A stretch of DNA of 64,000 nucleotides from Larkinella terrae (GTDB lineage Bacteria > Bacteroidota > Bacteroidia > Cytophagales > Spirosomataceae): positions 372,001-436,000 of the forward strand of contig NZ_WJXZ01000009.1 of the NCBI RefSeq assembly GCF_009668025.1, read 5' to 3'. The number at the start of each line of letters is the position of its first letter. The first letter of the stretch is position 1. A program made the translations under genes and the position numbers. A model generated the notes under the pieces. It was not told the DNA's origin. It saw only the letters and a program-made list of their open reading frames with translations, and made no database searches. Positions 1-64,000 of this stretch are shown here, in pieces.

Positions 1-188
1 CCGCCGTGGAGCAGATACAAAACCGGGTAAGACCGCTGGGAGTTTTCGTAACCGGGAGGCAGGTAAAGTGCAAACTTTTTGTCTTTTTTCAGGATGGCGC
101 TTTTGACCGTCAGGTCGTCGAACACTTTACTTTCCTGCGCAAACGCAGACAGGGAAAACAGCAGGCAAATGAGCCACAGAAATCGCAT
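1..188 (-). CDS. Secreted esterase (esterase D / CE1-like), N-terminus only
   Basis: Only the first 62 codons lie in the window; the gene runs off the left edge. The ATG is at 188-186. Residues 1-17 form a signal peptide ending SAFA before Gln18. The mature part has a strand ending in YLPPGY, then [10 protein letters not shown]. These are the first strands and the oxyanion HGG turn of the esterase D / feruloyl esterase fold, and they resemble the four esterases at 46.7-52.5 kb. The catalytic Ser and His are outside the window, so substrate and activity cannot be judged. It is divergent from the hydrolase starting at 335. Confidence 0.75.
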   Translation of the reverse strand, partial: MRFLWLICLLFSLSAFAQESKVFDDLTVKSAILKKDKKFALYLPPGYENSQRSYPVLYLLHG

Positions 189-334
189 GAACAATCGTTG
201 GATTTTGAGTTGAAACGAATAAAAAACCGCACGAATGAACGGCAAGTTAGCGGTTTATCCCGTCAGAAGTGGGTTTTTCTGCTTTTCTTTCCTATCTTAC
301 TTTTTGTTCACTGCTTTCGTAACCGAATACAACC

Positions 335-2206
335 ATGAAACTCATTTACCGGATTCTGCTGGCTCTGCTGCCAGTTTTTGTGCACGCCCAAACGCCCGAT
401 TCAACCTGGTTTCGAACGAATTATTCCAAACAGGAAATTTACATTCCGATGCGGGACGGCACGAAGCTTTTCACGTCCATTTACGCTCCGAAAGACAATG
501 CAGAAAAACACCCGGTTCTGATGTCCCGAACGCCGTATTCCTGCGCGCCCTACGGCGAAACCGCCTATCGCAATTTCTGGAGCAATCACTACCGGGAATA
601 CTTGAAAGAAGGCTACATCATGGTGGTGCAGGACGTTCGCGGCCGCTGGATGAGCGAAGGAACCTTCGAGGATGTCCGGCCTTACAATCCGGCAAAAAAG
701 GCCAAAACGGACGTCGACGAAGCCACCGACACTTACGATACCATCGACTGGCTGGTGAAAAACCTGCCGAACAACAACGGCAAGGTGGGCGTTTTCGGCA
801 TATCGTATCCCGGTTTTTATTCGACGATGGCGGCTTTGAGCAACCATCCGGCGCTGAAGGCCGTCAGTCCGCAGGCCCCGGTGACGGAATGGTTTCTCGG
901 CGACGATTTTCACCACAACGGGGCGCTGATGCTGATGGATGCGTTCAATTTCTACATCCGGCGCGGTTTTGGTATGCCCCGGCCTAAACCAACAACCGTG
1001 GGTCCGAAACCGATGGAGGTAGTCACGAAAGACAGTTACGAATTTTTCCTTCGCAACGGCACGCTGCCGAAGTTGACCACCTTTGCCGGAGATAGCGTGC
1101 GGTTCTGGAAAGAGTTGATGCAGCACCCAAACTACGACAGCTTCTGGCAATCGCGCAACGTCCGCAATTTTGTCAACAACATTTCGCCCGGAACCGCAAC
1201 CCTGGTGGTGGGCGGTCTATTCGACGCGGAGGATTGCTACGGCGCCTGGACGACGTACAAAGCCATCGAAAGCAAGGCGAAAAATACCAACAAAATCATC
1301 ATGGGACCGTGGTTTCACGGGCAGTGGGCCGGTCGTGGCAGCGACGGTTCGTCGCTCGGTAACGTGCAGTTTGGCAGCCCAACCAGTGCATGGTACGCGA
1401 CGAATGTCGAAATTCCGTTTTTCAATTTTTACCTGAAAGGCAAAGGCAGCGCCGATCCGATCAAGGAGGCAACGGTTTTTTATACCGGCGAAAATCAGTG
1501 GCACCAACTGGAAAAATGGCCCCCGGCCAACACCTCCGAAACCGCCCTGTATCTGCAACCCAAGGGCACTCTGAGCTATACAAAACCGGCTTCGGCCGGC
1601 GATTCGTTCACGGCCTACGTCAGCGATCCGGCCAAACCGGTGCCGTACGCCGAAGGGATTAAAACGCTCCGCACCCGCGAGTATATGACGGACGATCAGC
1701 GGTTTGCGGCCAATCGACCGGATGTGCTGGTGTTCGAAACCGACGTACTGACCGAAGATCTGACCCTCGCGGGGCCGCTGACCGCCGATTTGCAGGTGAG
1801 CATCAGCGGAACCGACGCCGATTTTGTGGTGAAACTGATCGATGTTTTCCCGGATGAGTTTGAATACGGCAAGGCCGACAAATACATCATGAGCGGTTAT
1901 CAGATGCTGGTGCGCGGAGAGGTAATGCGCGGACGGTTTCGGAACAGTTTCGAAAAACCGGTCGCGTTTGTTCCCGATCAGGTCACGACCGTGAAATACG
2001 CACTGCCCGACATTGCACACACGTTCAAAAAAGGCCACCGGCTGATGGTACAGATCCAAAGCAGCTGGTTTCCGCTGGTCGACCGGAATCCGCAGAAATT
2101 CGTGGATATTTACCACGCCAAAGAAGCTGATTTTCAAAAGGCAACAATCAAAATTCACCACAGCGGAAAAGCCGCCAGCCGTATTTTACTGCCGGTTTTG
2201 AAGTGA
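335..2206 (+). CDS. CocE/NonD family (peptidase S15-like) secreted hydrolase
   Basis: This is an exported alpha/beta hydrolase of 623 residues, similar in length to alpha-amino-acid ester hydrolases and glutaryl-7-ACA acylase. Residues 1-18 are a signal peptide ending VHA. The nucleophile elbow GISYPG puts the catalytic Ser near residue 157. Downstream, GGLFDAED supplies the likely Asp and GPWFHGQW the likely His. The C-terminal third is the beta-rich jelly-roll domain of X-Pro dipeptidyl peptidases. The family hydrolyses amide or ester bonds of N-acylated amino acids, and the actual substrate is unknown. The gene stands alone: an imperfect inverted repeat follows it and a peptidase gene lies 116 bp downstream. 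Confidence 0.88.
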   Translation: MKLIYRILLALLPVFVHAQTPDSTWFRTNYSKQEIYIPMRDGTKLFTSIYAPKDNAEKHPVLMSRTPYSCAPYGETAYRNFWSNHYREYLKEGYIMVVQDVRGRWMSEGTFEDVRPYNPAKKAKTDVDEATDTYDTIDWLVKNLPNNNGKVGVFGISYPGFYSTMAALSNHPALKAVSPQAPVTEWFLGDDFHHNGALMLMDAFNFYIRRGFGMPRPKPTTVGPKPMEVVTKDSYEFFLRNGTLPKLTTFAGDSVRFWKELMQHPNYDSFWQSRNVRNFVNNISPGTATLVVGGLFDAEDCYGAWTTYKAIESKAKNTNKIIMGPWFHGQWAGRGSDGSSLGNVQFGSPTSAWYATNVEIPFFNFYLKGKGSADPIKEATVFYTGENQWHQLEKWPPANTSETALYLQPKGTLSYTKPASAGDSFTAYVSDPAKPVPYAEGIKTLRTREYMTDDQRFAANRPDVLVFETDVLTEDLTLAGPLTADLQVSISGTDADFVVKLIDVFPDEFEYGKADKYIMSGYQMLVRGEVMRGRFRNSFEKPVAFVPDQVTTVKYALPDIAHTFKKGHRLMVQIQSSWFPLVDRNPQKFVDIYHAKEADFQKATIKIHHSGKAASRILLPVLK

Positions 2207-2208
2207 AA

Positions 2209-2292
2209 AACGTTTACGGTTTATGGTTCGTGGTTAAAGGTTGAGACAAATTTCTGTCCGTGAGTCACTCATAACCTGAAACCATAAACGTT
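2209..2292. repeat. Imperfect inverted repeat after the S15 hydrolase
   Basis: AACGTTTACGGTTT at 2209-2222 is the reverse complement of 2279-2292 with one mismatch in 14, separated by a 56-nt loop. It starts three bases after the stop codon at 2206, so it may act in 3-prime end formation. The word GTTTATGGTT recurs near 28675-28695. No T-run follows. Confidence 0.5.
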
Positions 2293-2322
2293 AAACTATT
2301 AAACTTTCTCAAATTGATTGAA

Positions 2323-3102
2323 ATGGCGTACGCATTAGTTTTGCTGGCCGTGTTACTGCTCGGCGGGTTGATCTGGAATTACCGGCGACGGAGCGTTGCG
2401 GTTAGCCCGCCCGCATCGGCCAGCTATAGTGATTTATTGGAGGAACACGTCGCGTATTACCGCGCGCTGAGCAATGAAGAGAAGGCGGTTTTTGAACAGC
2501 GCGTCGATCAATTCCTGTCTCACACCCGCATCGAGGGTGTTGGCACGACCGTCGATGAGCTGGACCGGGTGCTGGTAGCCAGCAGCGCCGTTATTACAAT
2601 TTTCGGGTTTAAAGATTGGTCGTTTTACCGCCTGACGACGGTTTTGCTGTACGACGACCGTTTCAATACCGACTTTGAAACGTCTGGCAAAAACCGTAAC
2701 ATCCTCGGCATGGTGGGCGAAGGCGGGGCGCTGCAAAGCACGATGGCGCTCTCCAAACCGGCACTGCACGAAGGTTTTGCGAACGAAACCAGCAAGGAAA
2801 ACACTGGTATTCACGAGTTTGTCCACCTGCTCGACAAAGCCGACGGTTCCACCGACGGCGCGCCCGAATACCTCTTGGACCGCAATCACCTTAAACCCTG
2901 GCTTCAACTGATTCACGCCAGCATCGCCGATATCCAGAAAAACCGCTCTGACATCAATCCCTACGCCACAACCAACGAAGCCGAGTTCTTCGCCGTCGTT
3001 TCCGAATACTTCTTTAAACGCCCGGATTTACTGAAGGAGAAACATCCCGAGCTGTTTGCTACGTTGGAGGAGATTTTTCAGCAGCGGCCGGGGGAAGGTT
3101 AA
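2323..3102 (+). CDS. MtfA-like zinc metallopeptidase (M90 family), membrane-anchored
   Basis: I start at the ATG at 2323; a TTG nine bases upstream is in frame. The protein has 259 residues. A transmembrane helix at about 2-20 is followed by RRR, suggesting anchoring with the catalytic part in the cytoplasm. The zinc motif HEFVH (about residues 164-168) followed by LLDKADG is diagnostic of the MtfA/M90 family, and EAEFFA further on supplies the likely third ligand. E. coli MtfA is a cytoplasmic peptidase linked to the Mlc repressor and glucose uptake; that role need not apply here, since no Mlc or PTS gene is nearby. The membrane segment is an addition relative to E. coli MtfA. Confidence 0.85.
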   Translation: MAYALVLLAVLLLGGLIWNYRRRSVAVSPPASASYSDLLEEHVAYYRALSNEEKAVFEQRVDQFLSHTRIEGVGTTVDELDRVLVASSAVITIFGFKDWSFYRLTTVLLYDDRFNTDFETSGKNRNILGMVGEGGALQSTMALSKPALHEGFANETSKENTGIHEFVHLLDKADGSTDGAPEYLLDRNHLKPWLQLIHASIADIQKNRSDINPYATTNEAEFFAVVSEYFFKRPDLLKEKHPELFATLEEIFQQRPGEG

Positions 3103-3110
3103 GAAACAGC

Positions 3111-3200
3111 TATTTCACGAAGCGGAGGAAAGCAGAGCTCAGCGGAGGTTATTTTTCTCTGCTGAACTTCGCTTTCCTCCGCTCAGCTTCGCGAAACAAC
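3111..3200. repeat. Long imperfect hairpin, GCGGAGGAAAGC family
   Basis: The left arm (about 3113-3147) and right arm (about 3157-3196) pair with few gaps around a short TTATTTTT loop. The core words are TTTCGCGAAGC and GCGGAGGAAAGC. It lies between the convergent ends of the MtfA-like gene and the HxlR gene and may terminate both. A related but distinct hairpin occurs at 31508-31589. Confidence 0.7.
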
Positions 3201-3206
3201 TAAAAA

Positions 3207-3545
3207 TCACTTGCCAATAATCTCCTTTCGGTGTGTTAGTCCCCAGAAGTGAAGTTCCTCCATTACCTTCTCCAGCGATTTGCCATGCGCCGTGATGGCG
3301 TATTCGACAGTCGGCGGATAAGTGTCATATACTTCCCGGGTGATCAGTTTGTTCTGCTCCAGGTTCTTCAATTCTTTCGAGAGCGTTTTGTCGGAAATCC
3401 CGCTGACTTCCTTCGAAATCTGCTTGAAGCGTTTGGGGCCGGACGATAACGCAAAAAGAATCAACAACTTCCAGCTTCCTTCCAGCGCTTCCAACGCATC
3501 TTTGATCGAAAGCATATTCTTAGGACACCCCTCTCCGGTCAGCAT
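3207..3545 (-). CDS. HxlR family winged-helix transcriptional regulator
   Basis: I start at the ATG at 3545 (MLTGEGCPKNML), giving 112 residues, the normal HxlR size; the open frame runs 26 codons further upstream. The signature parts are the N-terminal Cys in GCP, the helix ALEGSWKLLILFALSSGPKR, the recognition part SGISDKTLSKELKNLE and the wing YPPTVEYAITAHGKSL. Members often sense electrophiles or redox state through that Cys and repress a divergent neighbour. The divergent gene here is the DoxX protein at 3675, and a repeated CTTTCCAAC site sits on its promoter, so this regulator most likely controls it. Confidence 0.88.
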   Translation of the reverse strand: MLTGEGCPKNMLSIKDALEALEGSWKLLILFALSSGPKRFKQISKEVSGISDKTLSKELKNLEQNKLITREVYDTYPPTVEYAITAHGKSLEKVMEELHFWGLTHRKEIIGK

Positions 3546-3595
3546 ATTTTTCTGGTTCGTTTTAGTGATTCTAATGATACTAGCTCGTTGGCATC

Positions 3596-3624
3596 TGCTT
3601 TCCAACCGGAAAGTGCTTTCCAAC
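3596..3624. promoter_or_regulatory. Candidate HxlR operator (18-bp-spaced direct repeat)
   Basis: TGCTTTCCAAC occurs at 3596-3606 and again at 3614-3624, exactly 18 bp apart. The first copy also forms the small palindrome CTTTCC-AACC-GGAAAG (3598-3613). The site lies in the divergent hxlR/doxX gap and overlaps the place expected for the -33 element of the doxX promoter, which suits a repressor site. Confidence 0.5.
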
Positions 3625-3648
3625 GGACAGCGAATATAAATACTTTTG
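3617..3648 (+). promoter_or_regulatory. Bacteroidota-type promoter of the DoxX gene
   Basis: TACTTTTG at 3641-3648 matches the -7 consensus TAnnTTTG perfectly. TTTC at 3617-3620, 20 bp upstream, is one base off the -33 TTTG. Transcription would start near 3655, about 20 nt before the ATG at 3675. Confidence 0.55.
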
Positions 3649-3674
3649 GTCCGTTCTTAAAACCGGATCAACTC

Positions 3675-4085
3675 ATGACTCATTATCCAAAACCGCCAAT
3701 AGCCCTTCACATTGCTTTATGGGTTGCCCAGATTCTCATTGCCGCCAGTTTCAGCTGGGCGGCCTACCTGAAACTTTTTCAGCCAATTGCCGAGCTTTCC
3801 AGGATGTGGCCTTGGACGGCGCAAATTCCCCCTGAACTCGTGAAACTCACCGGCGTATTCGATTTTCTGGGGGCAGTTGGCATTCTTCTGCCTTCCCTGC
3901 TCCGGATCAGGCCCGGCCTGACGCCCATTACCGCCATTGCCATCGTAGTCCAGATGATCTGCGCGGGCATTTTCCATATTTCCCGGGGAGAAGCCGCCGG
4001 GATTGCACCTAATATTGTGTTTGCCCTGCTTGCGGCTTTTGTTGCCTGGGGAAGATCCAGGAAAGCACCGATTCCGGCACGATAA
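3675..4085 (+). CDS. DoxX family membrane protein
   Basis: The start is the ATG at 3675 (MTHYPKPP), placed just downstream of a good promoter; the longer open frame would run into that promoter. The protein has 136 residues with four predicted transmembrane helices. The first contains SWAAYLKLFQPIAELS, the conserved DoxX helix-1 pattern, and a later one reads DFLGAVGILLPSLLRIRPGL. DoxX-like proteins are small quinone- or thiol-associated membrane proteins of poorly defined function, often paired with HxlR or MarR regulators responding to oxidative or electrophile stress. The divergent HxlR gene fits this. Confidence 0.85.
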   Translation: MTHYPKPPIALHIALWVAQILIAASFSWAAYLKLFQPIAELSRMWPWTAQIPPELVKLTGVFDFLGAVGILLPSLLRIRPGLTPITAIAIVVQMICAGIFHISRGEAAGIAPNIVFALLAAFVAWGRSRKAPIPAR

Positions 4086-4159
4086 GCGGTTTTAGTATCC
4101 CGCGGAGAAAAGCTTTTTATGTTGCAGGGTGTTAAGGCTGTCTTCATTCTATTATGGTT

Positions 4160-4224
4160 GCCCCCAACCCCCTAAAGGGGGCTTCTGCTCCGGAGTTTCA
4201 AGCCTCCTTTAGGGGATTGGGGGC
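4160..4224. repeat. CCCCCTAAAGGGGG-family hairpin, copy 1
   Basis: GCCCCCAACCCCCTAAAGGG and on (4160-4184) pairs with 4200-4224 with few mismatches around a 15-nt loop. It lies in the convergent gap between the DoxX and M14 peptidase genes. Three further sites of the same family lie at 45474-45539, 48721-48954 and 50142-50205. Confidence 0.8.
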
Positions 4225-4281
4225 TTGGTTGAGAACCGATCCAAGTCAAGGAAACGCTTCAATTTTGATAACCTATTTTAA

Positions 4282-4329
4282 CGAAAACGGGCCGGAAATG
4301 TACCGCTTCCGCGTTCATTCCCGGCCCGT
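4282..4329 (-). terminator. Rho-independent terminator of the M14 peptidase gene
   Basis: ACGGGCCGGAAATG (4287-4300) pairs with CATTCCCGGCCCGT (4316-4329) with one mismatch. On the minus strand the stem is followed by TTTTCGTT, and it lies 24 bp past the stop codon of the gene ending at 4353. Confidence 0.65.
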
Positions 4330-4352
4330 GGGATTTATAGACCAAGTCGCTT

Positions 4353-7151
4353 TTATGGCAATGAAGTAGAATACAACTGATTGAATAACAGCTTAAACGT
4401 TCCCTGCGCCTGGGCGCGGAAGGTGATTTCCGGTCCGAAGGCGTAGAGTTTGCCGGAACCGACCGGGGCCATAAAAGCCGCCACGCCGTCCTGCAAATAG
4501 GCCTGCCCCCAGGCCCAGCCGCTGCGCAGCGGTTTGGCGGTCGAGAACCACGCCAGCGGTTTGACAATGCCTTTGGCCACCGCATCCGGCGCGATTTTAA
4601 AAACCGGGCTGGCATCAAAATAAACGTCCGTCTGGCATGATAATCCCCAGGTGGCTTGCTGGGTGGAGTCCAGATCAATGCGCAGAATACTGCCCGGAAT
4701 GTAGTATTTTTCGTTCGATAGAGGTCGCTCAATGCCCGCGCTGTTCATGTCCACCAGCGCATTTTTTACCGGCAATCCCAGGTGGTAAGCCAGGTTTGTG
4801 CTGCTGCCAATGGTGACGACGTTACCGCCCGCTTCCAGGAATTTCTTCAACTGCGGAATCGACTTGTCGGCCGTAATTTTGCCAAGCCACGGACGGTATT
4901 CGGCGGGCAATTCTTCAGCTTTGGGCTCCCGATTCGAAAAACCGCCTTCGCCCCCACCGGAACCGGAAGCGCCCACCGCCGGAATGGCCCGGGAAACAAA
5001 CACGATCACATCGAATTTCTTCCGCAAATCACCGGCGTCGATGTCCTGCGAATAGATGACCTGCATCGGGAAACGGTATTGCTCCATCAGCCAGCGAACC
5101 CAGCCCGACGGCATCGACCCGCCGTAGGCATCCCACAGCGCAATCCGCGCGGGCGACACCTTCACCAGCGCCCCCATCGGCTTTTTGCCAACGCCCGTAA
5201 TTTCCAGTCCCAACTCCTTTGCCGATTTATCCAGCAACGTTTTGGCCTTGGCCGAACCCGGAACGTAAAACGCTCCGGCTGCCAGTTTCCCGGCTGTACC
5301 CGTCGGTAACCGGTATACGTCGACGCCCGACTTCAGGAGATCGTTGACGGCAATAAATGCGTTATTGGTCTGCGCACTCAACGTGTAGCCCGCGACAGTG
5401 CCGGTTTCCATCTTGCCTTTTGGCATTTGCAACTCGCCGTAGGGCAATTTCCGGAAGGGACCGTCAAAACCGTCCAGAATCCGGTCCACTTTGACGCCCA
5501 TCTGGTAAGCCAGGGTCCAGCCAGCGGCATCGTACGGACGCACCGGCGGACCGCCCGGATACTGAAAATCGTTCGGGTGATCCTGCGGCTCGAACATGTC
5601 CAGCACGTGCGGCCGGAACGCCTGATCGGTTTTGACGACGTATGAACCCGCCGGGTATTTCTTGCCCGCTACGGTAAACTCCGCCGTGGCTTCCTGCACC
5701 TGAATACCGGTTTTGATCAACGCATTGAGGAACTTGACCGCCGTCGGGAAATCCGGCTGATCGGTCGTAATGATGTATCCGCGCGGGTCGCGCAGGGCAG
5801 GATCTTTCAAAACCGCATCGTAATATTTCACGGGAATGCCGCCCCCGCGCGGCAACAAACCGTACTGGTCGGGCGTCGTTGCCGTTCCGCTCGTCGGTGG
5901 CGTTTTCCTTAAATCGGCCTGATAATTCTGGTTGATGGCGTCAATCCGCTTCGGCGAAAGCGTCCAGTAATCCGAGCTGCCGTGCTCGATGGCGTTTTTG
6001 CCCATTCGGTAAATATTGTACAGCAACTGATCGCTGTGCCGGGCCGCGTAGTCGAGCGTAGCATAATTCAACGAAACGGAATAATCGATTGACTGCCTGA
6101 AATACCACTTCCGGGGCGTCACCGGAAAGGGCGTATTTCCGTTGGGAATCAGGCGGTTTGGCACCAGTGGCACGTCTTCCGGCGTCGGATTGCCGATAAT
6201 TTCCGTCAGCAAACCGATCATGTTGTGAAAGTGCGTAGTCGTCCGTAAACCGCCGTTGTACCAGGTCGAGAAAACCGAACCGCCCAGGCGCGTAAAACCG
6301 GGTTTGTTTTCCGCGTTCAGCCGGTTGATCATGGCCGCACCGAGCGCATCGATCCCGGTGATCATCAGCGGCTCGAACACGTAGTTGAACGGATCGCGAT
6401 ACGGCGGCCCCGCCAGCACCGAACCGGCCGGTCCGCGCTGGTGGTGGTTGTACATAACCTGCGGCAGCCATTCGATAAACAACTGACGGCCAATGTTTTG
6501 CGACTCTTTCATGTTCATGATAAAAAAGTCGCGGTTGTTGTCGTGACCGGCGTATTTCTGGTAAAGGCGCGGCACATTTTCAAGCAGGCGCTTCTCCGGT
6601 TTCGGTTCGCGCATGTACCAGCTACTGACCAGTTCCTGCCCGTCGGGGTTCGCGTGTGTGAGTAGAATGACAACGTTATCCAGAATCCGGAGCGTTTCGG
6701 GGTCTTTGCGACTCACCAGTTGCCAGGCGGTTTCGATGAGTTGCATTGTGCCAACGGTTTCGGTTGCGTGCAAACCGCCATCGATCCAGACCACCGCCTT
6801 GCCTTCAGCGGCCATTGCCTTCGCCTGCTCCTCGGTCAGGCCTTCGGCGCGGGCCATTTTGGTGGAAATTTCCTTGTACCGGTCGAGTTTTTTCAGGTTT
6901 TCGGGCGACGACACGATGATCATGTACTGGTGCCGCCCTTCCTCAGTCATCCCGATATCGACCAGTTTGGTCCGGTCCGAAGCGGCCAGTTTCTTAAAAT
7001 ACGCTTCGGTTTGGGTGTAGGTAGCAAGCTGGTAATCGTCGCCGATGTTAAACCCGAAATGGTCCTTCGGCGAAGGAATATTTTGGGCCTGAACCTGGGT
7101 CAGGCTCAGAGTCAGTAAACAAAATAAAGCGGGTAAAAAATACCTTTTCAT
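4353..7151 (-). CDS. Secreted M14 family zinc carboxypeptidase
   Basis: This 932-residue protein starts with a signal peptide (cleavage after VQAQ, about residue 23). The M14 domain occupies about 45-400. IDGGLHATE carries the His-Glu zinc pair, THANPDGQ follows, YNHHQRGP offers the third His, and TEIIGNP lies where the catalytic Glu is expected. The remaining 500 residues include a beta-rich part and a segment (VVTIGSSTNLAYHLG) reminiscent of a class I glutamine amidotransferase-like fold, typical of long Bacteroidota M14 members. It probably trims peptides in the periplasm or outside the cell. It is monocistronic, with its own terminator at 4282-4329. Confidence 0.85.
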   Translation of the reverse strand: MKRYFLPALFCLLTLSLTQVQAQNIPSPKDHFGFNIGDDYQLATYTQTEAYFKKLAASDRTKLVDIGMTEEGRHQYMIIVSSPENLKKLDRYKEISTKMARAEGLTEEQAKAMAAEGKAVVWIDGGLHATETVGTMQLIETAWQLVSRKDPETLRILDNVVILLTHANPDGQELVSSWYMREPKPEKRLLENVPRLYQKYAGHDNNRDFFIMNMKESQNIGRQLFIEWLPQVMYNHHQRGPAGSVLAGPPYRDPFNYVFEPLMITGIDALGAAMINRLNAENKPGFTRLGGSVFSTWYNGGLRTTTHFHNMIGLLTEIIGNPTPEDVPLVPNRLIPNGNTPFPVTPRKWYFRQSIDYSVSLNYATLDYAARHSDQLLYNIYRMGKNAIEHGSSDYWTLSPKRIDAINQNYQADLRKTPPTSGTATTPDQYGLLPRGGGIPVKYYDAVLKDPALRDPRGYIITTDQPDFPTAVKFLNALIKTGIQVQEATAEFTVAGKKYPAGSYVVKTDQAFRPHVLDMFEPQDHPNDFQYPGGPPVRPYDAAGWTLAYQMGVKVDRILDGFDGPFRKLPYGELQMPKGKMETGTVAGYTLSAQTNNAFIAVNDLLKSGVDVYRLPTGTAGKLAAGAFYVPGSAKAKTLLDKSAKELGLEITGVGKKPMGALVKVSPARIALWDAYGGSMPSGWVRWLMEQYRFPMQVIYSQDIDAGDLRKKFDVIVFVSRAIPAVGASGSGGGEGGFSNREPKAEELPAEYRPWLGKITADKSIPQLKKFLEAGGNVVTIGSSTNLAYHLGLPVKNALVDMNSAGIERPLSNEKYYIPGSILRIDLDSTQQATWGLSCQTDVYFDASPVFKIAPDAVAKGIVKPLAWFSTAKPLRSGWAWGQAYLQDGVAAFMAPVGSGKLYAFGPEITFRAQAQGTFKLLFNQLYSTSLP

Positions 7152-7312
7152 GGGACGGAGGTTCGTTCGTTGATAAGACGAATTAACTTATTTTTTTCTC
7201 ACAACCGTAACCCAGTCACAAAATATAATTTTACCATTTATAATGATAACCATATATTTTATTGAAAATTACAGAAATGGAACGAATACTATAAAAGATG
7301 CTGCGGAATCGC

Positions 7313-8128
7313 TTATTCAATTTTTTTCAACTCTTCCTGCCGGTCTTTCTCCAACCCGACTTTATCGAAATCCGCATGGGTGTTCAGTTCGACGGTATAA
7401 CCCTGAATTTTATCGATCTCAACCGTCAGTTCAGTCGCGGTAAAATCGAAAATATGCCCGCCGGATTTGTGATCGTTCGCGAGGTAATGAAAGTGAAAAC
7501 CGGGTACGTTGACCTTGGCGATGTAGCCTGGTAGCAAAAAACCGGCGACTACCCCATCGGTATTGCTTAAGTTGAACAGATGCTGCTGTTTCGCCAGGTG
7601 ATCTTTCAGGCTGGGGTACGGTTTTCTGGCTGCGCCAGGTGCGCGGGACGTCAGTTTTTCAAAATGGCCCTTCATCCGAATGGCGTACATTTCGTTGGCG
7701 GGCAAAACCGCCAGCAGTTTTTTCTCCAGTTCATCCAGCGTGATGTTTTTGATAATGAACGTTGAATCGGCCTTGAAAAACTTGACAAACGCAATCGACG
7801 TACTGTCCGTATCCGGCACCTCCTGAATGCTGCCATCGTACCTAATTTTGTACACGTTACCCTGATCGACAATCAGTTCGCCATCCACCCGGTTGAATGT
7901 TCCGATGCCGAAATCGCCTTTGGTTTTTAACTGGCCGAGCGTGAGGTTGCCGTCAAAAACGCCCGCCAACAGCGCGTCAATGATCGAATACTGGTACATA
8001 AAATCCGAAACCGGTGGCTTGGCGGTTTCGGCGGATTGTTTTTGGGAGCAGCCTTGGAGGAGGTATGTGGTGATCGTCAGCAAGAAACCAAGCGGTTTAC
8101 TGATTCTTAAAGGTAAATAAGTTATCAT
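7313..8128 (-). CDS. budA: Acetolactate decarboxylase, predicted lipoprotein
   Basis: The family decarboxylates (S)-2-acetolactate to (R)-acetoin. The diagnostic parts are MYQYSIIDALLAGVFDGN, GDFGIGTFNRVDGELIVD and the metal site, where His212 and His214 (in GFHFHYLAND) and His225 (SGGH) are the expected zinc ligands and Glu84 is a conserved acid. The length of 271 residues fits an ALDC of about 240 plus a leader. Unusually, residues 14-27 form a lipoprotein signal ending LLQGC, so the enzyme should sit on a membrane facing the periplasm or beyond. No acetolactate synthase is nearby. It is a single gene, bounded by a long hairpin on its 5-prime side. Confidence 0.88.
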   Translation of the reverse strand: MITYLPLRISKPLGFLLTITTYLLQGCSQKQSAETAKPPVSDFMYQYSIIDALLAGVFDGNLTLGQLKTKGDFGIGTFNRVDGELIVDQGNVYKIRYDGSIQEVPDTDSTSIAFVKFFKADSTFIIKNITLDELEKKLLAVLPANEMYAIRMKGHFEKLTSRAPGAARKPYPSLKDHLAKQQHLFNLSNTDGVVAGFLLPGYIAKVNVPGFHFHYLANDHKSGGHIFDFTATELTVEIDKIQGYTVELNTHADFDKVGLEKDRQEELKKIE

Positions 8129-8155
8129 TTACAAGAGGAGTTTAGGACTAGCACA

Positions 8156-8242
8156 CCCCGTCAGCGGTCGCAGACCCTGACGGCGGTTTAAATTTATTCA
8201 GCTTAAATTCACCGCCGTCAGGGTCTGCGACCGCTGACGGGG
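8156..8242. repeat. Perfect 32-bp inverted repeat (CCGTCAGCGGTCGCAG family)
   Basis: The 32 nt at 8156-8187, which contain CCCCGTCAGCGGTCGCAG, are exactly complementary to 8211-8242. The 23-nt loop is AT-rich and itself partly symmetric. It lies upstream of budA and downstream of the Dabb gene, both on the minus strand, so it could end the Dabb transcript. No uridine tract follows, so it differs from a simple intrinsic terminator. Confidence 0.85.
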
Positions 8243-8292
8243 TTTCCGAACTCATCGACGGCCCGGCGCTGCCGGGGTTGCGGATTGGGGTG

Positions 8293-8688
8293 TTACCGCT
8301 TGGGGCCGACGGAATCGTAGACAATCACTTTTTCCCAGAGAGACGAATATTCTTCGACAAATTTAAGGTGAATCGGATGTGTCTGGTAAAGCTCCTCATC
8401 CATCAGGTTATTGAAAAAACAGAGCCACGAAAACGTGTACGAACGCTCAATGACCGAACGTGTGGTTGGCGCGGGCGTTCCGATGTGCACCAGCTTGATT
8501 GTCGGCACTTTAGCCAGTTTGTTTAGCCCTTCGAGCAATTTGGCTTTATCGGCCTCGCTGCCCGGGTTTTTCAGGTAAAAATAAACGTGATGGACAAATA
8601 GTTCTTTCGGAGCGTTGCCCGATAAACCGAGTCCAAGCCCGGCCCCGACACCCTTTTTTACAAACTCCCGACGTGATTGTTCTTTCAT
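8293..8688 (-). CDS. Tat-exported Dabb (stress-responsive A/B barrel) domain protein
   Basis: This 131-residue protein begins with the twin-arginine motif SRREFVKKG and a glycine-rich hydrophobic stretch, so it should be folded before export. The mature part (from about residue 28) is a single Dabb ferredoxin-like barrel: an initial HHVYFYLK strand, the middle IKLVHIGTPA, and the helix with YQTHPIHLKFVEEY near the end. The family includes small dimeric proteins of mostly unknown function. Nothing in the neighbourhood gives a role. A 194-bp gap separates it from the divergent helicase gene. Confidence 0.8.
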   Translation of the reverse strand: MKEQSRREFVKKGVGAGLGLGLSGNAPKELFVHHVYFYLKNPGSEADKAKLLEGLNKLAKVPTIKLVHIGTPAPTTRSVIERSYTFSWLCFFNNLMDEELYQTHPIHLKFVEEYSSLWEKVIVYDSVGPKR

Positions 8689-8870
8689 AAAACTTTCGGT
8701 CCGCGCTGGCGGCTTCTGAGGTAATTTCGTTGGTTAAAAGACAAAAGTGGGTAAGATTCTCCGAATTAAAACCGGGCTTTTCTCTTTTCTGCAAAATACT
8801 TTCTCCAACTAAATCCGAGACATGATACAGTGCTTCCCGAAAATGAACCTTCAGGGCCGGTAATTTACCT

Positions 8871-8878
8871 TACTTTTG
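8871..8878 (+). promoter_or_regulatory. TAnnTTTG -7 box abutting the helicase start
   Basis: TACTTTTG matches the Bacteroidota -7 consensus and ends only four bases before the ATG at 8883. If it is used, the transcript would be leaderless or nearly so. No matching -33 TTTG is present about 20 bp upstream, so the call is tentative. Confidence 0.35.
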
Positions 8879-8882
8879 CGGT

Positions 8883-10211
8883 ATGGAAACCAATTTAGAT
8901 CTTTCGCCCATTCTGGCGAACCTGGGAATTGCGGCTTTAAACCCGATGCAAACCGAAGCGCGGGAAGCGATCGTTCGGGAGAAAGCCGTACTGTTGCTCG
9001 CTCCGACCGGTTCCGGGAAAACCTTGGCGTTTCTGTTACCCGTACTTCAATTGCTCAAATCGGACCAAAAAAACGTTCAGTGCCTGATCCTGGCGCCCAC
9101 CCGCGAACTGGCGTTGCAGATTGAGCACGTCTGGAAAAAAATGGGAACGGGTTACAAGGTCAACGTTTGCTACGGCGGGCATCCAATGGCAACCGAAATC
9201 CAGAATCTGAGCAATCCACCGGCGGTTTTGATCGGTACACCGGGTCGCATTGCCGATCACCTCGACCGCAACACCTTCGATCCGGGTGGCATTCACGCGC
9301 TGGTGCTCGACGAATTCGACAAATCCCTGGAACTCGGTTTTCAGGAGCAAATGGCGTTCATCATCGGCGGTTTGCGGTCGCTGAGCAAACGCGTCCTGGT
9401 TTCGGCCACTGCCGGAATTTCCATCCCGGATTTCACGGGGGTTCGTTCGCCCGTGAAACTGGATTTTATTTCCGACGATGATCGAGCTAACCTACTGACA
9501 ATCAAAGCGGTTTTTTCGGAGGAGAAAGACAAAACCAATACCCTGTTCCGGCTGATCTGTTCGCTGGATTCCGAAGCAGCGCTGATTTTTTGTAACCACC
9601 GCGATACCGCCGAGCGGACGAGTGCATTCCTGAACGAATTGGGGATTTATGCCGCTTTTTACCACGGCGGCATGGAGCAGGATGATCGCGAGCGGGCCCT
9701 GATCCAGTTCCGGAATGGCAGCATTAATTATCTCATTACGACGGATTTAGCCGCACGTGGGCTCGACATTCCCGAAATGAAATACGTCATTCACTTTCAG
9801 CTGCCGCTGCACGAACACGAGTTTCTGCACCGCAACGGCCGGACGGCCCGGATGCAAGCGTCCGGAACGGCCTATGTCCTGCTCAGCCGCGACGAAGAAC
9901 GCCCCCGGTATTTGCCCGAATCGCTCGAAGAATTCAGCATTCCGGCCAGAAAACCGCTGCCCGAACCGCCCCGTTTTCAGACCATTTACATCAGTGGCGG
10001 TCGAAAAAATAAACTCAACAAAATCGATATTGTCGGTTTTTTTTCCCAGAAAGGCGGGCTCGAAAAAGGCGATCTGGGCCTGATCGAAGTCAAGGATTTT
10101 GTCTCCTTCGCGGCCGTCCGGAAGTCGAAAGTCCCAAGCCTTCTGGCCAAAATCAAGGACGAAAAAATGAAAGGGAAAAGGTATAAGATTGAAGTAGCGA
10201 GGGGGGAATGA
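8883..10211 (+). CDS. DEAD-box ATP-dependent RNA helicase, DbpA-like
   Basis: This 442-residue helicase has all motifs: Q motif around NPMQTEA, Walker A APTGSGKT (40-47), APTRELALQ, TPGR, motif II DEFD (143-146) in place of DEAD, SAT (174-176), TDLAARGLDIP and HRNGRTAR. Residues from about 370 resemble the C-terminal RNA-binding domain of DbpA (GFFSQKGGLEKGDLGLIEV, then AAVRKSKVPSLL). In E. coli that domain binds hairpin 92 of 23S rRNA during 50S assembly, so a ribosome-assembly role is a reasonable inference. The DEFD variant keeps the acidic residues needed for ATP hydrolysis. The stop codon lies inside a perfect hairpin. Confidence 0.92.
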   Translation: METNLDLSPILANLGIAALNPMQTEAREAIVREKAVLLLAPTGSGKTLAFLLPVLQLLKSDQKNVQCLILAPTRELALQIEHVWKKMGTGYKVNVCYGGHPMATEIQNLSNPPAVLIGTPGRIADHLDRNTFDPGGIHALVLDEFDKSLELGFQEQMAFIIGGLRSLSKRVLVSATAGISIPDFTGVRSPVKLDFISDDDRANLLTIKAVFSEEKDKTNTLFRLICSLDSEAALIFCNHRDTAERTSAFLNELGIYAAFYHGGMEQDDRERALIQFRNGSINYLITTDLAARGLDIPEMKYVIHFQLPLHEHEFLHRNGRTARMQASGTAYVLLSRDEERPRYLPESLEEFSIPARKPLPEPPRFQTIYISGGRKNKLNKIDIVGFFSQKGGLEKGDLGLIEVKDFVSFAAVRKSKVPSLLAKIKDEKMKGKRYKIEVARGE

Positions 10212-10275
10212 CCATTGACGATGGACGATCGACCATTGCCAAAAGCCGATGGTCGATCGTCCATCGTCAATGGTC
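10210..10275. repeat. Perfect 27-bp inverted repeat between convergent genes
   Basis: The 27 nt at 10210-10236 (GACCATTGACGATGGACGAT and on) are exactly complementary to 10249-10275, with a 12-nt loop. It overlaps the helicase stop codon by two bases and ends five bases before the serine hydrolase stop, so it is placed to terminate both convergent transcripts. The arm itself is built of near-palindromic subwords (CCATTGACGATGG, CGATCG). Confidence 0.85.
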
Positions 10276-10280
10276 AACAA

Positions 10281-11840
10281 TCACTTTCTCCCAAACTCCA
10301 GATCGTGGAAGTCGTAGCTGAAGTCGGTCAGGGGCGAGATGGCTTTCATTTTCATGGAAACCGGTTTTCCTTCATAATCGAGCCCGAACATTACAAAGGC
10401 GTCGGCTTCCAGGCTACGGTCGTTCCATTTCACGACAAACGTATTGCCTTTGTAAAAGTATAATTCGCCCGTCAGGCGAGGAGAACGTTTGGCTGCAAAC
10501 AGAAGTCGGTCATTTTTAACGGCAATGGAAACGTCGCCAAGCCAGTTGTCGTGGTAGGTTCCGGCGTAAAAATTCAGATCCGGCTTGGCTGCGCTCTTTT
10601 GCGCTTCGACTACTTTCCTGACCTCATCTGTAACTTTATCGGCACTGGCGGTATTTTCGCGCAATCGATCGCTGTATTCCTTTACCCGGTCGGTTCCGGT
10701 GATGCCGAAATAACTGTCCTTGATCTGGTTGGTGATGGACGTAAAAGCCGCTCCGGCCTGCTGATTGGTCAGTACGATAATGCCCAGTTTAAGTTCTGGC
10801 AGCAGCGTCACCTGCGTCACCATGCCGGGCAGTCCGCCGGTGTGCGTAACCTGTTTGTACCCTTTCACATCGCTCAGTCCCCAACCCAGGCCATAAGCAC
10901 TGAAGTGCGTGTTGTACGGACCCGGATTCCGGACGGGAATGATGGTTTGGGGCGTCCACATTTCGTCCTGGACTTTGGCGCTGAACAGGGTTTTGGACAA
11001 ACCGTCGCCGTATTTTCCGCCGTTGAGTTGCATGATCACCCACTTGCTCAAGTCGTTAATACTGCTGTTGATGCCTCCGGCCGAGTTGCCTACGTCGAGC
11101 CGGCCCCGTCGTACCGTCCGCAGTTTTCCCTCAATGACGGCGTGGGCATCAATTACATTTGATTTGTCTTTCAGTCGCGAAAACGACGCGGCACTCTTTT
11201 CCATCTGCAGCGGTTTCATAATCCGGGTTTCAACAAAATCTTCCCAGCTCTGGCCCGAAGCCCGTTTGACGACCTCGCCAGCCACCATGTATAGCAGATT
11301 GTCGTAATCGTATTTGGTCCGAAAACCGGAAACCTGTTTCAGATACCGGAGGTTATGAATGACATCCTTCAGGGTGAAATCGCTGGAATCGGGAAAAAAC
11401 ATCAGGTCGCCCGCGCCCAGGCCCAAACCGCTGCGGTGAGTCAGCAGATCGCGAATGGTAAAATCCTCGGTGACGTACGAATTATACAGCCGGAATTCCG
11501 GAATGTAATCGACGACTTTATCATCCCAATTCAGCTTGCCGTCGTCGATTAGAATGCCAAGCGTGGCCGCCGTAAACGCTTTGCTGTTGGAGGCAATACC
11601 AAACAGCGTGTTGGCATCCACTTTCTCCTTCGAGTGGATCGAGCGAATCCCATAGCCTTTGGAATGAATCACCTTTCCGTCTTTAACAACGGCGACCGCA
11701 ATGCCCGGCACCTCGAAGGTTTTTAAGGTCCGTTCGACCAGCTGATCGATTTGGGCCGAGGTAATGACCTGCGCAAAAACCGGCTTACAAAGTAAGGAAG
11801 ATACGAAAAATAGAGCGACGAATAGTAACGGTGATTTCAT
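10281..11840 (-). CDS. Serine hydrolase, class C beta-lactamase fold, with C-terminal DUF3471-like domain
   Basis: The start is the ATG at 11840, which opens a good signal peptide ending VFAQ; the open frame extends 11 codons upstream. In this numbering the protein has 519 residues, with the SxxK motif SNSK at 84-87 (catalytic Ser84, Lys87). A YDN in YDYDNLLY is the YxN motif, and HTGG replaces the KTG triad. The last 110 residues (from about DLNFYAGTYHD) form a lipocalin-like DUF3471-type domain. Such proteins are usually peptidases or esterases for D-amino-acid peptides rather than resistance enzymes. It stands alone in the minus direction. Confidence 0.88.
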   Translation of the reverse strand: MKSPLLFVALFFVSSLLCKPVFAQVITSAQIDQLVERTLKTFEVPGIAVAVVKDGKVIHSKGYGIRSIHSKEKVDANTLFGIASNSKAFTAATLGILIDDGKLNWDDKVVDYIPEFRLYNSYVTEDFTIRDLLTHRSGLGLGAGDLMFFPDSSDFTLKDVIHNLRYLKQVSGFRTKYDYDNLLYMVAGEVVKRASGQSWEDFVETRIMKPLQMEKSAASFSRLKDKSNVIDAHAVIEGKLRTVRRGRLDVGNSAGGINSSINDLSKWVIMQLNGGKYGDGLSKTLFSAKVQDEMWTPQTIIPVRNPGPYNTHFSAYGLGWGLSDVKGYKQVTHTGGLPGMVTQVTLLPELKLGIIVLTNQQAGAAFTSITNQIKDSYFGITGTDRVKEYSDRLRENTASADKVTDEVRKVVEAQKSAAKPDLNFYAGTYHDNWLGDVSIAVKNDRLLFAAKRSPRLTGELYFYKGNTFVVKWNDRSLEADAFVMFGLDYEGKPVSMKMKAISPLTDFSYDFHDLEFGRK

Positions 11841-12060
11841 AGTGAGAAGGTTGATGACCACTAAATATAGCAAATTAGCGGTTTTTTGTATTCGTCATGC
11901 CGACAAACCGTTCACATATCGCCACAACCGCCCGAGTACTATGCATAGCAAGGTAGCTCATTTCGCTATTCCTTTGAACCATCGCAACGACGAATCGTCA
12001 ATCAGCCGCAGTAGTCCAGAAAACAAAAGATACTAAAACAACTCCTAAACAACAAATACC

Positions 12061-12456
12061 ATGAAATCACTATTCGCATCCGCATTAATCGCTTTAACGT
12101 TAGGCGCTTCAACCGTGAGTTTTGCCAACGATCCCAACGTCGGCACCGAAAAAATCGCCACTTTCCAATCCGTCGTTTATCCGGTAATCAACAGCGCGAA
12201 AATCCGGGTTAACGTGAACAAAGCCAAAGGCAGTCGAATCCACGTTACCCTGAAAAACGAAGCGGGCGAAACGCTGGCCACGGAACAACTGAATAAAAGC
12301 ACCGAATCATCCGCCATCCGGTTTGACCTGGGTCAGCTGGAAGACGGTAATTACCAGGTCGAAGTGTCCGACGGTTTGAACAAACAGGTGAAAGAAGTCA
12401 AACTGCACACCACCGCCCCCGCCGTAGCGACAGAACGGCACATTGCCATGAATTAA
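12061..12456 (+). CDS. Small secreted protein of unknown function, beta-sandwich-like
   Basis: This protein has 131 residues. Residues 1-22 are a signal peptide ending SFA. The mature part alternates polar and hydrophobic residues in a pattern of six or seven beta strands (SAKIRVNVNKAKGSRIHVTL, then EDGNYQVEVSDGLNKQVKEV). This resembles the small secretion-system-associated or DUF3244-like sandwich domains common in cytophagal genomes. I do not recognise a named family, and no catalytic residues are evident. The gene is preceded by 220 bp without another gene and followed by a strong terminator. Confidence 0.7.
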   Translation: MKSLFASALIALTLGASTVSFANDPNVGTEKIATFQSVVYPVINSAKIRVNVNKAKGSRIHVTLKNEAGETLATEQLNKSTESSAIRFDLGQLEDGNYQVEVSDGLNKQVKEVKLHTTAPAVATERHIAMN

Positions 12457-12476
12457 TCCTATCCTGGGTGAGCATA

Positions 12477-12511
12477 AAAAAGAAGCCGAATGCAAAAGTC
12501 GGCTTCTTTTT
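12477..12511. terminator. Bidirectional rho-independent terminator
   Basis: AAAAAGAAGCCGA (12477-12489) and TCGGCTTCTTTTT (12499-12511) are perfectly complementary around a 9-nt loop, with T-runs in both directions. It serves the secreted protein ending at 12456 and the SDR gene ending at 12533. Confidence 0.9.
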
Positions 12512-12532
12512 AAGGAGCGGTTTCAGCCCATC

Positions 12533-13249
12533 TTATTTACCGCCGGGGCGCGATGGCCGAACTTCGATCTTGCTCGGCAGCGTCCGCGCGGGCATGTGAA
12601 TCAGGTCGGCGACAATCTGGCCGATGTCTTCGGGCTGGATTTTCCAGGCGTCTTTTTCGTTCGGTTCGTGGTTGTTGAAATACGACGCCACGGAGCCTGG
12701 CATGATCGTGCTCACTTTGATTCCTTCGCTGCGCAAGTCGAGCATCAGCGCCTGAGAAAAGCCGACCAGCCCGAATTTGCTGGCGTTGTAGGCCGTCCCG
12801 TTTTCGAAGAAGTTGGTGCCTGCCAGACTCGAGATGGTAATAAAATAGCCTTCCGATTCTTTCAAAGCGGATAAAGTAGCTTTGATGGAGTTGAAAACCC
12901 CGGTCAGATTGATGTCGATCGTTTCCTGCCACTGTTCGGGTGTCAGCGACTGAATGGGCGCAAAATGGCCAACACCGGCGTTGGCAATTACGTAATCCAG
13001 CCGTCCCCATTGCTGCAAAACCGCATCGACGGCCTGTTGCTGGGATGCCAGATCGCGTACGTCGGCGGCAAAACCGAGCGCAAAACCGGCCTTGATTTTA
13101 TTGAGTTCAGCCGCAGCTTTGTCTGCACCTTCCGCCGACCGGCTGGTGATGGCGACCCGAATTCCGTCTTTGATCAATACTTCGGCAATGCCGTAGCCAA
13201 TGCCTTTCGAACCGCCGGTGATGAGGGCGGTTTTGATAATTTCTGCCAT
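12533..13249 (-). CDS. SDR family NAD(P)-dependent oxidoreductase
   Basis: This is a classical short-chain dehydrogenase of 238 residues. The Rossmann motif TGGSKGIG is at 11-18, NAGVG at 90-94, catalytic Ser near 140-141, and YNASK gives Tyr154 and Lys158. SRS after the second strand (residues 36-38) suggests NADP(H) preference. The substrate cannot be read from the sequence; similarity to FabG-like carbonyl reductases is general. It is a single gene ending at a bidirectional terminator, and its start faces a divergent small exported protein across 171 bp. Confidence 0.88.
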   Translation of the reverse strand: MAEIIKTALITGGSKGIGYGIAEVLIKDGIRVAITSRSAEGADKAAAELNKIKAGFALGFAADVRDLASQQQAVDAVLQQWGRLDYVIANAGVGHFAPIQSLTPEQWQETIDINLTGVFNSIKATLSALKESEGYFITISSLAGTNFFENGTAYNASKFGLVGFSQALMLDLRSEGIKVSTIMPGSVASYFNNHEPNEKDAWKIQPEDIGQIVADLIHMPARTLPSKIEVRPSRPGGK

Positions 13250-13420
13250 GTTTCTGAAATAAATTTGTTACTAGTCAGCTTCCGTCTGCTGGTTTCATAA
13301 CCCGGAGATTTCGGGGAAAGTTTACGAGTGAACCCGATTATCAATTCACGAATCGAGAGAACAAATTTGCACTTCGTTACGTTTAAAAGGTATCGAATCG
13401 GGAATTTTCATCGAAGGTAT

Positions 13421-13792
13421 ATGAACAGACGGTTTGTCATATTGACGTGGTTGCTCCTGGTGGTGGCAGGATCGCTCGTTCAGGCAAAACCGGCGGTTCC
13501 CGCTTTTACCCCAGACCGTTCAACGGCTTCCTGCTTCAAATCGTCACATTTCGCATTTGCCCAACCCACCGATCATTTCTTTCCTTTAGAGTGGGTATTG
13601 CCAACGGACGATAATTCGTCCGGCAACGACCAGTCAACTGCATGCGGTTTTCCCAATGAATCCTATTTTAATCGGGGAAAATGGGTACTGGCATCGGAAA
13701 CGGCCGGTTTTCGTTCTGAGCCGTTCCACAAGGCTTACCGGTCAACTCCGCTCTTTGTTCTTTTCCACACCTGGAAGATTTTGTGCGGGTAA
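13421..13792 (+). CDS. Hypothetical exported protein
   Basis: I start at the ATG at 13421 (MNRRFVILTWLLL); the open frame extends 31 codons upstream without a better start. The 123-residue product has an N-terminal hydrophobic segment ending LVQA, so it is probably exported. The rest is rich in Phe, Ser and Thr and has three Cys, with no recognisable motif or repeat. It lies 90 bp before the glycine-rich protein and could share its transcript. CAAATTTG at 13362-13369 is one base off the -7 consensus and is 52 bp upstream. It may be real or a chance frame. Confidence 0.45.
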   Translation: MNRRFVILTWLLLVVAGSLVQAKPAVPAFTPDRSTASCFKSSHFAFAQPTDHFFPLEWVLPTDDNSSGNDQSTACGFPNESYFNRGKWVLASETAGFRSEPFHKAYRSTPLFVLFHTWKILCG

Positions 13793-13882
13793 TGATACCG
13801 ATTTTTTCCGCTGCTTAAACCGGAACTTGCATTAAATACATTGCTTACCATTTTAGTATTCATTTCATCCAATCGAATCGTC

Positions 13883-15262
13883 ATGAAAACGCTTTTTCAT
13901 GCCAATGGGATGGCTCCCCGGAAAACCACGATCAACCGTTGGGGTTTCCGCAGCAACGCATTGACAACCTTATTCATTCTGCTGAGTATTACGGTTTTCG
14001 GCCAGTCGAGCCGTCTGGAAACCCAGCAGGGTTTACTTAATTCCATCGCTCCCTACGATGCCGACATCCGGCAATCGATTCTCACCGCGGCCCAGTATAC
14101 GCAGGTGCTGACGCAACTGCAGGACGTTCGCGAAGACACGCGCTCCTCGTTCGAAAACCTGATCAGCGGATTTGATCGTAAAAAACAGGGCTGGTTTTAT
14201 GAGCTGACCCGGTATCCGGATCTGCTCCGGAAACTGGCGCAATCGCCGACCAATCTGAACCGCGATGCCATCGACCGGATGGTCCCAAATTCGGACGAAA
14301 ACCTGCATGATGCCGCCTGGCACCTGTACCGAAATCACAACCGCGATCTGGTCAAGGCCGATGAGCTGAACCAACGGGCCGACCAGTCGTTCGATCGCTT
14401 GATCAGTCCCTTTGACGGATCGACCCAGGCGGCTTTCCGGCAGTTGCTGAATTTCCCGGATGCGCTGGTGACGCTGACGAACAACATTGATTTGACAGCG
14501 CAGTTGGGAGAACAGTATGCCGCCAATCCGAGTGATCTGAATCAGCAACTGGCTTCGCTGCACGACAGTCTGGCCGTTCAGCACGATCGCGAGGTGGCCG
14601 ACTACAAACAGAAAATCGACGCCGACCCGCAGGCGGGTCGTGAACTCAATCAGGCCGCTCAGGCATTTGCGCAAACCAACGGATACATTCTTCCTCCGGC
14701 AGGTTACGCCGGAGGTATGATGTACGCGAACCCCTACTCCTACTGGTTTGGCTATCCGTACTGGTACGGTTCGCCACTCTGGTATCCCGGGGCTTACTGG
14801 GGCGGTTTTGGCCTTTCCTACGGACTGGGTGGTTTTGGATTGTACGGTTTTCCGGCGTTTGGTTTTAACAGCTGGTTCATTAACCGGGGCTATTACGCGT
14901 ATCCCTACCTCTACAACCGGTTCGGAGGTTATTACCGGGGCATGCGGTACAGCAACCGGTTTGTGCCAAGTTATCGGGGATACGTGGGCTCGGCCCGGCC
15001 GTATTTCCGGAATGGCATGATGAGCCGGGGCGGCTTTTACGGAGGTCGCGTTGGAGCCGGTGTTAATCGCTCCTACAGCCCCGGTGGCCGGGTTGGTGCC
15101 TACGGAGGCAATTGGGGCGGTCGCACCTACAGCGGTGGTGGCTTCCGGAATGGCGGAGGCAATTTTAACGGGGGCGGCTTCCGCAGTGGCGGTGGCAGTT
15201 TCCGCAGTGGCGGGGGCGGTTTTCATGGGGGCGGTGGTTTCCACGGAGGTGGTCGCCGATAA
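13883..15262 (+). CDS. Secreted protein with DUF3300-like N-terminal part and Gly/Tyr-rich tail
   Basis: I start at the ATG at 13883, preceded in frame by a TTG. The protein has 459 residues. A signal segment around 28-40 ends VFGQ. Residues about 45-265 are helical and charged, with repeated SAFD-like phrases (LISGFDRKKQGWFYELTRYP; LISPFDGSTQAAFRQLLNFP) that look like an internal duplication. Residues about 270-340 are aromatic and Gly-rich (YSYWFGYPYWYGS). The last 90 residues are almost only Gly, Arg, Ser, Phe, Asn and Tyr, ending in FHGGGG repeats. The layout resembles DUF3300-type proteins. The tail is probably disordered and may be sticky or structural; function is unknown. Confidence 0.75.
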   Translation: MKTLFHANGMAPRKTTINRWGFRSNALTTLFILLSITVFGQSSRLETQQGLLNSIAPYDADIRQSILTAAQYTQVLTQLQDVREDTRSSFENLISGFDRKKQGWFYELTRYPDLLRKLAQSPTNLNRDAIDRMVPNSDENLHDAAWHLYRNHNRDLVKADELNQRADQSFDRLISPFDGSTQAAFRQLLNFPDALVTLTNNIDLTAQLGEQYAANPSDLNQQLASLHDSLAVQHDREVADYKQKIDADPQAGRELNQAAQAFAQTNGYILPPAGYAGGMMYANPYSYWFGYPYWYGSPLWYPGAYWGGFGLSYGLGGFGLYGFPAFGFNSWFINRGYYAYPYLYNRFGGYYRGMRYSNRFVPSYRGYVGSARPYFRNGMMSRGGFYGGRVGAGVNRSYSPGGRVGAYGGNWGGRTYSGGGFRNGGGNFNGGGFRSGGGSFRSGGGGFHGGGGFHGGGRR

Positions 15263-15276
15263 GTTTCGTCCGCTAT

Positions 15277-15318
15277 AAACACAATCAGGAGCCCGCAAAG
15301 CTCCTGATTGTGTTTTTG
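15277..15318 (+). terminator. Rho-independent terminator of the glycine-rich protein gene
   Basis: AAACACAATCAGGAGC (15277-15292) pairs perfectly with GCTCCTGATTGTGTTT (15300-15315) around a 7-nt loop and continues into T residues. It begins 14 bp after the stop codon. Confidence 0.9.
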
Positions 15319-15401
15319 TCCAGCTGGAAAAATGCACAGAACCAGAAAAGTAATTACGATGGCCATTGGCCTTTTCCGGTTAGCAAACCATTTCTGTTTT
15401 T

Positions 15402-16169
15402 ATGAAGCTACTCGTTTCCTTCCTCTTCCTGACCGTGTTTAGTGCGCGATCCGCCTTCGCCCAAACCATCCCTTCTAAGGTTTATTCCTGGGAGAAGGCT
15501 CCGGTCGAGAAAAGGGGCGGTTTTGAGGATCGGACGATTGTGGAAGGCACGACGCGGGATTTCAACAATTTCAGCGTTCACGGCATCACAATTCCGCCGA
15601 ATCAGCCTTCCCGACCGGCTGAAATCCTGGAAGATGAAGCCATGATTATTGTCAAAACCGGTGAGCTGACGGTTTCACTCGGGAGCCGCATCAAAACCCT
15701 GGGGCCGGGCAGTGTCGTGCTGATCGTGCCCGGCGACGCCCACCGGCTGGAAAATAAAAGCTCGGCGCCGGTGACCTACCACGTCATGCGGTACACTTCC
15801 AAGGAGGTCCCGGACCTGGATCTGACCCGCATGGAAGGCGGTTCTTTCTGGGTCGACTGGAAAGATGTGGTGTACAAACCCAACACCAACGGCGGGCGTC
15901 GTAATATTTTTGACCAGTCTACCGTCATGTGCAAACGCTTCGAAATGCACGTGACGACGCTCAACGAGGGTTTATGGAGCCATCCGCCCCACACCCACCG
16001 GGCCGCCGAAATCCTGATGCTGATCGAAAATACCGCACAGGAAAGCATCGACGGCAAAATGCAATCGGCGCAGGTGGGCGACATTATTTTCCTGGAATCC
16101 AACGTTCCGCACGGCATTCTGAATACCGCCAAAGGCTCGTGTACCTATTTTGCGTTTCAGTTCGAGTAG
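15402..16169 (+). CDS. Secreted bicupin protein
   Basis: This 255-residue protein has a signal peptide ending AFAQ (about residue 21). Two cupin barrels follow. The first (about 50-130) has the fold pattern GITIPPNQPSR and GPGSVVLIVPGDAH but lacks the HxH metal pair. The second (about 180-255) has HPPHTHRAAE and NVPHG, giving the full His-His-Glu-His metal site. The arrangement resembles (S)-ureidoglycine aminohydrolase and related bicupins, but those are usually cytosolic in bacteria, so the substrate here is uncertain. The gene ends nine bases before the convergent MocR gene with no visible terminator. Confidence 0.8.
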   Translation: MKLLVSFLFLTVFSARSAFAQTIPSKVYSWEKAPVEKRGGFEDRTIVEGTTRDFNNFSVHGITIPPNQPSRPAEILEDEAMIIVKTGELTVSLGSRIKTLGPGSVVLIVPGDAHRLENKSSAPVTYHVMRYTSKEVPDLDLTRMEGGSFWVDWKDVVYKPNTNGGRRNIFDQSTVMCKRFEMHVTTLNEGLWSHPPHTHRAAEILMLIENTAQESIDGKMQSAQVGDIIFLESNVPHGILNTAKGSCTYFAFQFE

Positions 16170-16178
16170 CGGTTTTCC

Positions 16179-17648
16179 TCAACCGCGGGTCAGTTTCCGC
16201 AGAATCGCCACACTTTGTTCCAGCTCGGATTCGGTACTCGATGCAAAACCCAGTCGCGTGCTGTTGAGCCATTTCCCCGGCGGGTTGTGTGCCACGCCAT
16301 CCGACAGCATCAGCCCGGCGGTTTTTGCTTTTTGAGCCAGTTCCACCAGATTAATTTCCGGAGCAAATGTCGCCCAAACCGCCAGGCCGCCCTCGGGTTG
16401 ACTGAATTGTACCCCATCCGATAACTCATTGGTTACCAAAGAACAAAAATGAGCGCAACGTGCCGCATAGGTCTGGTGCGCTTTCTTCAGATGCCGTCTC
16501 ATGTCTCCGTTGCGAAACAATTGCCCAACGGCAAACTCCAGCATCGAGTCGCCCTGCCGGTCCATAATGCGTCGCAATCGGGCCATTTCGTCGATCACGG
16601 TTTCGGGCGCCACCACGTAGCCAATCCGGAATGCCGGAGCCACCGACTTGGACAACGAACCGATGTAAATCACCATGCGGTGCGGATCGGCGCTGGCCAA
16701 TGGCAAAATCGGCCGACGGAGGTAGTGAAACTCGTAATCGTAGTCATCTTCCAGAATCACAAAACCGTGTTGCCGACTCAGTTGCAGCAACCGAAGTCGC
16801 CGGTCGGGCGGGAGCGTAACCGTTGTCGGATAATGGTGGTGGGGCGTCACGTACACCAGCCGAACCGGGCGACGTTCGCAAATAACCGCTAACGCTTCCA
16901 CATCGATGCCGTGCTGATCGACCGGAATCGTCAGTAATTCCGCTCCGGCTTGTTGAAAATTCATATTGGCTCCCGACCAGTTGGTTTCGCCCACCACCGC
17001 AACATCACCCGGTTTCAGAATGGTTGAACTCGTCAGGTAAATCCCCATCATGCTCCCGCGCGAAATGAGAATATTGTCCGCCGTGGTTCGCAAGGCGCGG
17101 GTTTCATTCAGAAAAACCGATAGTTCCTCGCGCAAAAGCCGGTTGCCTTTGGGGTCGCCGTAACCGAAGTGCTGCTGCGGATTTCCCCAGCGGAAATAAC
17201 TGCGGTAGGCCCGGGCCAACTCGTCCATCGGAGCAAGCCGGATGTCGGGAAAACCGTCGTCCAGCCGCAATCCATCCGCCATCAGCAGCAAGGGTCGAAT
17301 CAGGTGCAGTTTTGGTGTAAAGGTAAAACCGGGCTGCTCGCTTACAGATTCACTATCAACCTCTTTCCCAATAAATTGCGGTCGAACCAGCGGCAAATGC
17401 GTGGCAACATACGTTCCACTTCCGGCCCGTGTTTCGAGCCATCCTTCCGCCAGCAACTCGTCGTAAGCTGCGATAACGGTTTTGCGATGCAGTTGAAGCA
17501 ATTCGGCCAGCTGCCGCGTTCCCGGCAATTTCTGACCGGCAGGCAACAACCCCTCATTGATGAGCCGGCGAAGTTGTTCGGCCACTTGCAGAAAAATCGA
17601 TGCATCGGCGGTTTTATCAATAACGATCAGCGTTTTCAGCGGAATCAT
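16179..17648 (-). CDS. MocR-type regulator (GntR wHTH fused to aminotransferase)
   Basis: This 489-residue fusion is typical of MocR/PdxR regulators. Residues about 15-82 form a GntR winged helix (LPGTRQLAELLQLHRKTVIA, then GSGTYVA). Residues about 115-489 form a fold-type I aminotransferase domain with ILEDDYDYEF (Asp near 302 for the PLP nitrogen) and SLSKS, where Lys334 would bind PLP. Members sense PLP or amino compounds and control divergent genes. The divergent neighbour is an FMN split-barrel protein of the PNP-oxidase superfamily. A perfect palindrome in the shared gap, overlapping this start codon, is a good operator. Confidence 0.92.
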   Translation of the reverse strand: MIPLKTLIVIDKTADASIFLQVAEQLRRLINEGLLPAGQKLPGTRQLAELLQLHRKTVIAAYDELLAEGWLETRAGSGTYVATHLPLVRPQFIGKEVDSESVSEQPGFTFTPKLHLIRPLLLMADGLRLDDGFPDIRLAPMDELARAYRSYFRWGNPQQHFGYGDPKGNRLLREELSVFLNETRALRTTADNILISRGSMMGIYLTSSTILKPGDVAVVGETNWSGANMNFQQAGAELLTIPVDQHGIDVEALAVICERRPVRLVYVTPHHHYPTTVTLPPDRRLRLLQLSRQHGFVILEDDYDYEFHYLRRPILPLASADPHRMVIYIGSLSKSVAPAFRIGYVVAPETVIDEMARLRRIMDRQGDSMLEFAVGQLFRNGDMRRHLKKAHQTYAARCAHFCSLVTNELSDGVQFSQPEGGLAVWATFAPEINLVELAQKAKTAGLMLSDGVAHNPPGKWLNSTRLGFASSTESELEQSVAILRKLTRG

Positions 17649-17696
17649 ACCGGACTACTTCTATTATAAAAACCGGAGGATTTACATAGTCCGGTA
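17648..17696. promoter_or_regulatory. Candidate MocR operator (perfect 10-bp inverted repeat)
   Basis: TACCGGACTA (17648-17657) and TAGTCCGGTA (17687-17696) are exact inverted repeats with a 29-nt spacer. The left arm overlaps the mocR start codon and the right arm sits just upstream of CAAATTTG (17703-17710), a near match to the -7 box of the divergent gene. Binding could therefore affect both genes. Confidence 0.65.
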
Positions 17697-17756
17697 AAGA
17701 TGCAAATTTGAAGTCTATTTTAAAACCGTATACTGAAAACAATAAACAACCTGCTT

Positions 17757-18380
17757 ATGCAAACTCCGCGCACTACGCCCAGCCGCTCCGCCAAGCGGGC
17801 GCATTACGATACCGAACGCATTTATTCCATTCTGGACGAAGCGTTATTTTGTACCATCAGTTACGCCATCGACGGGCAGCCCTGGTCAATTCCGACGGCT
17901 TTTGCGCGGGATGGCGATCAGCTTCTGATTCACGGATCGGTCGGGAGCCATTTCATCCGGGAAATTGAAAAAGGCATTCCGGTTTGCATTTCCGTCACGC
18001 TGCTCGACGGCCTGGTGCTGGCCAAATCCGGTTTCAGCCATTCTGTCAATTACCGCTCGGTGATCATTTTTGCCACTGCCCGAAAAGTGGAGGACCATGA
18101 CGAGAAAGTTACCGCCTTCGTTCTGATTACCAATAAATTGATTCCGAACCGCTGGGATGATCTGCGCAAGGAAACCGCCAGTGAAGTGCGTAAGACGACG
18201 GTTCTGGCGTTTTCGCTGGATGAGGCTTCCGCCAAAATCCGGACGGGCGGTCCCAATGACGAACCCGAGGATCGGGAGTTACCGATCTGGTCGGGGGTTA
18301 TTCCCCTCGAAACAGTTCGGCACGCGGCCATTCCCGACGAATCGAGCGTTTCCTTGCCCCTGCCCGATTATCTCCGCTGA
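17757..18380 (+). CDS. Pyridoxamine 5-phosphate oxidase family protein (FMN split barrel)
   Basis: This 207-residue protein matches the NimA-like or Pyridox_ox_2 branch of the superfamily: an initial helix with DTERIYSILDEALFCTISYA, then GQPWSIPTAFARDGDQLLIHG, GSHFIREIEKG, and the strand SVNYRSVIIFATARKVED. These small flavin-binding barrels may reduce or bind FMN, F420 or haem; true PdxH activity is unlikely from the sequence. Its place opposite a PLP-sensing MocR regulator with a shared palindromic operator suggests a link with vitamin B6 or amine metabolism, by inference. The next 100 bp downstream hold no gene. Confidence 0.85.
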   Translation: MQTPRTTPSRSAKRAHYDTERIYSILDEALFCTISYAIDGQPWSIPTAFARDGDQLLIHGSVGSHFIREIEKGIPVCISVTLLDGLVLAKSGFSHSVNYRSVIIFATARKVEDHDEKVTAFVLITNKLIPNRWDDLRKETASEVRKTTVLAFSLDEASAKIRTGGPNDEPEDRELPIWSGVIPLETVRHAAIPDESSVSLPLPDYLR

Positions 18381-18487
18381 GGAGCATTAAACAACAACAC
18401 GATTGAACAACGGTTCTGGTTTGAGTAGGAAATTTGCGTTCTTAGGCTTACAAGAAGTCCGGCGGTTTTCATCCTGACTTCTCCTTC

Positions 18488-18828
18488 ATGCTTTCCAGTG
18501 AAAACACTTCACCGGTCCAGCGGGCCAATTCCAAAACTAGAGTCGCCGGGATTTTCTGAAACAAGCCCCCGCACTGTCCGGTTTTCCGCTAAGTTTGCCG
18601 ACCCTGGCCGAACAGACCAGTAAGGGCTTTATGTGGCGCGCTATTGGCCTCGGCGATTGGTTGTTCGATGTTGATAATGACACCGATATTGCTAAAATCT
18701 TACCGGCGGTTTTAGCTCTGGTGAAAGACCCGAAAGCCGCCAAAGCCAAAGCTCTGAAAGGCAAAAAGTTTGTCAACCAGCGGCAACAGGAGACGACGGT
18801 GGTTTTGAAAAAAACGCTTTCCATTTGA
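18488..18828 (+). pseudogene. Frameshifted, internally deleted Tat-exported protein remnant
   Basis: An ATG at 18488 opens a frame (MLSSENTSPVQR) that stops at 18560. One frame over, from 18541, the sequence reads SRRDFLKQAPALSG, a near-perfect twin-arginine signal, followed by PLSLPTLA. A single-base shift between about 18525 and 18541 would join them. After the signal, only about 70 residues remain (from FMWRAIGLGDWLFD to VVLKKTLSI). They look like a C-terminal end, perhaps of a glycosyl- or pyruvyl-transferase-like protein, so the middle seems deleted. The 93-bp repeat cluster begins 50 bp downstream. Confidence 0.4.
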
Positions 18829-18877
18829 CCGAATTTGTCTCCGAATAGTAAGCACGACACCGCAACCACTAATCCAT

Positions 18878-19460
18878 CAAAAGCCCGAAGGGCTTTCCCG
18901 TGGATAACCCCGGATGCAATCCGGGGCCACCGACATCCCTGGACACACTCCATCGAATCCCACAACCCGCCAAAAGCCCGAAGGGCTTTCCCGTGGATAA
19001 CCCCGGATGCAATCCGGGGCCACCGACATCCCTGGACACACTCCATCGAATCCCACAACCCGCCAAAAGCCCGAAGGGTTTTCCCGTGGATAACCCCGGA
19101 TGCAATCCGGGGATACAAATGACCCAATTACTCGACAACCCCGAACGGGGTTGAATTATTGGTTCTCTATTAAGTCAACCCCGTTCGGGGTTGTCGTGGG
19201 GGCGATGGTGTCAGTAGCCCTGTGGGCCCGGATTGCATCCGGGGTTATCCACGGGAAAGCCCTTCAGGCTTTTGGCAGGTTGATGGCAGCGGTGGTGGCC
19301 AGGGGTGTCGGTGGCCCCGGATTGCATCCGGGGTTATCCATAAGGCAGCCCTTCGGGCTTTTGGCGGGTTGTGGGATTCGAAGGAGGGTGTCCAAGGGTG
19401 TCGGTGGCCCCTGATTGCATCCGGGGTAATCCATAGGGCAGCCCTTCGGGCTTTTGATAG
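18878..19460. repeat. 93-bp repeat cluster arranged as a large palindrome
   Basis: Three direct copies start at 18878, 18971 and 19064 (period exactly 93; the third is cut short near 19112). After a central hairpin at 19134-19195, three more copies follow in inverted orientation, with the word GATTGCATCCGGGG at 19231, 19320 and 19413. Each unit holds two small hairpins, AAAGCCCGAAGGGCTTT and CCCCGGATGCAATCCGGGG. The units lack stop codons in some frames on both strands, which creates spurious open frames. This repeat cluster fills the gene-free stretch 18829-19515. Confidence 0.9.
19134..19195. repeat. Central hairpin of the 93-bp repeat cluster
   Basis: GACAACCCCGAACGGGGTTG and on (19134-19154) pairs perfectly over 21 nt with 19175-19195 around a 20-nt AT-rich loop. 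Each arm contains a shorter palindrome, CAACCCCGAACGGGGTTG. It is the axis of symmetry between direct and inverted 93-bp copies. Confidence 0.85.
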
Positions 19461-19515
19461 GCTTTAGGTTGGAGGCTTCTCGGTGCGAAGTGAGGCAGGT
19501 GCGGTTTTTGGCGTT

Positions 19516-20412
19516 TTAGTCAGACTTTGGGGCGCCAACCAACTTGAGTAAATCCTGGTAGATGAGGTTATTTTTCCAGAATAACTGTGCCACCATACCG
19601 ACGTGTTTTTTGCCCGGAAAAACTTTGTACTCGTGCTTCACGCCCAATTCCAGCAGTCGCTGGTGAAATTTCTGCGTACTTCTGATGATGCCCGGATACG
19701 TCCGGCTGCCGGTATAAAGCAGGATCGGCGGACCCGCGGCCGTAACCTGATAAAGTGCGGACATGGCGCGCCAGACCGTCGAATCGGTGCTGAACGGAAC
19801 GAGGTATTGCTCATCGCCGGGAAACTCCATTTTCTTTAAGTAATCGAACATATCCAGCCCGGCGGGGTCGTCGAGAATAGCGCCTTTCACGGCGTTGAAG
19901 GGTAGTTTCCATTTTTCAAGAAGCTGACGGTCTGTGGCTACCAAAGCCGCCAGACCACCACCGGCGGAATGCCCCATGACGAAAATCCGGTTGGGGTCAC
20001 CACCGTATTCGCCAATGTGCTGGGTCGTCCACAAAACCGCCCGGGCGCAATCGTCGGCCATCGCCGGAACCCGAACCGCCGGAGAAAGACGGTAATTGAT
20101 CAAGACGGCCACCACGCCCTGTTTTGCCAGTCGCCGACCAATAAACGCATACAAGTTTTTGCTGCCGCTATCCCAATTACCGCCGTGAATAAAAATCACG
20201 ACTGGCCGCAACTGAGCGGTTTTCTGGTTTGGCGCGTAGACGTCAAGCACGTGCCGCTCGGCGCTAAACTCTGGCGAATTGGGGGAAAGGTACGGAATGT
20301 CGTTGGTTCGTTCGCTGGGCCGGGCAATCGAGTATTCGTTGATCAAAAAAAGCAACGCGGTCAGGACGAGCAGTGCGGTCGGAATTTGCCAGAGAAAACG
20401 AAGCCAGGACAT
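19516..20412 (-). CDS. Membrane-anchored alpha/beta hydrolase (BD-FAE / HSL-like esterase)
   Basis: This 298-residue protein has an N-terminal transmembrane helix at about 8-27. The oxyanion motif HGGNWDSGS starts at residue 76, and the nucleophile elbow GHSAGGG places Ser149. DDPAGLD and the late GKKHVGM segment supply the likely Asp and His. The HGG plus GHSAGG pair is typical of carboxylesterases of the hormone-sensitive lipase and bacterial dienelactone/kynurenine formamidase type. The substrate is unknown. It follows the AraC regulator gene by 11 bp on the same strand, so it may be the last member of the 23.0-19.5 kb transcription unit. Confidence 0.85.
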   Translation of the reverse strand: MSWLRFLWQIPTALLVLTALLFLINEYSIARPSERTNDIPYLSPNSPEFSAERHVLDVYAPNQKTAQLRPVVIFIHGGNWDSGSKNLYAFIGRRLAKQGVVAVLINYRLSPAVRVPAMADDCARAVLWTTQHIGEYGGDPNRIFVMGHSAGGGLAALVATDRQLLEKWKLPFNAVKGAILDDPAGLDMFDYLKKMEFPGDEQYLVPFSTDSTVWRAMSALYQVTAAGPPILLYTGSRTYPGIIRSTQKFHQRLLELGVKHEYKVFPGKKHVGMVAQLFWKNNLIYQDLLKLVGAPKSD

Positions 20413-20423
20413 TGGCGTTTGAA

Positions 20424-21227
20424 TTAAATTTTGGAAGGAGCCATTCCGTACGCCTTTTTAAAAGCAAATGAAAAATGGGACAGGTCTTCAAATCCCAGTT
20501 CCAGATACACATCGGAAGGAGCTTTGCCTTTTTCCTTGATCAGGAAATACGCTTCCTGCAACCTTCGGTGAAGCAACCAGCGGCTGGGTGACGAGTGAAA
20601 TATTTTTTCAAAATCCCGCTTAAATGTAGCTAAACTTCGTCCGGTTAAATACGCAAACCGCTTCAATTCGACATTAAAATGAAAGTTTTTATTCATAAAC
20701 CCTTCCAGATCAATTTTACCGGGTTCCGCAAAATCGAAAAGGACATTCTTTAATTCGGGATTAGCCTGCAAGATAATCAGAATGGCTTCTTTTAATTTTA
20801 ACGCTTGCAGACTTGCCGGTATACTTTCACTCCCCTGTAAATACGGCATCAACGAATTCATATAACTTTGATAAAGCGGATTGTAATTGAGGTTTAAAAC
20901 CGCATCATCATTTTTATTTCCTTCGGGTTCGATACCGTATTCCAAACTAAAATTACGTAAGGTTTCCTGATCCAAGTAAAGCGAAAGCGATTTAAATTCA
21001 CCATTATCCGGTGGAGTTTTGTTAAATTTAACCAGGTGATTCCGTTTGCAGAAACGAATAGCTCCTTCATTAAATACGTACTCCTTATTGCCATCATTCA
21101 TGACGAGTGTTCCCGCTATCTGATAACTTAAAATGTGTTCGGGAATAAACTGTTCCCCTTCGCGGCTTCTCGTGTAATAGCAGTTATAAACAATCTGCGG
21201 AGATTTAACCGCTTCCCGGTTTTCCAT
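20424..21227 (-). CDS. AraC family transcriptional regulator
   Basis: I start at the ATG at 21227 (MENREAVKSPQ), giving 267 residues; a TTG start 22 codons upstream would abut the previous gene. The N-terminal 150 residues form a cupin-like sensor arm. The C-terminal 100 carry two helix-turn-helix units (RSLATFKRDFEKIFHSSPSR and DVYLELGFEDLSHFSFAFKK), ending YGMAPSKI. It lies between two SDR genes upstream and an esterase gene downstream on the same strand and may regulate them. A hairpin with a T-run precedes it, so it may be partly separated from the SDR genes. Confidence 0.85.
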   Translation of the reverse strand: MENREAVKSPQIVYNCYYTRSREGEQFIPEHILSYQIAGTLVMNDGNKEYVFNEGAIRFCKRNHLVKFNKTPPDNGEFKSLSLYLDQETLRNFSLEYGIEPEGNKNDDAVLNLNYNPLYQSYMNSLMPYLQGSESIPASLQALKLKEAILIILQANPELKNVLFDFAEPGKIDLEGFMNKNFHFNVELKRFAYLTGRSLATFKRDFEKIFHSSPSRWLLHRRLQEAYFLIKEKGKAPSDVYLELGFEDLSHFSFAFKKAYGMAPSKI

Positions 21228-21240
21228 AGGTAAATCGTCA

Positions 21241-21280
21241 GAAAAAATCAGAGATGTTCTACGTAGGTAAAACATCCCTG
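21241..21280 (-). terminator. Probable terminator between SDR and AraC genes
   Basis: On the minus strand, AGGGATGTTTTACCTACGTA and on folds back on itself (GATGTT/AACATC with an inner CTACGTAG palindrome) and is followed by GATTTTTTC. It lies 14 bp past the SDR stop at 21294, inside the AraC 5-prime leader. Confidence 0.55.
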
Positions 21281-21293
21281 AATCAAAATTCAA

Positions 21294-22142
21294 TCAATTG
21301 ACTGGTAAAAATTTTGTGTAACTCGAGCGGATGAAATTGACATATTCCTGATCAGGAAGGTGCGCCCTGGCAGATAGCCTCTTCTTAAAATCTTCATTAC
21401 CAATTATATACCGAAGTGTATCCGAACCATCGGTTGCGGCTTCATAAATCACATCTGCCACTTGCCCGGCGGATACCAGACGGTGGGCAACCAATTCTCC
21501 GAACATCTTACCCGATGCCTCCAGAAAGGTATTGTAATCTGTCAATGTCGGATCATGGGCAAATTGTTCACGGGTGACGTTGCTGAAATTCGTCTCCGTG
21601 CCACCCGGTTCGATGATTTTCACCTTGATGTTCAACGGTGCCAGTTCAAAGGAAAGGGATTCTGAAAATCCCTCCAGCGCGAATTTAGAGGCCGCGTAGA
21701 GAGAAATCAACGGCAAGGTAAACCGTCCGGCACCCGAACTAATGTTGAGAATTAAACCGGATTTCTGCCGGCGAAAGTGGGGAAGTAACGCCCGAATTAC
21801 GTTCATTACGCCGAACACATTGACATCAAATTGTTGGTAAATCTGCTCCGGATTAGTGGCTTCGAAGATTCCGTTCTGACCGTAACCCGCATTATTAATC
21901 ACCGCATCTATTTTACCGAACCGATCCATTCCTGCCTGAATAGCCGACTCAATTGTAGCCGGTTTTTGCACATTCAGTTTGGCAATTAAAATCATTGGAA
22001 ATTTCGTCAGTTCTTCTTCTTTTTCCGGATTCCGCATTGTTGCGATGACATTCCAGCCTTCATTCGCAAATTTCAGCGCGGCCGCTTTTCCGATTCCGGA
22101 AGATGCTCCGGTAATCAGGATGGTTTTATTCAGACTTTGCAT
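21294..22142 (-). CDS. SDR family oxidoreductase
   Basis: This is a 282-residue classical SDR: TGASSGIG at 11-18, NNAGYG at about 83-88, Ser near 136, Tyr149 and Lys153 (YAASK). An acidic D is absent after the second strand, where MRNPEKEE is seen, which suggests NADP(H). The length and the C-terminal region (RYIIGNEDFKKRL) fit the group of proteins resembling retinol or 17-beta-hydroxysteroid dehydrogenases. The next gene upstream is a second SDR of the same subgroup; the two look like an old tandem duplication. They end close to the AraC regulator that probably controls them. Confidence 0.87.
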   Translation of the reverse strand: MQSLNKTILITGASSGIGKAAALKFANEGWNVIATMRNPEKEEELTKFPMILIAKLNVQKPATIESAIQAGMDRFGKIDAVINNAGYGQNGIFEATNPEQIYQQFDVNVFGVMNVIRALLPHFRRQKSGLILNISSGAGRFTLPLISLYAASKFALEGFSESLSFELAPLNIKVKIIEPGGTETNFSNVTREQFAHDPTLTDYNTFLEASGKMFGELVAHRLVSAGQVADVIYEAATDGSDTLRYIIGNEDFKKRLSARAHLPDQEYVNFIRSSYTKFLPVN

Positions 22143-22167
22143 ACTAATTCTGGTGTGTGATGGTGTG

Positions 22168-23049
22168 TTACTTTTCGTTCAAAATGGTTTGTCCCAGCGA
22201 AGTGGCCAAAAAATCCTCCGCTTCGTCGTGATCGGTTGAAAGGCTGACCGGCATCCATTTTTCCAATTCGGCCATCCGGGCCACGTCGGCCTGTTTGAGA
22301 ATTCCGACCGCTTCACTTCCCAAAACCAGATGAATCGGCGGTTCGGGATGTTCAGCAAGTTCAACCATTACCTGAGCGGCTTTTTCGGGATCACCGACCG
22401 GCACAAACTGGCCACTTTTAATAAATTCAATCCGTTGACCAACGGTCGTTTCGTAGCCCTCGACCTGAGCGGCATACGTCATGGAATCGCCCGCCCAATC
22501 GGTCCGAAAACCGCCGGGTTCAACGCTGGTTACGTGTATGCCGAGGGGAGCAACTTCCTTAGCCAGAGCTTCGGTAAAGCCGCCCAGACCGAACTTAGCC
22601 GCCTGATACATCGTCAAGCCCGGATTACCCACGCGACCGCCCACCGAACTGATTTGCAAAATCCGCCCGGATCGTTGCCGACGCATATGCGGCAAAACCG
22701 CCCGGGTGATTTCAATGGGAGCATACAGATTCGTTTCGAGCTGACTCCGCACCTGCTCCACCGTAAAGGCTTCGGCCGCTCCAATAATCCCAAAACCGGC
22801 ATTATTCACCAGCACATCGATCCGCCCGAAATGAGAAACCGCTTCGTCAACGGCCTGATGAACCTGCTCATACTGAACTACATCCAGTCTTATCGGATAA
22901 ATCTGACCGGGATATTTTAAAACCAAATCATCAAGGGCACTTATGTTTCGGGCCGTGGCTGCCACCCGATCGCCTTTTGCCAAAACCGCTTCCGTCAAAC
23001 TGCGTCCCAATCCACGAGAGCTTCCGGTAATAAACCAAACTTTTGTCAT
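22168..23049 (-). CDS. SDR family oxidoreductase
   Basis: The start is the ATG at 23049 (MTKVWFITG), with an in-frame extension of eight codons ignored. The 293-residue protein has TGSSRGLG at 7-14, NNAGFG, SSVGGRVG and YQAAK as the catalytic Tyr-Lys pair. It is parallel in layout to the 21294-22142 SDR (LxxNxxAPIEITRAVLPHMRRQRSG against the shared LPHFRRQKSG), supporting duplication. It is the first gene of the unit SDR-SDR-AraC-esterase. Its substrate is not evident. Upstream, 23050-23254 holds a promoter region and a long hairpin. Confidence 0.87.
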   Translation of the reverse strand: MTKVWFITGSSRGLGRSLTEAVLAKGDRVAATARNISALDDLVLKYPGQIYPIRLDVVQYEQVHQAVDEAVSHFGRIDVLVNNAGFGIIGAAEAFTVEQVRSQLETNLYAPIEITRAVLPHMRRQRSGRILQISSVGGRVGNPGLTMYQAAKFGLGGFTEALAKEVAPLGIHVTSVEPGGFRTDWAGDSMTYAAQVEGYETTVGQRIEFIKSGQFVPVGDPEKAAQVMVELAEHPEPPIHLVLGSEAVGILKQADVARMAELEKWMPVSLSTDHDEAEDFLATSLGQTILNEK

Positions 23050-23159
23050 TGCCTTTATTTTTATTTTTGACAAAGGTCGGCAGAAACGACACGTTCCACT
23101 TTGTTGAAACGCTCAAAGGTGGTTTGTTGGAAAGCTCAATATTTAAAGAATGGTTTTTT

Positions 23160-23259
23160 ATGGCTGGATGGCTAAATGGTTAAAAATGGATGGCTGACGC
23201 GTTCATAAGCGTGCGTCAGCCATCCATTTTTAACCGTTCAAACCATCCAACCATTTAAA
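23160..23259. repeat. Long hairpin, TAAATGGTTAAAAATGG family, copy 1
   Basis: Its core is a perfect 21-bp stem, TTAAAAATGGATGGCTGACG and C (23180-23200) with 23213-23233. Imperfect pairing extends outward to about 23160 and 23259. The loop region reads GCGTTCATAAGCGTGC. A second copy at 28728-28818 has the same flank orientation but the loop sequence inverted. It sits between the pgl stop codon and the SDR promoter. Confidence 0.85.
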
Positions 23260-23983
23260 TTTGAGCAGCCGCCGATTTATCCAGAAACCAATGCACATCG
23301 CCTTCGGCGGAACGGATGAGTTGGGCGGGGTGGTTTTCGATGTCTTTGGTGCCGTTGAGGACGGATGCGACGGCTTCGGCTTTGCCCGAACCGTACACCA
23401 GAAACGCCAGTTGGTACGCCAGATTGATTAGCGGGGCGGTCATCGAAATGCGGTAAACATTCTGGTCAGGCAGAAAAACCGCCTTGACTGACACGGACGT
23501 ATCGTGCAAAATGGGCGTGTGCGGAAACAGCGAAGCCGTATGCGAATTGTCGCCCAAACCCAGCAAAACCAGATCAAATCGAACCTGTTCGGCCTGGTAC
23601 CGCTTCCGAATGGCTTCGGTGTATTTTTCGGCGGCCTCGTCTGGCGGCAGGCTGGTATCGACCGTAAAAATGTTTTCCGCTGGAATACGCAGCGGATCAA
23701 ATAAGGCTTTTTTCACCATCAGCGCATTGCTGTCCGGATCGTCGGCGGGAACATAGCGTTCGTCACCAAAGAAAAAATCGACTTTTTTCCAGTTCACCCG
23801 GCTGCTGTAATCGGGCGAAGCGAGCAGTTCATACAGTTTTTTCGGCGAACTCCCACCCGACAGCGCCACCGAAAACCGCCCGGTTTCGGCAATTGATTCG
23901 GTGGCCGTCCGGACAAAAAAGTCGGCCAACGCCAGGACGGTGGCGTCGGCCGTTTCAGAAATATGCAGAATGGGCTGGCTCAT
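23255..23983 (-). CDS. pgl: 6-phosphogluconolactonase
   Basis: This enzyme hydrolyses 6-phospho-D-glucono-1,5-lactone to 6-phosphogluconate in the cytosol. The 242-residue size, ALSGGSSPKKLYELL near the N-terminus, FFGDERYVPADDPDSN in the middle and GLGDNSHTASLFPHTP identify the NagB-like DevB-type family; the basic and acidic active-site residues in these motifs are intact. Its ATG overlaps the zwf stop codon by one base (TGATG), so translation should be coupled. It is the last gene of the pentose phosphate cluster and is followed by a long hairpin. Confidence 0.95.
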   Translation of the reverse strand: MSQPILHISETADATVLALADFFVRTATESIAETGRFSVALSGGSSPKKLYELLASPDYSSRVNWKKVDFFFGDERYVPADDPDSNALMVKKALFDPLRIPAENIFTVDTSLPPDEAAEKYTEAIRKRYQAEQVRFDLVLLGLGDNSHTASLFPHTPILHDTSVSVKAVFLPDQNVYRISMTAPLINLAYQLAFLVYGSGKAEAVASVLNGTKDIENHPAQLIRSAEGDVHWFLDKSAAAQI

Positions 23984-25497
23984 CAGTGTTTCCCGTTAAG
24001 CGGCAGCGTAAACCAGTGAAAACCGTCCTGCGCAATCAACGCTTCCGCGTTTTCGGGGCCCCACGAACCGGCGGGGTAATTCGGGAAGCTCAGGCTTTTC
24101 TTGCTTTCCCAGGCGTGCAAAATCGGCATGATCAGGTCCCAGGCGGCTTCCACCTGATCGCTCCGCATGAACAGCGTCTGGTCGCCCAGCATCGTGTCGA
24201 GCAACAGGGTTTCGTAAGCTTCGGGCGGTTTTCCGTGGTAGGTGCCGCTGTAATCGAACACCAGATCCACCGGATTCAGCGTCATGTCCAGCCCCGGCCG
24301 TTTGGCCTGCATCTGCAAGCGAATGCTCATTTCGGGCTGAATGCTGAAAACCAGACGGTTTTGCTGCCAGTTTTCGGCGGCTTCGGACGGAAAAATCGAG
24401 TGCGGAATGTTCTTGAACTGAATCGAAATCACCGAGGCCGACTGGCTCAAATGTTTGCCGGTGCGGAGGTAAAACGGGACATCCTGCCAGCGCCAGTTGT
24501 CGACAAAAAACTTCACGGCGGCAAAGGTTTCGGTGTTCGATTCGGGATTCACTTCCGGCTCGTCGCGATAGCCCGGTACTTCCTTGCCTTCGATCCAGCC
24601 GTGGCCGTATTGCCCCCGAACGGCCGAAAACCGGATCGCGTCGGCGTCGAACCGACGCATGGATTTAAGAACGTCCACCCGGCGGTTCCGGATTTCGTCG
24701 GCGTCCAGGTTGATCGGCGGTTCCATCGCAATCAGACAGAGCAACTGTAAAATGTGGTTCTGCACCATGTCGCGCATCGCTCCGGCGCCGTCGTAGTAAC
24801 CGCCCCGATCTTCGACGCCCAGTTGTTCGGTGACCGAAATCTGGACGTGATCGATGTAATTGCGGTTCCAGATCGGCTCGAGCAGGGCATTGGCAAACCG
24901 GAACGCCATGATGTTCTGTACGGTTTCCTTGCCCAGATAATGGTCGATCCGGTAAATCTGTTTTTCGTCGAAAATGCCCTGCAACAGCTTATTCAGGGCT
25001 TTTGCCGACTCCAGATCGTGGCCGAACGGTTTTTCAATCACAATCCGGGTGCGATCCATGCCTTCTTTCGGGCATTTTTTCGCAATGTTATCCGCAATGA
25101 TCGGAAAGAAATTCGGCGCAACAGCCAGGTAATAAATCAGGTCGGCTTTCTCGTTCCAGGCGGTTTCGTACGACTCAATCCGTGACCCCAGTTCCTGGTA
25201 CGTTTTGGTGTCTTTCAGATCCGAAACCTGGTAATAAATGTTCGGGCTGAAGGCGTCCCATTGCTCTTTTTGAGCTTTTCCGCTGCGCGAAAATAGGTTG
25301 ACACCTTCCAGCAATTTTTCCCGAAACTCCTCGTCACTGAGTTTCGTGCGGCCGGTTCCCACGATCGAAAAATGGTCGGGCATCCAGCCGTCTAAGTAGA
25401 GGTTGTACAGGGCCGGAGCCAGTTTTCGCCAGGCCAGATCGCCGGTTCCACCAAAAATGATGAACACGGTTGGCTGCGGTTTACTCGTTGATTTCAT
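23983..25497 (-). CDS. zwf: Glucose-6-phosphate 1-dehydrogenase
   Basis: This enzyme oxidises glucose 6-phosphate to the 6-phosphogluconolactone and reduces NADP+, the entry step of the oxidative pentose phosphate pathway. The 504-residue protein has the nucleotide motif GGTGDLAWRKL (from residue 16), EKPFGHDLESA and the active-site motif RIDHYLGK (183-190), with the catalytic His in IDHYLG. Its start overlaps the gnd stop codon by four bases (ATGA) and its stop overlaps the pgl start, so gnd, zwf and pgl are translationally coupled. Confidence 0.97.
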   Translation of the reverse strand: MKSTSKPQPTVFIIFGGTGDLAWRKLAPALYNLYLDGWMPDHFSIVGTGRTKLSDEEFREKLLEGVNLFSRSGKAQKEQWDAFSPNIYYQVSDLKDTKTYQELGSRIESYETAWNEKADLIYYLAVAPNFFPIIADNIAKKCPKEGMDRTRIVIEKPFGHDLESAKALNKLLQGIFDEKQIYRIDHYLGKETVQNIMAFRFANALLEPIWNRNYIDHVQISVTEQLGVEDRGGYYDGAGAMRDMVQNHILQLLCLIAMEPPINLDADEIRNRRVDVLKSMRRFDADAIRFSAVRGQYGHGWIEGKEVPGYRDEPEVNPESNTETFAAVKFFVDNWRWQDVPFYLRTGKHLSQSASVISIQFKNIPHSIFPSEAAENWQQNRLVFSIQPEMSIRLQMQAKRPGLDMTLNPVDLVFDYSGTYHGKPPEAYETLLLDTMLGDQTLFMRSDQVEAAWDLIMPILHAWESKKSLSFPNYPAGSWGPENAEALIAQDGFHWFTLPLNGKH

Positions 25498-26921
25498 GGT
25501 TTACCGGGAAATGGCGTCCAGTGGGTGTGGAAAACGCCTTCTTTGTCAATGAGTTCGTACGTATGCGCCCCAAAATAGTCGCGTTGGGCCTGAATAAGGT
25601 TCGACGGCATGTTTTCGCTGCGGAACGCATCGAAATACGTCAGCGTTGCCGCGTAGGCCGGGAGCGCAATGCCCGCCGAAACCGCCTTGGCAACCACCGT
25701 CCGCATGCCCGCAACGCTGTCGTTAACCAAACCGGCAACGGTTTCGTCGAGCAGCAGATGCTCCAGGCTCGGCGCTTTTTCGTAGGCGTTAAAAATATCG
25801 TTCAGGAAAGTCGCCCGGATGATGCAGCCGCCCCGCCAGATTTTCGAAATCTCGGCCAGATTCAGGTTATAACCGTATGAAATAGACGAACGATACAGCA
25901 AATCAAGTCCCTGCGCGTAAGTCAGGATCGTGCTGAAATACAGCGCCTGTTCGATGGTTTTCAGAAACTCTTCTTTATCAACGTCCAGTGGCGCGATGGG
26001 CTGATCGTACAGCTTGGCGGCTTTAGTTCGCAGCGCTTTGTATTTGGACAGATCGCGCATGGCCACCGCCGTATCGATCGTCGGAATGGGCACTTCCAGA
26101 TCCATGGCCACCTGTGAGGTCCATTTGCCGGTTCCCTTCGATTTCGCCTGATCTTTGATCCGGTCGAGCAGGTATTGATCAGCGCCCGGTTCCCTGAATC
26201 CGAAAATATCGCGCGTTACTTCAATCAGGAAGGATTGCAAACGGCCTTCATTCCACTCGGCAAAAAGCGCGTGCAGTTCGCCCGTGTTGAGCTGAAGTCC
26301 TTTGCGCAACACCTCGTAGGTTTCGGCAATGAGCTGCATCAGGCCGTATTCGATGCCGTTGTGCACCATTTTAACGAAATGGCCCGAAGCCCCCGGCCCG
26401 ATGTAGGTCACGCAGGGAGCGCCGTCCACTTTGGCGGCAATGGCGTCGAAGATCGGTTTTAAGGTCAGGTAAGCGCCTTTGTCACCGCCCGGCATCATGC
26501 TCGGCCCTTTGCGGGCACCTTCTTCACCGCCCGAAATGCCCATCCCGAAAAAGTGAAACCCTTTTTCATCCAGAAATTTATCCCGAACAACGGTATCTGT
26601 AAAGTGGGAATTGCCGCCGTCGATGATGATGTCGCCGGGTTCGAGCAACGGCAGCAGATTTTCGATGACACTGTCGACCGGTTTTCCCGCCGGAACCAGC
26701 ATCATGATGGCCCGCGGTTTCGTCAGGCTCTGCGTCATGGCCTTCAGATCGGTAAATCCTTTCACCGGTTTTCCTTCGCCTTCCTTTTCAAAACCGGCCA
26801 CCTGATCCGGGTTGATGTCGTAACCGGCGACCGGAAAACCGTGGTCGGCCATGTTCAGCAGCAAGTTACGGCCCATTGTGCCCAGGCCGATCATTCCAAA
26901 ATTATAGTTCGTTTCTGCCAT
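25494..26921 (-). CDS. gnd: 6-phosphogluconate dehydrogenase, decarboxylating
   Basis: This enzyme converts 6-phosphogluconate to ribulose 5-phosphate and CO2 with NADP+. The 475-residue product shows the Rossmann motif GLGTMGRNLL (about 12-21), IIDGGNSHF, GISGGEEGARKGPSMMPGG and the catalytic segment GHFVKMVHNGIEYGLMQL with Lys and Asn. The length matches the long, dimeric bacterial form. The reading frame begins inside the end of the HAD phosphatase gene, with a 20-base overlap, and ends overlapping zwf. Confidence 0.97.
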   Translation of the reverse strand: MAETNYNFGMIGLGTMGRNLLLNMADHGFPVAGYDINPDQVAGFEKEGEGKPVKGFTDLKAMTQSLTKPRAIMMLVPAGKPVDSVIENLLPLLEPGDIIIDGGNSHFTDTVVRDKFLDEKGFHFFGMGISGGEEGARKGPSMMPGGDKGAYLTLKPIFDAIAAKVDGAPCVTYIGPGASGHFVKMVHNGIEYGLMQLIAETYEVLRKGLQLNTGELHALFAEWNEGRLQSFLIEVTRDIFGFREPGADQYLLDRIKDQAKSKGTGKWTSQVAMDLEVPIPTIDTAVAMRDLSKYKALRTKAAKLYDQPIAPLDVDKEEFLKTIEQALYFSTILTYAQGLDLLYRSSISYGYNLNLAEISKIWRGGCIIRATFLNDIFNAYEKAPSLEHLLLDETVAGLVNDSVAGMRTVVAKAVSAGIALPAYAATLTYFDAFRSENMPSNLIQAQRDYFGAHTYELIDKEGVFHTHWTPFPGKP

Positions 26922-27558
26922 TGAACTCGTGCAAGTTTATCGGTTGGTTTTTAAGTTTTTCCAGAATGGTTTTAGTCGATTCAAATCCCTGGTGCTGCAT
27001 GGCATTGATGCCCAGTTTACGGGCGGCCTCGACCAGCATAAACCGATCGTCGAAATACAGACACTGCTCCGGACGTGCCTGCGCTACGCCCATCGCGAGT
27101 CGGAAAATGCCGGGATCCGGTTTCCGCATCCCGACTTCGCAGGAGGAAATAAAAGCGTCGAAACAACGGTGCAGCTTGTACTTTTTGATGCGGTATTCGT
27201 TCAGTTCGCGCCCCTCGTTGTTGATCGAAATAATCCGGATATCCCGGTTTTCTTTTTTCCACTCGATCAGCCATTGCAGCATATCGGGCAGTTCGAGCGA
27301 TTGCGCAAACATGAACGCCTTGAAATCCTCCCGCGTAAAGTCGCGTGGCTGATTGAAGACAACCGTGTCCAAATACTCATCGAGTGTGATTCGACCAATT
27401 TCGTAGGTATTGAACATAAAATCGTGCAATACATCCATTTCCAGGTAATCGAACCCGAACTCCTTAGCCGCTTTTTGCCGCGATTCGTGCCCCCAGCCGT
27501 TGGTCAGAAGCACACCGCCAACATCCAGAAAAAGTATTTTGAGCGGTGCCAAATCCAT
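26902..27558 (-). CDS. HAD-superfamily phosphatase embedded in the pentose phosphate operon
   Basis: This 218-residue HAD subfamily IA hydrolase has motif I LDVGGVLL with nucleophile Asp12 (GG replaces the usual DG, as in YihX-like phosphatases), motif II RIISINNEG, and motif III/IV in KPDPGIF and YFDDRFMLVEAA. The cap is helical and C1-type. It overlaps gnd by 20 bases and starts 3 bp after tal ends, so it is co-transcribed and probably co-translated with pathway enzymes. A sugar phosphate or a toxic by-product such as 4-phosphoerythronate is a reasonable guess for its substrate, by inference only. Confidence 0.88.
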   Translation of the reverse strand: MDLAPLKILFLDVGGVLLTNGWGHESRQKAAKEFGFDYLEMDVLHDFMFNTYEIGRITLDEYLDTVVFNQPRDFTREDFKAFMFAQSLELPDMLQWLIEWKKENRDIRIISINNEGRELNEYRIKKYKLHRCFDAFISSCEVGMRKPDPGIFRLAMGVAQARPEQCLYFDDRFMLVEAARKLGINAMQHQGFESTKTILEKLKNQPINLHEFNGRNEL

Positions 27559-27560
27559 TT

Positions 27561-28667
27561 TCAGGCGGTTTCGAGGGCTTTTTTCTGCGTGTCGATGGCC
27601 GCCAGCAGTTTTTCGTACGGTTTATTGAATTTTTCGATGCCTTCGTCTTCCAGTTTCTGCGTAATCTGGTCGATGTCGATGCCCACCGATTTCAGTTTTT
27701 CCAGCGTCGCCGTCGCCTTGTCCAGATCGTTTTCCAGGCGGTTTTCGGCTACCCCGTGATCACGAAATGCAACCAGCGTTTCCATCGGAACCGTATCGAC
27801 GGTATTGGGGCCAATCAATTCTTCGACGTATTTCGTATCCGGAATGTCCGGGTTTTTGCTGCTCGTGCTGGCCCACAGCAACCGCTGTGGTTTCGCTCCT
27901 TTTTCCTTCAGTTTGGCAAACCGCTCGCCGTTGAAGACGCGTTTGTAGATTTCGTAGGCTTTGCGGGCTGAGGCAATTGCCACCTGAGCCTTTAGTTCGG
28001 GTGCTCCTTTTTCGTCCAGTAGCGGATCGACCATGACGTCAATACGGCTCAAAAAGAAACTCGCCACCGAAGCAATTCCGTCGATCGGCTGCCCAGCCGC
28101 CACGCGGGCTTCCAAGCCGGAAATGTAGGCATTCGTTACGGCTTCGTAGCGATCCAGGCCAAACAGCAGCGTAACGTTGATGTTGATGCCTTCGCTGATG
28201 GCCGTTTGAATGGCCGCCAAACCGGGTGCCGTTCCGGGAATTTTGATCATTACGTTTTCGCGATCGACGGCTTTCCAAAGTTCCCGCGCCTGTTGAATGG
28301 TGCCTTCGGTATCCAGCGCGAGAAACGGCGAAACTTCCAGGCTCACGTATCCGTCAGCGCCCTTTACTTCTTCTTCATAAACCGGTTTAAACAGATCAGC
28401 CGCCCGCTGAATGTCGCTGACGGCCAAACCGTAAAAAATATCTTCGTTGCTCTTGTCCTCTTTTGCCAGCTTTTTGATGTCCTCATCGTAATCGGAACTG
28501 CTGCTGATGGCTTTTTCGAAAATCGCCGGGTTCGACGTGATGCCGCGCACGCCATCTTCGTCGATCAGCTTTTGCAATTCGCCGGAGTCCATGATTTTCC
28601 GGTCGATAAAATCCAGCCAGATGCTCTGGCCAAACTCATGAATCTGTTTAACACGATTGGTAGCCAT
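27561..28667 (-). CDS. tal: Transaldolase
   Basis: This enzyme moves a dihydroxyacetone unit between sugar phosphates in the non-oxidative pentose phosphate pathway. The 368-residue length and the start region (SIWLDFIDRKIMDSGELQKL, then GITSNPAIFEKAI) belong to the longer transaldolase type seen in actinobacteria and many Bacteroidota. IKIPGTAPGL carries the Schiff-base Lys142; LEVSPFLALDTEGT and the phosphate site SFFLSRIDVMVD are intact. It lies between rpiB (across a long hairpin) and the HAD phosphatase. Confidence 0.95.
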   Translation of the reverse strand: MATNRVKQIHEFGQSIWLDFIDRKIMDSGELQKLIDEDGVRGITSNPAIFEKAISSSSDYDEDIKKLAKEDKSNEDIFYGLAVSDIQRAADLFKPVYEEEVKGADGYVSLEVSPFLALDTEGTIQQARELWKAVDRENVMIKIPGTAPGLAAIQTAISEGININVTLLFGLDRYEAVTNAYISGLEARVAAGQPIDGIASVASFFLSRIDVMVDPLLDEKGAPELKAQVAIASARKAYEIYKRVFNGERFAKLKEKGAKPQRLLWASTSSKNPDIPDTKYVEELIGPNTVDTVPMETLVAFRDHGVAENRLENDLDKATATLEKLKSVGIDIDQITQKLEDEGIEKFNKPYEKLLAAIDTQKKALETA

Positions 28668-28727
28668 GTGTAGTTTATGGTTTTTTGTTTATGGTTGGAG
28701 TTCCAATATTGCTGGTTGGTTCTGATG

Positions 28728-28818
28728 CTTGGATGGTGTAAATGGTTAAAAATGGTTGGCTGGCGCACGCTTATGAACGCGTGCGCCAACCATTTAGCCA
28801 TCAGAACCATCCAGCTAT
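28728..28818. repeat. Long hairpin, TAAATGGTTAAAAATGG family, copy 2
   Basis: GGATGGTGTAAATGGTTAAA and on pairs imperfectly with the stretch ending CCATCCAGC; the inner stem GGCGCACGC with GCGTGCGCC is perfect. The central 16 nt, GCACGCTTATGAACGC, are the exact reverse complement of the loop in the copy at 23160-23259. It lies between rpiB and tal, in the pentose phosphate cluster. Confidence 0.85.
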
Positions 28819-28824
28819 TAAAAC

Positions 28825-29271
28825 CTATTTATTTTCCAGACTAATCACTTTCTTCAATCTTCGCAAATGCCGTTCGGCACCGCTGAATCGGGCTTCGAGG
28901 AACGTCTGGACAAATTCTTCGGCGACGCGATTACCTGTAATACGTCCGCCGAGGCAAATTAAGTTCATATCGTCGTCTTCTACACCCTGATGCGCCGAAA
29001 AATGGTCGTTGATCAGAGCCGCCCGCACGCCCGGTATTTTGTTGGCCACAATGGCCGCTCCTACCCCGCTTCCGCAAACCGCTACGCCCCGCTCAACGTC
29101 CTGACTGGCGACCGCCTGCGCCAGCGGAATAATCAGATCCGGGTAATCGTCCAGACTATCCAGCCGATAAGCGCCATAATCAACAACATCGTATCCCAGA
29201 TTGGTCAGAAAATCGCGCAGCGTTTCTTTGAGATCGAAACCGCCATGATCTGCGGCAATGCCTATTTTCAT
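28825..29271 (-). CDS. rpiB: Ribose 5-phosphate isomerase B
   Basis: This enzyme interconverts ribose 5-phosphate and ribulose 5-phosphate. The 148-residue protein has the RpiB/LacAB signature: IAADHGGFDLK near the start, the active-site Cys66 in AVCGSGVG, and CLGGRITG toward the end. Hairpins flank it on both sides (28728-28818 and 29308-29411), so it may have its own transcript ends despite lying between tkt and tal on the same strand. Allose 6-phosphate isomerase activity is possible in the family but less likely given the context. Confidence 0.95.
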   Translation of the reverse strand: MKIGIAADHGGFDLKETLRDFLTNLGYDVVDYGAYRLDSLDDYPDLIIPLAQAVASQDVERGVAVCGSGVGAAIVANKIPGVRAALINDHFSAHQGVEDDDMNLICLGGRITGNRVAEEFVQTFLEARFSGAERHLRRLKKVISLENK

Positions 29272-29307
29272 GAGAGAGGAGTTTACATTTCCAATTACTT
29301 CGTTAGC

Positions 29308-29411
29308 CTCACTTCGTTATTCGGTGTTCGTTATTCAGTATTCGATATTCATTTATCACGTTTTAAATATTGAATATCGAATAACGAACACCGAATAATG
29401 AAGTGAAGTTT
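29308..29411. repeat. Long hairpin built of TATTCGATATTC-like words
   Basis: The right arm 29371-29411 (TGAATATCGAATAACGAACA and on) matches the reverse complement of 29308-29350 almost perfectly, apart from a 5-nt insertion and single mismatches. The arms consist of repeated near-palindromic words such as TTCGATATTC, GTTATTCGG and TGTTCG. It sits between the tkt stop codon and the rpiB start. Confidence 0.85.
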
Positions 29412-31419
29412 AAGATAACAATGCCTTGGCTCGCTTCACCACATTTTCCACCGTGAAGCCGAACTTCTTAAACAAATCCTCCGCCGGAGCCGATTCCCCA
29501 AACGACGTCATGCCCAGAATATCGCCTTCGTCGGTGATGTATTTATACCAGCCCATGTAGGCTCCGGCTTCCACAGCCAGGCGCTTTTTCAGCGTTTTCG
29601 GAAATACTTTTTCCTTGTAAGCAGCATTCTGCCGATCGAACAACTCGAACGAGGGCATGCTAACCACCCGGGCAGCAATGGACTCTTTTTTCAACTGCTC
29701 CTGCGCCTGCAACAACAATGAAACTTCCGAACCGGTGCCAATCAGAATTAAATCGGGCTCTTTTTCGGAATCCGACAAAATATAAGCACCTTTTTCCAGC
29801 TCCGTCGCTTTGGTGTATTTTTCCTGATCAATAACCGGCAAACCCTGGCGGGTCAGCACAATTGCCACTGGGCCGCCCGGATGCTGAATGGCAACGCGCC
29901 AGGCCTGAGCGGTTTCGTTGGCATCCGCCGGCCGGATAACCACGACGTTGGGAATAGCCCGCAACGCCATCAAATGTTCGATGGGCTGGTGGGTGGTGCC
30001 ATCTTCGCCCAAACCGATGCTGTCGTGGGTATAAATGTAAATGGGCCGGAGTTTCATAATGGCCGCCAGCCGGATGGTCGGACGCATGTAATCGGAAAAA
30101 ACCAGGAACGTGGCACCGTACGGAATTATACCTTTCGTGACGGCCAGTCCGTTCAAAACCGCTCCCATCGCGTGTTCACGGATGCCAAAGTGGAAAATGC
30201 GGCCTTCCCGGTTTTCGGTCGAGAACGATTTGTAGTTTTTCAGATCCGTATCCGTCGATGGCGAGAGATCGGCGGAACCACCGATCAAATGCGGCAGATC
30301 GTCGGCGATGGCATTCAGAACTTTGCCGGAAGCTTTCCGGGTTGCAATCTTCTCCCCGCCAGCCGGAAAAACCGGTATCTTTTCTTCCCAGCCTGCGGGC
30401 AATTTCCCGTTGCTGGTGAGCTCGTATTCGGCCGCCAGCTCGGGGTATTTTGCTTTATAAGCCTTGTACAGCTCATTCCACTCGGCTTCCTTCTTCGCCC
30501 GCTCCTTACCGATTTTCCGGTAATAATCAAGCACTTCATCCGGCACGACGAATGATTTTTCGGGGTCGAATCCGAAGTTTTCCTTGACCAGTTTGACTTC
30601 ATCCGGTCCCAAAGGCGAGCCGTGGGCCTCTGCTGTATCTTCTTTATTCGGACTACCAAAACCGATGTGCGTCCGGACCTTGATCAACGAAGGGCGCTTG
30701 GTTTCGGCCTGCGCGGCTTTTACCGCCAGCGAAAGGGCTTCCAGATCATTGCCGTCCGGTACGACCTGCACATGCCAGCCGTACGCCAGAAACCGCTGCG
30801 CAACATCCTCCGTAAACGTTAGATCCGTGCTGCCTTCGATGGAAATGTGGTTATCGTCGTAGAAATAAATCAGGTTGCCCAATTGCAGGTGAGCAGCCAG
30901 CGAAGCCGCTTCGGACGTGATGCCTTCCATCATGTCACCGTCGCTGCAAATGGCGTAAATTTTATAGTCGAAAATCGGGAAGTCCGGTTTGTTGTAGCGG
31001 GCGGCCAGGTGATACTGTCCGATTGCAAACCCGACACCGTTGGCAAAACCCTGTCCGAGCGGCCCGGTCGTGATTTCGATGCCCTTCGACAAACCGTATT
31101 CGGGGTGGCCCGGCGTCTGGCTATCCAACTGCCGGAACTGCTTCAGATCGTTCATACTCAGCGCATAACCGGTCAGGTAGAGGTAGCAGTACTGCAGCAT
31201 GCATCCGTGGCCCGCCGACAGAATAAACCGGTCGCGGTTGGGCCAATCCGGATTTTCCGGATTGTAGTTCATGGCTTCCGACCAGAGAATATGGCCCATT
31301 GGAGCGGCACCCATGGGTAAACCGGGGTGGCCGGAATTGGCCTTCTGAACGGCATCAGCGGCCAACACCCGAACGGTATTGATACTAAGCTGTTCAATCG
31401 ATTGAGTCATGGTTTTCAT
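29410..31419 (-). CDS. tkt: Transketolase
   Basis: This thiamine diphosphate enzyme transfers two-carbon ketol groups between sugar phosphates. The 669-residue full-length protein has GHGCMLQYCYLYLTGY, the ThDP-metal motif SDGDMMEG followed by the DDNHIS loop, the pyrimidine domain FGIREHAMG with the catalytic Glu, and HDSIGLGEDGTTHQP. An in-frame ATG three codons in (31410) is an alternative start. It is the first gene of the cluster tkt, rpiB, tal, HAD, gnd, zwf, pgl, and a hairpin at 31508-31589 lies upstream. Confidence 0.97.
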   Translation of the reverse strand: MKTMTQSIEQLSINTVRVLAADAVQKANSGHPGLPMGAAPMGHILWSEAMNYNPENPDWPNRDRFILSAGHGCMLQYCYLYLTGYALSMNDLKQFRQLDSQTPGHPEYGLSKGIEITTGPLGQGFANGVGFAIGQYHLAARYNKPDFPIFDYKIYAICSDGDMMEGITSEAASLAAHLQLGNLIYFYDDNHISIEGSTDLTFTEDVAQRFLAYGWHVQVVPDGNDLEALSLAVKAAQAETKRPSLIKVRTHIGFGSPNKEDTAEAHGSPLGPDEVKLVKENFGFDPEKSFVVPDEVLDYYRKIGKERAKKEAEWNELYKAYKAKYPELAAEYELTSNGKLPAGWEEKIPVFPAGGEKIATRKASGKVLNAIADDLPHLIGGSADLSPSTDTDLKNYKSFSTENREGRIFHFGIREHAMGAVLNGLAVTKGIIPYGATFLVFSDYMRPTIRLAAIMKLRPIYIYTHDSIGLGEDGTTHQPIEHLMALRAIPNVVVIRPADANETAQAWRVAIQHPGGPVAIVLTRQGLPVIDQEKYTKATELEKGAYILSDSEKEPDLILIGTGSEVSLLLQAQEQLKKESIAARVVSMPSFELFDRQNAAYKEKVFPKTLKKRLAVEAGAYMGWYKYITDEGDILGMTSFGESAPAEDLFKKFGFTVENVVKRAKALLS

Positions 31420-31507
31420 TGACGTACGGGGATCATTTGTAAATTGGTTTAACCTGTCGCTAAAACGGTTTGTTCATTAAGATTTGATTATATCGACTTT
31501 AAAGAAC

Positions 31508-31589
31508 GTTATTTCGCGGAGTTCAGCGGAGGAAAAAGGAGTTAAGCGGAGGGAATTTCTTTTTTCTCCGCTGAACTCCGCGAAATAAC
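31508..31589. repeat. Perfect 24-bp inverted repeat, TTTCGCGGAGTTCAGCGGAG family
   Basis: GTTATTTCGCGGAGTTCAGC and on (31508-31531) is exactly complementary to 31566-31589, with a 34-nt loop that contains a degraded extra copy of the arm (GGAGTTAAGCGGAGG). It lies in the 394-bp gap 31420-31813 between the divergent tkt and oxidoreductase genes. The rest of that gap shows no gene or clear promoter motif. It is related to the hairpin at 3111-3200. Confidence 0.85.
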
Positions 31590-31813
31590 CGACTTACTAG
31601 TACCGGTTTTCCCAATCCGGTGGCTCTAAGTGGAAGGCGAACGTAGAGCCGAATGTAAAAAATTTCAAAAGGATTCGGGAAGAGTTCTTTTGAGCGCTAT
31701 CATCCGAAATGGATAGAAACCCGAAAATGCAGAAAAGTGGACAGAATTCCGGATATTAACGGGTGTTGCTTTTGAATGGCAGCCGGACCCTTGATCAGAA
31801 ATCATAAATAAGC

Positions 31814-33184
31814 ATGAAAAGAAGAACTTTTATCAGCAATACCGCTGGCGCTGTCACCTCGGCCCTTGCTCTCCCAACCTTGATTCCCGCTTCGGCCCTG
31901 GGGAAAAACGGATTTGTCAATCCGTCGGATCGGATCAATCTGGCCTTTATTGGAGCAGGCAACCAGGCCGAAAATGACGTTAAAGGTTTTCTCCCGGACA
32001 AGCGGGTACAAATAACCACCATTTGCGACGTCAATAAAAAAAGCACGGGTTACTGGGACGGCAGGGTTGGTGGTCGTGAATACCTCATGGAATTGGTCAA
32101 TGATTTTTACAGTAAGGAGAACAACAAACCGTACAAATCGACCAGAGGATACCTTGATTTCCGGGAAGTTATTGATCGCAAAGACATCGACGCGGTGGCG
32201 GTGTTAACACCCGACCACTGGCATTCCATACCGGTTTTGATGGCGGCCCGGGCAGGCAAAGCGATGTACTGCCAGAAACCGCTGTCGCTCACGATTTCAG
32301 AAGGCCGGGCCATGAGTAATGCCGTGAAGAAATACGGGGTTGTTTTTCAGACTGGCAGTCAGCAACGATCGGGACCCGAGTTTCTCCGGGCGTGTGAACT
32401 GGTCCGAAATGGCCGGATCGGCAAACTGGAAAAGGTGGTTTGTGGCTTACCCAACGGAACGCCTGATTTTGGAAAAACCGGGCATTTGACCGCTCCAACG
32501 GCCGTTCCAAAGGATTTTGACTACCAAACCTGGCTGGGGCCCGCCCCCGAAGTTCCGTATTGCCCGGCACGAACCCACGTTAACTTTCGATGGAATCTGG
32601 ACTATTCAGGGGGGATGGTAACGGATTGGGGAGCGCATCACCTGGACATTGCCCAATGGGGAATCGGAACGGATCATACCGGGCCAGTGGAAATTAAAAA
32701 CCCCAAAGCGAAGTGGTCAAACGATCCGGTCTGGAACACGGCGGTGGAATTCTATTTTGAGTGTATCTACGAAAATGGCGTGAAATTGATTGTAGGATCG
32801 GATGCCGCCGTGGCACCCCGAGGCATTACCTTTCACGGTTCGGAAGGGACTATCTGGGTGTCGAGGGGCAGTTACAAAGTGACTCCCGAAAAGATCGACA
32901 GAACGGTAATCGGCGACCAGGAAATCCACCTCTATAAAAGTGAAAATCATTACCGCAACTTTATCGACTGTGTGGTTTCCCGGCAACCGACGGCAGCTCC
33001 GGCGGAAGTCGGCCACCGGTCGGTCACCCTTGCCCATCTCGGAAACATTGCCCTGCTGCTCAACCAGGATCTGAAGTGGAATCCGGAAAAAGAGGAGTTT
33101 GTGGGGAATTTCGCTGCGAATCAGTTACGGTCCCGCATCATGCGGGAACCCTGGGGAGAGCTCTACCGAAAATACAAGGTATAA
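31814..33184 (+). CDS. Tat-exported Gfo/Idh/MocA family oxidoreductase
   Basis: This 456-residue protein starts with the twin-arginine segment KRRTFISNTAG, so it should reach the periplasm folded with its cofactor. The Rossmann motif IGAGNQAEND begins near residue 46. MYCQKPLSL stands in place of the usual EKP strand, a variant common in the exported branch. NFRWNLDYSGGMVTDWGAHHLD carries the conserved catalytic-site His pair. Members of this branch oxidise or reduce sugar hydroxyls using tightly bound NAD(H). The next gene is a 3-keto-disaccharide hydrolase-like protein, so a glycoside 3-dehydrogenase role is plausible. Confidence 0.9.
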   Translation: MKRRTFISNTAGAVTSALALPTLIPASALGKNGFVNPSDRINLAFIGAGNQAENDVKGFLPDKRVQITTICDVNKKSTGYWDGRVGGREYLMELVNDFYSKENNKPYKSTRGYLDFREVIDRKDIDAVAVLTPDHWHSIPVLMAARAGKAMYCQKPLSLTISEGRAMSNAVKKYGVVFQTGSQQRSGPEFLRACELVRNGRIGKLEKVVCGLPNGTPDFGKTGHLTAPTAVPKDFDYQTWLGPAPEVPYCPARTHVNFRWNLDYSGGMVTDWGAHHLDIAQWGIGTDHTGPVEIKNPKAKWSNDPVWNTAVEFYFECIYENGVKLIVGSDAAVAPRGITFHGSEGTIWVSRGSYKVTPEKIDRTVIGDQEIHLYKSENHYRNFIDCVVSRQPTAAPAEVGHRSVTLAHLGNIALLLNQDLKWNPEKEEFVGNFAANQLRSRIMREPWGELYRKYKV

Positions 33185-33241
33185 ACAGCATTCCTGGCAA
33201 TGCAGCAATAAAACTAAACCCATCCTCTTATTCCACAGAAA

Positions 33242-33964
33242 ATGAAATTTTCTATTATCGGTCTGTTTTGCGTTGTTTTTTTCTGTTCGTGGGAACGTGA
33301 AGCTCAAAAAAAAACCGCTTCACATTCCGTTTCCCTGAATAATTTGAGCGAATTCAATCCGACAACAAGCAACTGGAAGCTGGCCCGAGCGGTTCGCTTC
33401 AGTCCGTCTACGGATGAAAATAGCTTTGAACCGGGAAAGGGAATCGTTCTCAATTTGCCCGCTAAGCCCGATACCGGCCATTTGTTTACAAAAATGCATC
33501 ACGGTGACATTGAAGTAGAATTTGACTTTACCATCGCCAAGAAGTCGAATTCCGGTGTTTACTTCCAGGGGCGTTACGAAGTTCAGATTTACGATAGCTG
33601 GGGAGTTAAGACCCCCGCTTTTTATGATTGTGGGGGAATCTATCAACGCTGGGATAAAAACCGGACCTCCAAAAATGGGTTTGAAGGCAAGGCGCCTGCC
33701 CAAAATGCCAGCAAAGCTCCTGGCGAGTGGCAGCATTTCAAAATCGTATTCCGTGCTCCCCGGTTTGACAAAAATGGCGAAAAAACGGAGAATGCGAGAT
33801 TCGTCAAAGTCCTGCTCAACGGTGTGGTGATTCACGAGAATGTGGAAGTGACGGGCCCCACCCGATCAGCGGCATTTGAAGATGAGCGGCCTTTAGGTCC
33901 TCTGATGTTTCAGGGCGACCATGGACCAGTGGCCATCCGACATATCCGGTATACTTTGTTATAG
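33242..33964 (+). CDS. DUF1080 (3-keto-disaccharide hydrolase-like) secreted protein
   Basis: This 240-residue protein has an N-terminal hydrophobic signal (residues 1-16, ending FFCS-W). The rest is a concanavalin-like sandwich with the DUF1080 hallmarks: HGDIEVEFDFTIAKKSNSGVYFQGRYEVQIYDS, then CGGIYQRWD, PGEWQHFKIVFRAP and GPLMFQGDHGPVAIRHIR. Characterised relatives cleave 3-keto glycosides made by Gfo/Idh/MocA dehydrogenases. It lies 57 bp after such an oxidoreductase and 82 bp before an ECF sigma gene on the same strand, which suggests a joint step in glycoside breakdown. Confidence 0.88.
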   Translation: MKFSIIGLFCVVFFCSWEREAQKKTASHSVSLNNLSEFNPTTSNWKLARAVRFSPSTDENSFEPGKGIVLNLPAKPDTGHLFTKMHHGDIEVEFDFTIAKKSNSGVYFQGRYEVQIYDSWGVKTPAFYDCGGIYQRWDKNRTSKNGFEGKAPAQNASKAPGEWQHFKIVFRAPRFDKNGEKTENARFVKVLLNGVVIHENVEVTGPTRSAAFEDERPLGPLMFQGDHGPVAIRHIRYTLL

Positions 33965-34046
33965 CAGCTGTAGATTCCCGATTCAAATTCGGTACCCAGA
34001 CAAATAATTAGAAGTATATTAGGGAAAATTCGCATTATTTTGTTCC

Positions 34047-34658
34047 GTGAAAGCTACTGGGGCAACCGATCAGGAAGATCAACTCTATTGGAATCGTTTC
34101 AGGAATGGTGAAGAGGTCGCTTTTTCCTGGCTCTATCAACGCTACGTCCGCGTGTTGTATAGCTATGGAATGAAAATTAACCGCGATTCGAATCTGGTGG
34201 AAGATGCCATTCATGATATGTTCACCGATTTGTGGCGCACACGTTCGCAATTGGCCGAAGCTGAGTCCGTTCGGTTTTACCTGTTCCGGTCGTTACGCCG
34301 TAAAATTCATCGATCGCTTCGCCCGGAGGTTGAAAATTCCCAGCCATTTAATGCAGAAACAGAGCATTGGCAGCCCACGCTGGCTTCGGTGGAAGCCAAT
34401 ATGATTTCCGATGAAGAAATTGCGTTACAGTCTGCCCGGTTGAAATCCTGGCTTACCTATTTACCGGCCCGGCAATACGAGGCATTGATCCTGCGCTATT
34501 ACCAGGAATTCAGCTATGCCGAAATCGCGGCAATCATGAATATAAGTGAACAGGGGGCGCGTAACATGATTCAAAAGGCACTGCATACCCTCCGCCGACT
34601 GGCACTCACGATTTGCCTTTTAGGTCTCGGCTGGCTATTAAATTTTTTTTTCCGGTAA
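34047..34658 (+). CDS. ECF RNA polymerase sigma factor (FecI-like)
   Basis: I use the GTG start at 34047; no ATG fits better. The 203-residue protein has sigma region 2 (about 20-90: AFSWLYQRYVRVLYSYGMKI, DAIHDMFTDLWRTRSQL) and region 4 (about 140-185: LPARQYEALILRYYQEFSYAEIAAIMNISEQGARNMIQKAL). The last 18 residues are strongly hydrophobic (ALTICLLGLGWLLNFFF), which could hold it at the membrane. The FecR anti-sigma gene follows 81 bp later, then SusC and SusD, so it most likely activates that uptake system on a substrate signal passed through SusC. Confidence 0.92.
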   Translation: MKATGATDQEDQLYWNRFRNGEEVAFSWLYQRYVRVLYSYGMKINRDSNLVEDAIHDMFTDLWRTRSQLAEAESVRFYLFRSLRRKIHRSLRPEVENSQPFNAETEHWQPTLASVEANMISDEEIALQSARLKSWLTYLPARQYEALILRYYQEFSYAEIAAIMNISEQGARNMIQKALHTLRRLALTICLLGLGWLLNFFFR

Positions 34659-34739
34659 ACAGGTTTAAAACAACGAAATGCAGTCTCTTGCTTAGTGAAT
34701 TGAAATAATACAAATTTCCCACTAAAAAGGACTGTACCG

Positions 34740-35813
34740 TTGTATCCGACTTATACGACTGATGATTTTTTGCAGGATCGCGCTTTCCGCAAGTGGGTAT
34801 TGCAGGGAGAGCCCAGTGACGATGCATTCTGGGCGGATTTCCTGCTGAACCACCCAAAACAACGGGACACCATCAGGCAGGCCCGGGAGTTGCTGGTAAC
34901 GTTGAATGAGCAGATCGATGCTGATCTTCCATCGGAACAGCAGGTGGATTCGCTTTATAAGCGTATTTGGGAAAGCGCGCAGGAAACACCGGTGCGTTCC
35001 TGGCGGCAATGGCCCGTCTGGTTGGCAGCTGCCTCCGTTAGCATATTGGTTGGGTTAGGTGCCTGGTGGTTCACGCAGAAAAACAACCACCGGGTTGACC
35101 ACGTTGAGCCAGCGGGTCAGATTGCCTCCGGTCTTCTCGAACAAGTCAGCAACAATACATCCGCAGTATTGACCGTAAGCCTTCCGGACGGAAGCCGGGT
35201 CTCTTTAGAGCCGCGTACCCAACTCCAGTATCGAAAACCGTTTGCCGATACCATCCGGGAGGTTTATCTGGTAGGCGAAGCTTTTTTTGAGGTGCAAAAA
35301 AATCCGGACAAGCCCTTTCTGGTCCATGCGAATGCGATCACGACGAAGGTACTGGGGACCAGTTTTCGGGTCAGAGCCTATGACCAGGATCAGCAGATCA
35401 ATGTCATGGTGAAAACCGGTCGGGTATCGGTTTTTTCCACGCAAAGCAATAAACACCCTGACCCGGAGAAGGATGGGTTGATTTTGACGCCCAATCAGCA
35501 AGCTACCTTTACGAAAGAGGACGCCCACCTTTCCCGCACCCTTGTTGAAAAACCGTCTCCGATTCTGCCTCAGGCCGAGGTAAAGCTTTTTTCATTTCGG
35601 AATGCCCCCTTGGTTGAAATTTTGCAGGCCATTGAAAAAACCTACGGGGTAGAGATCATTTTCGACGAAGAACGACTGAGTAATTGCCGACTGACCACGT
35701 CATTGGGCAGCGAAGATCTGTTTGAAAAAATGGACATCATCTGTGAAGCTGTTGGTGCCAGTTATAAACTGGTCGATGCGCGGATCATTCTCGACAGTAA
35801 AGGCTGCGACTAA
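34740..35813 (+). CDS. FecR family anti-sigma factor
   Basis: The start is a TTG at 34740 in the only suitable position. The 357-residue protein has a cytoplasmic N-terminal domain (about 1-88) that would hold the sigma factor, one transmembrane helix at about 92-111 (WPVWLAAASVSILVGLGAWW), a FecR periplasmic domain (VSLPDGSRVSLEPRTQLQY, then FFEVQKNPDKPFLV) and a C-terminal short domain (LVEILQAIEKTYGVEIIF) of the STN-interacting type. It receives the signal from the STN domain of the SusC protein encoded next. A terminator-like hairpin separates it from susC. Confidence 0.92.
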   Translation: MYPTYTTDDFLQDRAFRKWVLQGEPSDDAFWADFLLNHPKQRDTIRQARELLVTLNEQIDADLPSEQQVDSLYKRIWESAQETPVRSWRQWPVWLAAASVSILVGLGAWWFTQKNNHRVDHVEPAGQIASGLLEQVSNNTSAVLTVSLPDGSRVSLEPRTQLQYRKPFADTIREVYLVGEAFFEVQKNPDKPFLVHANAITTKVLGTSFRVRAYDQDQQINVMVKTGRVSVFSTQSNKHPDPEKDGLILTPNQQATFTKEDAHLSRTLVEKPSPILPQAEVKLFSFRNAPLVEILQAIEKTYGVEIIFDEERLSNCRLTTSLGSEDLFEKMDIICEAVGASYKLVDARIILDSKGCD

Positions 35814-35883
35814 ATCTATTCCGACAACCTCCAAACCAAACTGCCTATGCTCGTATAGTTAAACCGGTCAACTCAATAAAAAA

Positions 35884-35908
35884 CCGGTAACGGTTCCAGC
35901 GTTACCGG
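35884..35908. repeat. Short perfect hairpin after FecR
   Basis: CCGGTAACG (35884-35892) and CGTTACCGG (35900-35908) pair perfectly around a 7-nt loop. No T-run follows. It precedes the larger terminator-like structure at 35918-35968 by 9 bp. Confidence 0.6.
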
Positions 35909-35917
35909 CCTCTACCT

Positions 35918-35973
35918 GACCTTCGCTGCTCTCACAAACAGTATCCCGTTCCAGCGGGTGTGAAGGTCGTTTT
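35918..35973 (+). terminator. Terminator-like hairpin between FecR and SusC genes
   Basis: GACCTTC (35918-35924) pairs with GAAGGTC (35962-35968), with inner pairing CCCG-TTCCAG-CGGG, and is followed by GTTTTTG. It lies 33 bp before the susC ATG at 36006, so susC would need its own promoter, or the hairpin attenuates read-through from the sigma/FecR operon. Confidence 0.5.
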
Positions 35974-36005
35974 TGTGTCTTCTACTTACAAAAACTGTCA
36001 AATCA

Positions 36006-39000
36006 ATGAAAAAAACAGTACGATTCCAAAAAGAACTGATTCTCCTCATGAAACTATCGCTCCTGCATATTACGATAGCGATCATTTTCGCGGGGGTATC
36101 TTTGGCCCGGGATGTAACAGCCCAAGAACTCTTAGACCGAAAAATAAACATTCAGGTAGCGAACCAGGATTTTATCCATGTCCTGACGGGTATTGAATCA
36201 CAGGCCAATGTGAAGTTTACCTACCGCCCTAAACTCCTGACTGCAACCCAACGAATAACGGTCACGATTGTCAACGAATCCCTGGGCCAGGTGCTCGACC
36301 GCCTGCTCCAACCCTTACAGCTCAAATATAAAGTCATCCGAAATCAGATTATTCTGTCACCCCTGCTGCCGAAAACCGAAAACCTCGGAACCCAAAATGA
36401 ACTGCCTATCCAGAATGAAGCACTTGCCGAGCTATCGGTTTCCGGGACCGTTACGGATGAAAAAGGTGGAGCGTTGCCGGGTGTTACCGTCATCGTAAAA
36501 GGAACCAGTCGGGGTACCACAACGGATGCGCAGGGTATATACCGAATTGGCGTTCCGGACGCGAACACGGTTTTAACGTTCAGTTTTGTCGGTTATACGG
36601 CGAAGGATATTGTCGTCGGCAATCGAACAGAAATCAATGTTCAACTGGAAGCGACGACGAATCAACTGACCGAGGTCGTTGTAACCGGCTACACCACGCA
36701 GCAGAAAAAAGACATCATCGGGGCGGTGTCCGTCGTGAAGGCCAGCGATCTGACCGCCACGCCTTCGGCGAACCTGGTAGCCCAGTTGCAGGGACGGGCC
36801 GCTGGCGTGACAGTGAGCAGCACCGGCGATCCCGGCAGTTCGGCTTCCATCCGAATTCGGGGGTTTGCCTCGTACGGCAATAACAATCCGCTTTACGTTA
36901 TCGATGGAATGCCGACCACCGATGCCTCGCGCATCAATCCGCAGGATGTCGAGTCGATTCAGGTCCTGAAAGATGCTTCTTCGGCCTCGATCTACGGAGC
37001 CCGAGCCGCCAATGGCGTCATTATTATCACCACCAAAAGGGGCAAAACCGGTAAAACAACCCTGTCGTACGATACCTATTATGGCATTCAGGCAACGCCA
37101 CTGAACCGGATTCCCAAGTTGTTAAACACGAGTGAGTTGCTGACCTACCTGGATAAAACAACGGCTACCACGTTTGCCGACCCGGTTTTTGGCCAGCATG
37201 GTTCCTTTGCAATTCCGGACCGATATGTGGTCAGCAATGCGTTCAAAGGGGGCGTGTCGGCGAGCGATCCCAGGGCTAATCCTGATTTATATACGATTGC
37301 CGACTACACCAATCCGTACCAGATTTTTCAGACCAGTCCCGGTACCAACTGGTTCGATGCGATGTCGCAAAAGGGCATCATCCAGAGCCACCAGCTCTCG
37401 GCCAGTGGCGGCAACGACCGATCTACATTTTCGCTGGGAATGAACTATTTTAATCAGCAGGGTACCTTCAAAAACACGGGTTATGACCGGTATTCCATGC
37501 GGCTGAACTCATCGTTTAAAGCCACCGATTTCCTGACCGTGGGCGAAAACCTTCAGGTATCGTACGACAACCGGCGGGGCGATGCAACTGTCATTGGCGA
37601 AACCAGCGCCTGGGGTTACGCAATACGCAGCGCGACGTTTATACCGGTTTATGACATAAAAGGCGGTTACGGCGGTTCATTAATTGGAGGTACAGCCGGA
37701 GTTGGGTACAATCCGGTTTCGTATCTGGATCGCCGGAAAGACTGGTTCAATCAAAACCTGCGGGCTTTTGGCAATGTGTTTGCGCAGGTGGATTTCAATT
37801 CCGCCCTGGCCTTCCGAACTTCTTTTGGGGTGGACACCCGCAACGGAACACTTCAGCGGGCCTTTCTGAAAGAATACGAAGCCAGCCAATCCCGGCGCGT
37901 CACCCAGTTGACCGAAGCCACCAACAATTTCCTGAGCTGGACGTGGAGCAATACGCTGACCTACCAGAAAAAGTTTGCGCAGATTCATGATGTAAAGGTG
38001 CTGGTGGGCACCGAAGCCATTAAAAATGCCGGGCGGGGTTTGTTTGGTTCCAAGAGTAATTACGACTTCGAATCAACTAACTTCCTGTCGCTCAACACGG
38101 GCCTGCCCCAGTCGCTGGGCGACATCAGCGCCAACGACGCCGACATCAACCGAAATTCCCTGCTGTCGCGCAGTTCGATGTTTTCGTATTTCGGTCGGCT
38201 CGATTACAGTCTGAAAGACCGGTATTTGTTGAACGCAACGTTCCGCCGGGATGGCTCATCCCTCTTCGGTCCCGATGTCCGGTATGCCAATTTCCCTTCT
38301 GTGGGGGTGGGGTGGCGCATTTCCGACGAAGCGTTTATGAAATCGTTTGGCTGGCTGGATGACTTAAAATTACGCGCTGGCTGGGGGCAAATGGGCAGTA
38401 TTTCCAATGTGCCGGCCTTCAACCAGTATTCTACCTATAGCGCGGCACCCGGCAATAATTTTTACGATATTAACGGGGCTAATATTGGCTCTACCCAGGG
38501 GTATGGGGCCAACTCACAGGGAAACCTGCAAACCCAATGGGAGACCACCGAATCGACGAACATTGGGCTGGACGCCAGTATTTTGCGGGAAAAATGGAGT
38601 ATCGCCGTCGATGTTTATACTAAAAACACCCGGGATTTGCTGGTGCCGAGCCTGCGCAATGGCCTGGAATTGCTGGTAACCAAACCGTTGGTCAACCTGG
38701 GAACGATGCGGAACACGGGTATCGATCTGCAACTCACCAACCAGGGACATATCACGTCCGAATTGAAATACGATGCCACCCTGACGGTTACCCACTACAA
38801 AAACCGCCTGACCAAACTAAATAACGAGAATACGGCGCAACTGGTAGCGGCCAGCCGGATCACCAACGCCCTGATTACGGCGCAGGGACAGGCCGTTTCG
38901 TCCTTTTATGGGTATCAAATTGATGGGTTTTATAACAGCCAGGCCGAGGTCGATGCAGGCCCTAGAATAAACGGAGCCTCGGGTGTGGTTGGGTCCTGGA

Positions 39001-39614
39001 AATACAAAGACCTGAACGGCGATGGAAACATCACGACGGCCGACCGAACCGTGTTGGGGTCGCCCCATCCCAAATTCCAGATGGGATTGAACCTCGGATT
39101 CAGCTGGAAAGGGTTCGACCTGAGTAGTTTTGTGTTCTGGAATCAGGGCAATCAGCTCTATAATTACACCAAATACTTTACGTACATGGGCGTTTTGGGT
39201 GGTTCGGTTGCTTCCGGCAAACTATATGACGGCTGGACGCCCGCAACGGCTGCAACCGCCAAAACACCGCAATTGGGGGTGGGTGCCGCCAATGGCTATA
39301 CGGCTTTTGTAACGGGCAATTCGAGTTCGTTTTACGTGGAGAATGGGTCCTATTTGCGGGGCAAAACCATTCAGCTTGGCTACTCCTTCCCGAAGACGTG
39401 GCTGAAAACGGTTAAAATGAGCAACCTGCGGGTTTATGCGCAGGCGCAGAACTTCTTCACCATCACGAAATACACCGGCGCCGACCCCGATTTAGGACTG
39501 GTATCGGGTGCATCGGTTGAACAAACGGCCAGCAGCGATCAGAATCTGGGCGTCGATTATTCGGGCTATCCGAATCCGCGTCAGTTTTTATTGGGCCTAA
39601 ACGTTTCCTTTTAA
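36006..39614 (+). CDS. SusC/RagA family TonB-linked outer-membrane receptor with STN domain
   Basis: The start is the ATG at 36006 (MKKTVRFQKELIL); the open frame extends 11 codons further. The 1202-residue protein has a signal region at about 15-38, an STN domain (about 41-117) that talks to FecR, a carboxypeptidase-regulatory beta domain (about 142-207, GTVTDEKGGALPGVTVIVKG), the TonB plug (about 225-335, with LQGRAAGVTV and VIDGMPT) and a 22-strand barrel ending in LLGLNVSF. Together with the SusD protein 16 bp downstream it forms a lidded importer for oligosaccharides or glycosides. The substrate is unknown. Confidence 0.95.
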   Translation: MKKTVRFQKELILLMKLSLLHITIAIIFAGVSLARDVTAQELLDRKINIQVANQDFIHVLTGIESQANVKFTYRPKLLTATQRITVTIVNESLGQVLDRLLQPLQLKYKVIRNQIILSPLLPKTENLGTQNELPIQNEALAELSVSGTVTDEKGGALPGVTVIVKGTSRGTTTDAQGIYRIGVPDANTVLTFSFVGYTAKDIVVGNRTEINVQLEATTNQLTEVVVTGYTTQQKKDIIGAVSVVKASDLTATPSANLVAQLQGRAAGVTVSSTGDPGSSASIRIRGFASYGNNNPLYVIDGMPTTDASRINPQDVESIQVLKDASSASIYGARAANGVIIITTKRGKTGKTTLSYDTYYGIQATPLNRIPKLLNTSELLTYLDKTTATTFADPVFGQHGSFAIPDRYVVSNAFKGGVSASDPRANPDLYTIADYTNPYQIFQTSPGTNWFDAMSQKGIIQSHQLSASGGNDRSTFSLGMNYFNQQGTFKNTGYDRYSMRLNSSFKATDFLTVGENLQVSYDNRRGDATVIGETSAWGYAIRSATFIPVYDIKGGYGGSLIGGTAGVGYNPVSYLDRRKDWFNQNLRAFGNVFAQVDFNSALAFRTSFGVDTRNGTLQRAFLKEYEASQSRRVTQLTEATNNFLSWTWSNTLTYQKKFAQIHDVKVLVGTEAIKNAGRGLFGSKSNYDFESTNFLSLNTGLPQSLGDISANDADINRNSLLSRSSMFSYFGRLDYSLKDRYLLNATFRRDGSSLFGPDVRYANFPSVGVGWRISDEAFMKSFGWLDDLKLRAGWGQMGSISNVPAFNQYSTYSAAPGNNFYDINGANIGSTQGYGANSQGNLQTQWETTESTNIGLDASILREKWSIAVDVYTKNTRDLLVPSLRNGLELLVTKPLVNLGTMRNTGIDLQLTNQGHITSELKYDATLTVTHYKNRLTKLNNENTAQLVAASRITNALITAQGQAVSSFYGYQIDGFYNSQAEVDAGPRINGASGVVGSWKYKDLNGDGNITTADRTVLGSPHPKFQMGLNLGFSWKGFDLSSFVFWNQGNQLYNYTKYFTYMGVLGGSVASGKLYDGWTPATAATAKTPQLGVGAANGYTAFVTGNSSSFYVENGSYLRGKTIQLGYSFPKTWLKTVKMSNLRVYAQAQNFFTITKYTGADPDLGLVSGASVEQTASSDQNLGVDYSGYPNPRQFLLGLNVSF

Positions 39615-39630
39615 ACCCCGCAATTTTGCC

Positions 39631-41403
39631 ATGAAACTGATTCTAAAATATACGGTTTTCTCCTTTCTACTTTCGATCGTTACGCTTTCTGCCTGTAAGC
39701 AGCAATTCCTTGACCTGGGTCCCCAGGGCGTTTATAGTGAAAGCGATTTACTGAGCAAAAAGGGAGTCGATGGTTTTTTGATCGATGCCTACGCTACGCT
39801 GGATGGTTCGCAGGCTGCTAATTTTCTGGGCTTCAGCGGATCATACAACTGGATTTGGGGAAGCATAGCCGGGGGCGATGCGTATAAGGGCGGTACCAAC
39901 TTCACCGACCAAAGCGAAATCAATCAGGTGATGCAGTACGCCACTCCTACCACAAACTCGCAATTGCTCGCCCGCTGGAACGGTATTTTCGATGGCATTG
40001 GCCGGGCCAATATTGTATTGCAGGCATTGGCCAAGGCAACTGACCCGGCTCTGACCGAGGCCGTGAAAAAACAGGTAGCTGCCGAGGCCCGTTTCCTGCG
40101 GGCTTTCCACCATTTCGAGGGAAAGAAAATCTTTGGTAACATTCCGTTTGTGGATGAGAAAGCCACCGATTATAAAATCCAGAATACCGATGCGAGTGGC
40201 AATTACATCAATAGCTGGCCCCAAATCGAAACGGACTTCAAATTCGCTTACGAGAATCTGGACGAAGTGAAAACGGGCAAAGGCAGGGTCAACAAATGGA
40301 CGGCTGGAGCTTATCTGGCAAAGGCTTATTTGTACCAGAATAAATTCGCCGAGGCCAAAGCCCTTTTCGACCAGATTATCGGACAAGGCAAAACCAGTCA
40401 GGGAGTTAAGCTGGACCTGACCGCGAATTTTGGCGAGAACTTCCGCATCGCAACTCAGAACAGTAAAGAAGCGATGTTTGAGGTGCAAAGCGCGATTGGC
40501 GATGGTGCCGGCGACAATACGAACGGTTTTCGGGAAGCGATTCTGTGTTATCCCAACGGTATTGCCGGGGGAACAAACTCGTGGTTTTACCGGCCATCGC
40601 AAAACCTGGTCAATGCGTTTCGTACCGACGAAAATGGCCTGCCCTTGCTCGATACCTATAACAACGTGGATGTTACCTCGAATGAGACGGTTCCGGATGC
40701 CAGCCCCTTTACACCTTATGCGGGCAATCTGGACCCTCGTTTAGATCACACCGTCGGGCGTCGGGGCATTCCTTACCTGGATTGGGGCTTGATGAGCGGT
40801 TTGGCTTTCACGGCTCCTCCGGGCGAGTCGATCACCAATGGTGGACCATTTACAGGGAAAAAACACGTTTTTTCATCGGCGGAGTTTAGTGCGGGGCAGG
40901 TGGCTCGGGCAAGTTTTGGGATTGCCAGCGCGCTGAATTATGACCTGATGCGGTTTGCTGATGTCCTGCTGATGGCGGCTGAATGCGAAGTGGAGGTAGG
41001 TAGCCTGGAGAAAGCGCGTGAATACGTCAATCGGGTTCGGGCGAGGGCCGCGGCCTCACCCGTTAAAACAACCGACGGAACCAATGCCGCCAAGTATGTA
41101 GTAAACCCGTATCCAACAGCCTGGGCGAGTCAGGCGATGGCCCGTCAGGCGGTACGATTTGAGCGAAGAATCGAATTAGGGATGGAAGGTCACCGCTTCT
41201 TCGATCTGGTCCGCTGGGGAATCGCCGATCAGGTTATAAATAATGAATACCTACCAAAAGAAAGCCTCCGCCGGTCTCTGGCCTTGGGAAATGGGGTGAA
41301 GTTCACTAAAAACAAGAGTGAATATCAGCCTATTCCGGATTATGCGATTACCCAGAGTTTCGTAAATGGAAAACCGACCTTAAAACAGAATCCTGGTTAT
41401 TGA
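39631..41403 (+). CDS. SusD/RagB family nutrient-binding lipoprotein
   Basis: This 590-residue protein has a lipoprotein signal with Cys22 (VTLSAC), so it is anchored at the outer membrane, probably facing outward. The TPR-like scaffold is recognisable (RWNGIFDGIGRANIVLQAL, AEARFLRAFHHFEGKKIFGNIPFVDE), as is the C-terminal SusD motif (RYVNRVRARA, ERRIELGMEGHRFFDLVRWG). It lies 16 bp after the SusC gene and acts as its lid. It ends the first sigma-regulated uptake operon; a hairpin follows at 41459-41501. Confidence 0.95.
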   Translation: MKLILKYTVFSFLLSIVTLSACKQQFLDLGPQGVYSESDLLSKKGVDGFLIDAYATLDGSQAANFLGFSGSYNWIWGSIAGGDAYKGGTNFTDQSEINQVMQYATPTTNSQLLARWNGIFDGIGRANIVLQALAKATDPALTEAVKKQVAAEARFLRAFHHFEGKKIFGNIPFVDEKATDYKIQNTDASGNYINSWPQIETDFKFAYENLDEVKTGKGRVNKWTAGAYLAKAYLYQNKFAEAKALFDQIIGQGKTSQGVKLDLTANFGENFRIATQNSKEAMFEVQSAIGDGAGDNTNGFREAILCYPNGIAGGTNSWFYRPSQNLVNAFRTDENGLPLLDTYNNVDVTSNETVPDASPFTPYAGNLDPRLDHTVGRRGIPYLDWGLMSGLAFTAPPGESITNGGPFTGKKHVFSSAEFSAGQVARASFGIASALNYDLMRFADVLLMAAECEVEVGSLEKAREYVNRVRARAAASPVKTTDGTNAAKYVVNPYPTAWASQAMARQAVRFERRIELGMEGHRFFDLVRWGIADQVINNEYLPKESLRRSLALGNGVKFTKNKSEYQPIPDYAITQSFVNGKPTLKQNPGY

Positions 41404-41458
41404 GTGCGAAACAGACTTTCCTCTTCATTCGAGGAATAACCCCGTGAGCTAACACGCC

Positions 41459-41501
41459 ATCTCTCCAGTCACTTTCTAAATAAAAGAGTGACTGGGGAGA
41501 T
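41459..41501. terminator. Hairpin between convergent susD and HTH genes
   Basis: ATCTCTCCAGTCACT (41459-41473) pairs with AGTGACTGGGGAGAT (41487-41501) with one mismatch and a 13-nt loop. It lies between the susD stop (41403) and the HTH gene stop (41539), so it can end both transcripts. The T-run is weak. Confidence 0.55.
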
Positions 41502-41538
41502 ATCACCTTCGTTATCAGGTAAGTATCGGAAAAATTTT

Positions 41539-41742
41539 CTACCAATCTGAATCTTCCAGCTGAAAAATCACATCCACTGCTACCTGTAAAACGGTGGCAA
41601 TTTTAAAGGCTAACAGCGTGGATGGAATGAATTTGCCACTTTCAATTGAGTTGATTGTCTGGCGCGAAACTTTTACGCGATCTGCCAATTCCGCCTGCGT
41701 CATGTTTTGGCGGGCCCGCTCAACCTTTATCAGGTTTTTCAT
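41539..41742 (-). CDS. Small XRE-type HTH regulator (YozG-like)
   Basis: This is a 67-residue single-domain helix-turn-helix protein: ERARQNMTQAELADRVKVSR is helices 1-2, QTINSIESGKFIPSTLLAFK is the recognition helix and on. It has no sensor domain. Its ATG lies directly after the stop codon of the membrane protein gene upstream, so the two form one operon. Pairs of this tiny regulator with a small multi-helix membrane protein are common in bacteria, with poorly known roles. A perfect palindrome in the operon promoter region is probably its operator. Confidence 0.88.
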   Translation of the reverse strand: MKNLIKVERARQNMTQAELADRVKVSRQTINSIESGKFIPSTLLAFKIATVLQVAVDVIFQLEDSDW

Positions 41743-42147
41743 TCACTGTTCCTGTCTACGTTTTAGATAATGAAACAGGCTGGTGGCTAACACCAAAATT
41801 AGAACCAGTGACTGATAGGCCGAAATAGATTGATACGGTTTTCCTGAATCGGGTTCCTGGGCATTCAGAAAGAAGTAATTGATCAGGTGCGTGACAGCCA
41901 AACCTACCGGCAATGCCCAGGTAAGAGCGTGAAACTTGAGCTGATGAATGCGCTCATCATCGACCTTCTCCCTGGAGAAAAAGATAAATACCAATCCCCA
42001 GCAGGAAAGACCGGTCAGCAAATTCAGGTCAATAATTTGGTGTTGCCTGTAATTGATAAAAAAAGAGAACAGTCCCCACAGGATACAGAGTATCCCTACG
42101 ATTTTCATATAGTAAGAGTAAGCGAACACGGCGAATAGGTTCTTCAT
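41743..42147 (-). CDS. Small four-helix membrane protein paired with HTH regulator
   Basis: This 134-residue protein has four predicted transmembrane helices (about 13-31, 40-56, 71-92, 107-124) and a positively charged end (HYLKRRQEQ). The loop FFSREKVDDERIHQLKFHALTWA, with its DERI motif, resembles the DUF2178-type proteins that accompany YozG-like regulators. No enzymatic motif is visible. It is the first gene of a two-gene operon whose promoter region carries the 12-bp inverted repeat at 42152-42190. It could sense membrane state or serve as target of the regulator; this is speculation. Confidence 0.75.
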   Translation of the reverse strand: MKNLFAVFAYSYYMKIVGILCILWGLFSFFINYRQHQIIDLNLLTGLSCWGLVFIFFSREKVDDERIHQLKFHALTWALPVGLAVTHLINYFFLNAQEPDSGKPYQSISAYQSLVLILVLATSLFHYLKRRQEQ

Positions 42148-42151
42148 AATA

Positions 42152-42190
42152 TGTAAAGTTTATAAGTCTAAATGTACCATAAACTTTACA
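42152..42190. promoter_or_regulatory. Candidate autoregulatory operator of the HTH/membrane operon
   Basis: TGTAAAGTTTAT (42152-42163) and ATAAACTTTACA (42179-42190) are exact inverted repeats with a 15-nt spacer. They begin 5 bp upstream of the ATG at 42147, where the promoter should lie. TACATTTA on the minus strand inside the spacer is one base off the -7 box. Confidence 0.65.
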
Positions 42191-42298
42191 AAACAACTAA
42201 CAGTGAGCAAAGATTTGAAACTTAGAATTATTAGCTCATCACCTAAATACCGCCCCTCGAGCGCAGTGGGGTAAACCGGTTCATTGAACGGTTTTAAA

Positions 42299-42306
42299 TA
42301 TATTTG
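42299..42306 (+). promoter_or_regulatory. TAnnTTTG -7 box of the LytS-type kinase gene
   Basis: TATATTTG matches the Bacteroidota -7 consensus exactly and lies 20 bp before the ATG at 42327, predicting a leader of about 15 nt. No clear -33 TTTG is seen. A short inverted repeat, AAACCG-N10-CGGTTT, lies just upstream at about 42274-42295. Confidence 0.45.
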
Positions 42307-42326
42307 CCGTATCTTATCCAATACGT

Positions 42327-43400
42327 ATGAAACAATGGTTTATCCTGGATCGGAGTGACTGGCTGCTTCTTCTGGGACAGTACCCGGTCCTGCCGTTTGT
42401 TAACTATTTTATGCTCGGGGAACCGTACCTCACCGATGCTACATTATTTTGGTTCATCACGATTTCCACAGCGTTGGCGTATTTTTTGTTTGTCTGGCTG
42501 ATGGACAGCTGGCGCAAATACATCCTATTCCGCTTTCCGGCCCTGAATCAGTCCACCCTACGGATTGCGACATCGCTGAGTGTTTATATCGTCCTGACCT
42601 GGTTTCTTTGCGCGCTTAACTTTTGGTTTTATGAACTGGCCGATTCACCCGGTTACCAATTCTCATTGGCTAAATTTGGCGGTATGGCCCTCCTCGGTAC
42701 CGTGTTCAACGTGCTGTCAGCGAGCATTTTTGAAGCCATCTATTTTCACAGCCAATGGCGGCAGACGCTGGTGCGGGAATACGAATTAAAGCAACTGAAT
42801 ACCCAGCAACAACTCGATGTGCTGAAACAACAGGTCAATCCCCACTTTCTGTTCAACAGTCTCAACTCACTCATTGCCCTGATTGGCGAGGACCCCGGCC
42901 AGGCGGAGTCCTTTGCTGAAGAACTCAGCTCAGTGTATCGGTACGTGTTGCGAACCAACCGCAGCGAGGGTCCGAGCAGCAACGTGCTCGACTTAACTCA
43001 ACACCTGACCGACCTGGACTCGGAATTGAGGTTTATCCAGTCATACTATCATTTGCTGAAAACGCGTCACGGCTGCGGCCTGGATCTGAGCATTCGCGTC
43101 GATGAGCGGTTTGGCCCCTATCTCCTTCCTCCCCTTACCTTGCAACTGCTGGTTGAAAATGCCGTAAAACACAATAGTACGTTACCCGAACAACCGTTAC
43201 GAATTCAGATTAGCACTGACGAGCGGGGTACGTTGCAGGTTCACAACAACATTCAGCGGAAGCAAATGCGGGTGCTGAGCAACGGCGTGGGACTGAGTAA
43301 TATTCTGGCGAAATATGCGATGCTGGGCCAGCCCGCGCCCGACATTCAGGAAGCTAACAGTGAGTTTATCGTGACGCTTCAGCTCATCAAGGCGGATTAA
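42327..43400 (+). CDS. LytS/YehU-type sensor histidine kinase
   Basis: This 357-residue protein has four transmembrane helices in the first 140 residues, then a coiled coil (REYELKQLNTQQQLDVLKQQ) and the kinase motif VNPHFLFNSLNSL with His173 as the phosphoacceptor. The ATPase part has LLVENAVKHN and NGVGLSNI. The family normally signals to a LytTR response regulator encoded next door. Here the following gene is a minus-strand dioxygenase, so the kinase is an orphan within this window. Confidence 0.92.
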   Translation: MKQWFILDRSDWLLLLGQYPVLPFVNYFMLGEPYLTDATLFWFITISTALAYFLFVWLMDSWRKYILFRFPALNQSTLRIATSLSVYIVLTWFLCALNFWFYELADSPGYQFSLAKFGGMALLGTVFNVLSASIFEAIYFHSQWRQTLVREYELKQLNTQQQLDVLKQQVNPHFLFNSLNSLIALIGEDPGQAESFAEELSSVYRYVLRTNRSEGPSSNVLDLTQHLTDLDSELRFIQSYYHLLKTRHGCGLDLSIRVDERFGPYLLPPLTLQLLVENAVKHNSTLPEQPLRIQISTDERGTLQVHNNIQRKQMRVLSNGVGLSNILAKYAMLGQPAPDIQEANSEFIVTLQLIKAD

Positions 43401-43450
43401 GAGATCGCAACCAGGTTACCAAAGATCGAACGACTTAAAAACCGCCCCCT

Positions 43451-44188
43451 TCAAACCGCTAATATATACCTTCCTTTTTCGCCAATGCGTTGCCGCGTCT
43501 CTTCGGTTATGTATCGGCTTTGGTCGATTTGCTGAGGCTGGTCCCGGGTACAGAAATAACTGTGAATGCTACGCCGGTCTTTATCAGTCAGATTGGTGGT
43601 ACCACCGTGCCAAACGTGCGAATTAAAGATAAAAACCGAACCTGCAGGTGCAATAATTCGGATTTCATCGGGGTGTTTATCACTTGGATCAGCCATCGCT
43701 TCATCGGGCAATAGGCCGATCTTATGCGTTTTCGGAACGATGCGCGTGGAGCCGTTGAATTCCGTAAAATCGTCTAATAACCAGATGCTGTTGCAGACCT
43801 GATAGGAGCCGTTGACCACCGTATTTCTCCAATCGACATGGAGTTTCTGATGTCCTTTACCCGGTTTGGCGGCCCGATAGTTCAGTGACGACAGCTTGTA
43901 TTCCTGCCCCAAAACGGCTTCAATGCCCGCAAGCACACGGGGGTGGGTGTAAAACACATCGAAAACCTGCCCCTTATTAACCAAATCGGCCAACCGATCA
44001 GCGCCCTCTTCTTTGGGATGGCGGATGTATTTCGACTGAGCCAGTTCATTTCCCGCATCCTCCCCTTCCGATTCCATTAACTGGGCCAACCGGTCATTGA
44101 TTTGGTTTACCCGTTCGGGAGTCAAAAGTTGCCCTAAATTCAGGTAACCGTACGTATCTAAAAAATCGATCTCCTCCTGGGTAAGCAT
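43451..44188 (-). CDS. Phytanoyl-CoA dioxygenase (PhyH) family protein
   Basis: This 245-residue Fe(II)/2-oxoglutarate-dependent oxygenase-like protein has LHVDWRN, giving His117 and Asp119 as metal ligands, and FNSHVWHGG with the distal His (191 or 194). A later Arg in DKDRRSIHSYF would bind 2-oxoglutarate. PhyH proteins hydroxylate diverse small molecules, and the substrate here is not evident. It lies 168 bp after the xylanase start on the same strand and converges with the kinase gene. Membership in the xylan locus is uncertain, since no enzyme of this type is standard in xylan breakdown. Confidence 0.85.
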   Translation of the reverse strand: MLTQEEIDFLDTYGYLNLGQLLTPERVNQINDRLAQLMESEGEDAGNELAQSKYIRHPKEEGADRLADLVNKGQVFDVFYTHPRVLAGIEAVLGQEYKLSSLNYRAAKPGKGHQKLHVDWRNTVVNGSYQVCNSIWLLDDFTEFNGSTRIVPKTHKIGLLPDEAMADPSDKHPDEIRIIAPAGSVFIFNSHVWHGGTTNLTDKDRRSIHSYFCTRDQPQQIDQSRYITEETRQRIGEKGRYILAV

Positions 44189-44356
44189 GGCAACAGCGTT
44201 TGATGATCTGAATGAATTGTAAAATAAACTAGGCCAAAAAGGGAAATAGCAATGGAGAATGAGTTAGAAAACCTTTAAAAGTAATGATTTGCTACTTACT
44301 GTGTTCAATGTCAATCGGTACGATTGCTCCCGGCGCATCAATAACGACCCGATTTC

Positions 44357-45418
44357 TCAAAATTGTACTACCCGATCAAACGCCTTCTTGGGCCGTCCGT
44401 TCTGATCAAACAACAACGGATAATCCTTACGGCCCGGAACCGGAAAATTGTCCAGCCAGGAGGAGCGGTCGGACAGGTTCCAAAATGTAACACCCGTAAT
44501 CTTATCGCGGTGCTTCCGAAACAGGTCGAATACCATTTTGTATTGAGCAGCTTGCTTTTCGTCCATTTCCGGCGTAAACTCACTTTTGTCCGTATCCCGA
44601 TGGTCCCTGCGCTCGTGTTCTTTGGGGTAAACGGACATATCCACTTCCGTAAACTGAAGTTTCAGCCCCAGGCTGGCAAATTTCAGAATGGAAGCTTCGA
44701 GCTCCTGGGCGGAAGGCTCATAAATTGACCAGTGCGCCTGGAGCCCTACCCCATTAATCGGGACTCCCTTGTCTTTTAGTTTCTTCACCAACTGATAAAT
44801 CCGGTCCCGCTTCGACGGATTTTCGGTGTTGTAATCATTGTAAAACAATTGGGCCGCCGGATCCGCTTCGTGGGCAAATTCAAAGGCTTTCTCGATGTAA
44901 TCTTCGCCAATAATTTCGTAAAACTTCGATTTTCGGTAGAGGTCAGGGCCCGCATCCGGAACGGCTTCGTTCACCACGTCCCAGGCGTAAATTTTACCCT
45001 TGTAACGGCCCACCACATCCGAAATATGCCGTTTCAAACGGGCCAGCAGCACCTCCCGGCTTACGGTTTTTCCCGTTGAATCGGTAAAAAACCAGCGGGG
45101 TGTCTGGTTGTGCCAGCAGAGCGTGTGCCCCCGCAGTTTGATGTTATTCTGCTGCGCGAAATCAGCGATGGCGTCGGCGTCTTTCCAGTTATAGCGGTTT
45201 TCCTCCGGATGAATCGGCCCCATCTTCATCGCATTTTCGGGCGTCATGCTGTTGAAATGGGTTTTGATCAGTTCGGCATCCGGGCCGGGTTGCACCATCC
45301 GTGGGTTGACGGCTACCCCAATCGGGAAGTAGTTTTTGTAATAATCTTTCAGTCCTTTTTCGGGCGCTACGAAGGCGATTGTCAACGCAATCAATCCATA
45401 AAAGCTTAATTTACGCAT
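44357..45418 (-). CDS. Endo-1,4-beta-xylanase, GH10
   Basis: This enzyme cleaves internal xylan bonds with retention. The 353-residue single-domain GH10 has a short hydrophobic N-terminus (residues 1-18). TPENAMKMGPI and GHTLCWHNQTP are substrate-site motifs. The acid/base Glu151 lies in WDVVNEA and the nucleophile Glu258 in LQFTEVDMS. There is no carbohydrate-binding module. It is the distal enzyme of the xylan locus, 205 bp after a GH43 gene with a hairpin in the gap. Without a strong signal it may be periplasmic or exported by another route. Confidence 0.95.
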   Translation of the reverse strand: MRKLSFYGLIALTIAFVAPEKGLKDYYKNYFPIGVAVNPRMVQPGPDAELIKTHFNSMTPENAMKMGPIHPEENRYNWKDADAIADFAQQNNIKLRGHTLCWHNQTPRWFFTDSTGKTVSREVLLARLKRHISDVVGRYKGKIYAWDVVNEAVPDAGPDLYRKSKFYEIIGEDYIEKAFEFAHEADPAAQLFYNDYNTENPSKRDRIYQLVKKLKDKGVPINGVGLQAHWSIYEPSAQELEASILKFASLGLKLQFTEVDMSVYPKEHERRDHRDTDKSEFTPEMDEKQAAQYKMVFDLFRKHRDKITGVTFWNLSDRSSWLDNFPVPGRKDYPLLFDQNGRPKKAFDRVVQF

Positions 45419-45473
45419 GGTAAAAATGGGTTAGGAAAACCTGTAAGGTCTAATTCTAAATTTTATATGTTTT

Positions 45474-45539
45474 TGCCCCCCACCCCCTAAAGGGGGCTTT
45501 GAAATACCGATTAAAGCCCCCTTTAGGGGGTGGGGGGCA
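45474..45539. repeat. CCCCCTAAAGGGGG-family hairpin, copy 2
   Basis: TGCCCCCCACCCCCTAAAGG and on (45474-45500) pairs perfectly over 27 nt with 45513-45539, with a 12-nt loop. It lies in the gap between the GH43 gene and the xylanase gene on the same strand. Confidence 0.85.
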
Positions 45540-45623
45540 GAACGAAGCAAGGGAACTTCTACATTTTAGACTGCTTCTTCAAGACTTTACAGGTTTGAAC
45601 TCGGTGTGAACTTCAAATAATAC

Positions 45624-46676
45624 TTATTTGTAAGCGTCAATCGTTTTAATCGTCCCATCCGGATTGTAGGTCAGTTCGGTTACTTTGACGTTCCGAAGGT
45701 GCGTCTTACCCGAGAGCTGGACATCGTGGTAAAACAGGTACCATTTGCTGCCAACCTGCACAATGGAGTGATGATTAGTCCAGCCCAGTACCGGTTTTAA
45801 GACGACGCCTTTGTACGTAAACGGTCCGTACGGGTTGTCGCCGATGGCATAACAAAGGTTGTGTGTGTCGCCGGTTGAATAGGAAAAGTAATATTTACCC
45901 TTGTACTGATGCAGCCAGGCGGCTTCAAAAAACCGCTTGTCGTTGTCCTGCTCCCGGAACGGTTTTCCGTTTTCATCCAGAATCTGCACCTCCCGCACCG
46001 GCTCGGCGAAGCTTTTCATATCGGCACTCAACCGGGCCACGCTCGGCAGGTAAGCAACCTCGTCTTTCTTCTTTAAAGCGCCTTTCGGGTTGTATTGGTT
46101 GTTGTCCCAGCGTTGTAATTGCCCCCCCCAGATTCCCCCGAAATACAGGTATGCCTTGCCGTCGGTATCCTGAAAAACCGTGGGGTCGATGCTGTAACTT
46201 CCCTTGATGGGCTCCGGTTCGGCCTTAAACGGCCCGGTGGGGCTTTTGCTGGTTGCAACTCCAATCCGGAAAATATCCTGTTTGTCTTTGGCCGGGAAAT
46301 ACAGGTAATAAATACCGTTTTTGTACGTCGCATCGGGTGCCCAGAGCTGACGGCCCGCCCAGGGGATGTCTTTGAGGTCGAGTGCCACACCATTGTCCTT
46401 CACGGGCCCGCCTATTTTATCCATCGACAAAATGTGGTAGTCACGCATGGCGAAATGGCCACCCTCATCGTCCTCCTTGACGTTCTTCGCATCAATGTCG
46501 TGCGAAGGATAAATGTAGATTTTGCCATTGAAAACGTGCGCGGAGGGGTCGGCCGTGTAAATGTGGGACACGAGCGGTTGCGAAATCGGCGTTTTACCCC
46601 CGCTGGTTTGCGCGAGGTTGGTCAGCGAGTATCCCATCAACGCTGGCAGAATTAGAATTGTGTAGATCCGTCTCAT
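45624..46676 (-). CDS. GH43 family glycoside hydrolase
   Basis: This 350-residue enzyme has a signal peptide ending LAQ (about residue 23). It is a five-bladed propeller with TADPSAHVFNGKIYIYPSHD, carrying the catalytic-base Asp; YSIDPTVFQDTDGKAYLYFGG, with the pKa-modulating Asp; and RFFEAAWLHQYKGKYYFSYS, with the acid Glu. The family includes beta-xylosidases and alpha-L-arabinofuranosidases; the subfamily is not certain. It lies between an esterase and the GH10 xylanase, so removal of arabinose from, or trimming of, xylo-oligosaccharides is likely. Confidence 0.92.
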   Translation of the reverse strand: MRRIYTILILPALMGYSLTNLAQTSGGKTPISQPLVSHIYTADPSAHVFNGKIYIYPSHDIDAKNVKEDDEGGHFAMRDYHILSMDKIGGPVKDNGVALDLKDIPWAGRQLWAPDATYKNGIYYLYFPAKDKQDIFRIGVATSKSPTGPFKAEPEPIKGSYSIDPTVFQDTDGKAYLYFGGIWGGQLQRWDNNQYNPKGALKKKDEVAYLPSVARLSADMKSFAEPVREVQILDENGKPFREQDNDKRFFEAAWLHQYKGKYYFSYSTGDTHNLCYAIGDNPYGPFTYKGVVLKPVLGWTNHHSIVQVGSKWYLFYHDVQLSGKTHLRNVKVTELTYNPDGTIKTIDAYK

Positions 46677-46735
46677 AAAAACTATTGCACATAGGGTTAA
46701 CGAAATAAATTTATCGATCAGCTAAGCTCAAGTGC

Positions 46736-48676
<1,941 letters not shown>

Positions 48677-48720
48677 TTAGGTAAGGTTTACTGGCTGTTT
48701 AATTTTTAGATTCCCCTTCT

Positions 48721-48954
48721 TATTGCCCCCCACCCCCAAAAGGGGGCTTTTAATAGTCTGAAAAAGCCCCCTTTTGGGCAGGGCTGTTAAGTGCTGTTAA
48801 AATTTGCCCCCAACCCCCTAAAGGGGGCTTAAATATCCGGATTTGAGAGCCCCCTTTAGGGGGTTGGGGGCAAAAAGGGCCCGGAAATTGGCCCTTTAAA
48901 TGATAACCACACGAGCACTTAACAGCCCTGCCCTAGAGGGGGTGGGGGGCAATA
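48721..48954. mobile_element. Split hairpin carrying a 158-bp MITE-like element with 20-bp terminal inverted repeats
   Basis: The outer CCCCCCACCCCC/GGGGGTGGGGGG hairpin is split: its left part lies at 48721-48775 and the remainder at 48934-48954. Between them is 48776-48933 (158 bp), bounded by GGGCAGGGCTGTTAAGTGCT (48776-48795) and its exact reverse complement (48914-48933). Inside that lies another complete hairpin of the same family (48805-48872). No transposase is encoded and no target duplication is obvious. It occupies the gap between two esterase genes. Confidence 0.65.
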
Positions 48955-48962
48955 AGCAATTC

Positions 48963-50138
<1,176 letters not shown>

Positions 50139-50141
50139 TTA

Positions 50142-50205
50142 CCCCAACCCCCTGAAGGGGGCTAAGCTCTGCCACTTTTTAGCCCCCTTTAGGGGGTTGG
50201 GGCTA
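50142..50205. repeat. CCCCCTAAAGGGGG-family hairpin, copy 4
   Basis: CCCCAACCCCCTGAAGGGGG and on (50142-50164) pairs with the stretch ending at 50204 with one mismatch and a 15-nt loop. It lies between two esterase genes of the xylan locus and touches the stop codon of the gene ending at 50209. Confidence 0.8.
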
Positions 50206-50208
50206 ATC

Positions 50209-52459
<2,251 letters not shown>

Positions 52460-52510
52460 GAGTAAAGGGTTAAGAGATTAGTGACAGGTGAAAGAAAGCA
52501 AACGGTTTAT

Positions 52511-53377
<867 letters not shown>

Positions 53378-53460
53378 TTAACAGCTATTTCATCTGGATT
53401 CAAGGTATTATTTTCTCTTCGATTTATCCTGGTTTTGAAGTCTCGAAGCAGAATGAAGCT

Positions 53461-55035
53461 TTATTTTTTTGTAAGCGAATCCGTCACACGGAAAAAATCA
53501 AAGTCGGCATACCCGCCCGGGTTCGCGGTGGCGTAGGCAAACAGCCCGAACCGGTATCCCATAAAATGCGGAATGGTGTACGGCATCTTCAATGGCTCGC
53601 CGATGGACTGCCACGCTTTTCCGACCAGGCTGTAATAGAATTGCGCGATGTCGGCCCGGTTGGTGAAGTTGCACTCGGCTTTCAGGTAGACGTTTTTTTG
53701 CTTCAGCGAAACGCGCTCGACCTCCACCGGTTTTCCGGAAGCGGCACTCACCATAACGATGAAAGTCTGGCCGTTCTCCCGTTTGACGCCCACCAGCCCG
53801 TAGTTTTTCTGCAACAGGCTCAACCCGGCGAAATCCCCATCCTTCAGGTTGGAGACGTCGATCGCCGTCGAACCCGAACATTCCGGGCCGATGGTTCGCT
53901 GCGTCAGGGTGTTGCGGGCCAGCACGAATGAGGTATCGACGCGACCGGTTTTCAGCCGCAAAAAGCCCTTCCGATCGCGAACGGACCAGAAGCTGTTGTC
54001 AGGATTGTGGTTCCACTGCCACACGAGCGGCAAGGCCCGGTCACCGGTTTTTCGGGTAAATTCGTCGGAAGCTACCAAGCTCGGAATCAGGCCTTTGCTG
54101 GCGGGCAGATCGAGCGTTTCGGGTACTTTGCCGTTGATTCCCAGCACCGGCCAGCCGTCTGCCCAGGTCACCGGAACCAGGTACGGAATGCGCCCGACCC
54201 CGCCAAAATCCCGGAACAGGTAAGCATACCATTTCCCGTCCGGCGTATCGATCAAACCGCCCTGCGCCACCCCCAAATCCTGGAGTGCGACGCGGCCTTC
54301 CCACGGCCCCGTGATCCGGTCGGCCCGGTGGATCACCACCGTCCGCATCCCGCCTTTGGGCCAGGTGATGTTGAAAAGATAATACGTTCCGTTCACTTTA
54401 AAGAGCTGCGAACCTTCGGCGGGTAAACCGCCGTTCGTGCCCGAAGGCGTGCTGGCATTTTCGATGAGCACCTGCTCGGTCGTCCCCGGTTTGACGCCCG
54501 ACGCATCCGCCGTCAGCTCGACCAGCCGGATTTTGCCTCCTCCATAAATCAGGTACACCCGGCCATCATCATCAAAAAACAGGCTGTGATCGTGGTAGGC
54601 GGGTTTGAACGACGTCGCTTTCCACGGCCCTTTTTCAATATTTTTGGTGCTATAGATGTACGTTTTACCCGTCGTTTGGGCAAAAGTGGTTGCATAGTAC
54701 GTGCCGTTGTGATACCGCAGGCTACTGGCCCACGAACCCCTGCCGTAGCTGCTTTTGCCATTCGTCAGGTTCAGCGCATCGACACTCGCAAGCGTGTCGT
54801 AGGCGTAATTTACTAACTTCCAGTTGACCAGATCGCTCGATTTCATAATCGGCAGTCCCGGACTCAGGTGCATGGTCGTGCTGCTCATGTAATAGGTTTT
54901 ACCCACCCGGATCATCGCCAGATCCGGCACGTCGGCAAAGAGAATCGGATTCCGGGCGGTCTGGGCGTTCAGCCCCAAAACCGTACCCAGCAGCATTATT
55001 GTGACTAAAACCGCCAGAAGAAACTGCCTTTTCAT
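53461..55035 (-). CDS. GH43 family glycoside hydrolase with C-terminal sandwich domain
   Basis: I start at the ATG at 55035; a GTG five codons upstream is in frame. The 524-residue protein has a signal peptide ending LNAQ, a GH43 propeller (about 25-310) and a C-terminal concanavalin-like domain (about 325-520) as in beta-xylosidases. DVPDLAMIRVGKTYYMSSTT carries the base Asp, YHDHSLFFDDDGRVYLIYGG the second Asp, and PAEGSQLFKVNGTYYLF the acid Glu. It is likely a xylosidase or arabinofuranosidase. It lies beside another GH43 gene with a different sequence, so the two probably differ in specificity. Confidence 0.93.
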   Translation of the reverse strand: MKRQFLLAVLVTIMLLGTVLGLNAQTARNPILFADVPDLAMIRVGKTYYMSSTTMHLSPGLPIMKSSDLVNWKLVNYAYDTLASVDALNLTNGKSSYGRGSWASSLRYHNGTYYATTFAQTTGKTYIYSTKNIEKGPWKATSFKPAYHDHSLFFDDDGRVYLIYGGGKIRLVELTADASGVKPGTTEQVLIENASTPSGTNGGLPAEGSQLFKVNGTYYLFNITWPKGGMRTVVIHRADRITGPWEGRVALQDLGVAQGGLIDTPDGKWYAYLFRDFGGVGRIPYLVPVTWADGWPVLGINGKVPETLDLPASKGLIPSLVASDEFTRKTGDRALPLVWQWNHNPDNSFWSVRDRKGFLRLKTGRVDTSFVLARNTLTQRTIGPECSGSTAIDVSNLKDGDFAGLSLLQKNYGLVGVKRENGQTFIVMVSAASGKPVEVERVSLKQKNVYLKAECNFTNRADIAQFYYSLVGKAWQSIGEPLKMPYTIPHFMGYRFGLFAYATANPGGYADFDFFRVTDSLTKK

Positions 55036-55074
55036 TTTATCCTTATTCACTCACACAATCACTAATACACACAA

Positions 55075-56763
55075 TTATTTGTACATCGGGTCATTTCCCG
55101 CGTATTTCAGGTATTGGAACGATGCCGTGTTGGCCGATTGCTGCCCGGACGAGGTCGCGTACAATCCGTACAGGCACCCGATAAACCCACCCGCAACTTT
55201 GGTGCTCAAAAATTTGGCGTCAACCTTGTCTTTCAGCAAGTTCCAGGTTTTGGCATCGGTCGAAACATGAAAGCTGTAGGTGTCTCCCTGCGAACTGATG
55301 CGCAGCCCCACCTTCCCGGTTTTGGTTGTCATCGGCACTTCGGTCAGCAGTTCCATCTCTTTCGATCGCGGCTTGCTTTGAAAGAGTTGCAGCACGTCCT
55401 TCCCTTGAGCTTGTGAATGGCACAGCCAGTAGAAGTGGTCTTCATCCTGAAGAATGATCAAACCGGCTTTTTCTTTTTCTGATTGGGGCGAAAATGCCAG
55501 CTCGGTTTCGGCGGTGCTGAACAGGTGCTGCTGCCGTTTTCCGATGAAGGCCGGATTGCCCGGGTCCATAACGGTTTCGGGCTTGAGTTTCAGCGTCAGT
55601 CCCTGTTTCTTCGAAAGCGAATACCAGCTTTTATCCAGCGTCCGCATAAACAGCAGCGTCGGGTCCAGTTCTTTGTCGAAGGTCAGCGTGTAGGCAAAGT
55701 TGCCCGACTGCGGCAGCGCGCCCTTGAGTTTCACTTCCTTGTACGAAACCGGGTAGCGGTACGAAATCGCTTTCTCGCCGTGCTCGATCATCGGCCAGTC
55801 GTCTTGCCAGGTGACGGGCGCAATGAACGTTTCCCGGCCGGTGTTGTAAAAATCGCCTTCATAGGGCCGGACGGCCAGAAAAATGCAATACATTTTACCA
55901 TCGGGTCCATCGACAAACTGGGCGTGACCCGCCGATGTAATGGCGTCTTTTCGGTCGGCGGGTAATTCGCGCTGGGTCAGGATCGGATTGCCCTCAAAAG
56001 GCACATACGGCCCCCAAACATCCTTACTTCGCAGCACCACCTCCGAATGGTTGACTGAGGTTCCGCCTTCGGCCGCGTAGAGGTAATACCAGCCATTTCG
56101 TTTCATAATGTGGGGCGCTTCAATCCACACCGGTTTTTTGCTGAGGTCCACTCCGCCGTTTACCAACTGTTTTTCTTCCCCAGCCACTTTCAGATTCCGG
56201 TAATCAAACTCATACATCCGAATGGTCCGGTGACCCGCGTACAGCGGTTTTCGGTCGGGGGCGTCGCTGTTGTAAAGGATGTAGGCTTTGTCGGTTTCCG
56301 CGTCAAAATAAATCGACGGATCGATGCCCCGGACCGACGGAATCTTCACCGGATCGCTCCAGGGACCGGCCGGATTTTTCGCCGTTACGACAAAATTGCC
56401 GTCGTGATCGATGTCAGTGCAGGTCAGGTAGTACGTGCCTTTGTAATAACTGATGGCCGGAGCAAACAGGCCCCGAGTCAGCTTTTCGCCCATGAAATCC
56501 ATCTGGGAAGGCCGGTCGATGACGTTCCCGATCTGTTTCCAGTTCTTCAAATCCTGGCTGTGAAAAACCGGGATGCCGGGAAAATACGAAAATGTGGAAT
56601 TAACGAGGTAATAATCCGCCCCTACCTTTACGATGCTCGGGTCAGGATAAAAACCGGTCAGGATCGGGTTGACCAGCGTCGTCTGAGCCATGGCGGAGTT
56701 ACTCAGAATGAAACAAAATGCCGTTAATACGGCCGCGCAAAAACGTTTTATCATGTTCATCAT
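55075..56763 (-). CDS. GH43 family glycoside hydrolase, beta-xylosidase-like
   Basis: The start is probably 56763 (MMNMIKRFC), though ATGs at 56781, 56760 and 56754 are also possible. The roughly 562-residue protein has a signal peptide ending AMAQ and a GH43 propeller: FYPDPSIVKVGADYYLVNST with the base Asp, RGIDPSIYFD, and VWIEAPHIMKRNGWYYLYAA with the acid Glu. A C-terminal sandwich domain (from about 350) is typical of xylan beta-xylosidases that use Ca for loop binding. It is the first enzyme gene after SusD in the xylan locus. Confidence 0.93.
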   Translation of the reverse strand: MMNMIKRFCAAVLTAFCFILSNSAMAQTTLVNPILTGFYPDPSIVKVGADYYLVNSTFSYFPGIPVFHSQDLKNWKQIGNVIDRPSQMDFMGEKLTRGLFAPAISYYKGTYYLTCTDIDHDGNFVVTAKNPAGPWSDPVKIPSVRGIDPSIYFDAETDKAYILYNSDAPDRKPLYAGHRTIRMYEFDYRNLKVAGEEKQLVNGGVDLSKKPVWIEAPHIMKRNGWYYLYAAEGGTSVNHSEVVLRSKDVWGPYVPFEGNPILTQRELPADRKDAITSAGHAQFVDGPDGKMYCIFLAVRPYEGDFYNTGRETFIAPVTWQDDWPMIEHGEKAISYRYPVSYKEVKLKGALPQSGNFAYTLTFDKELDPTLLFMRTLDKSWYSLSKKQGLTLKLKPETVMDPGNPAFIGKRQQHLFSTAETELAFSPQSEKEKAGLIILQDEDHFYWLCHSQAQGKDVLQLFQSKPRSKEMELLTEVPMTTKTGKVGLRISSQGDTYSFHVSTDAKTWNLLKDKVDAKFLSTKVAGGFIGCLYGLYATSSGQQSANTASFQYLKYAGNDPMYK

Positions 56764-56915
56764 TCGGTTACAGTCAATCATTTACCGGCTCACCAATATT
56801 TATACTTTTCCGGTCCAGGCCGGAATGTTCAGGATTTAAATCAAAAATGTAGGAGAATGAAAATTTCCTTACATTTTACACTACGATTTCACCTAGCATC
56901 TACCATTTTACTTAC

Positions 56916-58730
56916 TTAATAACCCGGATTCTGCGGAAATTTAGGTCCTTCCACGACCCGGTCAATTTGCGCCTGCGGAATGGGCCGCAGCATGTGATAA
57001 TCCTGAATATAGGGTGCCGCTTCTGGATTCCAGGCTTTTACGCGTCGCACCAGCGAACGGGTCCGAACCAGATCGTGCCACCGTTGCCATTCGCCAAAGA
57101 GTTCGCGGGTGCGTTCATCCAGGATAAAGTCTACGGTTACATCAGCCGGGGTAATGGTCATGGCCGTTACGGCAGCTGCATTTTGAGCTGCCGTATTGGT
57201 TTTCCGGAAAGCCGCCCGTTGCCGAACCGTATTCAGCAGGGCAGCCGCCTTGGTGGCATCGCCCGCTTTCAGATAAGCTTCAGCACCTGTTAAATAGACG
57301 TCCGCAAATCGGTACAGCACACAGGGCCGGGTCGATGGATCGTTGAAGTTGGCTCCCCGACTGGGGTCCATGAATTTTTTCAGGGCCGGAAAAATACCGT
57401 TATCCCACAAGCTGGGCGGGACTACCAGCCCTTTAAAAGGCCTTGTACCAATGAACTGGGGTGCGCCAGCTACCTCAAAGTCGGGTAACCAAACGGCGGT
57501 ATCTGCCCCCACGACGGTGGTATAACTGATTCCCCGGCTATTGTTGGCGGCTGTAGCCGTATTGGTAACCGCCGTGTTGGAAATATAAACCGTGTAGAAT
57601 GAATTGATAAACCGGGAATCGACCGTCCGATTGGTAAATGCCTGATCCAGAAAGTAATTCTTACCGGCATTGGCACCAGACGGCCATTTGTAGCTATTCG
57701 GGCGCATCCGGGTATAGGGTCGTCCGTATTGCGAATCCCGGATCATCAACGAGGTTCCGCTGTTCACGTAGGCTCCCGCAGCGCTTTTGAAGGAATTGAT
57801 ACCGCTGTTATTCGGATAATTCCAGTTGGTAAACCAGGGAGTCAGATTTTGAGCGGCACCCCCACCGGCGGCAGCACCCACGGCATAATAGCCATATTTC
57901 GGGTCAAGCATGTGATCGCTGACAAACATGGTTTCTTTGCCGTAATCGTTTGCCGGTACAAATGCGTCGCCAAAATCCTGCCACAGATCCAGCCCGTAGG
58001 CGGCTTTATTGGCGATAATATCCGCACAAATCGCAGCCGACTGCGCAAAATCAGCCGCCGTATTGGTAAGCCAGCCCCGGGTCAGGTAGGCTTTAGCCAG
58101 CAGCAGTTGTGCCACCGGTTTTGTGGCGGCTTTCCCCAAAAATGGTGCGGTAGGCACGTTAGGCAAATCGGCAGCGGCCTCCGTCAAATCCTTGATGATC
58201 AGCTCATATACCTGAGCCGCCGGTTGACGGGCAGCGGCCTGGGAAGGTACCGTAATAAATTCAGTGCTGAGGGGCACATCACCCCAGGTCTGGACCAGGT
58301 AAAAGTACCAGAACGCCCGCAGAAATTTCGCCTGGGCCAGGTACTGCTTGCGGGTTGCCTCCGGCAGATCGGTCGTCTGGCCGTATTTGAGGACGCCGTT
58401 CAGCGTATTGATATCCTGAAAGGCAACACCCCAGGCCGAGCCGAAGTTACTGCTGTTCAATCCGTTATACGTATAAGGCGGAACGCCACCGCTGCTGGCT
58501 CCCTGCAAAAACTCATCGGTTCCGGCCTGCATCTCCACGGTGAACCCTTCCGTGCCCCACTGCCCCCGGATGTCGTTGTAGACCCCGGCAATACCGCCCA
58601 ATACACCGGACGGACTATTGAAGTAGGAAGGAACAATCTGGGATTGGGGTTTCTCCTCCAGTATTTTTTCGCAGCCCGTGTTGAGCAACGCGGTAAGGCC
58701 AATGATGGACCAGACTTTTATTGTTTTCAT
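56916..58730 (-). CDS. SusD/RagB family nutrient-binding lipoprotein
   Basis: This 604-residue protein has a lipobox at LLNTGC (Cys20) and an outer-membrane lipoprotein layout. The SusD scaffold motifs are LAQAKFLRAFWYFYLVQTWGDVPLST and VDFILDERTRELFGEWQRWHDLVRT near the end. It pairs with the SusC gene 14 bp upstream and should bind xylo-oligosaccharides. Enzyme genes follow 150 bp later on the same strand. Confidence 0.95.
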   Translation of the reverse strand: MKTIKVWSIIGLTALLNTGCEKILEEKPQSQIVPSYFNSPSGVLGGIAGVYNDIRGQWGTEGFTVEMQAGTDEFLQGASSGGVPPYTYNGLNSSNFGSAWGVAFQDINTLNGVLKYGQTTDLPEATRKQYLAQAKFLRAFWYFYLVQTWGDVPLSTEFITVPSQAAARQPAAQVYELIIKDLTEAAADLPNVPTAPFLGKAATKPVAQLLLAKAYLTRGWLTNTAADFAQSAAICADIIANKAAYGLDLWQDFGDAFVPANDYGKETMFVSDHMLDPKYGYYAVGAAAGGGAAQNLTPWFTNWNYPNNSGINSFKSAAGAYVNSGTSLMIRDSQYGRPYTRMRPNSYKWPSGANAGKNYFLDQAFTNRTVDSRFINSFYTVYISNTAVTNTATAANNSRGISYTTVVGADTAVWLPDFEVAGAPQFIGTRPFKGLVVPPSLWDNGIFPALKKFMDPSRGANFNDPSTRPCVLYRFADVYLTGAEAYLKAGDATKAAALLNTVRQRAAFRKTNTAAQNAAAVTAMTITPADVTVDFILDERTRELFGEWQRWHDLVRTRSLVRRVKAWNPEAAPYIQDYHMLRPIPQAQIDRVVEGPKFPQNPGY

Positions 58731-58744
58731 CGTTCTATCCCTGA

Positions 58745-61700
58745 TTAGAATTTAAAATTGACCCCAAGCGTGAATTGCCGTACGGGCGGGTTGTTCAGGT
58801 TTACGGCGATCTGACGCTCCGGCGTTCCGCGTTCGCTGGCTCCCTGCGGATTCAGCGTCGACTGGCCACTGGCGTAGCTGTTCCCCTCCGGATCGACGGC
58901 CAGATTCTGTTTCACCAAAGGCGAATAAAGAATCAGCGGGTTGGTGGCGTTGAAATACACCCGGGCCGAGTTCATGCCGACTTTCCGGATCAACTGATTG
59001 GAAAACGTATACCCCAGGTTGATGCTTCTGACTTTAATGAACGACCCGTCGTAGTAGCCCAGCGTTGAGCCAAAATATGCAACCGCACTTCCGGCATCCG
59101 GCGCCGGAAACGCATTGGTCGGGTTCGTTTCGGTCCAGTAATCGGTTTTCACCTGATTTACCCGGCCCTGGTTGTAGAAAGCAAAACCGCCCGAACCGGT
59201 GGAATTACCCGTGAGATACGGTACGATCACTTTCATTCCCATCCGGGCAAAGGTGACGATCGACAGATCAAAATCTCTGAAGCTGAACCGGTTGGTGATG
59301 CCTCCCTCCCACTTTGGCTGGAAATTGCCCAGAATCTGCCGGTCGGCCGCGTCAATTTTCCCATCGCCATTCAGGTCTTCGACCCGGATCTGACCGGGGA
59401 ACTGTGCCGGGGAAGTCTGTTTGGCCAGGGTTCCATTTTCTTTATCCGATGTCTGCCAGATGCCTATTTTTTTGTAGTCAAAAATGACCGACAACGGTTG
59501 ACCCACAAACCAGCCTGCCCCTAAGTTGGAGAGTTCGGTCGGCGTGGTGAGCTGGGTGATTTTCTCCCGGTTAAAGAAATAGGTGACGTCGGCACTCCAG
59601 TTGAAGCCTTTCGAGCTTCTGAAAATATCAAACGTCAGCGCGGTTTCGAGCCCCTTGCCTTCCGTCCGTCCCAGGTTTTTCAGGGTCGAACCGGCCCCGT
59701 TGCTCGGCGGCAGCGGAACGGACAGCAGAATGTTTTTCGTTTGCTGGTGATACCAATCGACCGACCCCGTAATGCGGTTATTCAGGAAGCCAAAGTCAAT
59801 CCCGAGATCCAGTTGGGAGGTCGATTGCCAACCCAGACCGGTGGCCGGCAGACTGGTAACCGTATACGCCAGCTGCTGACCGGCTGTACCTGTACCGAAA
59901 TTGTAATATCCGGCCGACAATGCCCCCAGCGTTGCGTAGGCTCCAACGTTTCGATTACCGGACAGCCCCCAGCTACCCCGTAATTTCAGGTTCGAAATGA
60001 ATGAAGCACTTTTCATAAAGCCTTCTTCGATGACATTCCACCCGGCCCCAATCGCTGGATAATTAAAATACTGATTACCAGGTGATAAAGTTGAAGAACC
60101 ATCCCGTCTCAGCGTCAGGGTCAACAGGTAGCGGTCATTGTAACTGTAATTTACCCGACCCATATAGGAAAGTAGACCGGTTTCGGAAAATGAGTTGCCG
60201 AAGTCCGAGTTGGCAACCGGTGTTCCGGACGCCAGCGAGAAATTAGACGTCTTGATGTAATCGGCCGGAACCCCGGTTATGGTAAACCGGCTGCCCAGCG
60301 AGTGATTTTTCGTAATTTCATACAGCCCCGTCACACCTATTTTATGCTTTCCAAAGGTCTTGTCATAGTACAGCAGGTGCTGGAGGTTGATATCCCAGTA
60401 TTCGGTATTGCTGATTTCGGCGTTAGAGGACGACTGAACCGTCGCACTGTTAAAATAAGTCAGAGGGCCATTGTATCCATTGTAGTTCGACTGGCTGAAG
60501 TTCAACCCGGCATTCATCCGATACCGCAGCCCGGGCAAAATAGCTACCTCCGCATAGATGCTATTAAACGTTCGTAAGGCCCGGGTGCGCCCCAGGTACG
60601 AATCCTTTTTGGTGATGATCGTCAGAGGGCTGACCCCAGCGGCATCGATGGAGCCTTCCGCCGGGAACAGGTTGACCGAACCGTCGGCATTGTAAGGCGC
60701 GGCCAGGGGTGTTTGCCGTACGAGCCCCCCCGGAACACCGCCACCACCCGGCGTATTCGTATAAGTCAGGGTGTTCAGGGTATTCAACCCAATCTTGATG
60801 TGCTTGCCGATGCGCTGGTCGACCGTTGCCCGGACGGTGTACCGTTCGAACTTTTGACTGGGAATAATACCGGTTTCATTGAAATAACCCAGGCCCAGCG
60901 AATACTGCGTGTTCTCAACCCCGCCGACCATGCTCAGCTGGTGGTTGGTGTTGAACCCGGGCTTGTACAGTAAATCCTGCCAGTCGGTCGAAATACCGGC
61001 AGCCAGGGCATCTTTTTCTTTCTGGGTCAGCGGATAAGCGGTCGTGCCGGGGCTGGTGCGGTTGTATTTGGTCGCATCGTCTTTAAACCGGGCGTATTCC
61101 GGTCCGTTCATGACGTTAAATTTGCCCATGATGTTGGTCACTCCGTGGTAGCCGTCGTAGCTAAAAACCGGTTTTCCGATTTTACCCCGTTTGGTCGTTA
61201 CCAGAATAACGCCCCCCGATCCACGCGACCCATAAATGGCCGTAGCGGATGCATCTTTCAGAATTTCGAGGTTCGCAATATCGTCGGGGTTAATGTCATT
61301 GAGTCCGCCATAGGGTATTCCATCGACCACGACCAGCGGGCCGTCCAGCCCGTCACTCGATCCGGAACTCGTGGTCAGTGTGCGGTTTCCCCGGATCCGG
61401 ATTTGCCCCTGAGAACCCGGCGTGGAGCCGTTGCTAATGACGGAAACTCCGGCCGCCCGGCCCTTTAACTGATTCACCAGGTTCGGTGCCGGAACCTCTT
61501 TCAAAGTGGCTTCATTGACCGAAACGACCGATCCCGTTACATCCCGTTTCCGTTGGACCCCATATCCCACGACCACGACCTCTTCCAGCGTTTTATTATC
61601 CACAGCCAGTGCGACATTAATAACCGTCTGATTTCCAACGATTACTTCTTTTGTGGTATAGCCGATGAACGAGAAAACGAGAACCGTTCCGTTGCCCGCT

Positions 61701-62251
61701 GGCACCGAAAGCCGATAATCCCCATTGCCGTCGGTGGTGGTTCCCCGGGTCGCCGACTTGATCTGAATCGTCACGCCCGGTAGGCCTTCCCCGTTATCAC
61801 CCGTGACACGACCCGTAATCTGCACATCCTGAGCCTGATCGGTCATCACTTCGCTGGACGCCTTACTGGGGGAAAGGGTGGCCGGTGAAGCCATTCGTTT
61901 GAGCACAATCTGCTGATTGACAACCTCATAGCTGAGGTTGAGCGGAGTCAAAATCTGCTCCAGAACGGTATGAAGCTGCTCATTTTTAACTTGATACGTA
62001 ACTTTCCGCCGGGATTGAATGATTTCGCGGCTAAACAGAAACTGAACATTAGCCTGCTCTTCAATCTGCTTAATGGTGGTCTCCACGTCCTGATTTTGAA
62101 TCGAAAGACTGATGCGCCGGTTCAGCAGTTCCTGAGCTTTACCATCAAACGCAAAGCTGATGTTCATCAGGGTGAGCGCAAGCAGGATTTGTAAACTCGA
62201 AATTTTCATCATCCGGATCCAAACGCTGCGATTGGTTATAAAATAGTGCAT
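58745..62251 (-). CDS. SusC/RagA family TonB-linked outer-membrane receptor with STN domain
   Basis: The start is the ATG at 62251; an in-frame TTG lies 8 codons upstream. The 1168-residue protein has a signal region (IRMMKISSLQILLALTL), an STN domain (about 40-125), a beta domain (GRVTGDNGEGLPGVTIQIK), the plug (VVVGYGVQRKRDVTGSV, LKGRAAGVSVISNG, VVDGIPYGG) and a barrel ending RQFTLGVNFKF. The STN domain links it to the FecR and sigma genes upstream. In the locus context it probably imports xylo-oligosaccharides together with SusD. Confidence 0.95.
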   Translation of the reverse strand: MHYFITNRSVWIRMMKISSLQILLALTLMNISFAFDGKAQELLNRRISLSIQNQDVETTIKQIEEQANVQFLFSREIIQSRRKVTYQVKNEQLHTVLEQILTPLNLSYEVVNQQIVLKRMASPATLSPSKASSEVMTDQAQDVQITGRVTGDNGEGLPGVTIQIKSATRGTTTDGNGDYRLSVPAGNGTVLVFSFIGYTTKEVIVGNQTVINVALAVDNKTLEEVVVVGYGVQRKRDVTGSVVSVNEATLKEVPAPNLVNQLKGRAAGVSVISNGSTPGSQGQIRIRGNRTLTTSSGSSDGLDGPLVVVDGIPYGGLNDINPDDIANLEILKDASATAIYGSRGSGGVILVTTKRGKIGKPVFSYDGYHGVTNIMGKFNVMNGPEYARFKDDATKYNRTSPGTTAYPLTQKEKDALAAGISTDWQDLLYKPGFNTNHQLSMVGGVENTQYSLGLGYFNETGIIPSQKFERYTVRATVDQRIGKHIKIGLNTLNTLTYTNTPGGGGVPGGLVRQTPLAAPYNADGSVNLFPAEGSIDAAGVSPLTIITKKDSYLGRTRALRTFNSIYAEVAILPGLRYRMNAGLNFSQSNYNGYNGPLTYFNSATVQSSSNAEISNTEYWDINLQHLLYYDKTFGKHKIGVTGLYEITKNHSLGSRFTITGVPADYIKTSNFSLASGTPVANSDFGNSFSETGLLSYMGRVNYSYNDRYLLTLTLRRDGSSTLSPGNQYFNYPAIGAGWNVIEEGFMKSASFISNLKLRGSWGLSGNRNVGAYATLGALSAGYYNFGTGTAGQQLAYTVTSLPATGLGWQSTSQLDLGIDFGFLNNRITGSVDWYHQQTKNILLSVPLPPSNGAGSTLKNLGRTEGKGLETALTFDIFRSSKGFNWSADVTYFFNREKITQLTTPTELSNLGAGWFVGQPLSVIFDYKKIGIWQTSDKENGTLAKQTSPAQFPGQIRVEDLNGDGKIDAADRQILGNFQPKWEGGITNRFSFRDFDLSIVTFARMGMKVIVPYLTGNSTGSGGFAFYNQGRVNQVKTDYWTETNPTNAFPAPDAGSAVAYFGSTLGYYDGSFIKVRSINLGYTFSNQLIRKVGMNSARVYFNATNPLILYSPLVKQNLAVDPEGNSYASGQSTLNPQGASERGTPERQIAVNLNNPPVRQFTLGVNFKF

Positions 62252-62436
62252 TGGTGTTGGCGTTTTTGTCTTCAAAAAATTGCAAAATAATTCCCAGCCC
62301 CCGGTTGGAAGGGGAAAGTGTGCCTACGATAAATAGGGCCGTAAAACGGAATGAGGTCGGATAAATACCCGTTTAGAGGAGGAAAGAGAACATTTTTTCG
62401 ATCATAGGATTAGGATGGTTAAGAATGGAAATTCGA

Positions 62437-63507
62437 TTAATCACAGCTCCGGCTGTGTATAATTATCCGGTTGTCGACCAGTTCATAGGTTGACTCAATG
62501 GTCAGACAGATCAACCGGACTTTTTCAAGAAAAGGGACGTCATTCAGTTGGCCGGTGAACGTGCAATTCTTTAATGAGTCCCGTTCATATTGAATCGGCA
62601 TGTGGTAACCCGCTTCCAGTTGATCAAAAATTTCCGTTACCGGTTTATAATTAAACGCATAGTGTTGCGCGACAGGGAAGAATGCGGGTTCTTCGGCCAA
62701 CAGGTTTTTCCGCTTCACGACTTGTCTGGAATGTCCACTAATGTTAAGTTCTTCATTCACCGTCAGCAAAACCGGTTTTTCCGGTGCTTTAGCAGTCATA
62801 ACCATTACTTTGCCCGTTTTCACTTTGACAAATGCGGTTTTCTCCTGATCGAATGAACGCACCAGGAAACTGGTTCCCAATACCTTGGTAGTCAGATTGT
62901 GGGTGTAGACAACGAACGGCCGGTCCGGATTTTTAGTTACTTCAAAAAAGCCTTCTCCTTCCAGATAAACTTCCCGCAATCCTGCGTCCATCTGTTTCCG
63001 AAACCGCAATTGACTCCCTGACGACAGCAAGACCGATGAATGATCCGGCAGGAAAACGACCCTGCTCTGATTGGTTGTATTCTTCACCAGTTTCCAGCTT
63101 ACTGCCCGCGTTGCTTGCTCTTCGACGGTTCGGTTTATCGTAGCTGGCAGAAAAATGGTTTTGCCGAACTGCCACCAAACCAGCAGACCTACGACGGCTG
63201 CTGCCGACAGCCATTGCCCCCACACCCTGGGAATTTGGAGCCTGCGCGCGGGAGAAGCAGGCAGTTGATCCAGAATTTCGGCGGTTTTTTCCCGTATTTC
63301 TTTCTGCGTAACGTCAACCCTTTTTCCCTGGATCACCCAAAAGGTCGCCACGGCTTCCTCATAGATTTCTCTCCGTTCGGGATGCAGCGCTAACCAGGTT
63401 TGCCAAAGGACTTGATCTTCCGGTCGTCGTTCCGTGACCCAGATCCGGAAAGCCTGATTTCCCAGGAAATCGTCAACGCTCGAAAGAGTTTCATCCGGAA
63501 GCTCCAT
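62437..63507 (-). CDS. FecR family anti-sigma factor
   Basis: This 356-residue protein has a cytoplasmic N-terminal part with VTERRPEDQVLWQTWLALHP, a transmembrane helix at about 98-113 (QWLSAAAVVGLLVWWQF), a FecR domain (VVFLPDHSSVLLSSGSQLRF, then FFEVTKNPDRPFVV) and a C-terminal segment (VTEIFDQLEAGYHMPI) for the STN contact. It is the partner of the ECF sigma factor 73 bp upstream. The 185-bp gap to susC has no gene; TTATTTTG on the minus strand near 62283-62290 is one base off the -7 box. Confidence 0.93.
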   Translation of the reverse strand: MELPDETLSSVDDFLGNQAFRIWVTERRPEDQVLWQTWLALHPERREIYEEAVATFWVIQGKRVDVTQKEIREKTAEILDQLPASPARRLQIPRVWGQWLSAAAVVGLLVWWQFGKTIFLPATINRTVEEQATRAVSWKLVKNTTNQSRVVFLPDHSSVLLSSGSQLRFRKQMDAGLREVYLEGEGFFEVTKNPDRPFVVYTHNLTTKVLGTSFLVRSFDQEKTAFVKVKTGKVMVMTAKAPEKPVLLTVNEELNISGHSRQVVKRKNLLAEEPAFFPVAQHYAFNYKPVTEIFDQLEAGYHMPIQYERDSLKNCTFTGQLNDVPFLEKVRLICLTIESTYELVDNRIIIHSRSCD

Positions 63508-63580
63508 TGGTACTTTTCGCTTAATAGTATTGATAGTATGAAGAATGCACCCAACGATACCCTTCTGAAAGGAAATTTTT

Positions 63581-64000
63581 TTAAAAAATAATACAACTCA
63601 GGTAGGCCAGTGGGACCAGCCACCGGGTACGTAGCTTGGTGAGTGCCTTTTGCAGAAAATTAGAAACAGATTGCCGATTAACTTGCATCGTTTCGGCAAT
63701 CTCGGGAATGGACAAATTCTCGTAGTAGCGAAGATATAAGGCTTCCCGTTCGCGGGCTGGTAAGGCAGCCAACTGGGCCTGTATGGTTTTGGTCAGGCTA
63801 GCGAACGATTCCTGATGAATCAATACTGTTTCGGAATCAACATCTTCCAGAATGGTAGTATCCCAATCCAGTTCTTCAAAAGCCAGCCGTTTCTGCACCC
63901 GAACATGCTGCAGGATGTGGTGCCGGAGGGCTTTTAATAAATAATGTTTAACCGACTCGGTTTCATTGATTTGCAGGCGGTTTTGCCAGAGTTGCAGGAA
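63581..64000 (-). CDS. ECF RNA polymerase sigma factor, C-terminal part
   Basis: The gene begins beyond the right edge; 139 codons are visible. From the edge the frame reads FLQLWQNRLQINETESVKHY (end of region 2), a linker, then region 4 (ALPAREREALYLRYYENLSIPEIAETMQVNRQSVSNFLQKAL). The tail ends WLVPLAYLSCIIF, again strongly hydrophobic as in the sigma at 34047-34658. With FecR directly downstream it should control the xylan locus. Confidence 0.9.
   Translation of the reverse strand, partial: FLQLWQNRLQINETESVKHYLLKALRHHILQHVRVQKRLAFEELDWDTTILEDVDSETVLIHQESFASLTKTIQAQLAALPAREREALYLRYYENLSIPEIAETMQVNRQSVSNFLQKALTKLRTRWLVPLAYLSCIIF

What the first reader, a model, noticed from the sequence alone, without database searches (positions are those of the whole stretch)
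1..64000. Strong over-representation of the heptamer AAAACCG / CGGTTTT across the window
Counting by eye, I find about 34 occurrences (both strands) in 1-10400 and about 21 in 23251-33250. A random heptamer is expected about 1.3 times per 10 kb on both strands. It occurs in both orientations, inside genes in at least two reading frames (GGT TTT and CGG TTT/ GTT TTG splits) and in gaps, so codon choice alone does not explain it. The base after AAAACCG is mostly G or C. It could be an uptake sequence, a Chi-like recombination signal, a site of a DNA-binding architectural protein or a mutational bias. I know of no such motif described for this group.
Basis: partly seen in the sequence, partly recalled or inferred. 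Interest (0 to 1): 0.72.

Follow-up and report, generated by a model that had tools for sequence, protein, structure and literature searches.

The report
Genus-wide repeated seven-letter DNA word
Bacteria of one genus (Larkinella) carry the same seven-letter DNA word thousands of times per genome (18,454 times in this one), and evolution keeps each copy somewhat better than chance would, which points to an unknown protein or process that reads this word all along the chromosome.

Summary
Codon use does not explain it: all six gene-strand/frame classes are enriched (3.0-4.2 fold overall over synonymous shuffles), and intergenic density equals coding density. Within the family it marks the genus: 9 of 9 Larkinella have 0.78-2.4 per kb, the other 191 genomes at most 0.63. 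Replication polarity is absent. Between species the word leaves a conservation footprint of exactly seven bases. In three 92%-identical species 60% of sites are shared by all, against 35.5% for controls (0 of 631 as high). Losses are about halved at all positions and gains raised about 1.4-1.5 fold relative to controls, a fixation bias 2Ns near 0.8-1.1; one polarised test was weaker (0.36). Codon use and a simple mutational hot spot fail; Chi is unsupported; uptake is weakened. Best reading: sites of an abundant, unidentified Larkinella chromosome protein. That factor is inferred, not shown.

The parts
1..64000 (.). 157 dispersed copies of AAAACCG (78 on +, 79 on -): 131 wholly inside genes called here, in all six strand/frame classes (23, 12, 24 on the gene strand; 4, 36, 32 opposite), 26 between genes or across gene ends
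   Evidence: gene calls from a simple codon-score caller
1..10400 (.). denser stretch, 34 copies
23251..33250 (.). stretch with 21 copies

Best explanation
AAAACCG (wider preference roughly [ACG]AAAACCG[CG][CT]) is a Larkinella-specific DNA signal, spread over the chromosome in both orientations and kept by a weak, site-autonomous fixation bias of about 2Ns = 1: changes that break a site are fixed at about half the rate seen for control words, and changes that make one at about 1.4-1.5 times. That much is measured. Inferred: the bias exists because an abundant sequence-specific chromosome-binding protein of this genus (nucleoid-type or DNA-maintenance) prefers this word and each bound site adds a tiny independent benefit, which in time enriched the word about three-fold beyond what proteins, codon use and codon-boundary bases demand.
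For: Not codon-driven, equal density in and between genes. Marks the genus within the family: 9 of 9 Larkinella 0.78-2.38/kb, highest of 191 others 0.63/kb. Footprint of exactly seven bases between own genome and L. rosea, flanks slightly below expectation. L. humicola against C7: divergence 0.50 of expectation in genes, 0.41 between genes, flanks 1.05 and 1.04. 60.0% of 435 sites shared by three species against 35.5% for pooled control words, 0 of 631 as high; between genes 25 of 42 against 29.1%. Most conserved of 1394 heptamers. Relative loss 0.52 [0.44-0.61] and gain 1.52 [1.16-1.89] in own/L. rosea; 0.60 [0.50-0.71] and 1.39 [1.00-1.84] in the trio, S 0.82 [0.46-1.16], loss lowered at all seven positions. 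e^S of 2.3-2.9 is near the strictest codon-aware enrichment of 3.0. Retention does not depend on distance to the next copy. No strand polarity.
Against: No binding protein was found; HU is single-copy in Larkinella and most relatives. With a distant outgroup the humicola/C7 pair gives only S 0.36 [0.01-0.67]; 43 of 600 controls had as low a loss and 230 as high a gain. The intergenic part of own/L. rosea showed no protection (22 losses against 16.7 expected), though the closer trio did (15 against 34.1); intergenic gains were not raised there (4 against 7.9, controls 0.51). A simple equilibrium model of the trio suggests a mild net loss of sites (92 in two of three where 75.7 are predicted, z 2.5). 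Single control words can be as conserved in one pair (minimum 0.46). An exchange-driven bias would leave the same footprint.
Confidence: 0.42

Rival explanations
1. Uptake or recombination drive: Larkinella takes up or recombines DNA carrying AAAACCG preferentially, so copies spread by molecular drive, as with the DUS/USS of Neisseriaceae and Pasteurellaceae, with a shorter and looser motif.
For: State-favouring gains and losses at all positions, no polarity, graded one-off forms, lower density in DNA not aligned to L. rosea or L. humicola (1.83 against 2.41/kb), ComEC present in all 9 Larkinella.
Against: No clear type IV pilus/type II secretion ATPase (PF00437): Larkinella gave only short 20-26-bit fragments, two of them just over the cut-off, while two order members score 417 bits (37 of the 40-59 first-look candidates per Larkinella genome were scored). 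ComEC does not set the genus apart (38 of 39 genomes). The first mismatch costs 5.7 fold (19.0 to 3.3) against 92 and 82 fold for uptake words (PMC1939737, passage). Retention does not depend on a nearby second copy.
Confidence: 0.2
2. Mutation or repair effect without benefit: the word is shielded from mutation (for example by bound protein) or favoured by a context-dependent mutation or repair process.
For: Losses are reduced; the gain excess has a lower confidence limit of 1.00 in the trio and is absent (1.07 [0.76-1.40]).
Against: Reduced loss alone would give about 1.7-1.9 fold (arithmetic), below 3.0. Gains were raised 1.52 fold [1.16-1.89]. All seven positions are affected, which a single hot-spot reaction does not predict.
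Confidence: 0.18
3. HIP1-like mechanism: a DNA methyltransferase and mismatch repair create and keep the word, as proposed for the cyanobacterial HIP sequences.
For: Same kind of genome-wide iteration and genus-level presence (class described in PMC4390886).
Against: Not palindromic. Of two methyltransferase families tested, PF01555 has no match in 2 of 9 Larkinella, this genome included, and PF00145 none in 5 of 9. Other methyltransferase families were not searched.
Confidence: 0.08
4. Polar recombination or segregation signal (Chi, KOPS).
For: Short, non-palindromic, very frequent word.
Against: Leading 389, lagging 420 on 360 kb of C22; leading 221, lagging 207 in 20 pieces round the G001 contig (summed).
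Confidence: 0.04
5. Codon, amino-acid or terminator by-product.
For: Frame classes differ in enrichment (1.8-8.4 fold); density about doubles in the 50 bp after stop codons.
Against: All six frame classes and intergenic DNA are enriched with proteins and codon use held fixed. The excess after stop codons is roughly 100 of 3200 sites (my estimate).
Confidence: 0.02

Closest known systems
HIP1 (GCGATCGC) and alternate HIPs of cyanobacteria
   Same: Short word iterated genome-wide about once per 0.4-1.3 kb here, in and between genes, clade-wide with varying frequency; function unsettled (PMC4390886, abstract and sections read).
   Different: Here 7 bp and not palindromic, in Bacteroidota; no shared methyltransferase among the two families tested; less specific enrichment.
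DNA uptake sequences (DUS of Neisseriaceae, USS of Pasteurellaceae)
   Same: Dense, both orientations, one-off forms also enriched, state-favouring spread.
   Different: Shorter word, first mismatch costs 5.7 fold instead of 92 or 82 fold (PMC1939737); no clear pilus ATPase; uptake untested.
Chi sites (RecBCD/AddAB)
   Same: Over-represented short non-palindromic word.
   Different: No replication-strand bias; strand bias of Chi is recalled, not looked up.
Preferred sites of sequence-specific nucleoid proteins (recalled class)
   Same: Works like it: A-tract beside a GC step, many independent sites on both strands, some positions tolerant.
   Different: No binding protein is known here, and I recall no nucleoid protein whose site is enriched genome-wide in this way.

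Membership tests
HIP1-type highly iterated palindrome | Palindromic word | tested here: not met
   AAAACCG is not its own reverse complement (seen directly)
HIP1-type highly iterated palindrome | Matching DNA methyltransferase in the genomes that have the word | tested here: inconclusive
   PF01555 and PF00145 are not shared by all 9 Larkinella; other families not searched, methylation unknown
HIP1-type highly iterated palindrome | Genome-wide over-representation in and between genes | tested here: met
DNA uptake sequence (DUS/USS) | Steep loss of over-representation with the first mismatch | tested here: not met
   5.7 fold against 92 and 82 fold (PMC1939737)
DNA uptake sequence (DUS/USS) | Type IV pilus-type uptake machinery | tested here: not met
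   no clear PF00437 match in 9 Larkinella, only short fragments, two marginally over the cut-off in G008 and G004; 37 candidates scored per genome. ComEC present
DNA uptake sequence (DUS/USS) | Preferential uptake of DNA with the word | not testable with these tools
   needs an uptake assay
Chi site | Orientation bias with replication | tested here: not met
   389:420 and 221:207 leading:lagging
Chi site | Stimulates recombination by RecBCD/AddAB | not testable with these tools
   enzyme assay needed; the genes were not searched
KOPS-type segregation signal | Polarity towards the terminus | tested here: not met
   same counts as for Chi
Site of a sequence-specific chromosome protein | Many sites retained independently of each other | tested here: met
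   retention 0.73-0.80 in five classes of distance to the next copy, 346 sites
Site of a sequence-specific chromosome protein | A protein that binds the word | not testable with these tools
   HU (PF00216) is single-copy in all 9 Larkinella and most relatives and does not discriminate

The most novel reading that the evidence does not exclude
Larkinella has its own genome-wide self-mark: a 7-bp word spread and maintained by a state-favouring process, either a new sequence-specific chromosome protein or DNA exchange, by a route without type IV pili, that prefers the word. To my knowledge (and in the searches named) it would be the first highly iterated genomic word described in Bacteroidota, with its gains and losses measured.
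Probability: 0.3. Interest if true: 0.82.

Novelty: new variant of a known kind. Interest (0 to 1): 0.55.

Why it matters
Highly iterated genomic words (HIP1, uptake sequences, Chi) are hard to explain because selection, drive and mutation are confounded. Here three species at 92% identity and a pair at 83% allow gains and losses of such a word to be measured in genes and between genes, and the measured fixation bias (2Ns about 0.8-1.1 in two of three analyses) predicts most of the enrichment by itself. The genus boundary within the family should let the responsible factor be found by comparing Larkinella with Spirosoma and other close genera. If a binding protein exists, it would be a new sequence-specific chromosome organiser in a phylum where few are known (recalled).

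Tried and rejected
Codon and amino-acid explanation: rejected by three synonymous shuffles. Chi/KOPS polarity: no strand bias. Fixed spacing or helical phasing: CV 0.98 over 1058 intervals, a deficit under 20 bp (27 against 47), no 10-11 bp signal. Terminators: about two-fold excess in the first 50 bp after stop codons, a few per cent of sites. HU, ComEC and two methyltransferase families as genus markers: none discriminates. Strong net decay of the motif, suggested by outgroup polarisation (170 losses against 63 gains, 173 against 42): not upheld by the outgroup-free count (92 sites in two of three, 82 in one of three); I attribute the difference to parsimony with a distant outgroup, but a mild net loss is not excluded. 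The reversed-word control is unreliable across the phylum: some low-density genomes reach ratios above 6, so I rely on densities and on Markov and codon models. Sampled O/E in other genera rests on at most 20 kb per genome (two reach 2.6-2.8 on 9-12 sites: G010, G022). One fetched outgroup piece held no readable letters and gave no counts. In one search blocks with intermediate alignment were left out of the core/accessory comparison. The 110-kb alignment, used, was later replaced by 293 kb.

Papers: PMC4390886: abstract and outline, introduction, section 2.6, first of two parts of section 3.4. PMC1939737: abstract and outline, 12 passages. All others: search listings only.
Full report
What was checked. 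The window is G000:C22:372001-436000 of a 7.85-Mb genome with 9069 + 9385 copies, against 1444 + 1465 of the word read backwards. A scan of named genomes with a helicase of the window (80 best of 208 loci kept) found five Larkinella first (84-87% protein identity), then Spirosoma and Emticicia at 70-73%. With the genus grouping of the genome collection this makes the genome a Larkinella. Contig lengths identify G008 as L. rosea, G006 as L. punicea, G003 as L. humicola, G002 as Larkinella sp. C7 and G005 as L. knui.

Size of the excess. In 464 kb of the own genome O/E is 19.0, 5.6, 3.1, 2.7, 1.55 and 1.08 for Markov orders 0 to 5. The order-5 value is uninformative because the hexamers AAACCG (2068 copies, 3.8 fold over dinucleotides) and AAAACC carry the signal. 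With proteins and codon usage fixed by shuffling synonymous codons (pooled over genes, within each gene, or keeping neighbouring bases; 15 shuffles each), 899 sites in predicted genes compare with 213.5, 232.8 and 299.7. Each of the six strand/frame classes is enriched, 1.8 to 8.4 fold. The reversed word gives 0.94-1.22. Intergenic density is 2.33/kb (152 in 65.3 kb), genic 2.25/kb. Gene calls come from a simple codon-score caller of my own, not from a published annotation.

Shape of the word. Outside the seven bases there is little information: T is rare before; C or G is favoured and A rare after; then C or T is favoured and G rare. One-off forms are graded: AATACCG 4.1, CAAACCG 3.1, GAAACCG 2.8, TAAACCG 2.6, ATAACCG and AAAGCCG 2.4, AAAACTG 1.9, AAAACCA 1.8, AAATCCG 1.7 fold over dinucleotides, the rest 0.6-1.3. 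By mismatch load O/E0 is 19.0, 3.3, 1.7, 1.2 for 0 to 3 mismatches, much shallower than the 92- and 82-fold first drops given for uptake words (PMC1939737, passage).

Where it lies. Spacing is close to Poisson (CV 0.98, 1058 intervals; 27 against 47 expected under 20 bp) and orientation pairs are nearly even. There is no 10-11 bp phasing; pairs CGGTTTT..AAAACCG are mildly in excess at 30-120 bp, unexplained. There is no replication polarity: 389 leading against 420 lagging on 360 kb with a GC-skew switch, and 221 against 207 in 20 pieces round the single contig of G001 (summing). Density is 2.41/kb (740 in 306.5 kb) in blocks aligned to L. rosea or L. humicola and 1.83/kb (165 in 90 kb) in unaligned blocks. 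There is no promoter peak, and about a two-fold peak in the first 50 bp after stop codons.

Who has it. In the family scan (200 genomes, 36 genera) all 9 Larkinella have 0.78-2.38 per kb; the highest of the other 191 has 0.63 per kb (G471, 4012 in 6.4 Mb). In the phylum sample the highest of the 295 other genomes has 0.77 per kb (G044), about the level of the sparsest Larkinella, G007; whether such genomes are enriched for their composition was not tested. Sampled O/E1: L. rosea 6.0, own 5.6, L. humicola 5.3, L. punicea 5.2, L. knui 4.7, G007 4.2, G004 3.7, G001 3.0; the word ranks first of all heptamers in the first five, but 25th, 12th and 7th in G007, G004 (20 kb each) and G001. In one search Spirosoma has 1.7 (5 species, 98 kb), Emticicia 1.5, Runella 0.95.

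How it evolves. Own against L. rosea (83% identical): conservation is raised at the seven motif positions (z 1.7 to 4.2) and the flanks are slightly below expectation (z -4.3). By full conservation AAAACCG ranks first of the 120 commonest heptamers against L. rosea (182 of 270 kept, 0.307 expected) and L. humicola (72 of 154, 0.195 expected); by summed positions it ranks first and second. L. humicola against C7 (92%): divergence is 0.50 of expectation in genes (n=598) and 0.41 between genes (n=70), flanks 1.05 and 1.04; 150 control words pool at 0.81 (sd 0.14, minimum 0.46) in genes and 0.87 (sd 0.35, minimum 0.07) between genes, so single controls can be as low. Counted without outgroup in L. 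humicola, C7 and L. punicea, 261 of 435 sites are in all three, 92 in two, 82 in one: 60.0% shared against 35.5% for 700 pooled control words chosen in L. rosea, 0 of the 631 with at least 60 sites as high. Between genes it is 25 of 42 against 29.1%. Among the 1394 heptamers with at least 60 sites it is the most conserved, ahead of two that contain ATGAAA.

Rates. Losses and gains were compared with rates for the same trinucleotide and codon phase, then with control words. Own/L. rosea with outgroups: loss 170 against 355.5, gain 63 against 62.5; relative to 543 controls loss is 0.52 [0.44-0.61] and gain 1.52 [1.16-1.89]; 0 of 543 had as low a loss, 12 as high a gain. Trio with majority ancestors: loss 138 against 252.1, gain 53 against 50.7; relative loss 0.60 [0.50-0.71], gain 1.39 [1.00-1.84], S = 0.82 [0.46-1.16]; of 600 controls 6 had as low a loss, 44 as high a gain, 1 both; loss by position 0.35-0.69; between genes loss 15 against 34.1 (controls 0.84) and gain 4 against 7.9 (controls 0.51).

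Results that weaken this. With a distant outgroup the humicola/C7 pair gives loss 0.74 [0.64-0.86], gain 1.07 [0.76-1.40], S 0.36 [0.01-0.67]; of 600 controls 43 had as low a loss, 230 as high a gain, 17 both. The intergenic part of own/L. rosea showed 22 losses against 16.7 expected. A star-tree equilibrium model fitted to the trio predicts 75.7 sites in two of three where 92 are seen (z 2.5); control words also deviate in that direction (observed ratio 0.63, predicted 0.58), but a mild net loss of the motif is not excluded.

Reading of the rates. A fixation bias S predicts an e^S-fold excess: 2.3 for S = 0.82 and 2.9 for S = 1.07, near the 3.0 of the strictest codon-aware test. Reduced loss alone would give about 1.7-1.9. 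A process that favours the motif as a state therefore fits better than a mutation hot spot or shielding alone. This step is inference.

What reads it. Retention does not depend on the distance to the next copy (0.73-0.80 in five classes, 346 sites), so each copy seems to count for itself. HU (PF00216) is single-copy in all 9 Larkinella; 7 of 30 relatives have a second match. ComEC (PF03772) is single-copy in all but one of 39 genomes. PF01555 methyltransferases are missing in 2 of 9 Larkinella, this genome included, and PF00145 in 5 of 9. The type IV pilus/type II secretion ATPase family gave no clear match in Larkinella, only fragments of at most 56 of 370 positions, two marginally over the cut-off; 37 of 40-59 candidates per Larkinella genome were scored. 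I rank an unidentified sequence-specific chromosome protein first, an uptake or recombination drive second, mutation or shielding third, a HIP1-like mechanism fourth. None of these agents was seen.

Literature. Ten searches of the open-access library listed no paper on this motif; lists were capped where hits were many. Two papers hold AAAACCG as a word, on unrelated subjects by their titles. Subscription papers and preprints are not held. Chi, uptake sequences and HIP1 are the classes of over-represented words named in PMC4390886 (introduction).

Verdict. It is a new variant of the known kind 'highly iterated genomic word', confined to Larkinella within its family, with measurable maintenance and an unknown reader.

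Noticed in passing
window 1-64000 (no copy) and all sampled Larkinella DNA (L001-L018, L021-L050, L061-L080, L101-L120, L201-L220): The asymmetric hexamer CGCCKC (CGCCGC, CGCCTC) is almost absent: 6 copies in 2.22 Mb of five Larkinella, while the other one-mismatch forms occur 321-3022 times each. Whole genomes: CGCCGC 22 times in G000 (about 7000 expected by scaling) and 7-121 times in the other Larkinella; also rare in G010 (8) and G012 (11); 0 in 98 kb of Spirosoma where 46-60 are expected. Looks like the target of a cutting or otherwise very harmful activity shared by a wider clade than AAAACCG; may deserve a study of its own.
   Followed up: partly
window 8155-8243 and 10209-10276: Two near-perfect intergenic hairpins (stems of about 33 and 30 bp) that belong to dispersed repeat families: the 7.7-kb query around them had 72 matches in the own genome (both strands counted), most of them to these two hairpins among those listed. 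REP/MITE-like.
   Followed up: partly
L128, L130, L136 (Emticicia): The tetramer GCGC is absent from 64 kb of three Emticicia loci (about 69 expected).
   Followed up: no
G000:C22 about 200-240 kb (L011-L012): GC skew turns from positive to negative near 220 kb, as at a replication terminus or an inversion.
   Followed up: no
Larkinella sequences pooled (L001-L050, L101-L120, window): Pairs CGGTTTT..AAAACCG are mildly in excess at 30-120 bp and AAAACCG..CGGTTTT mostly in deficit at 20-70 bp; unexplained.
   Followed up: no
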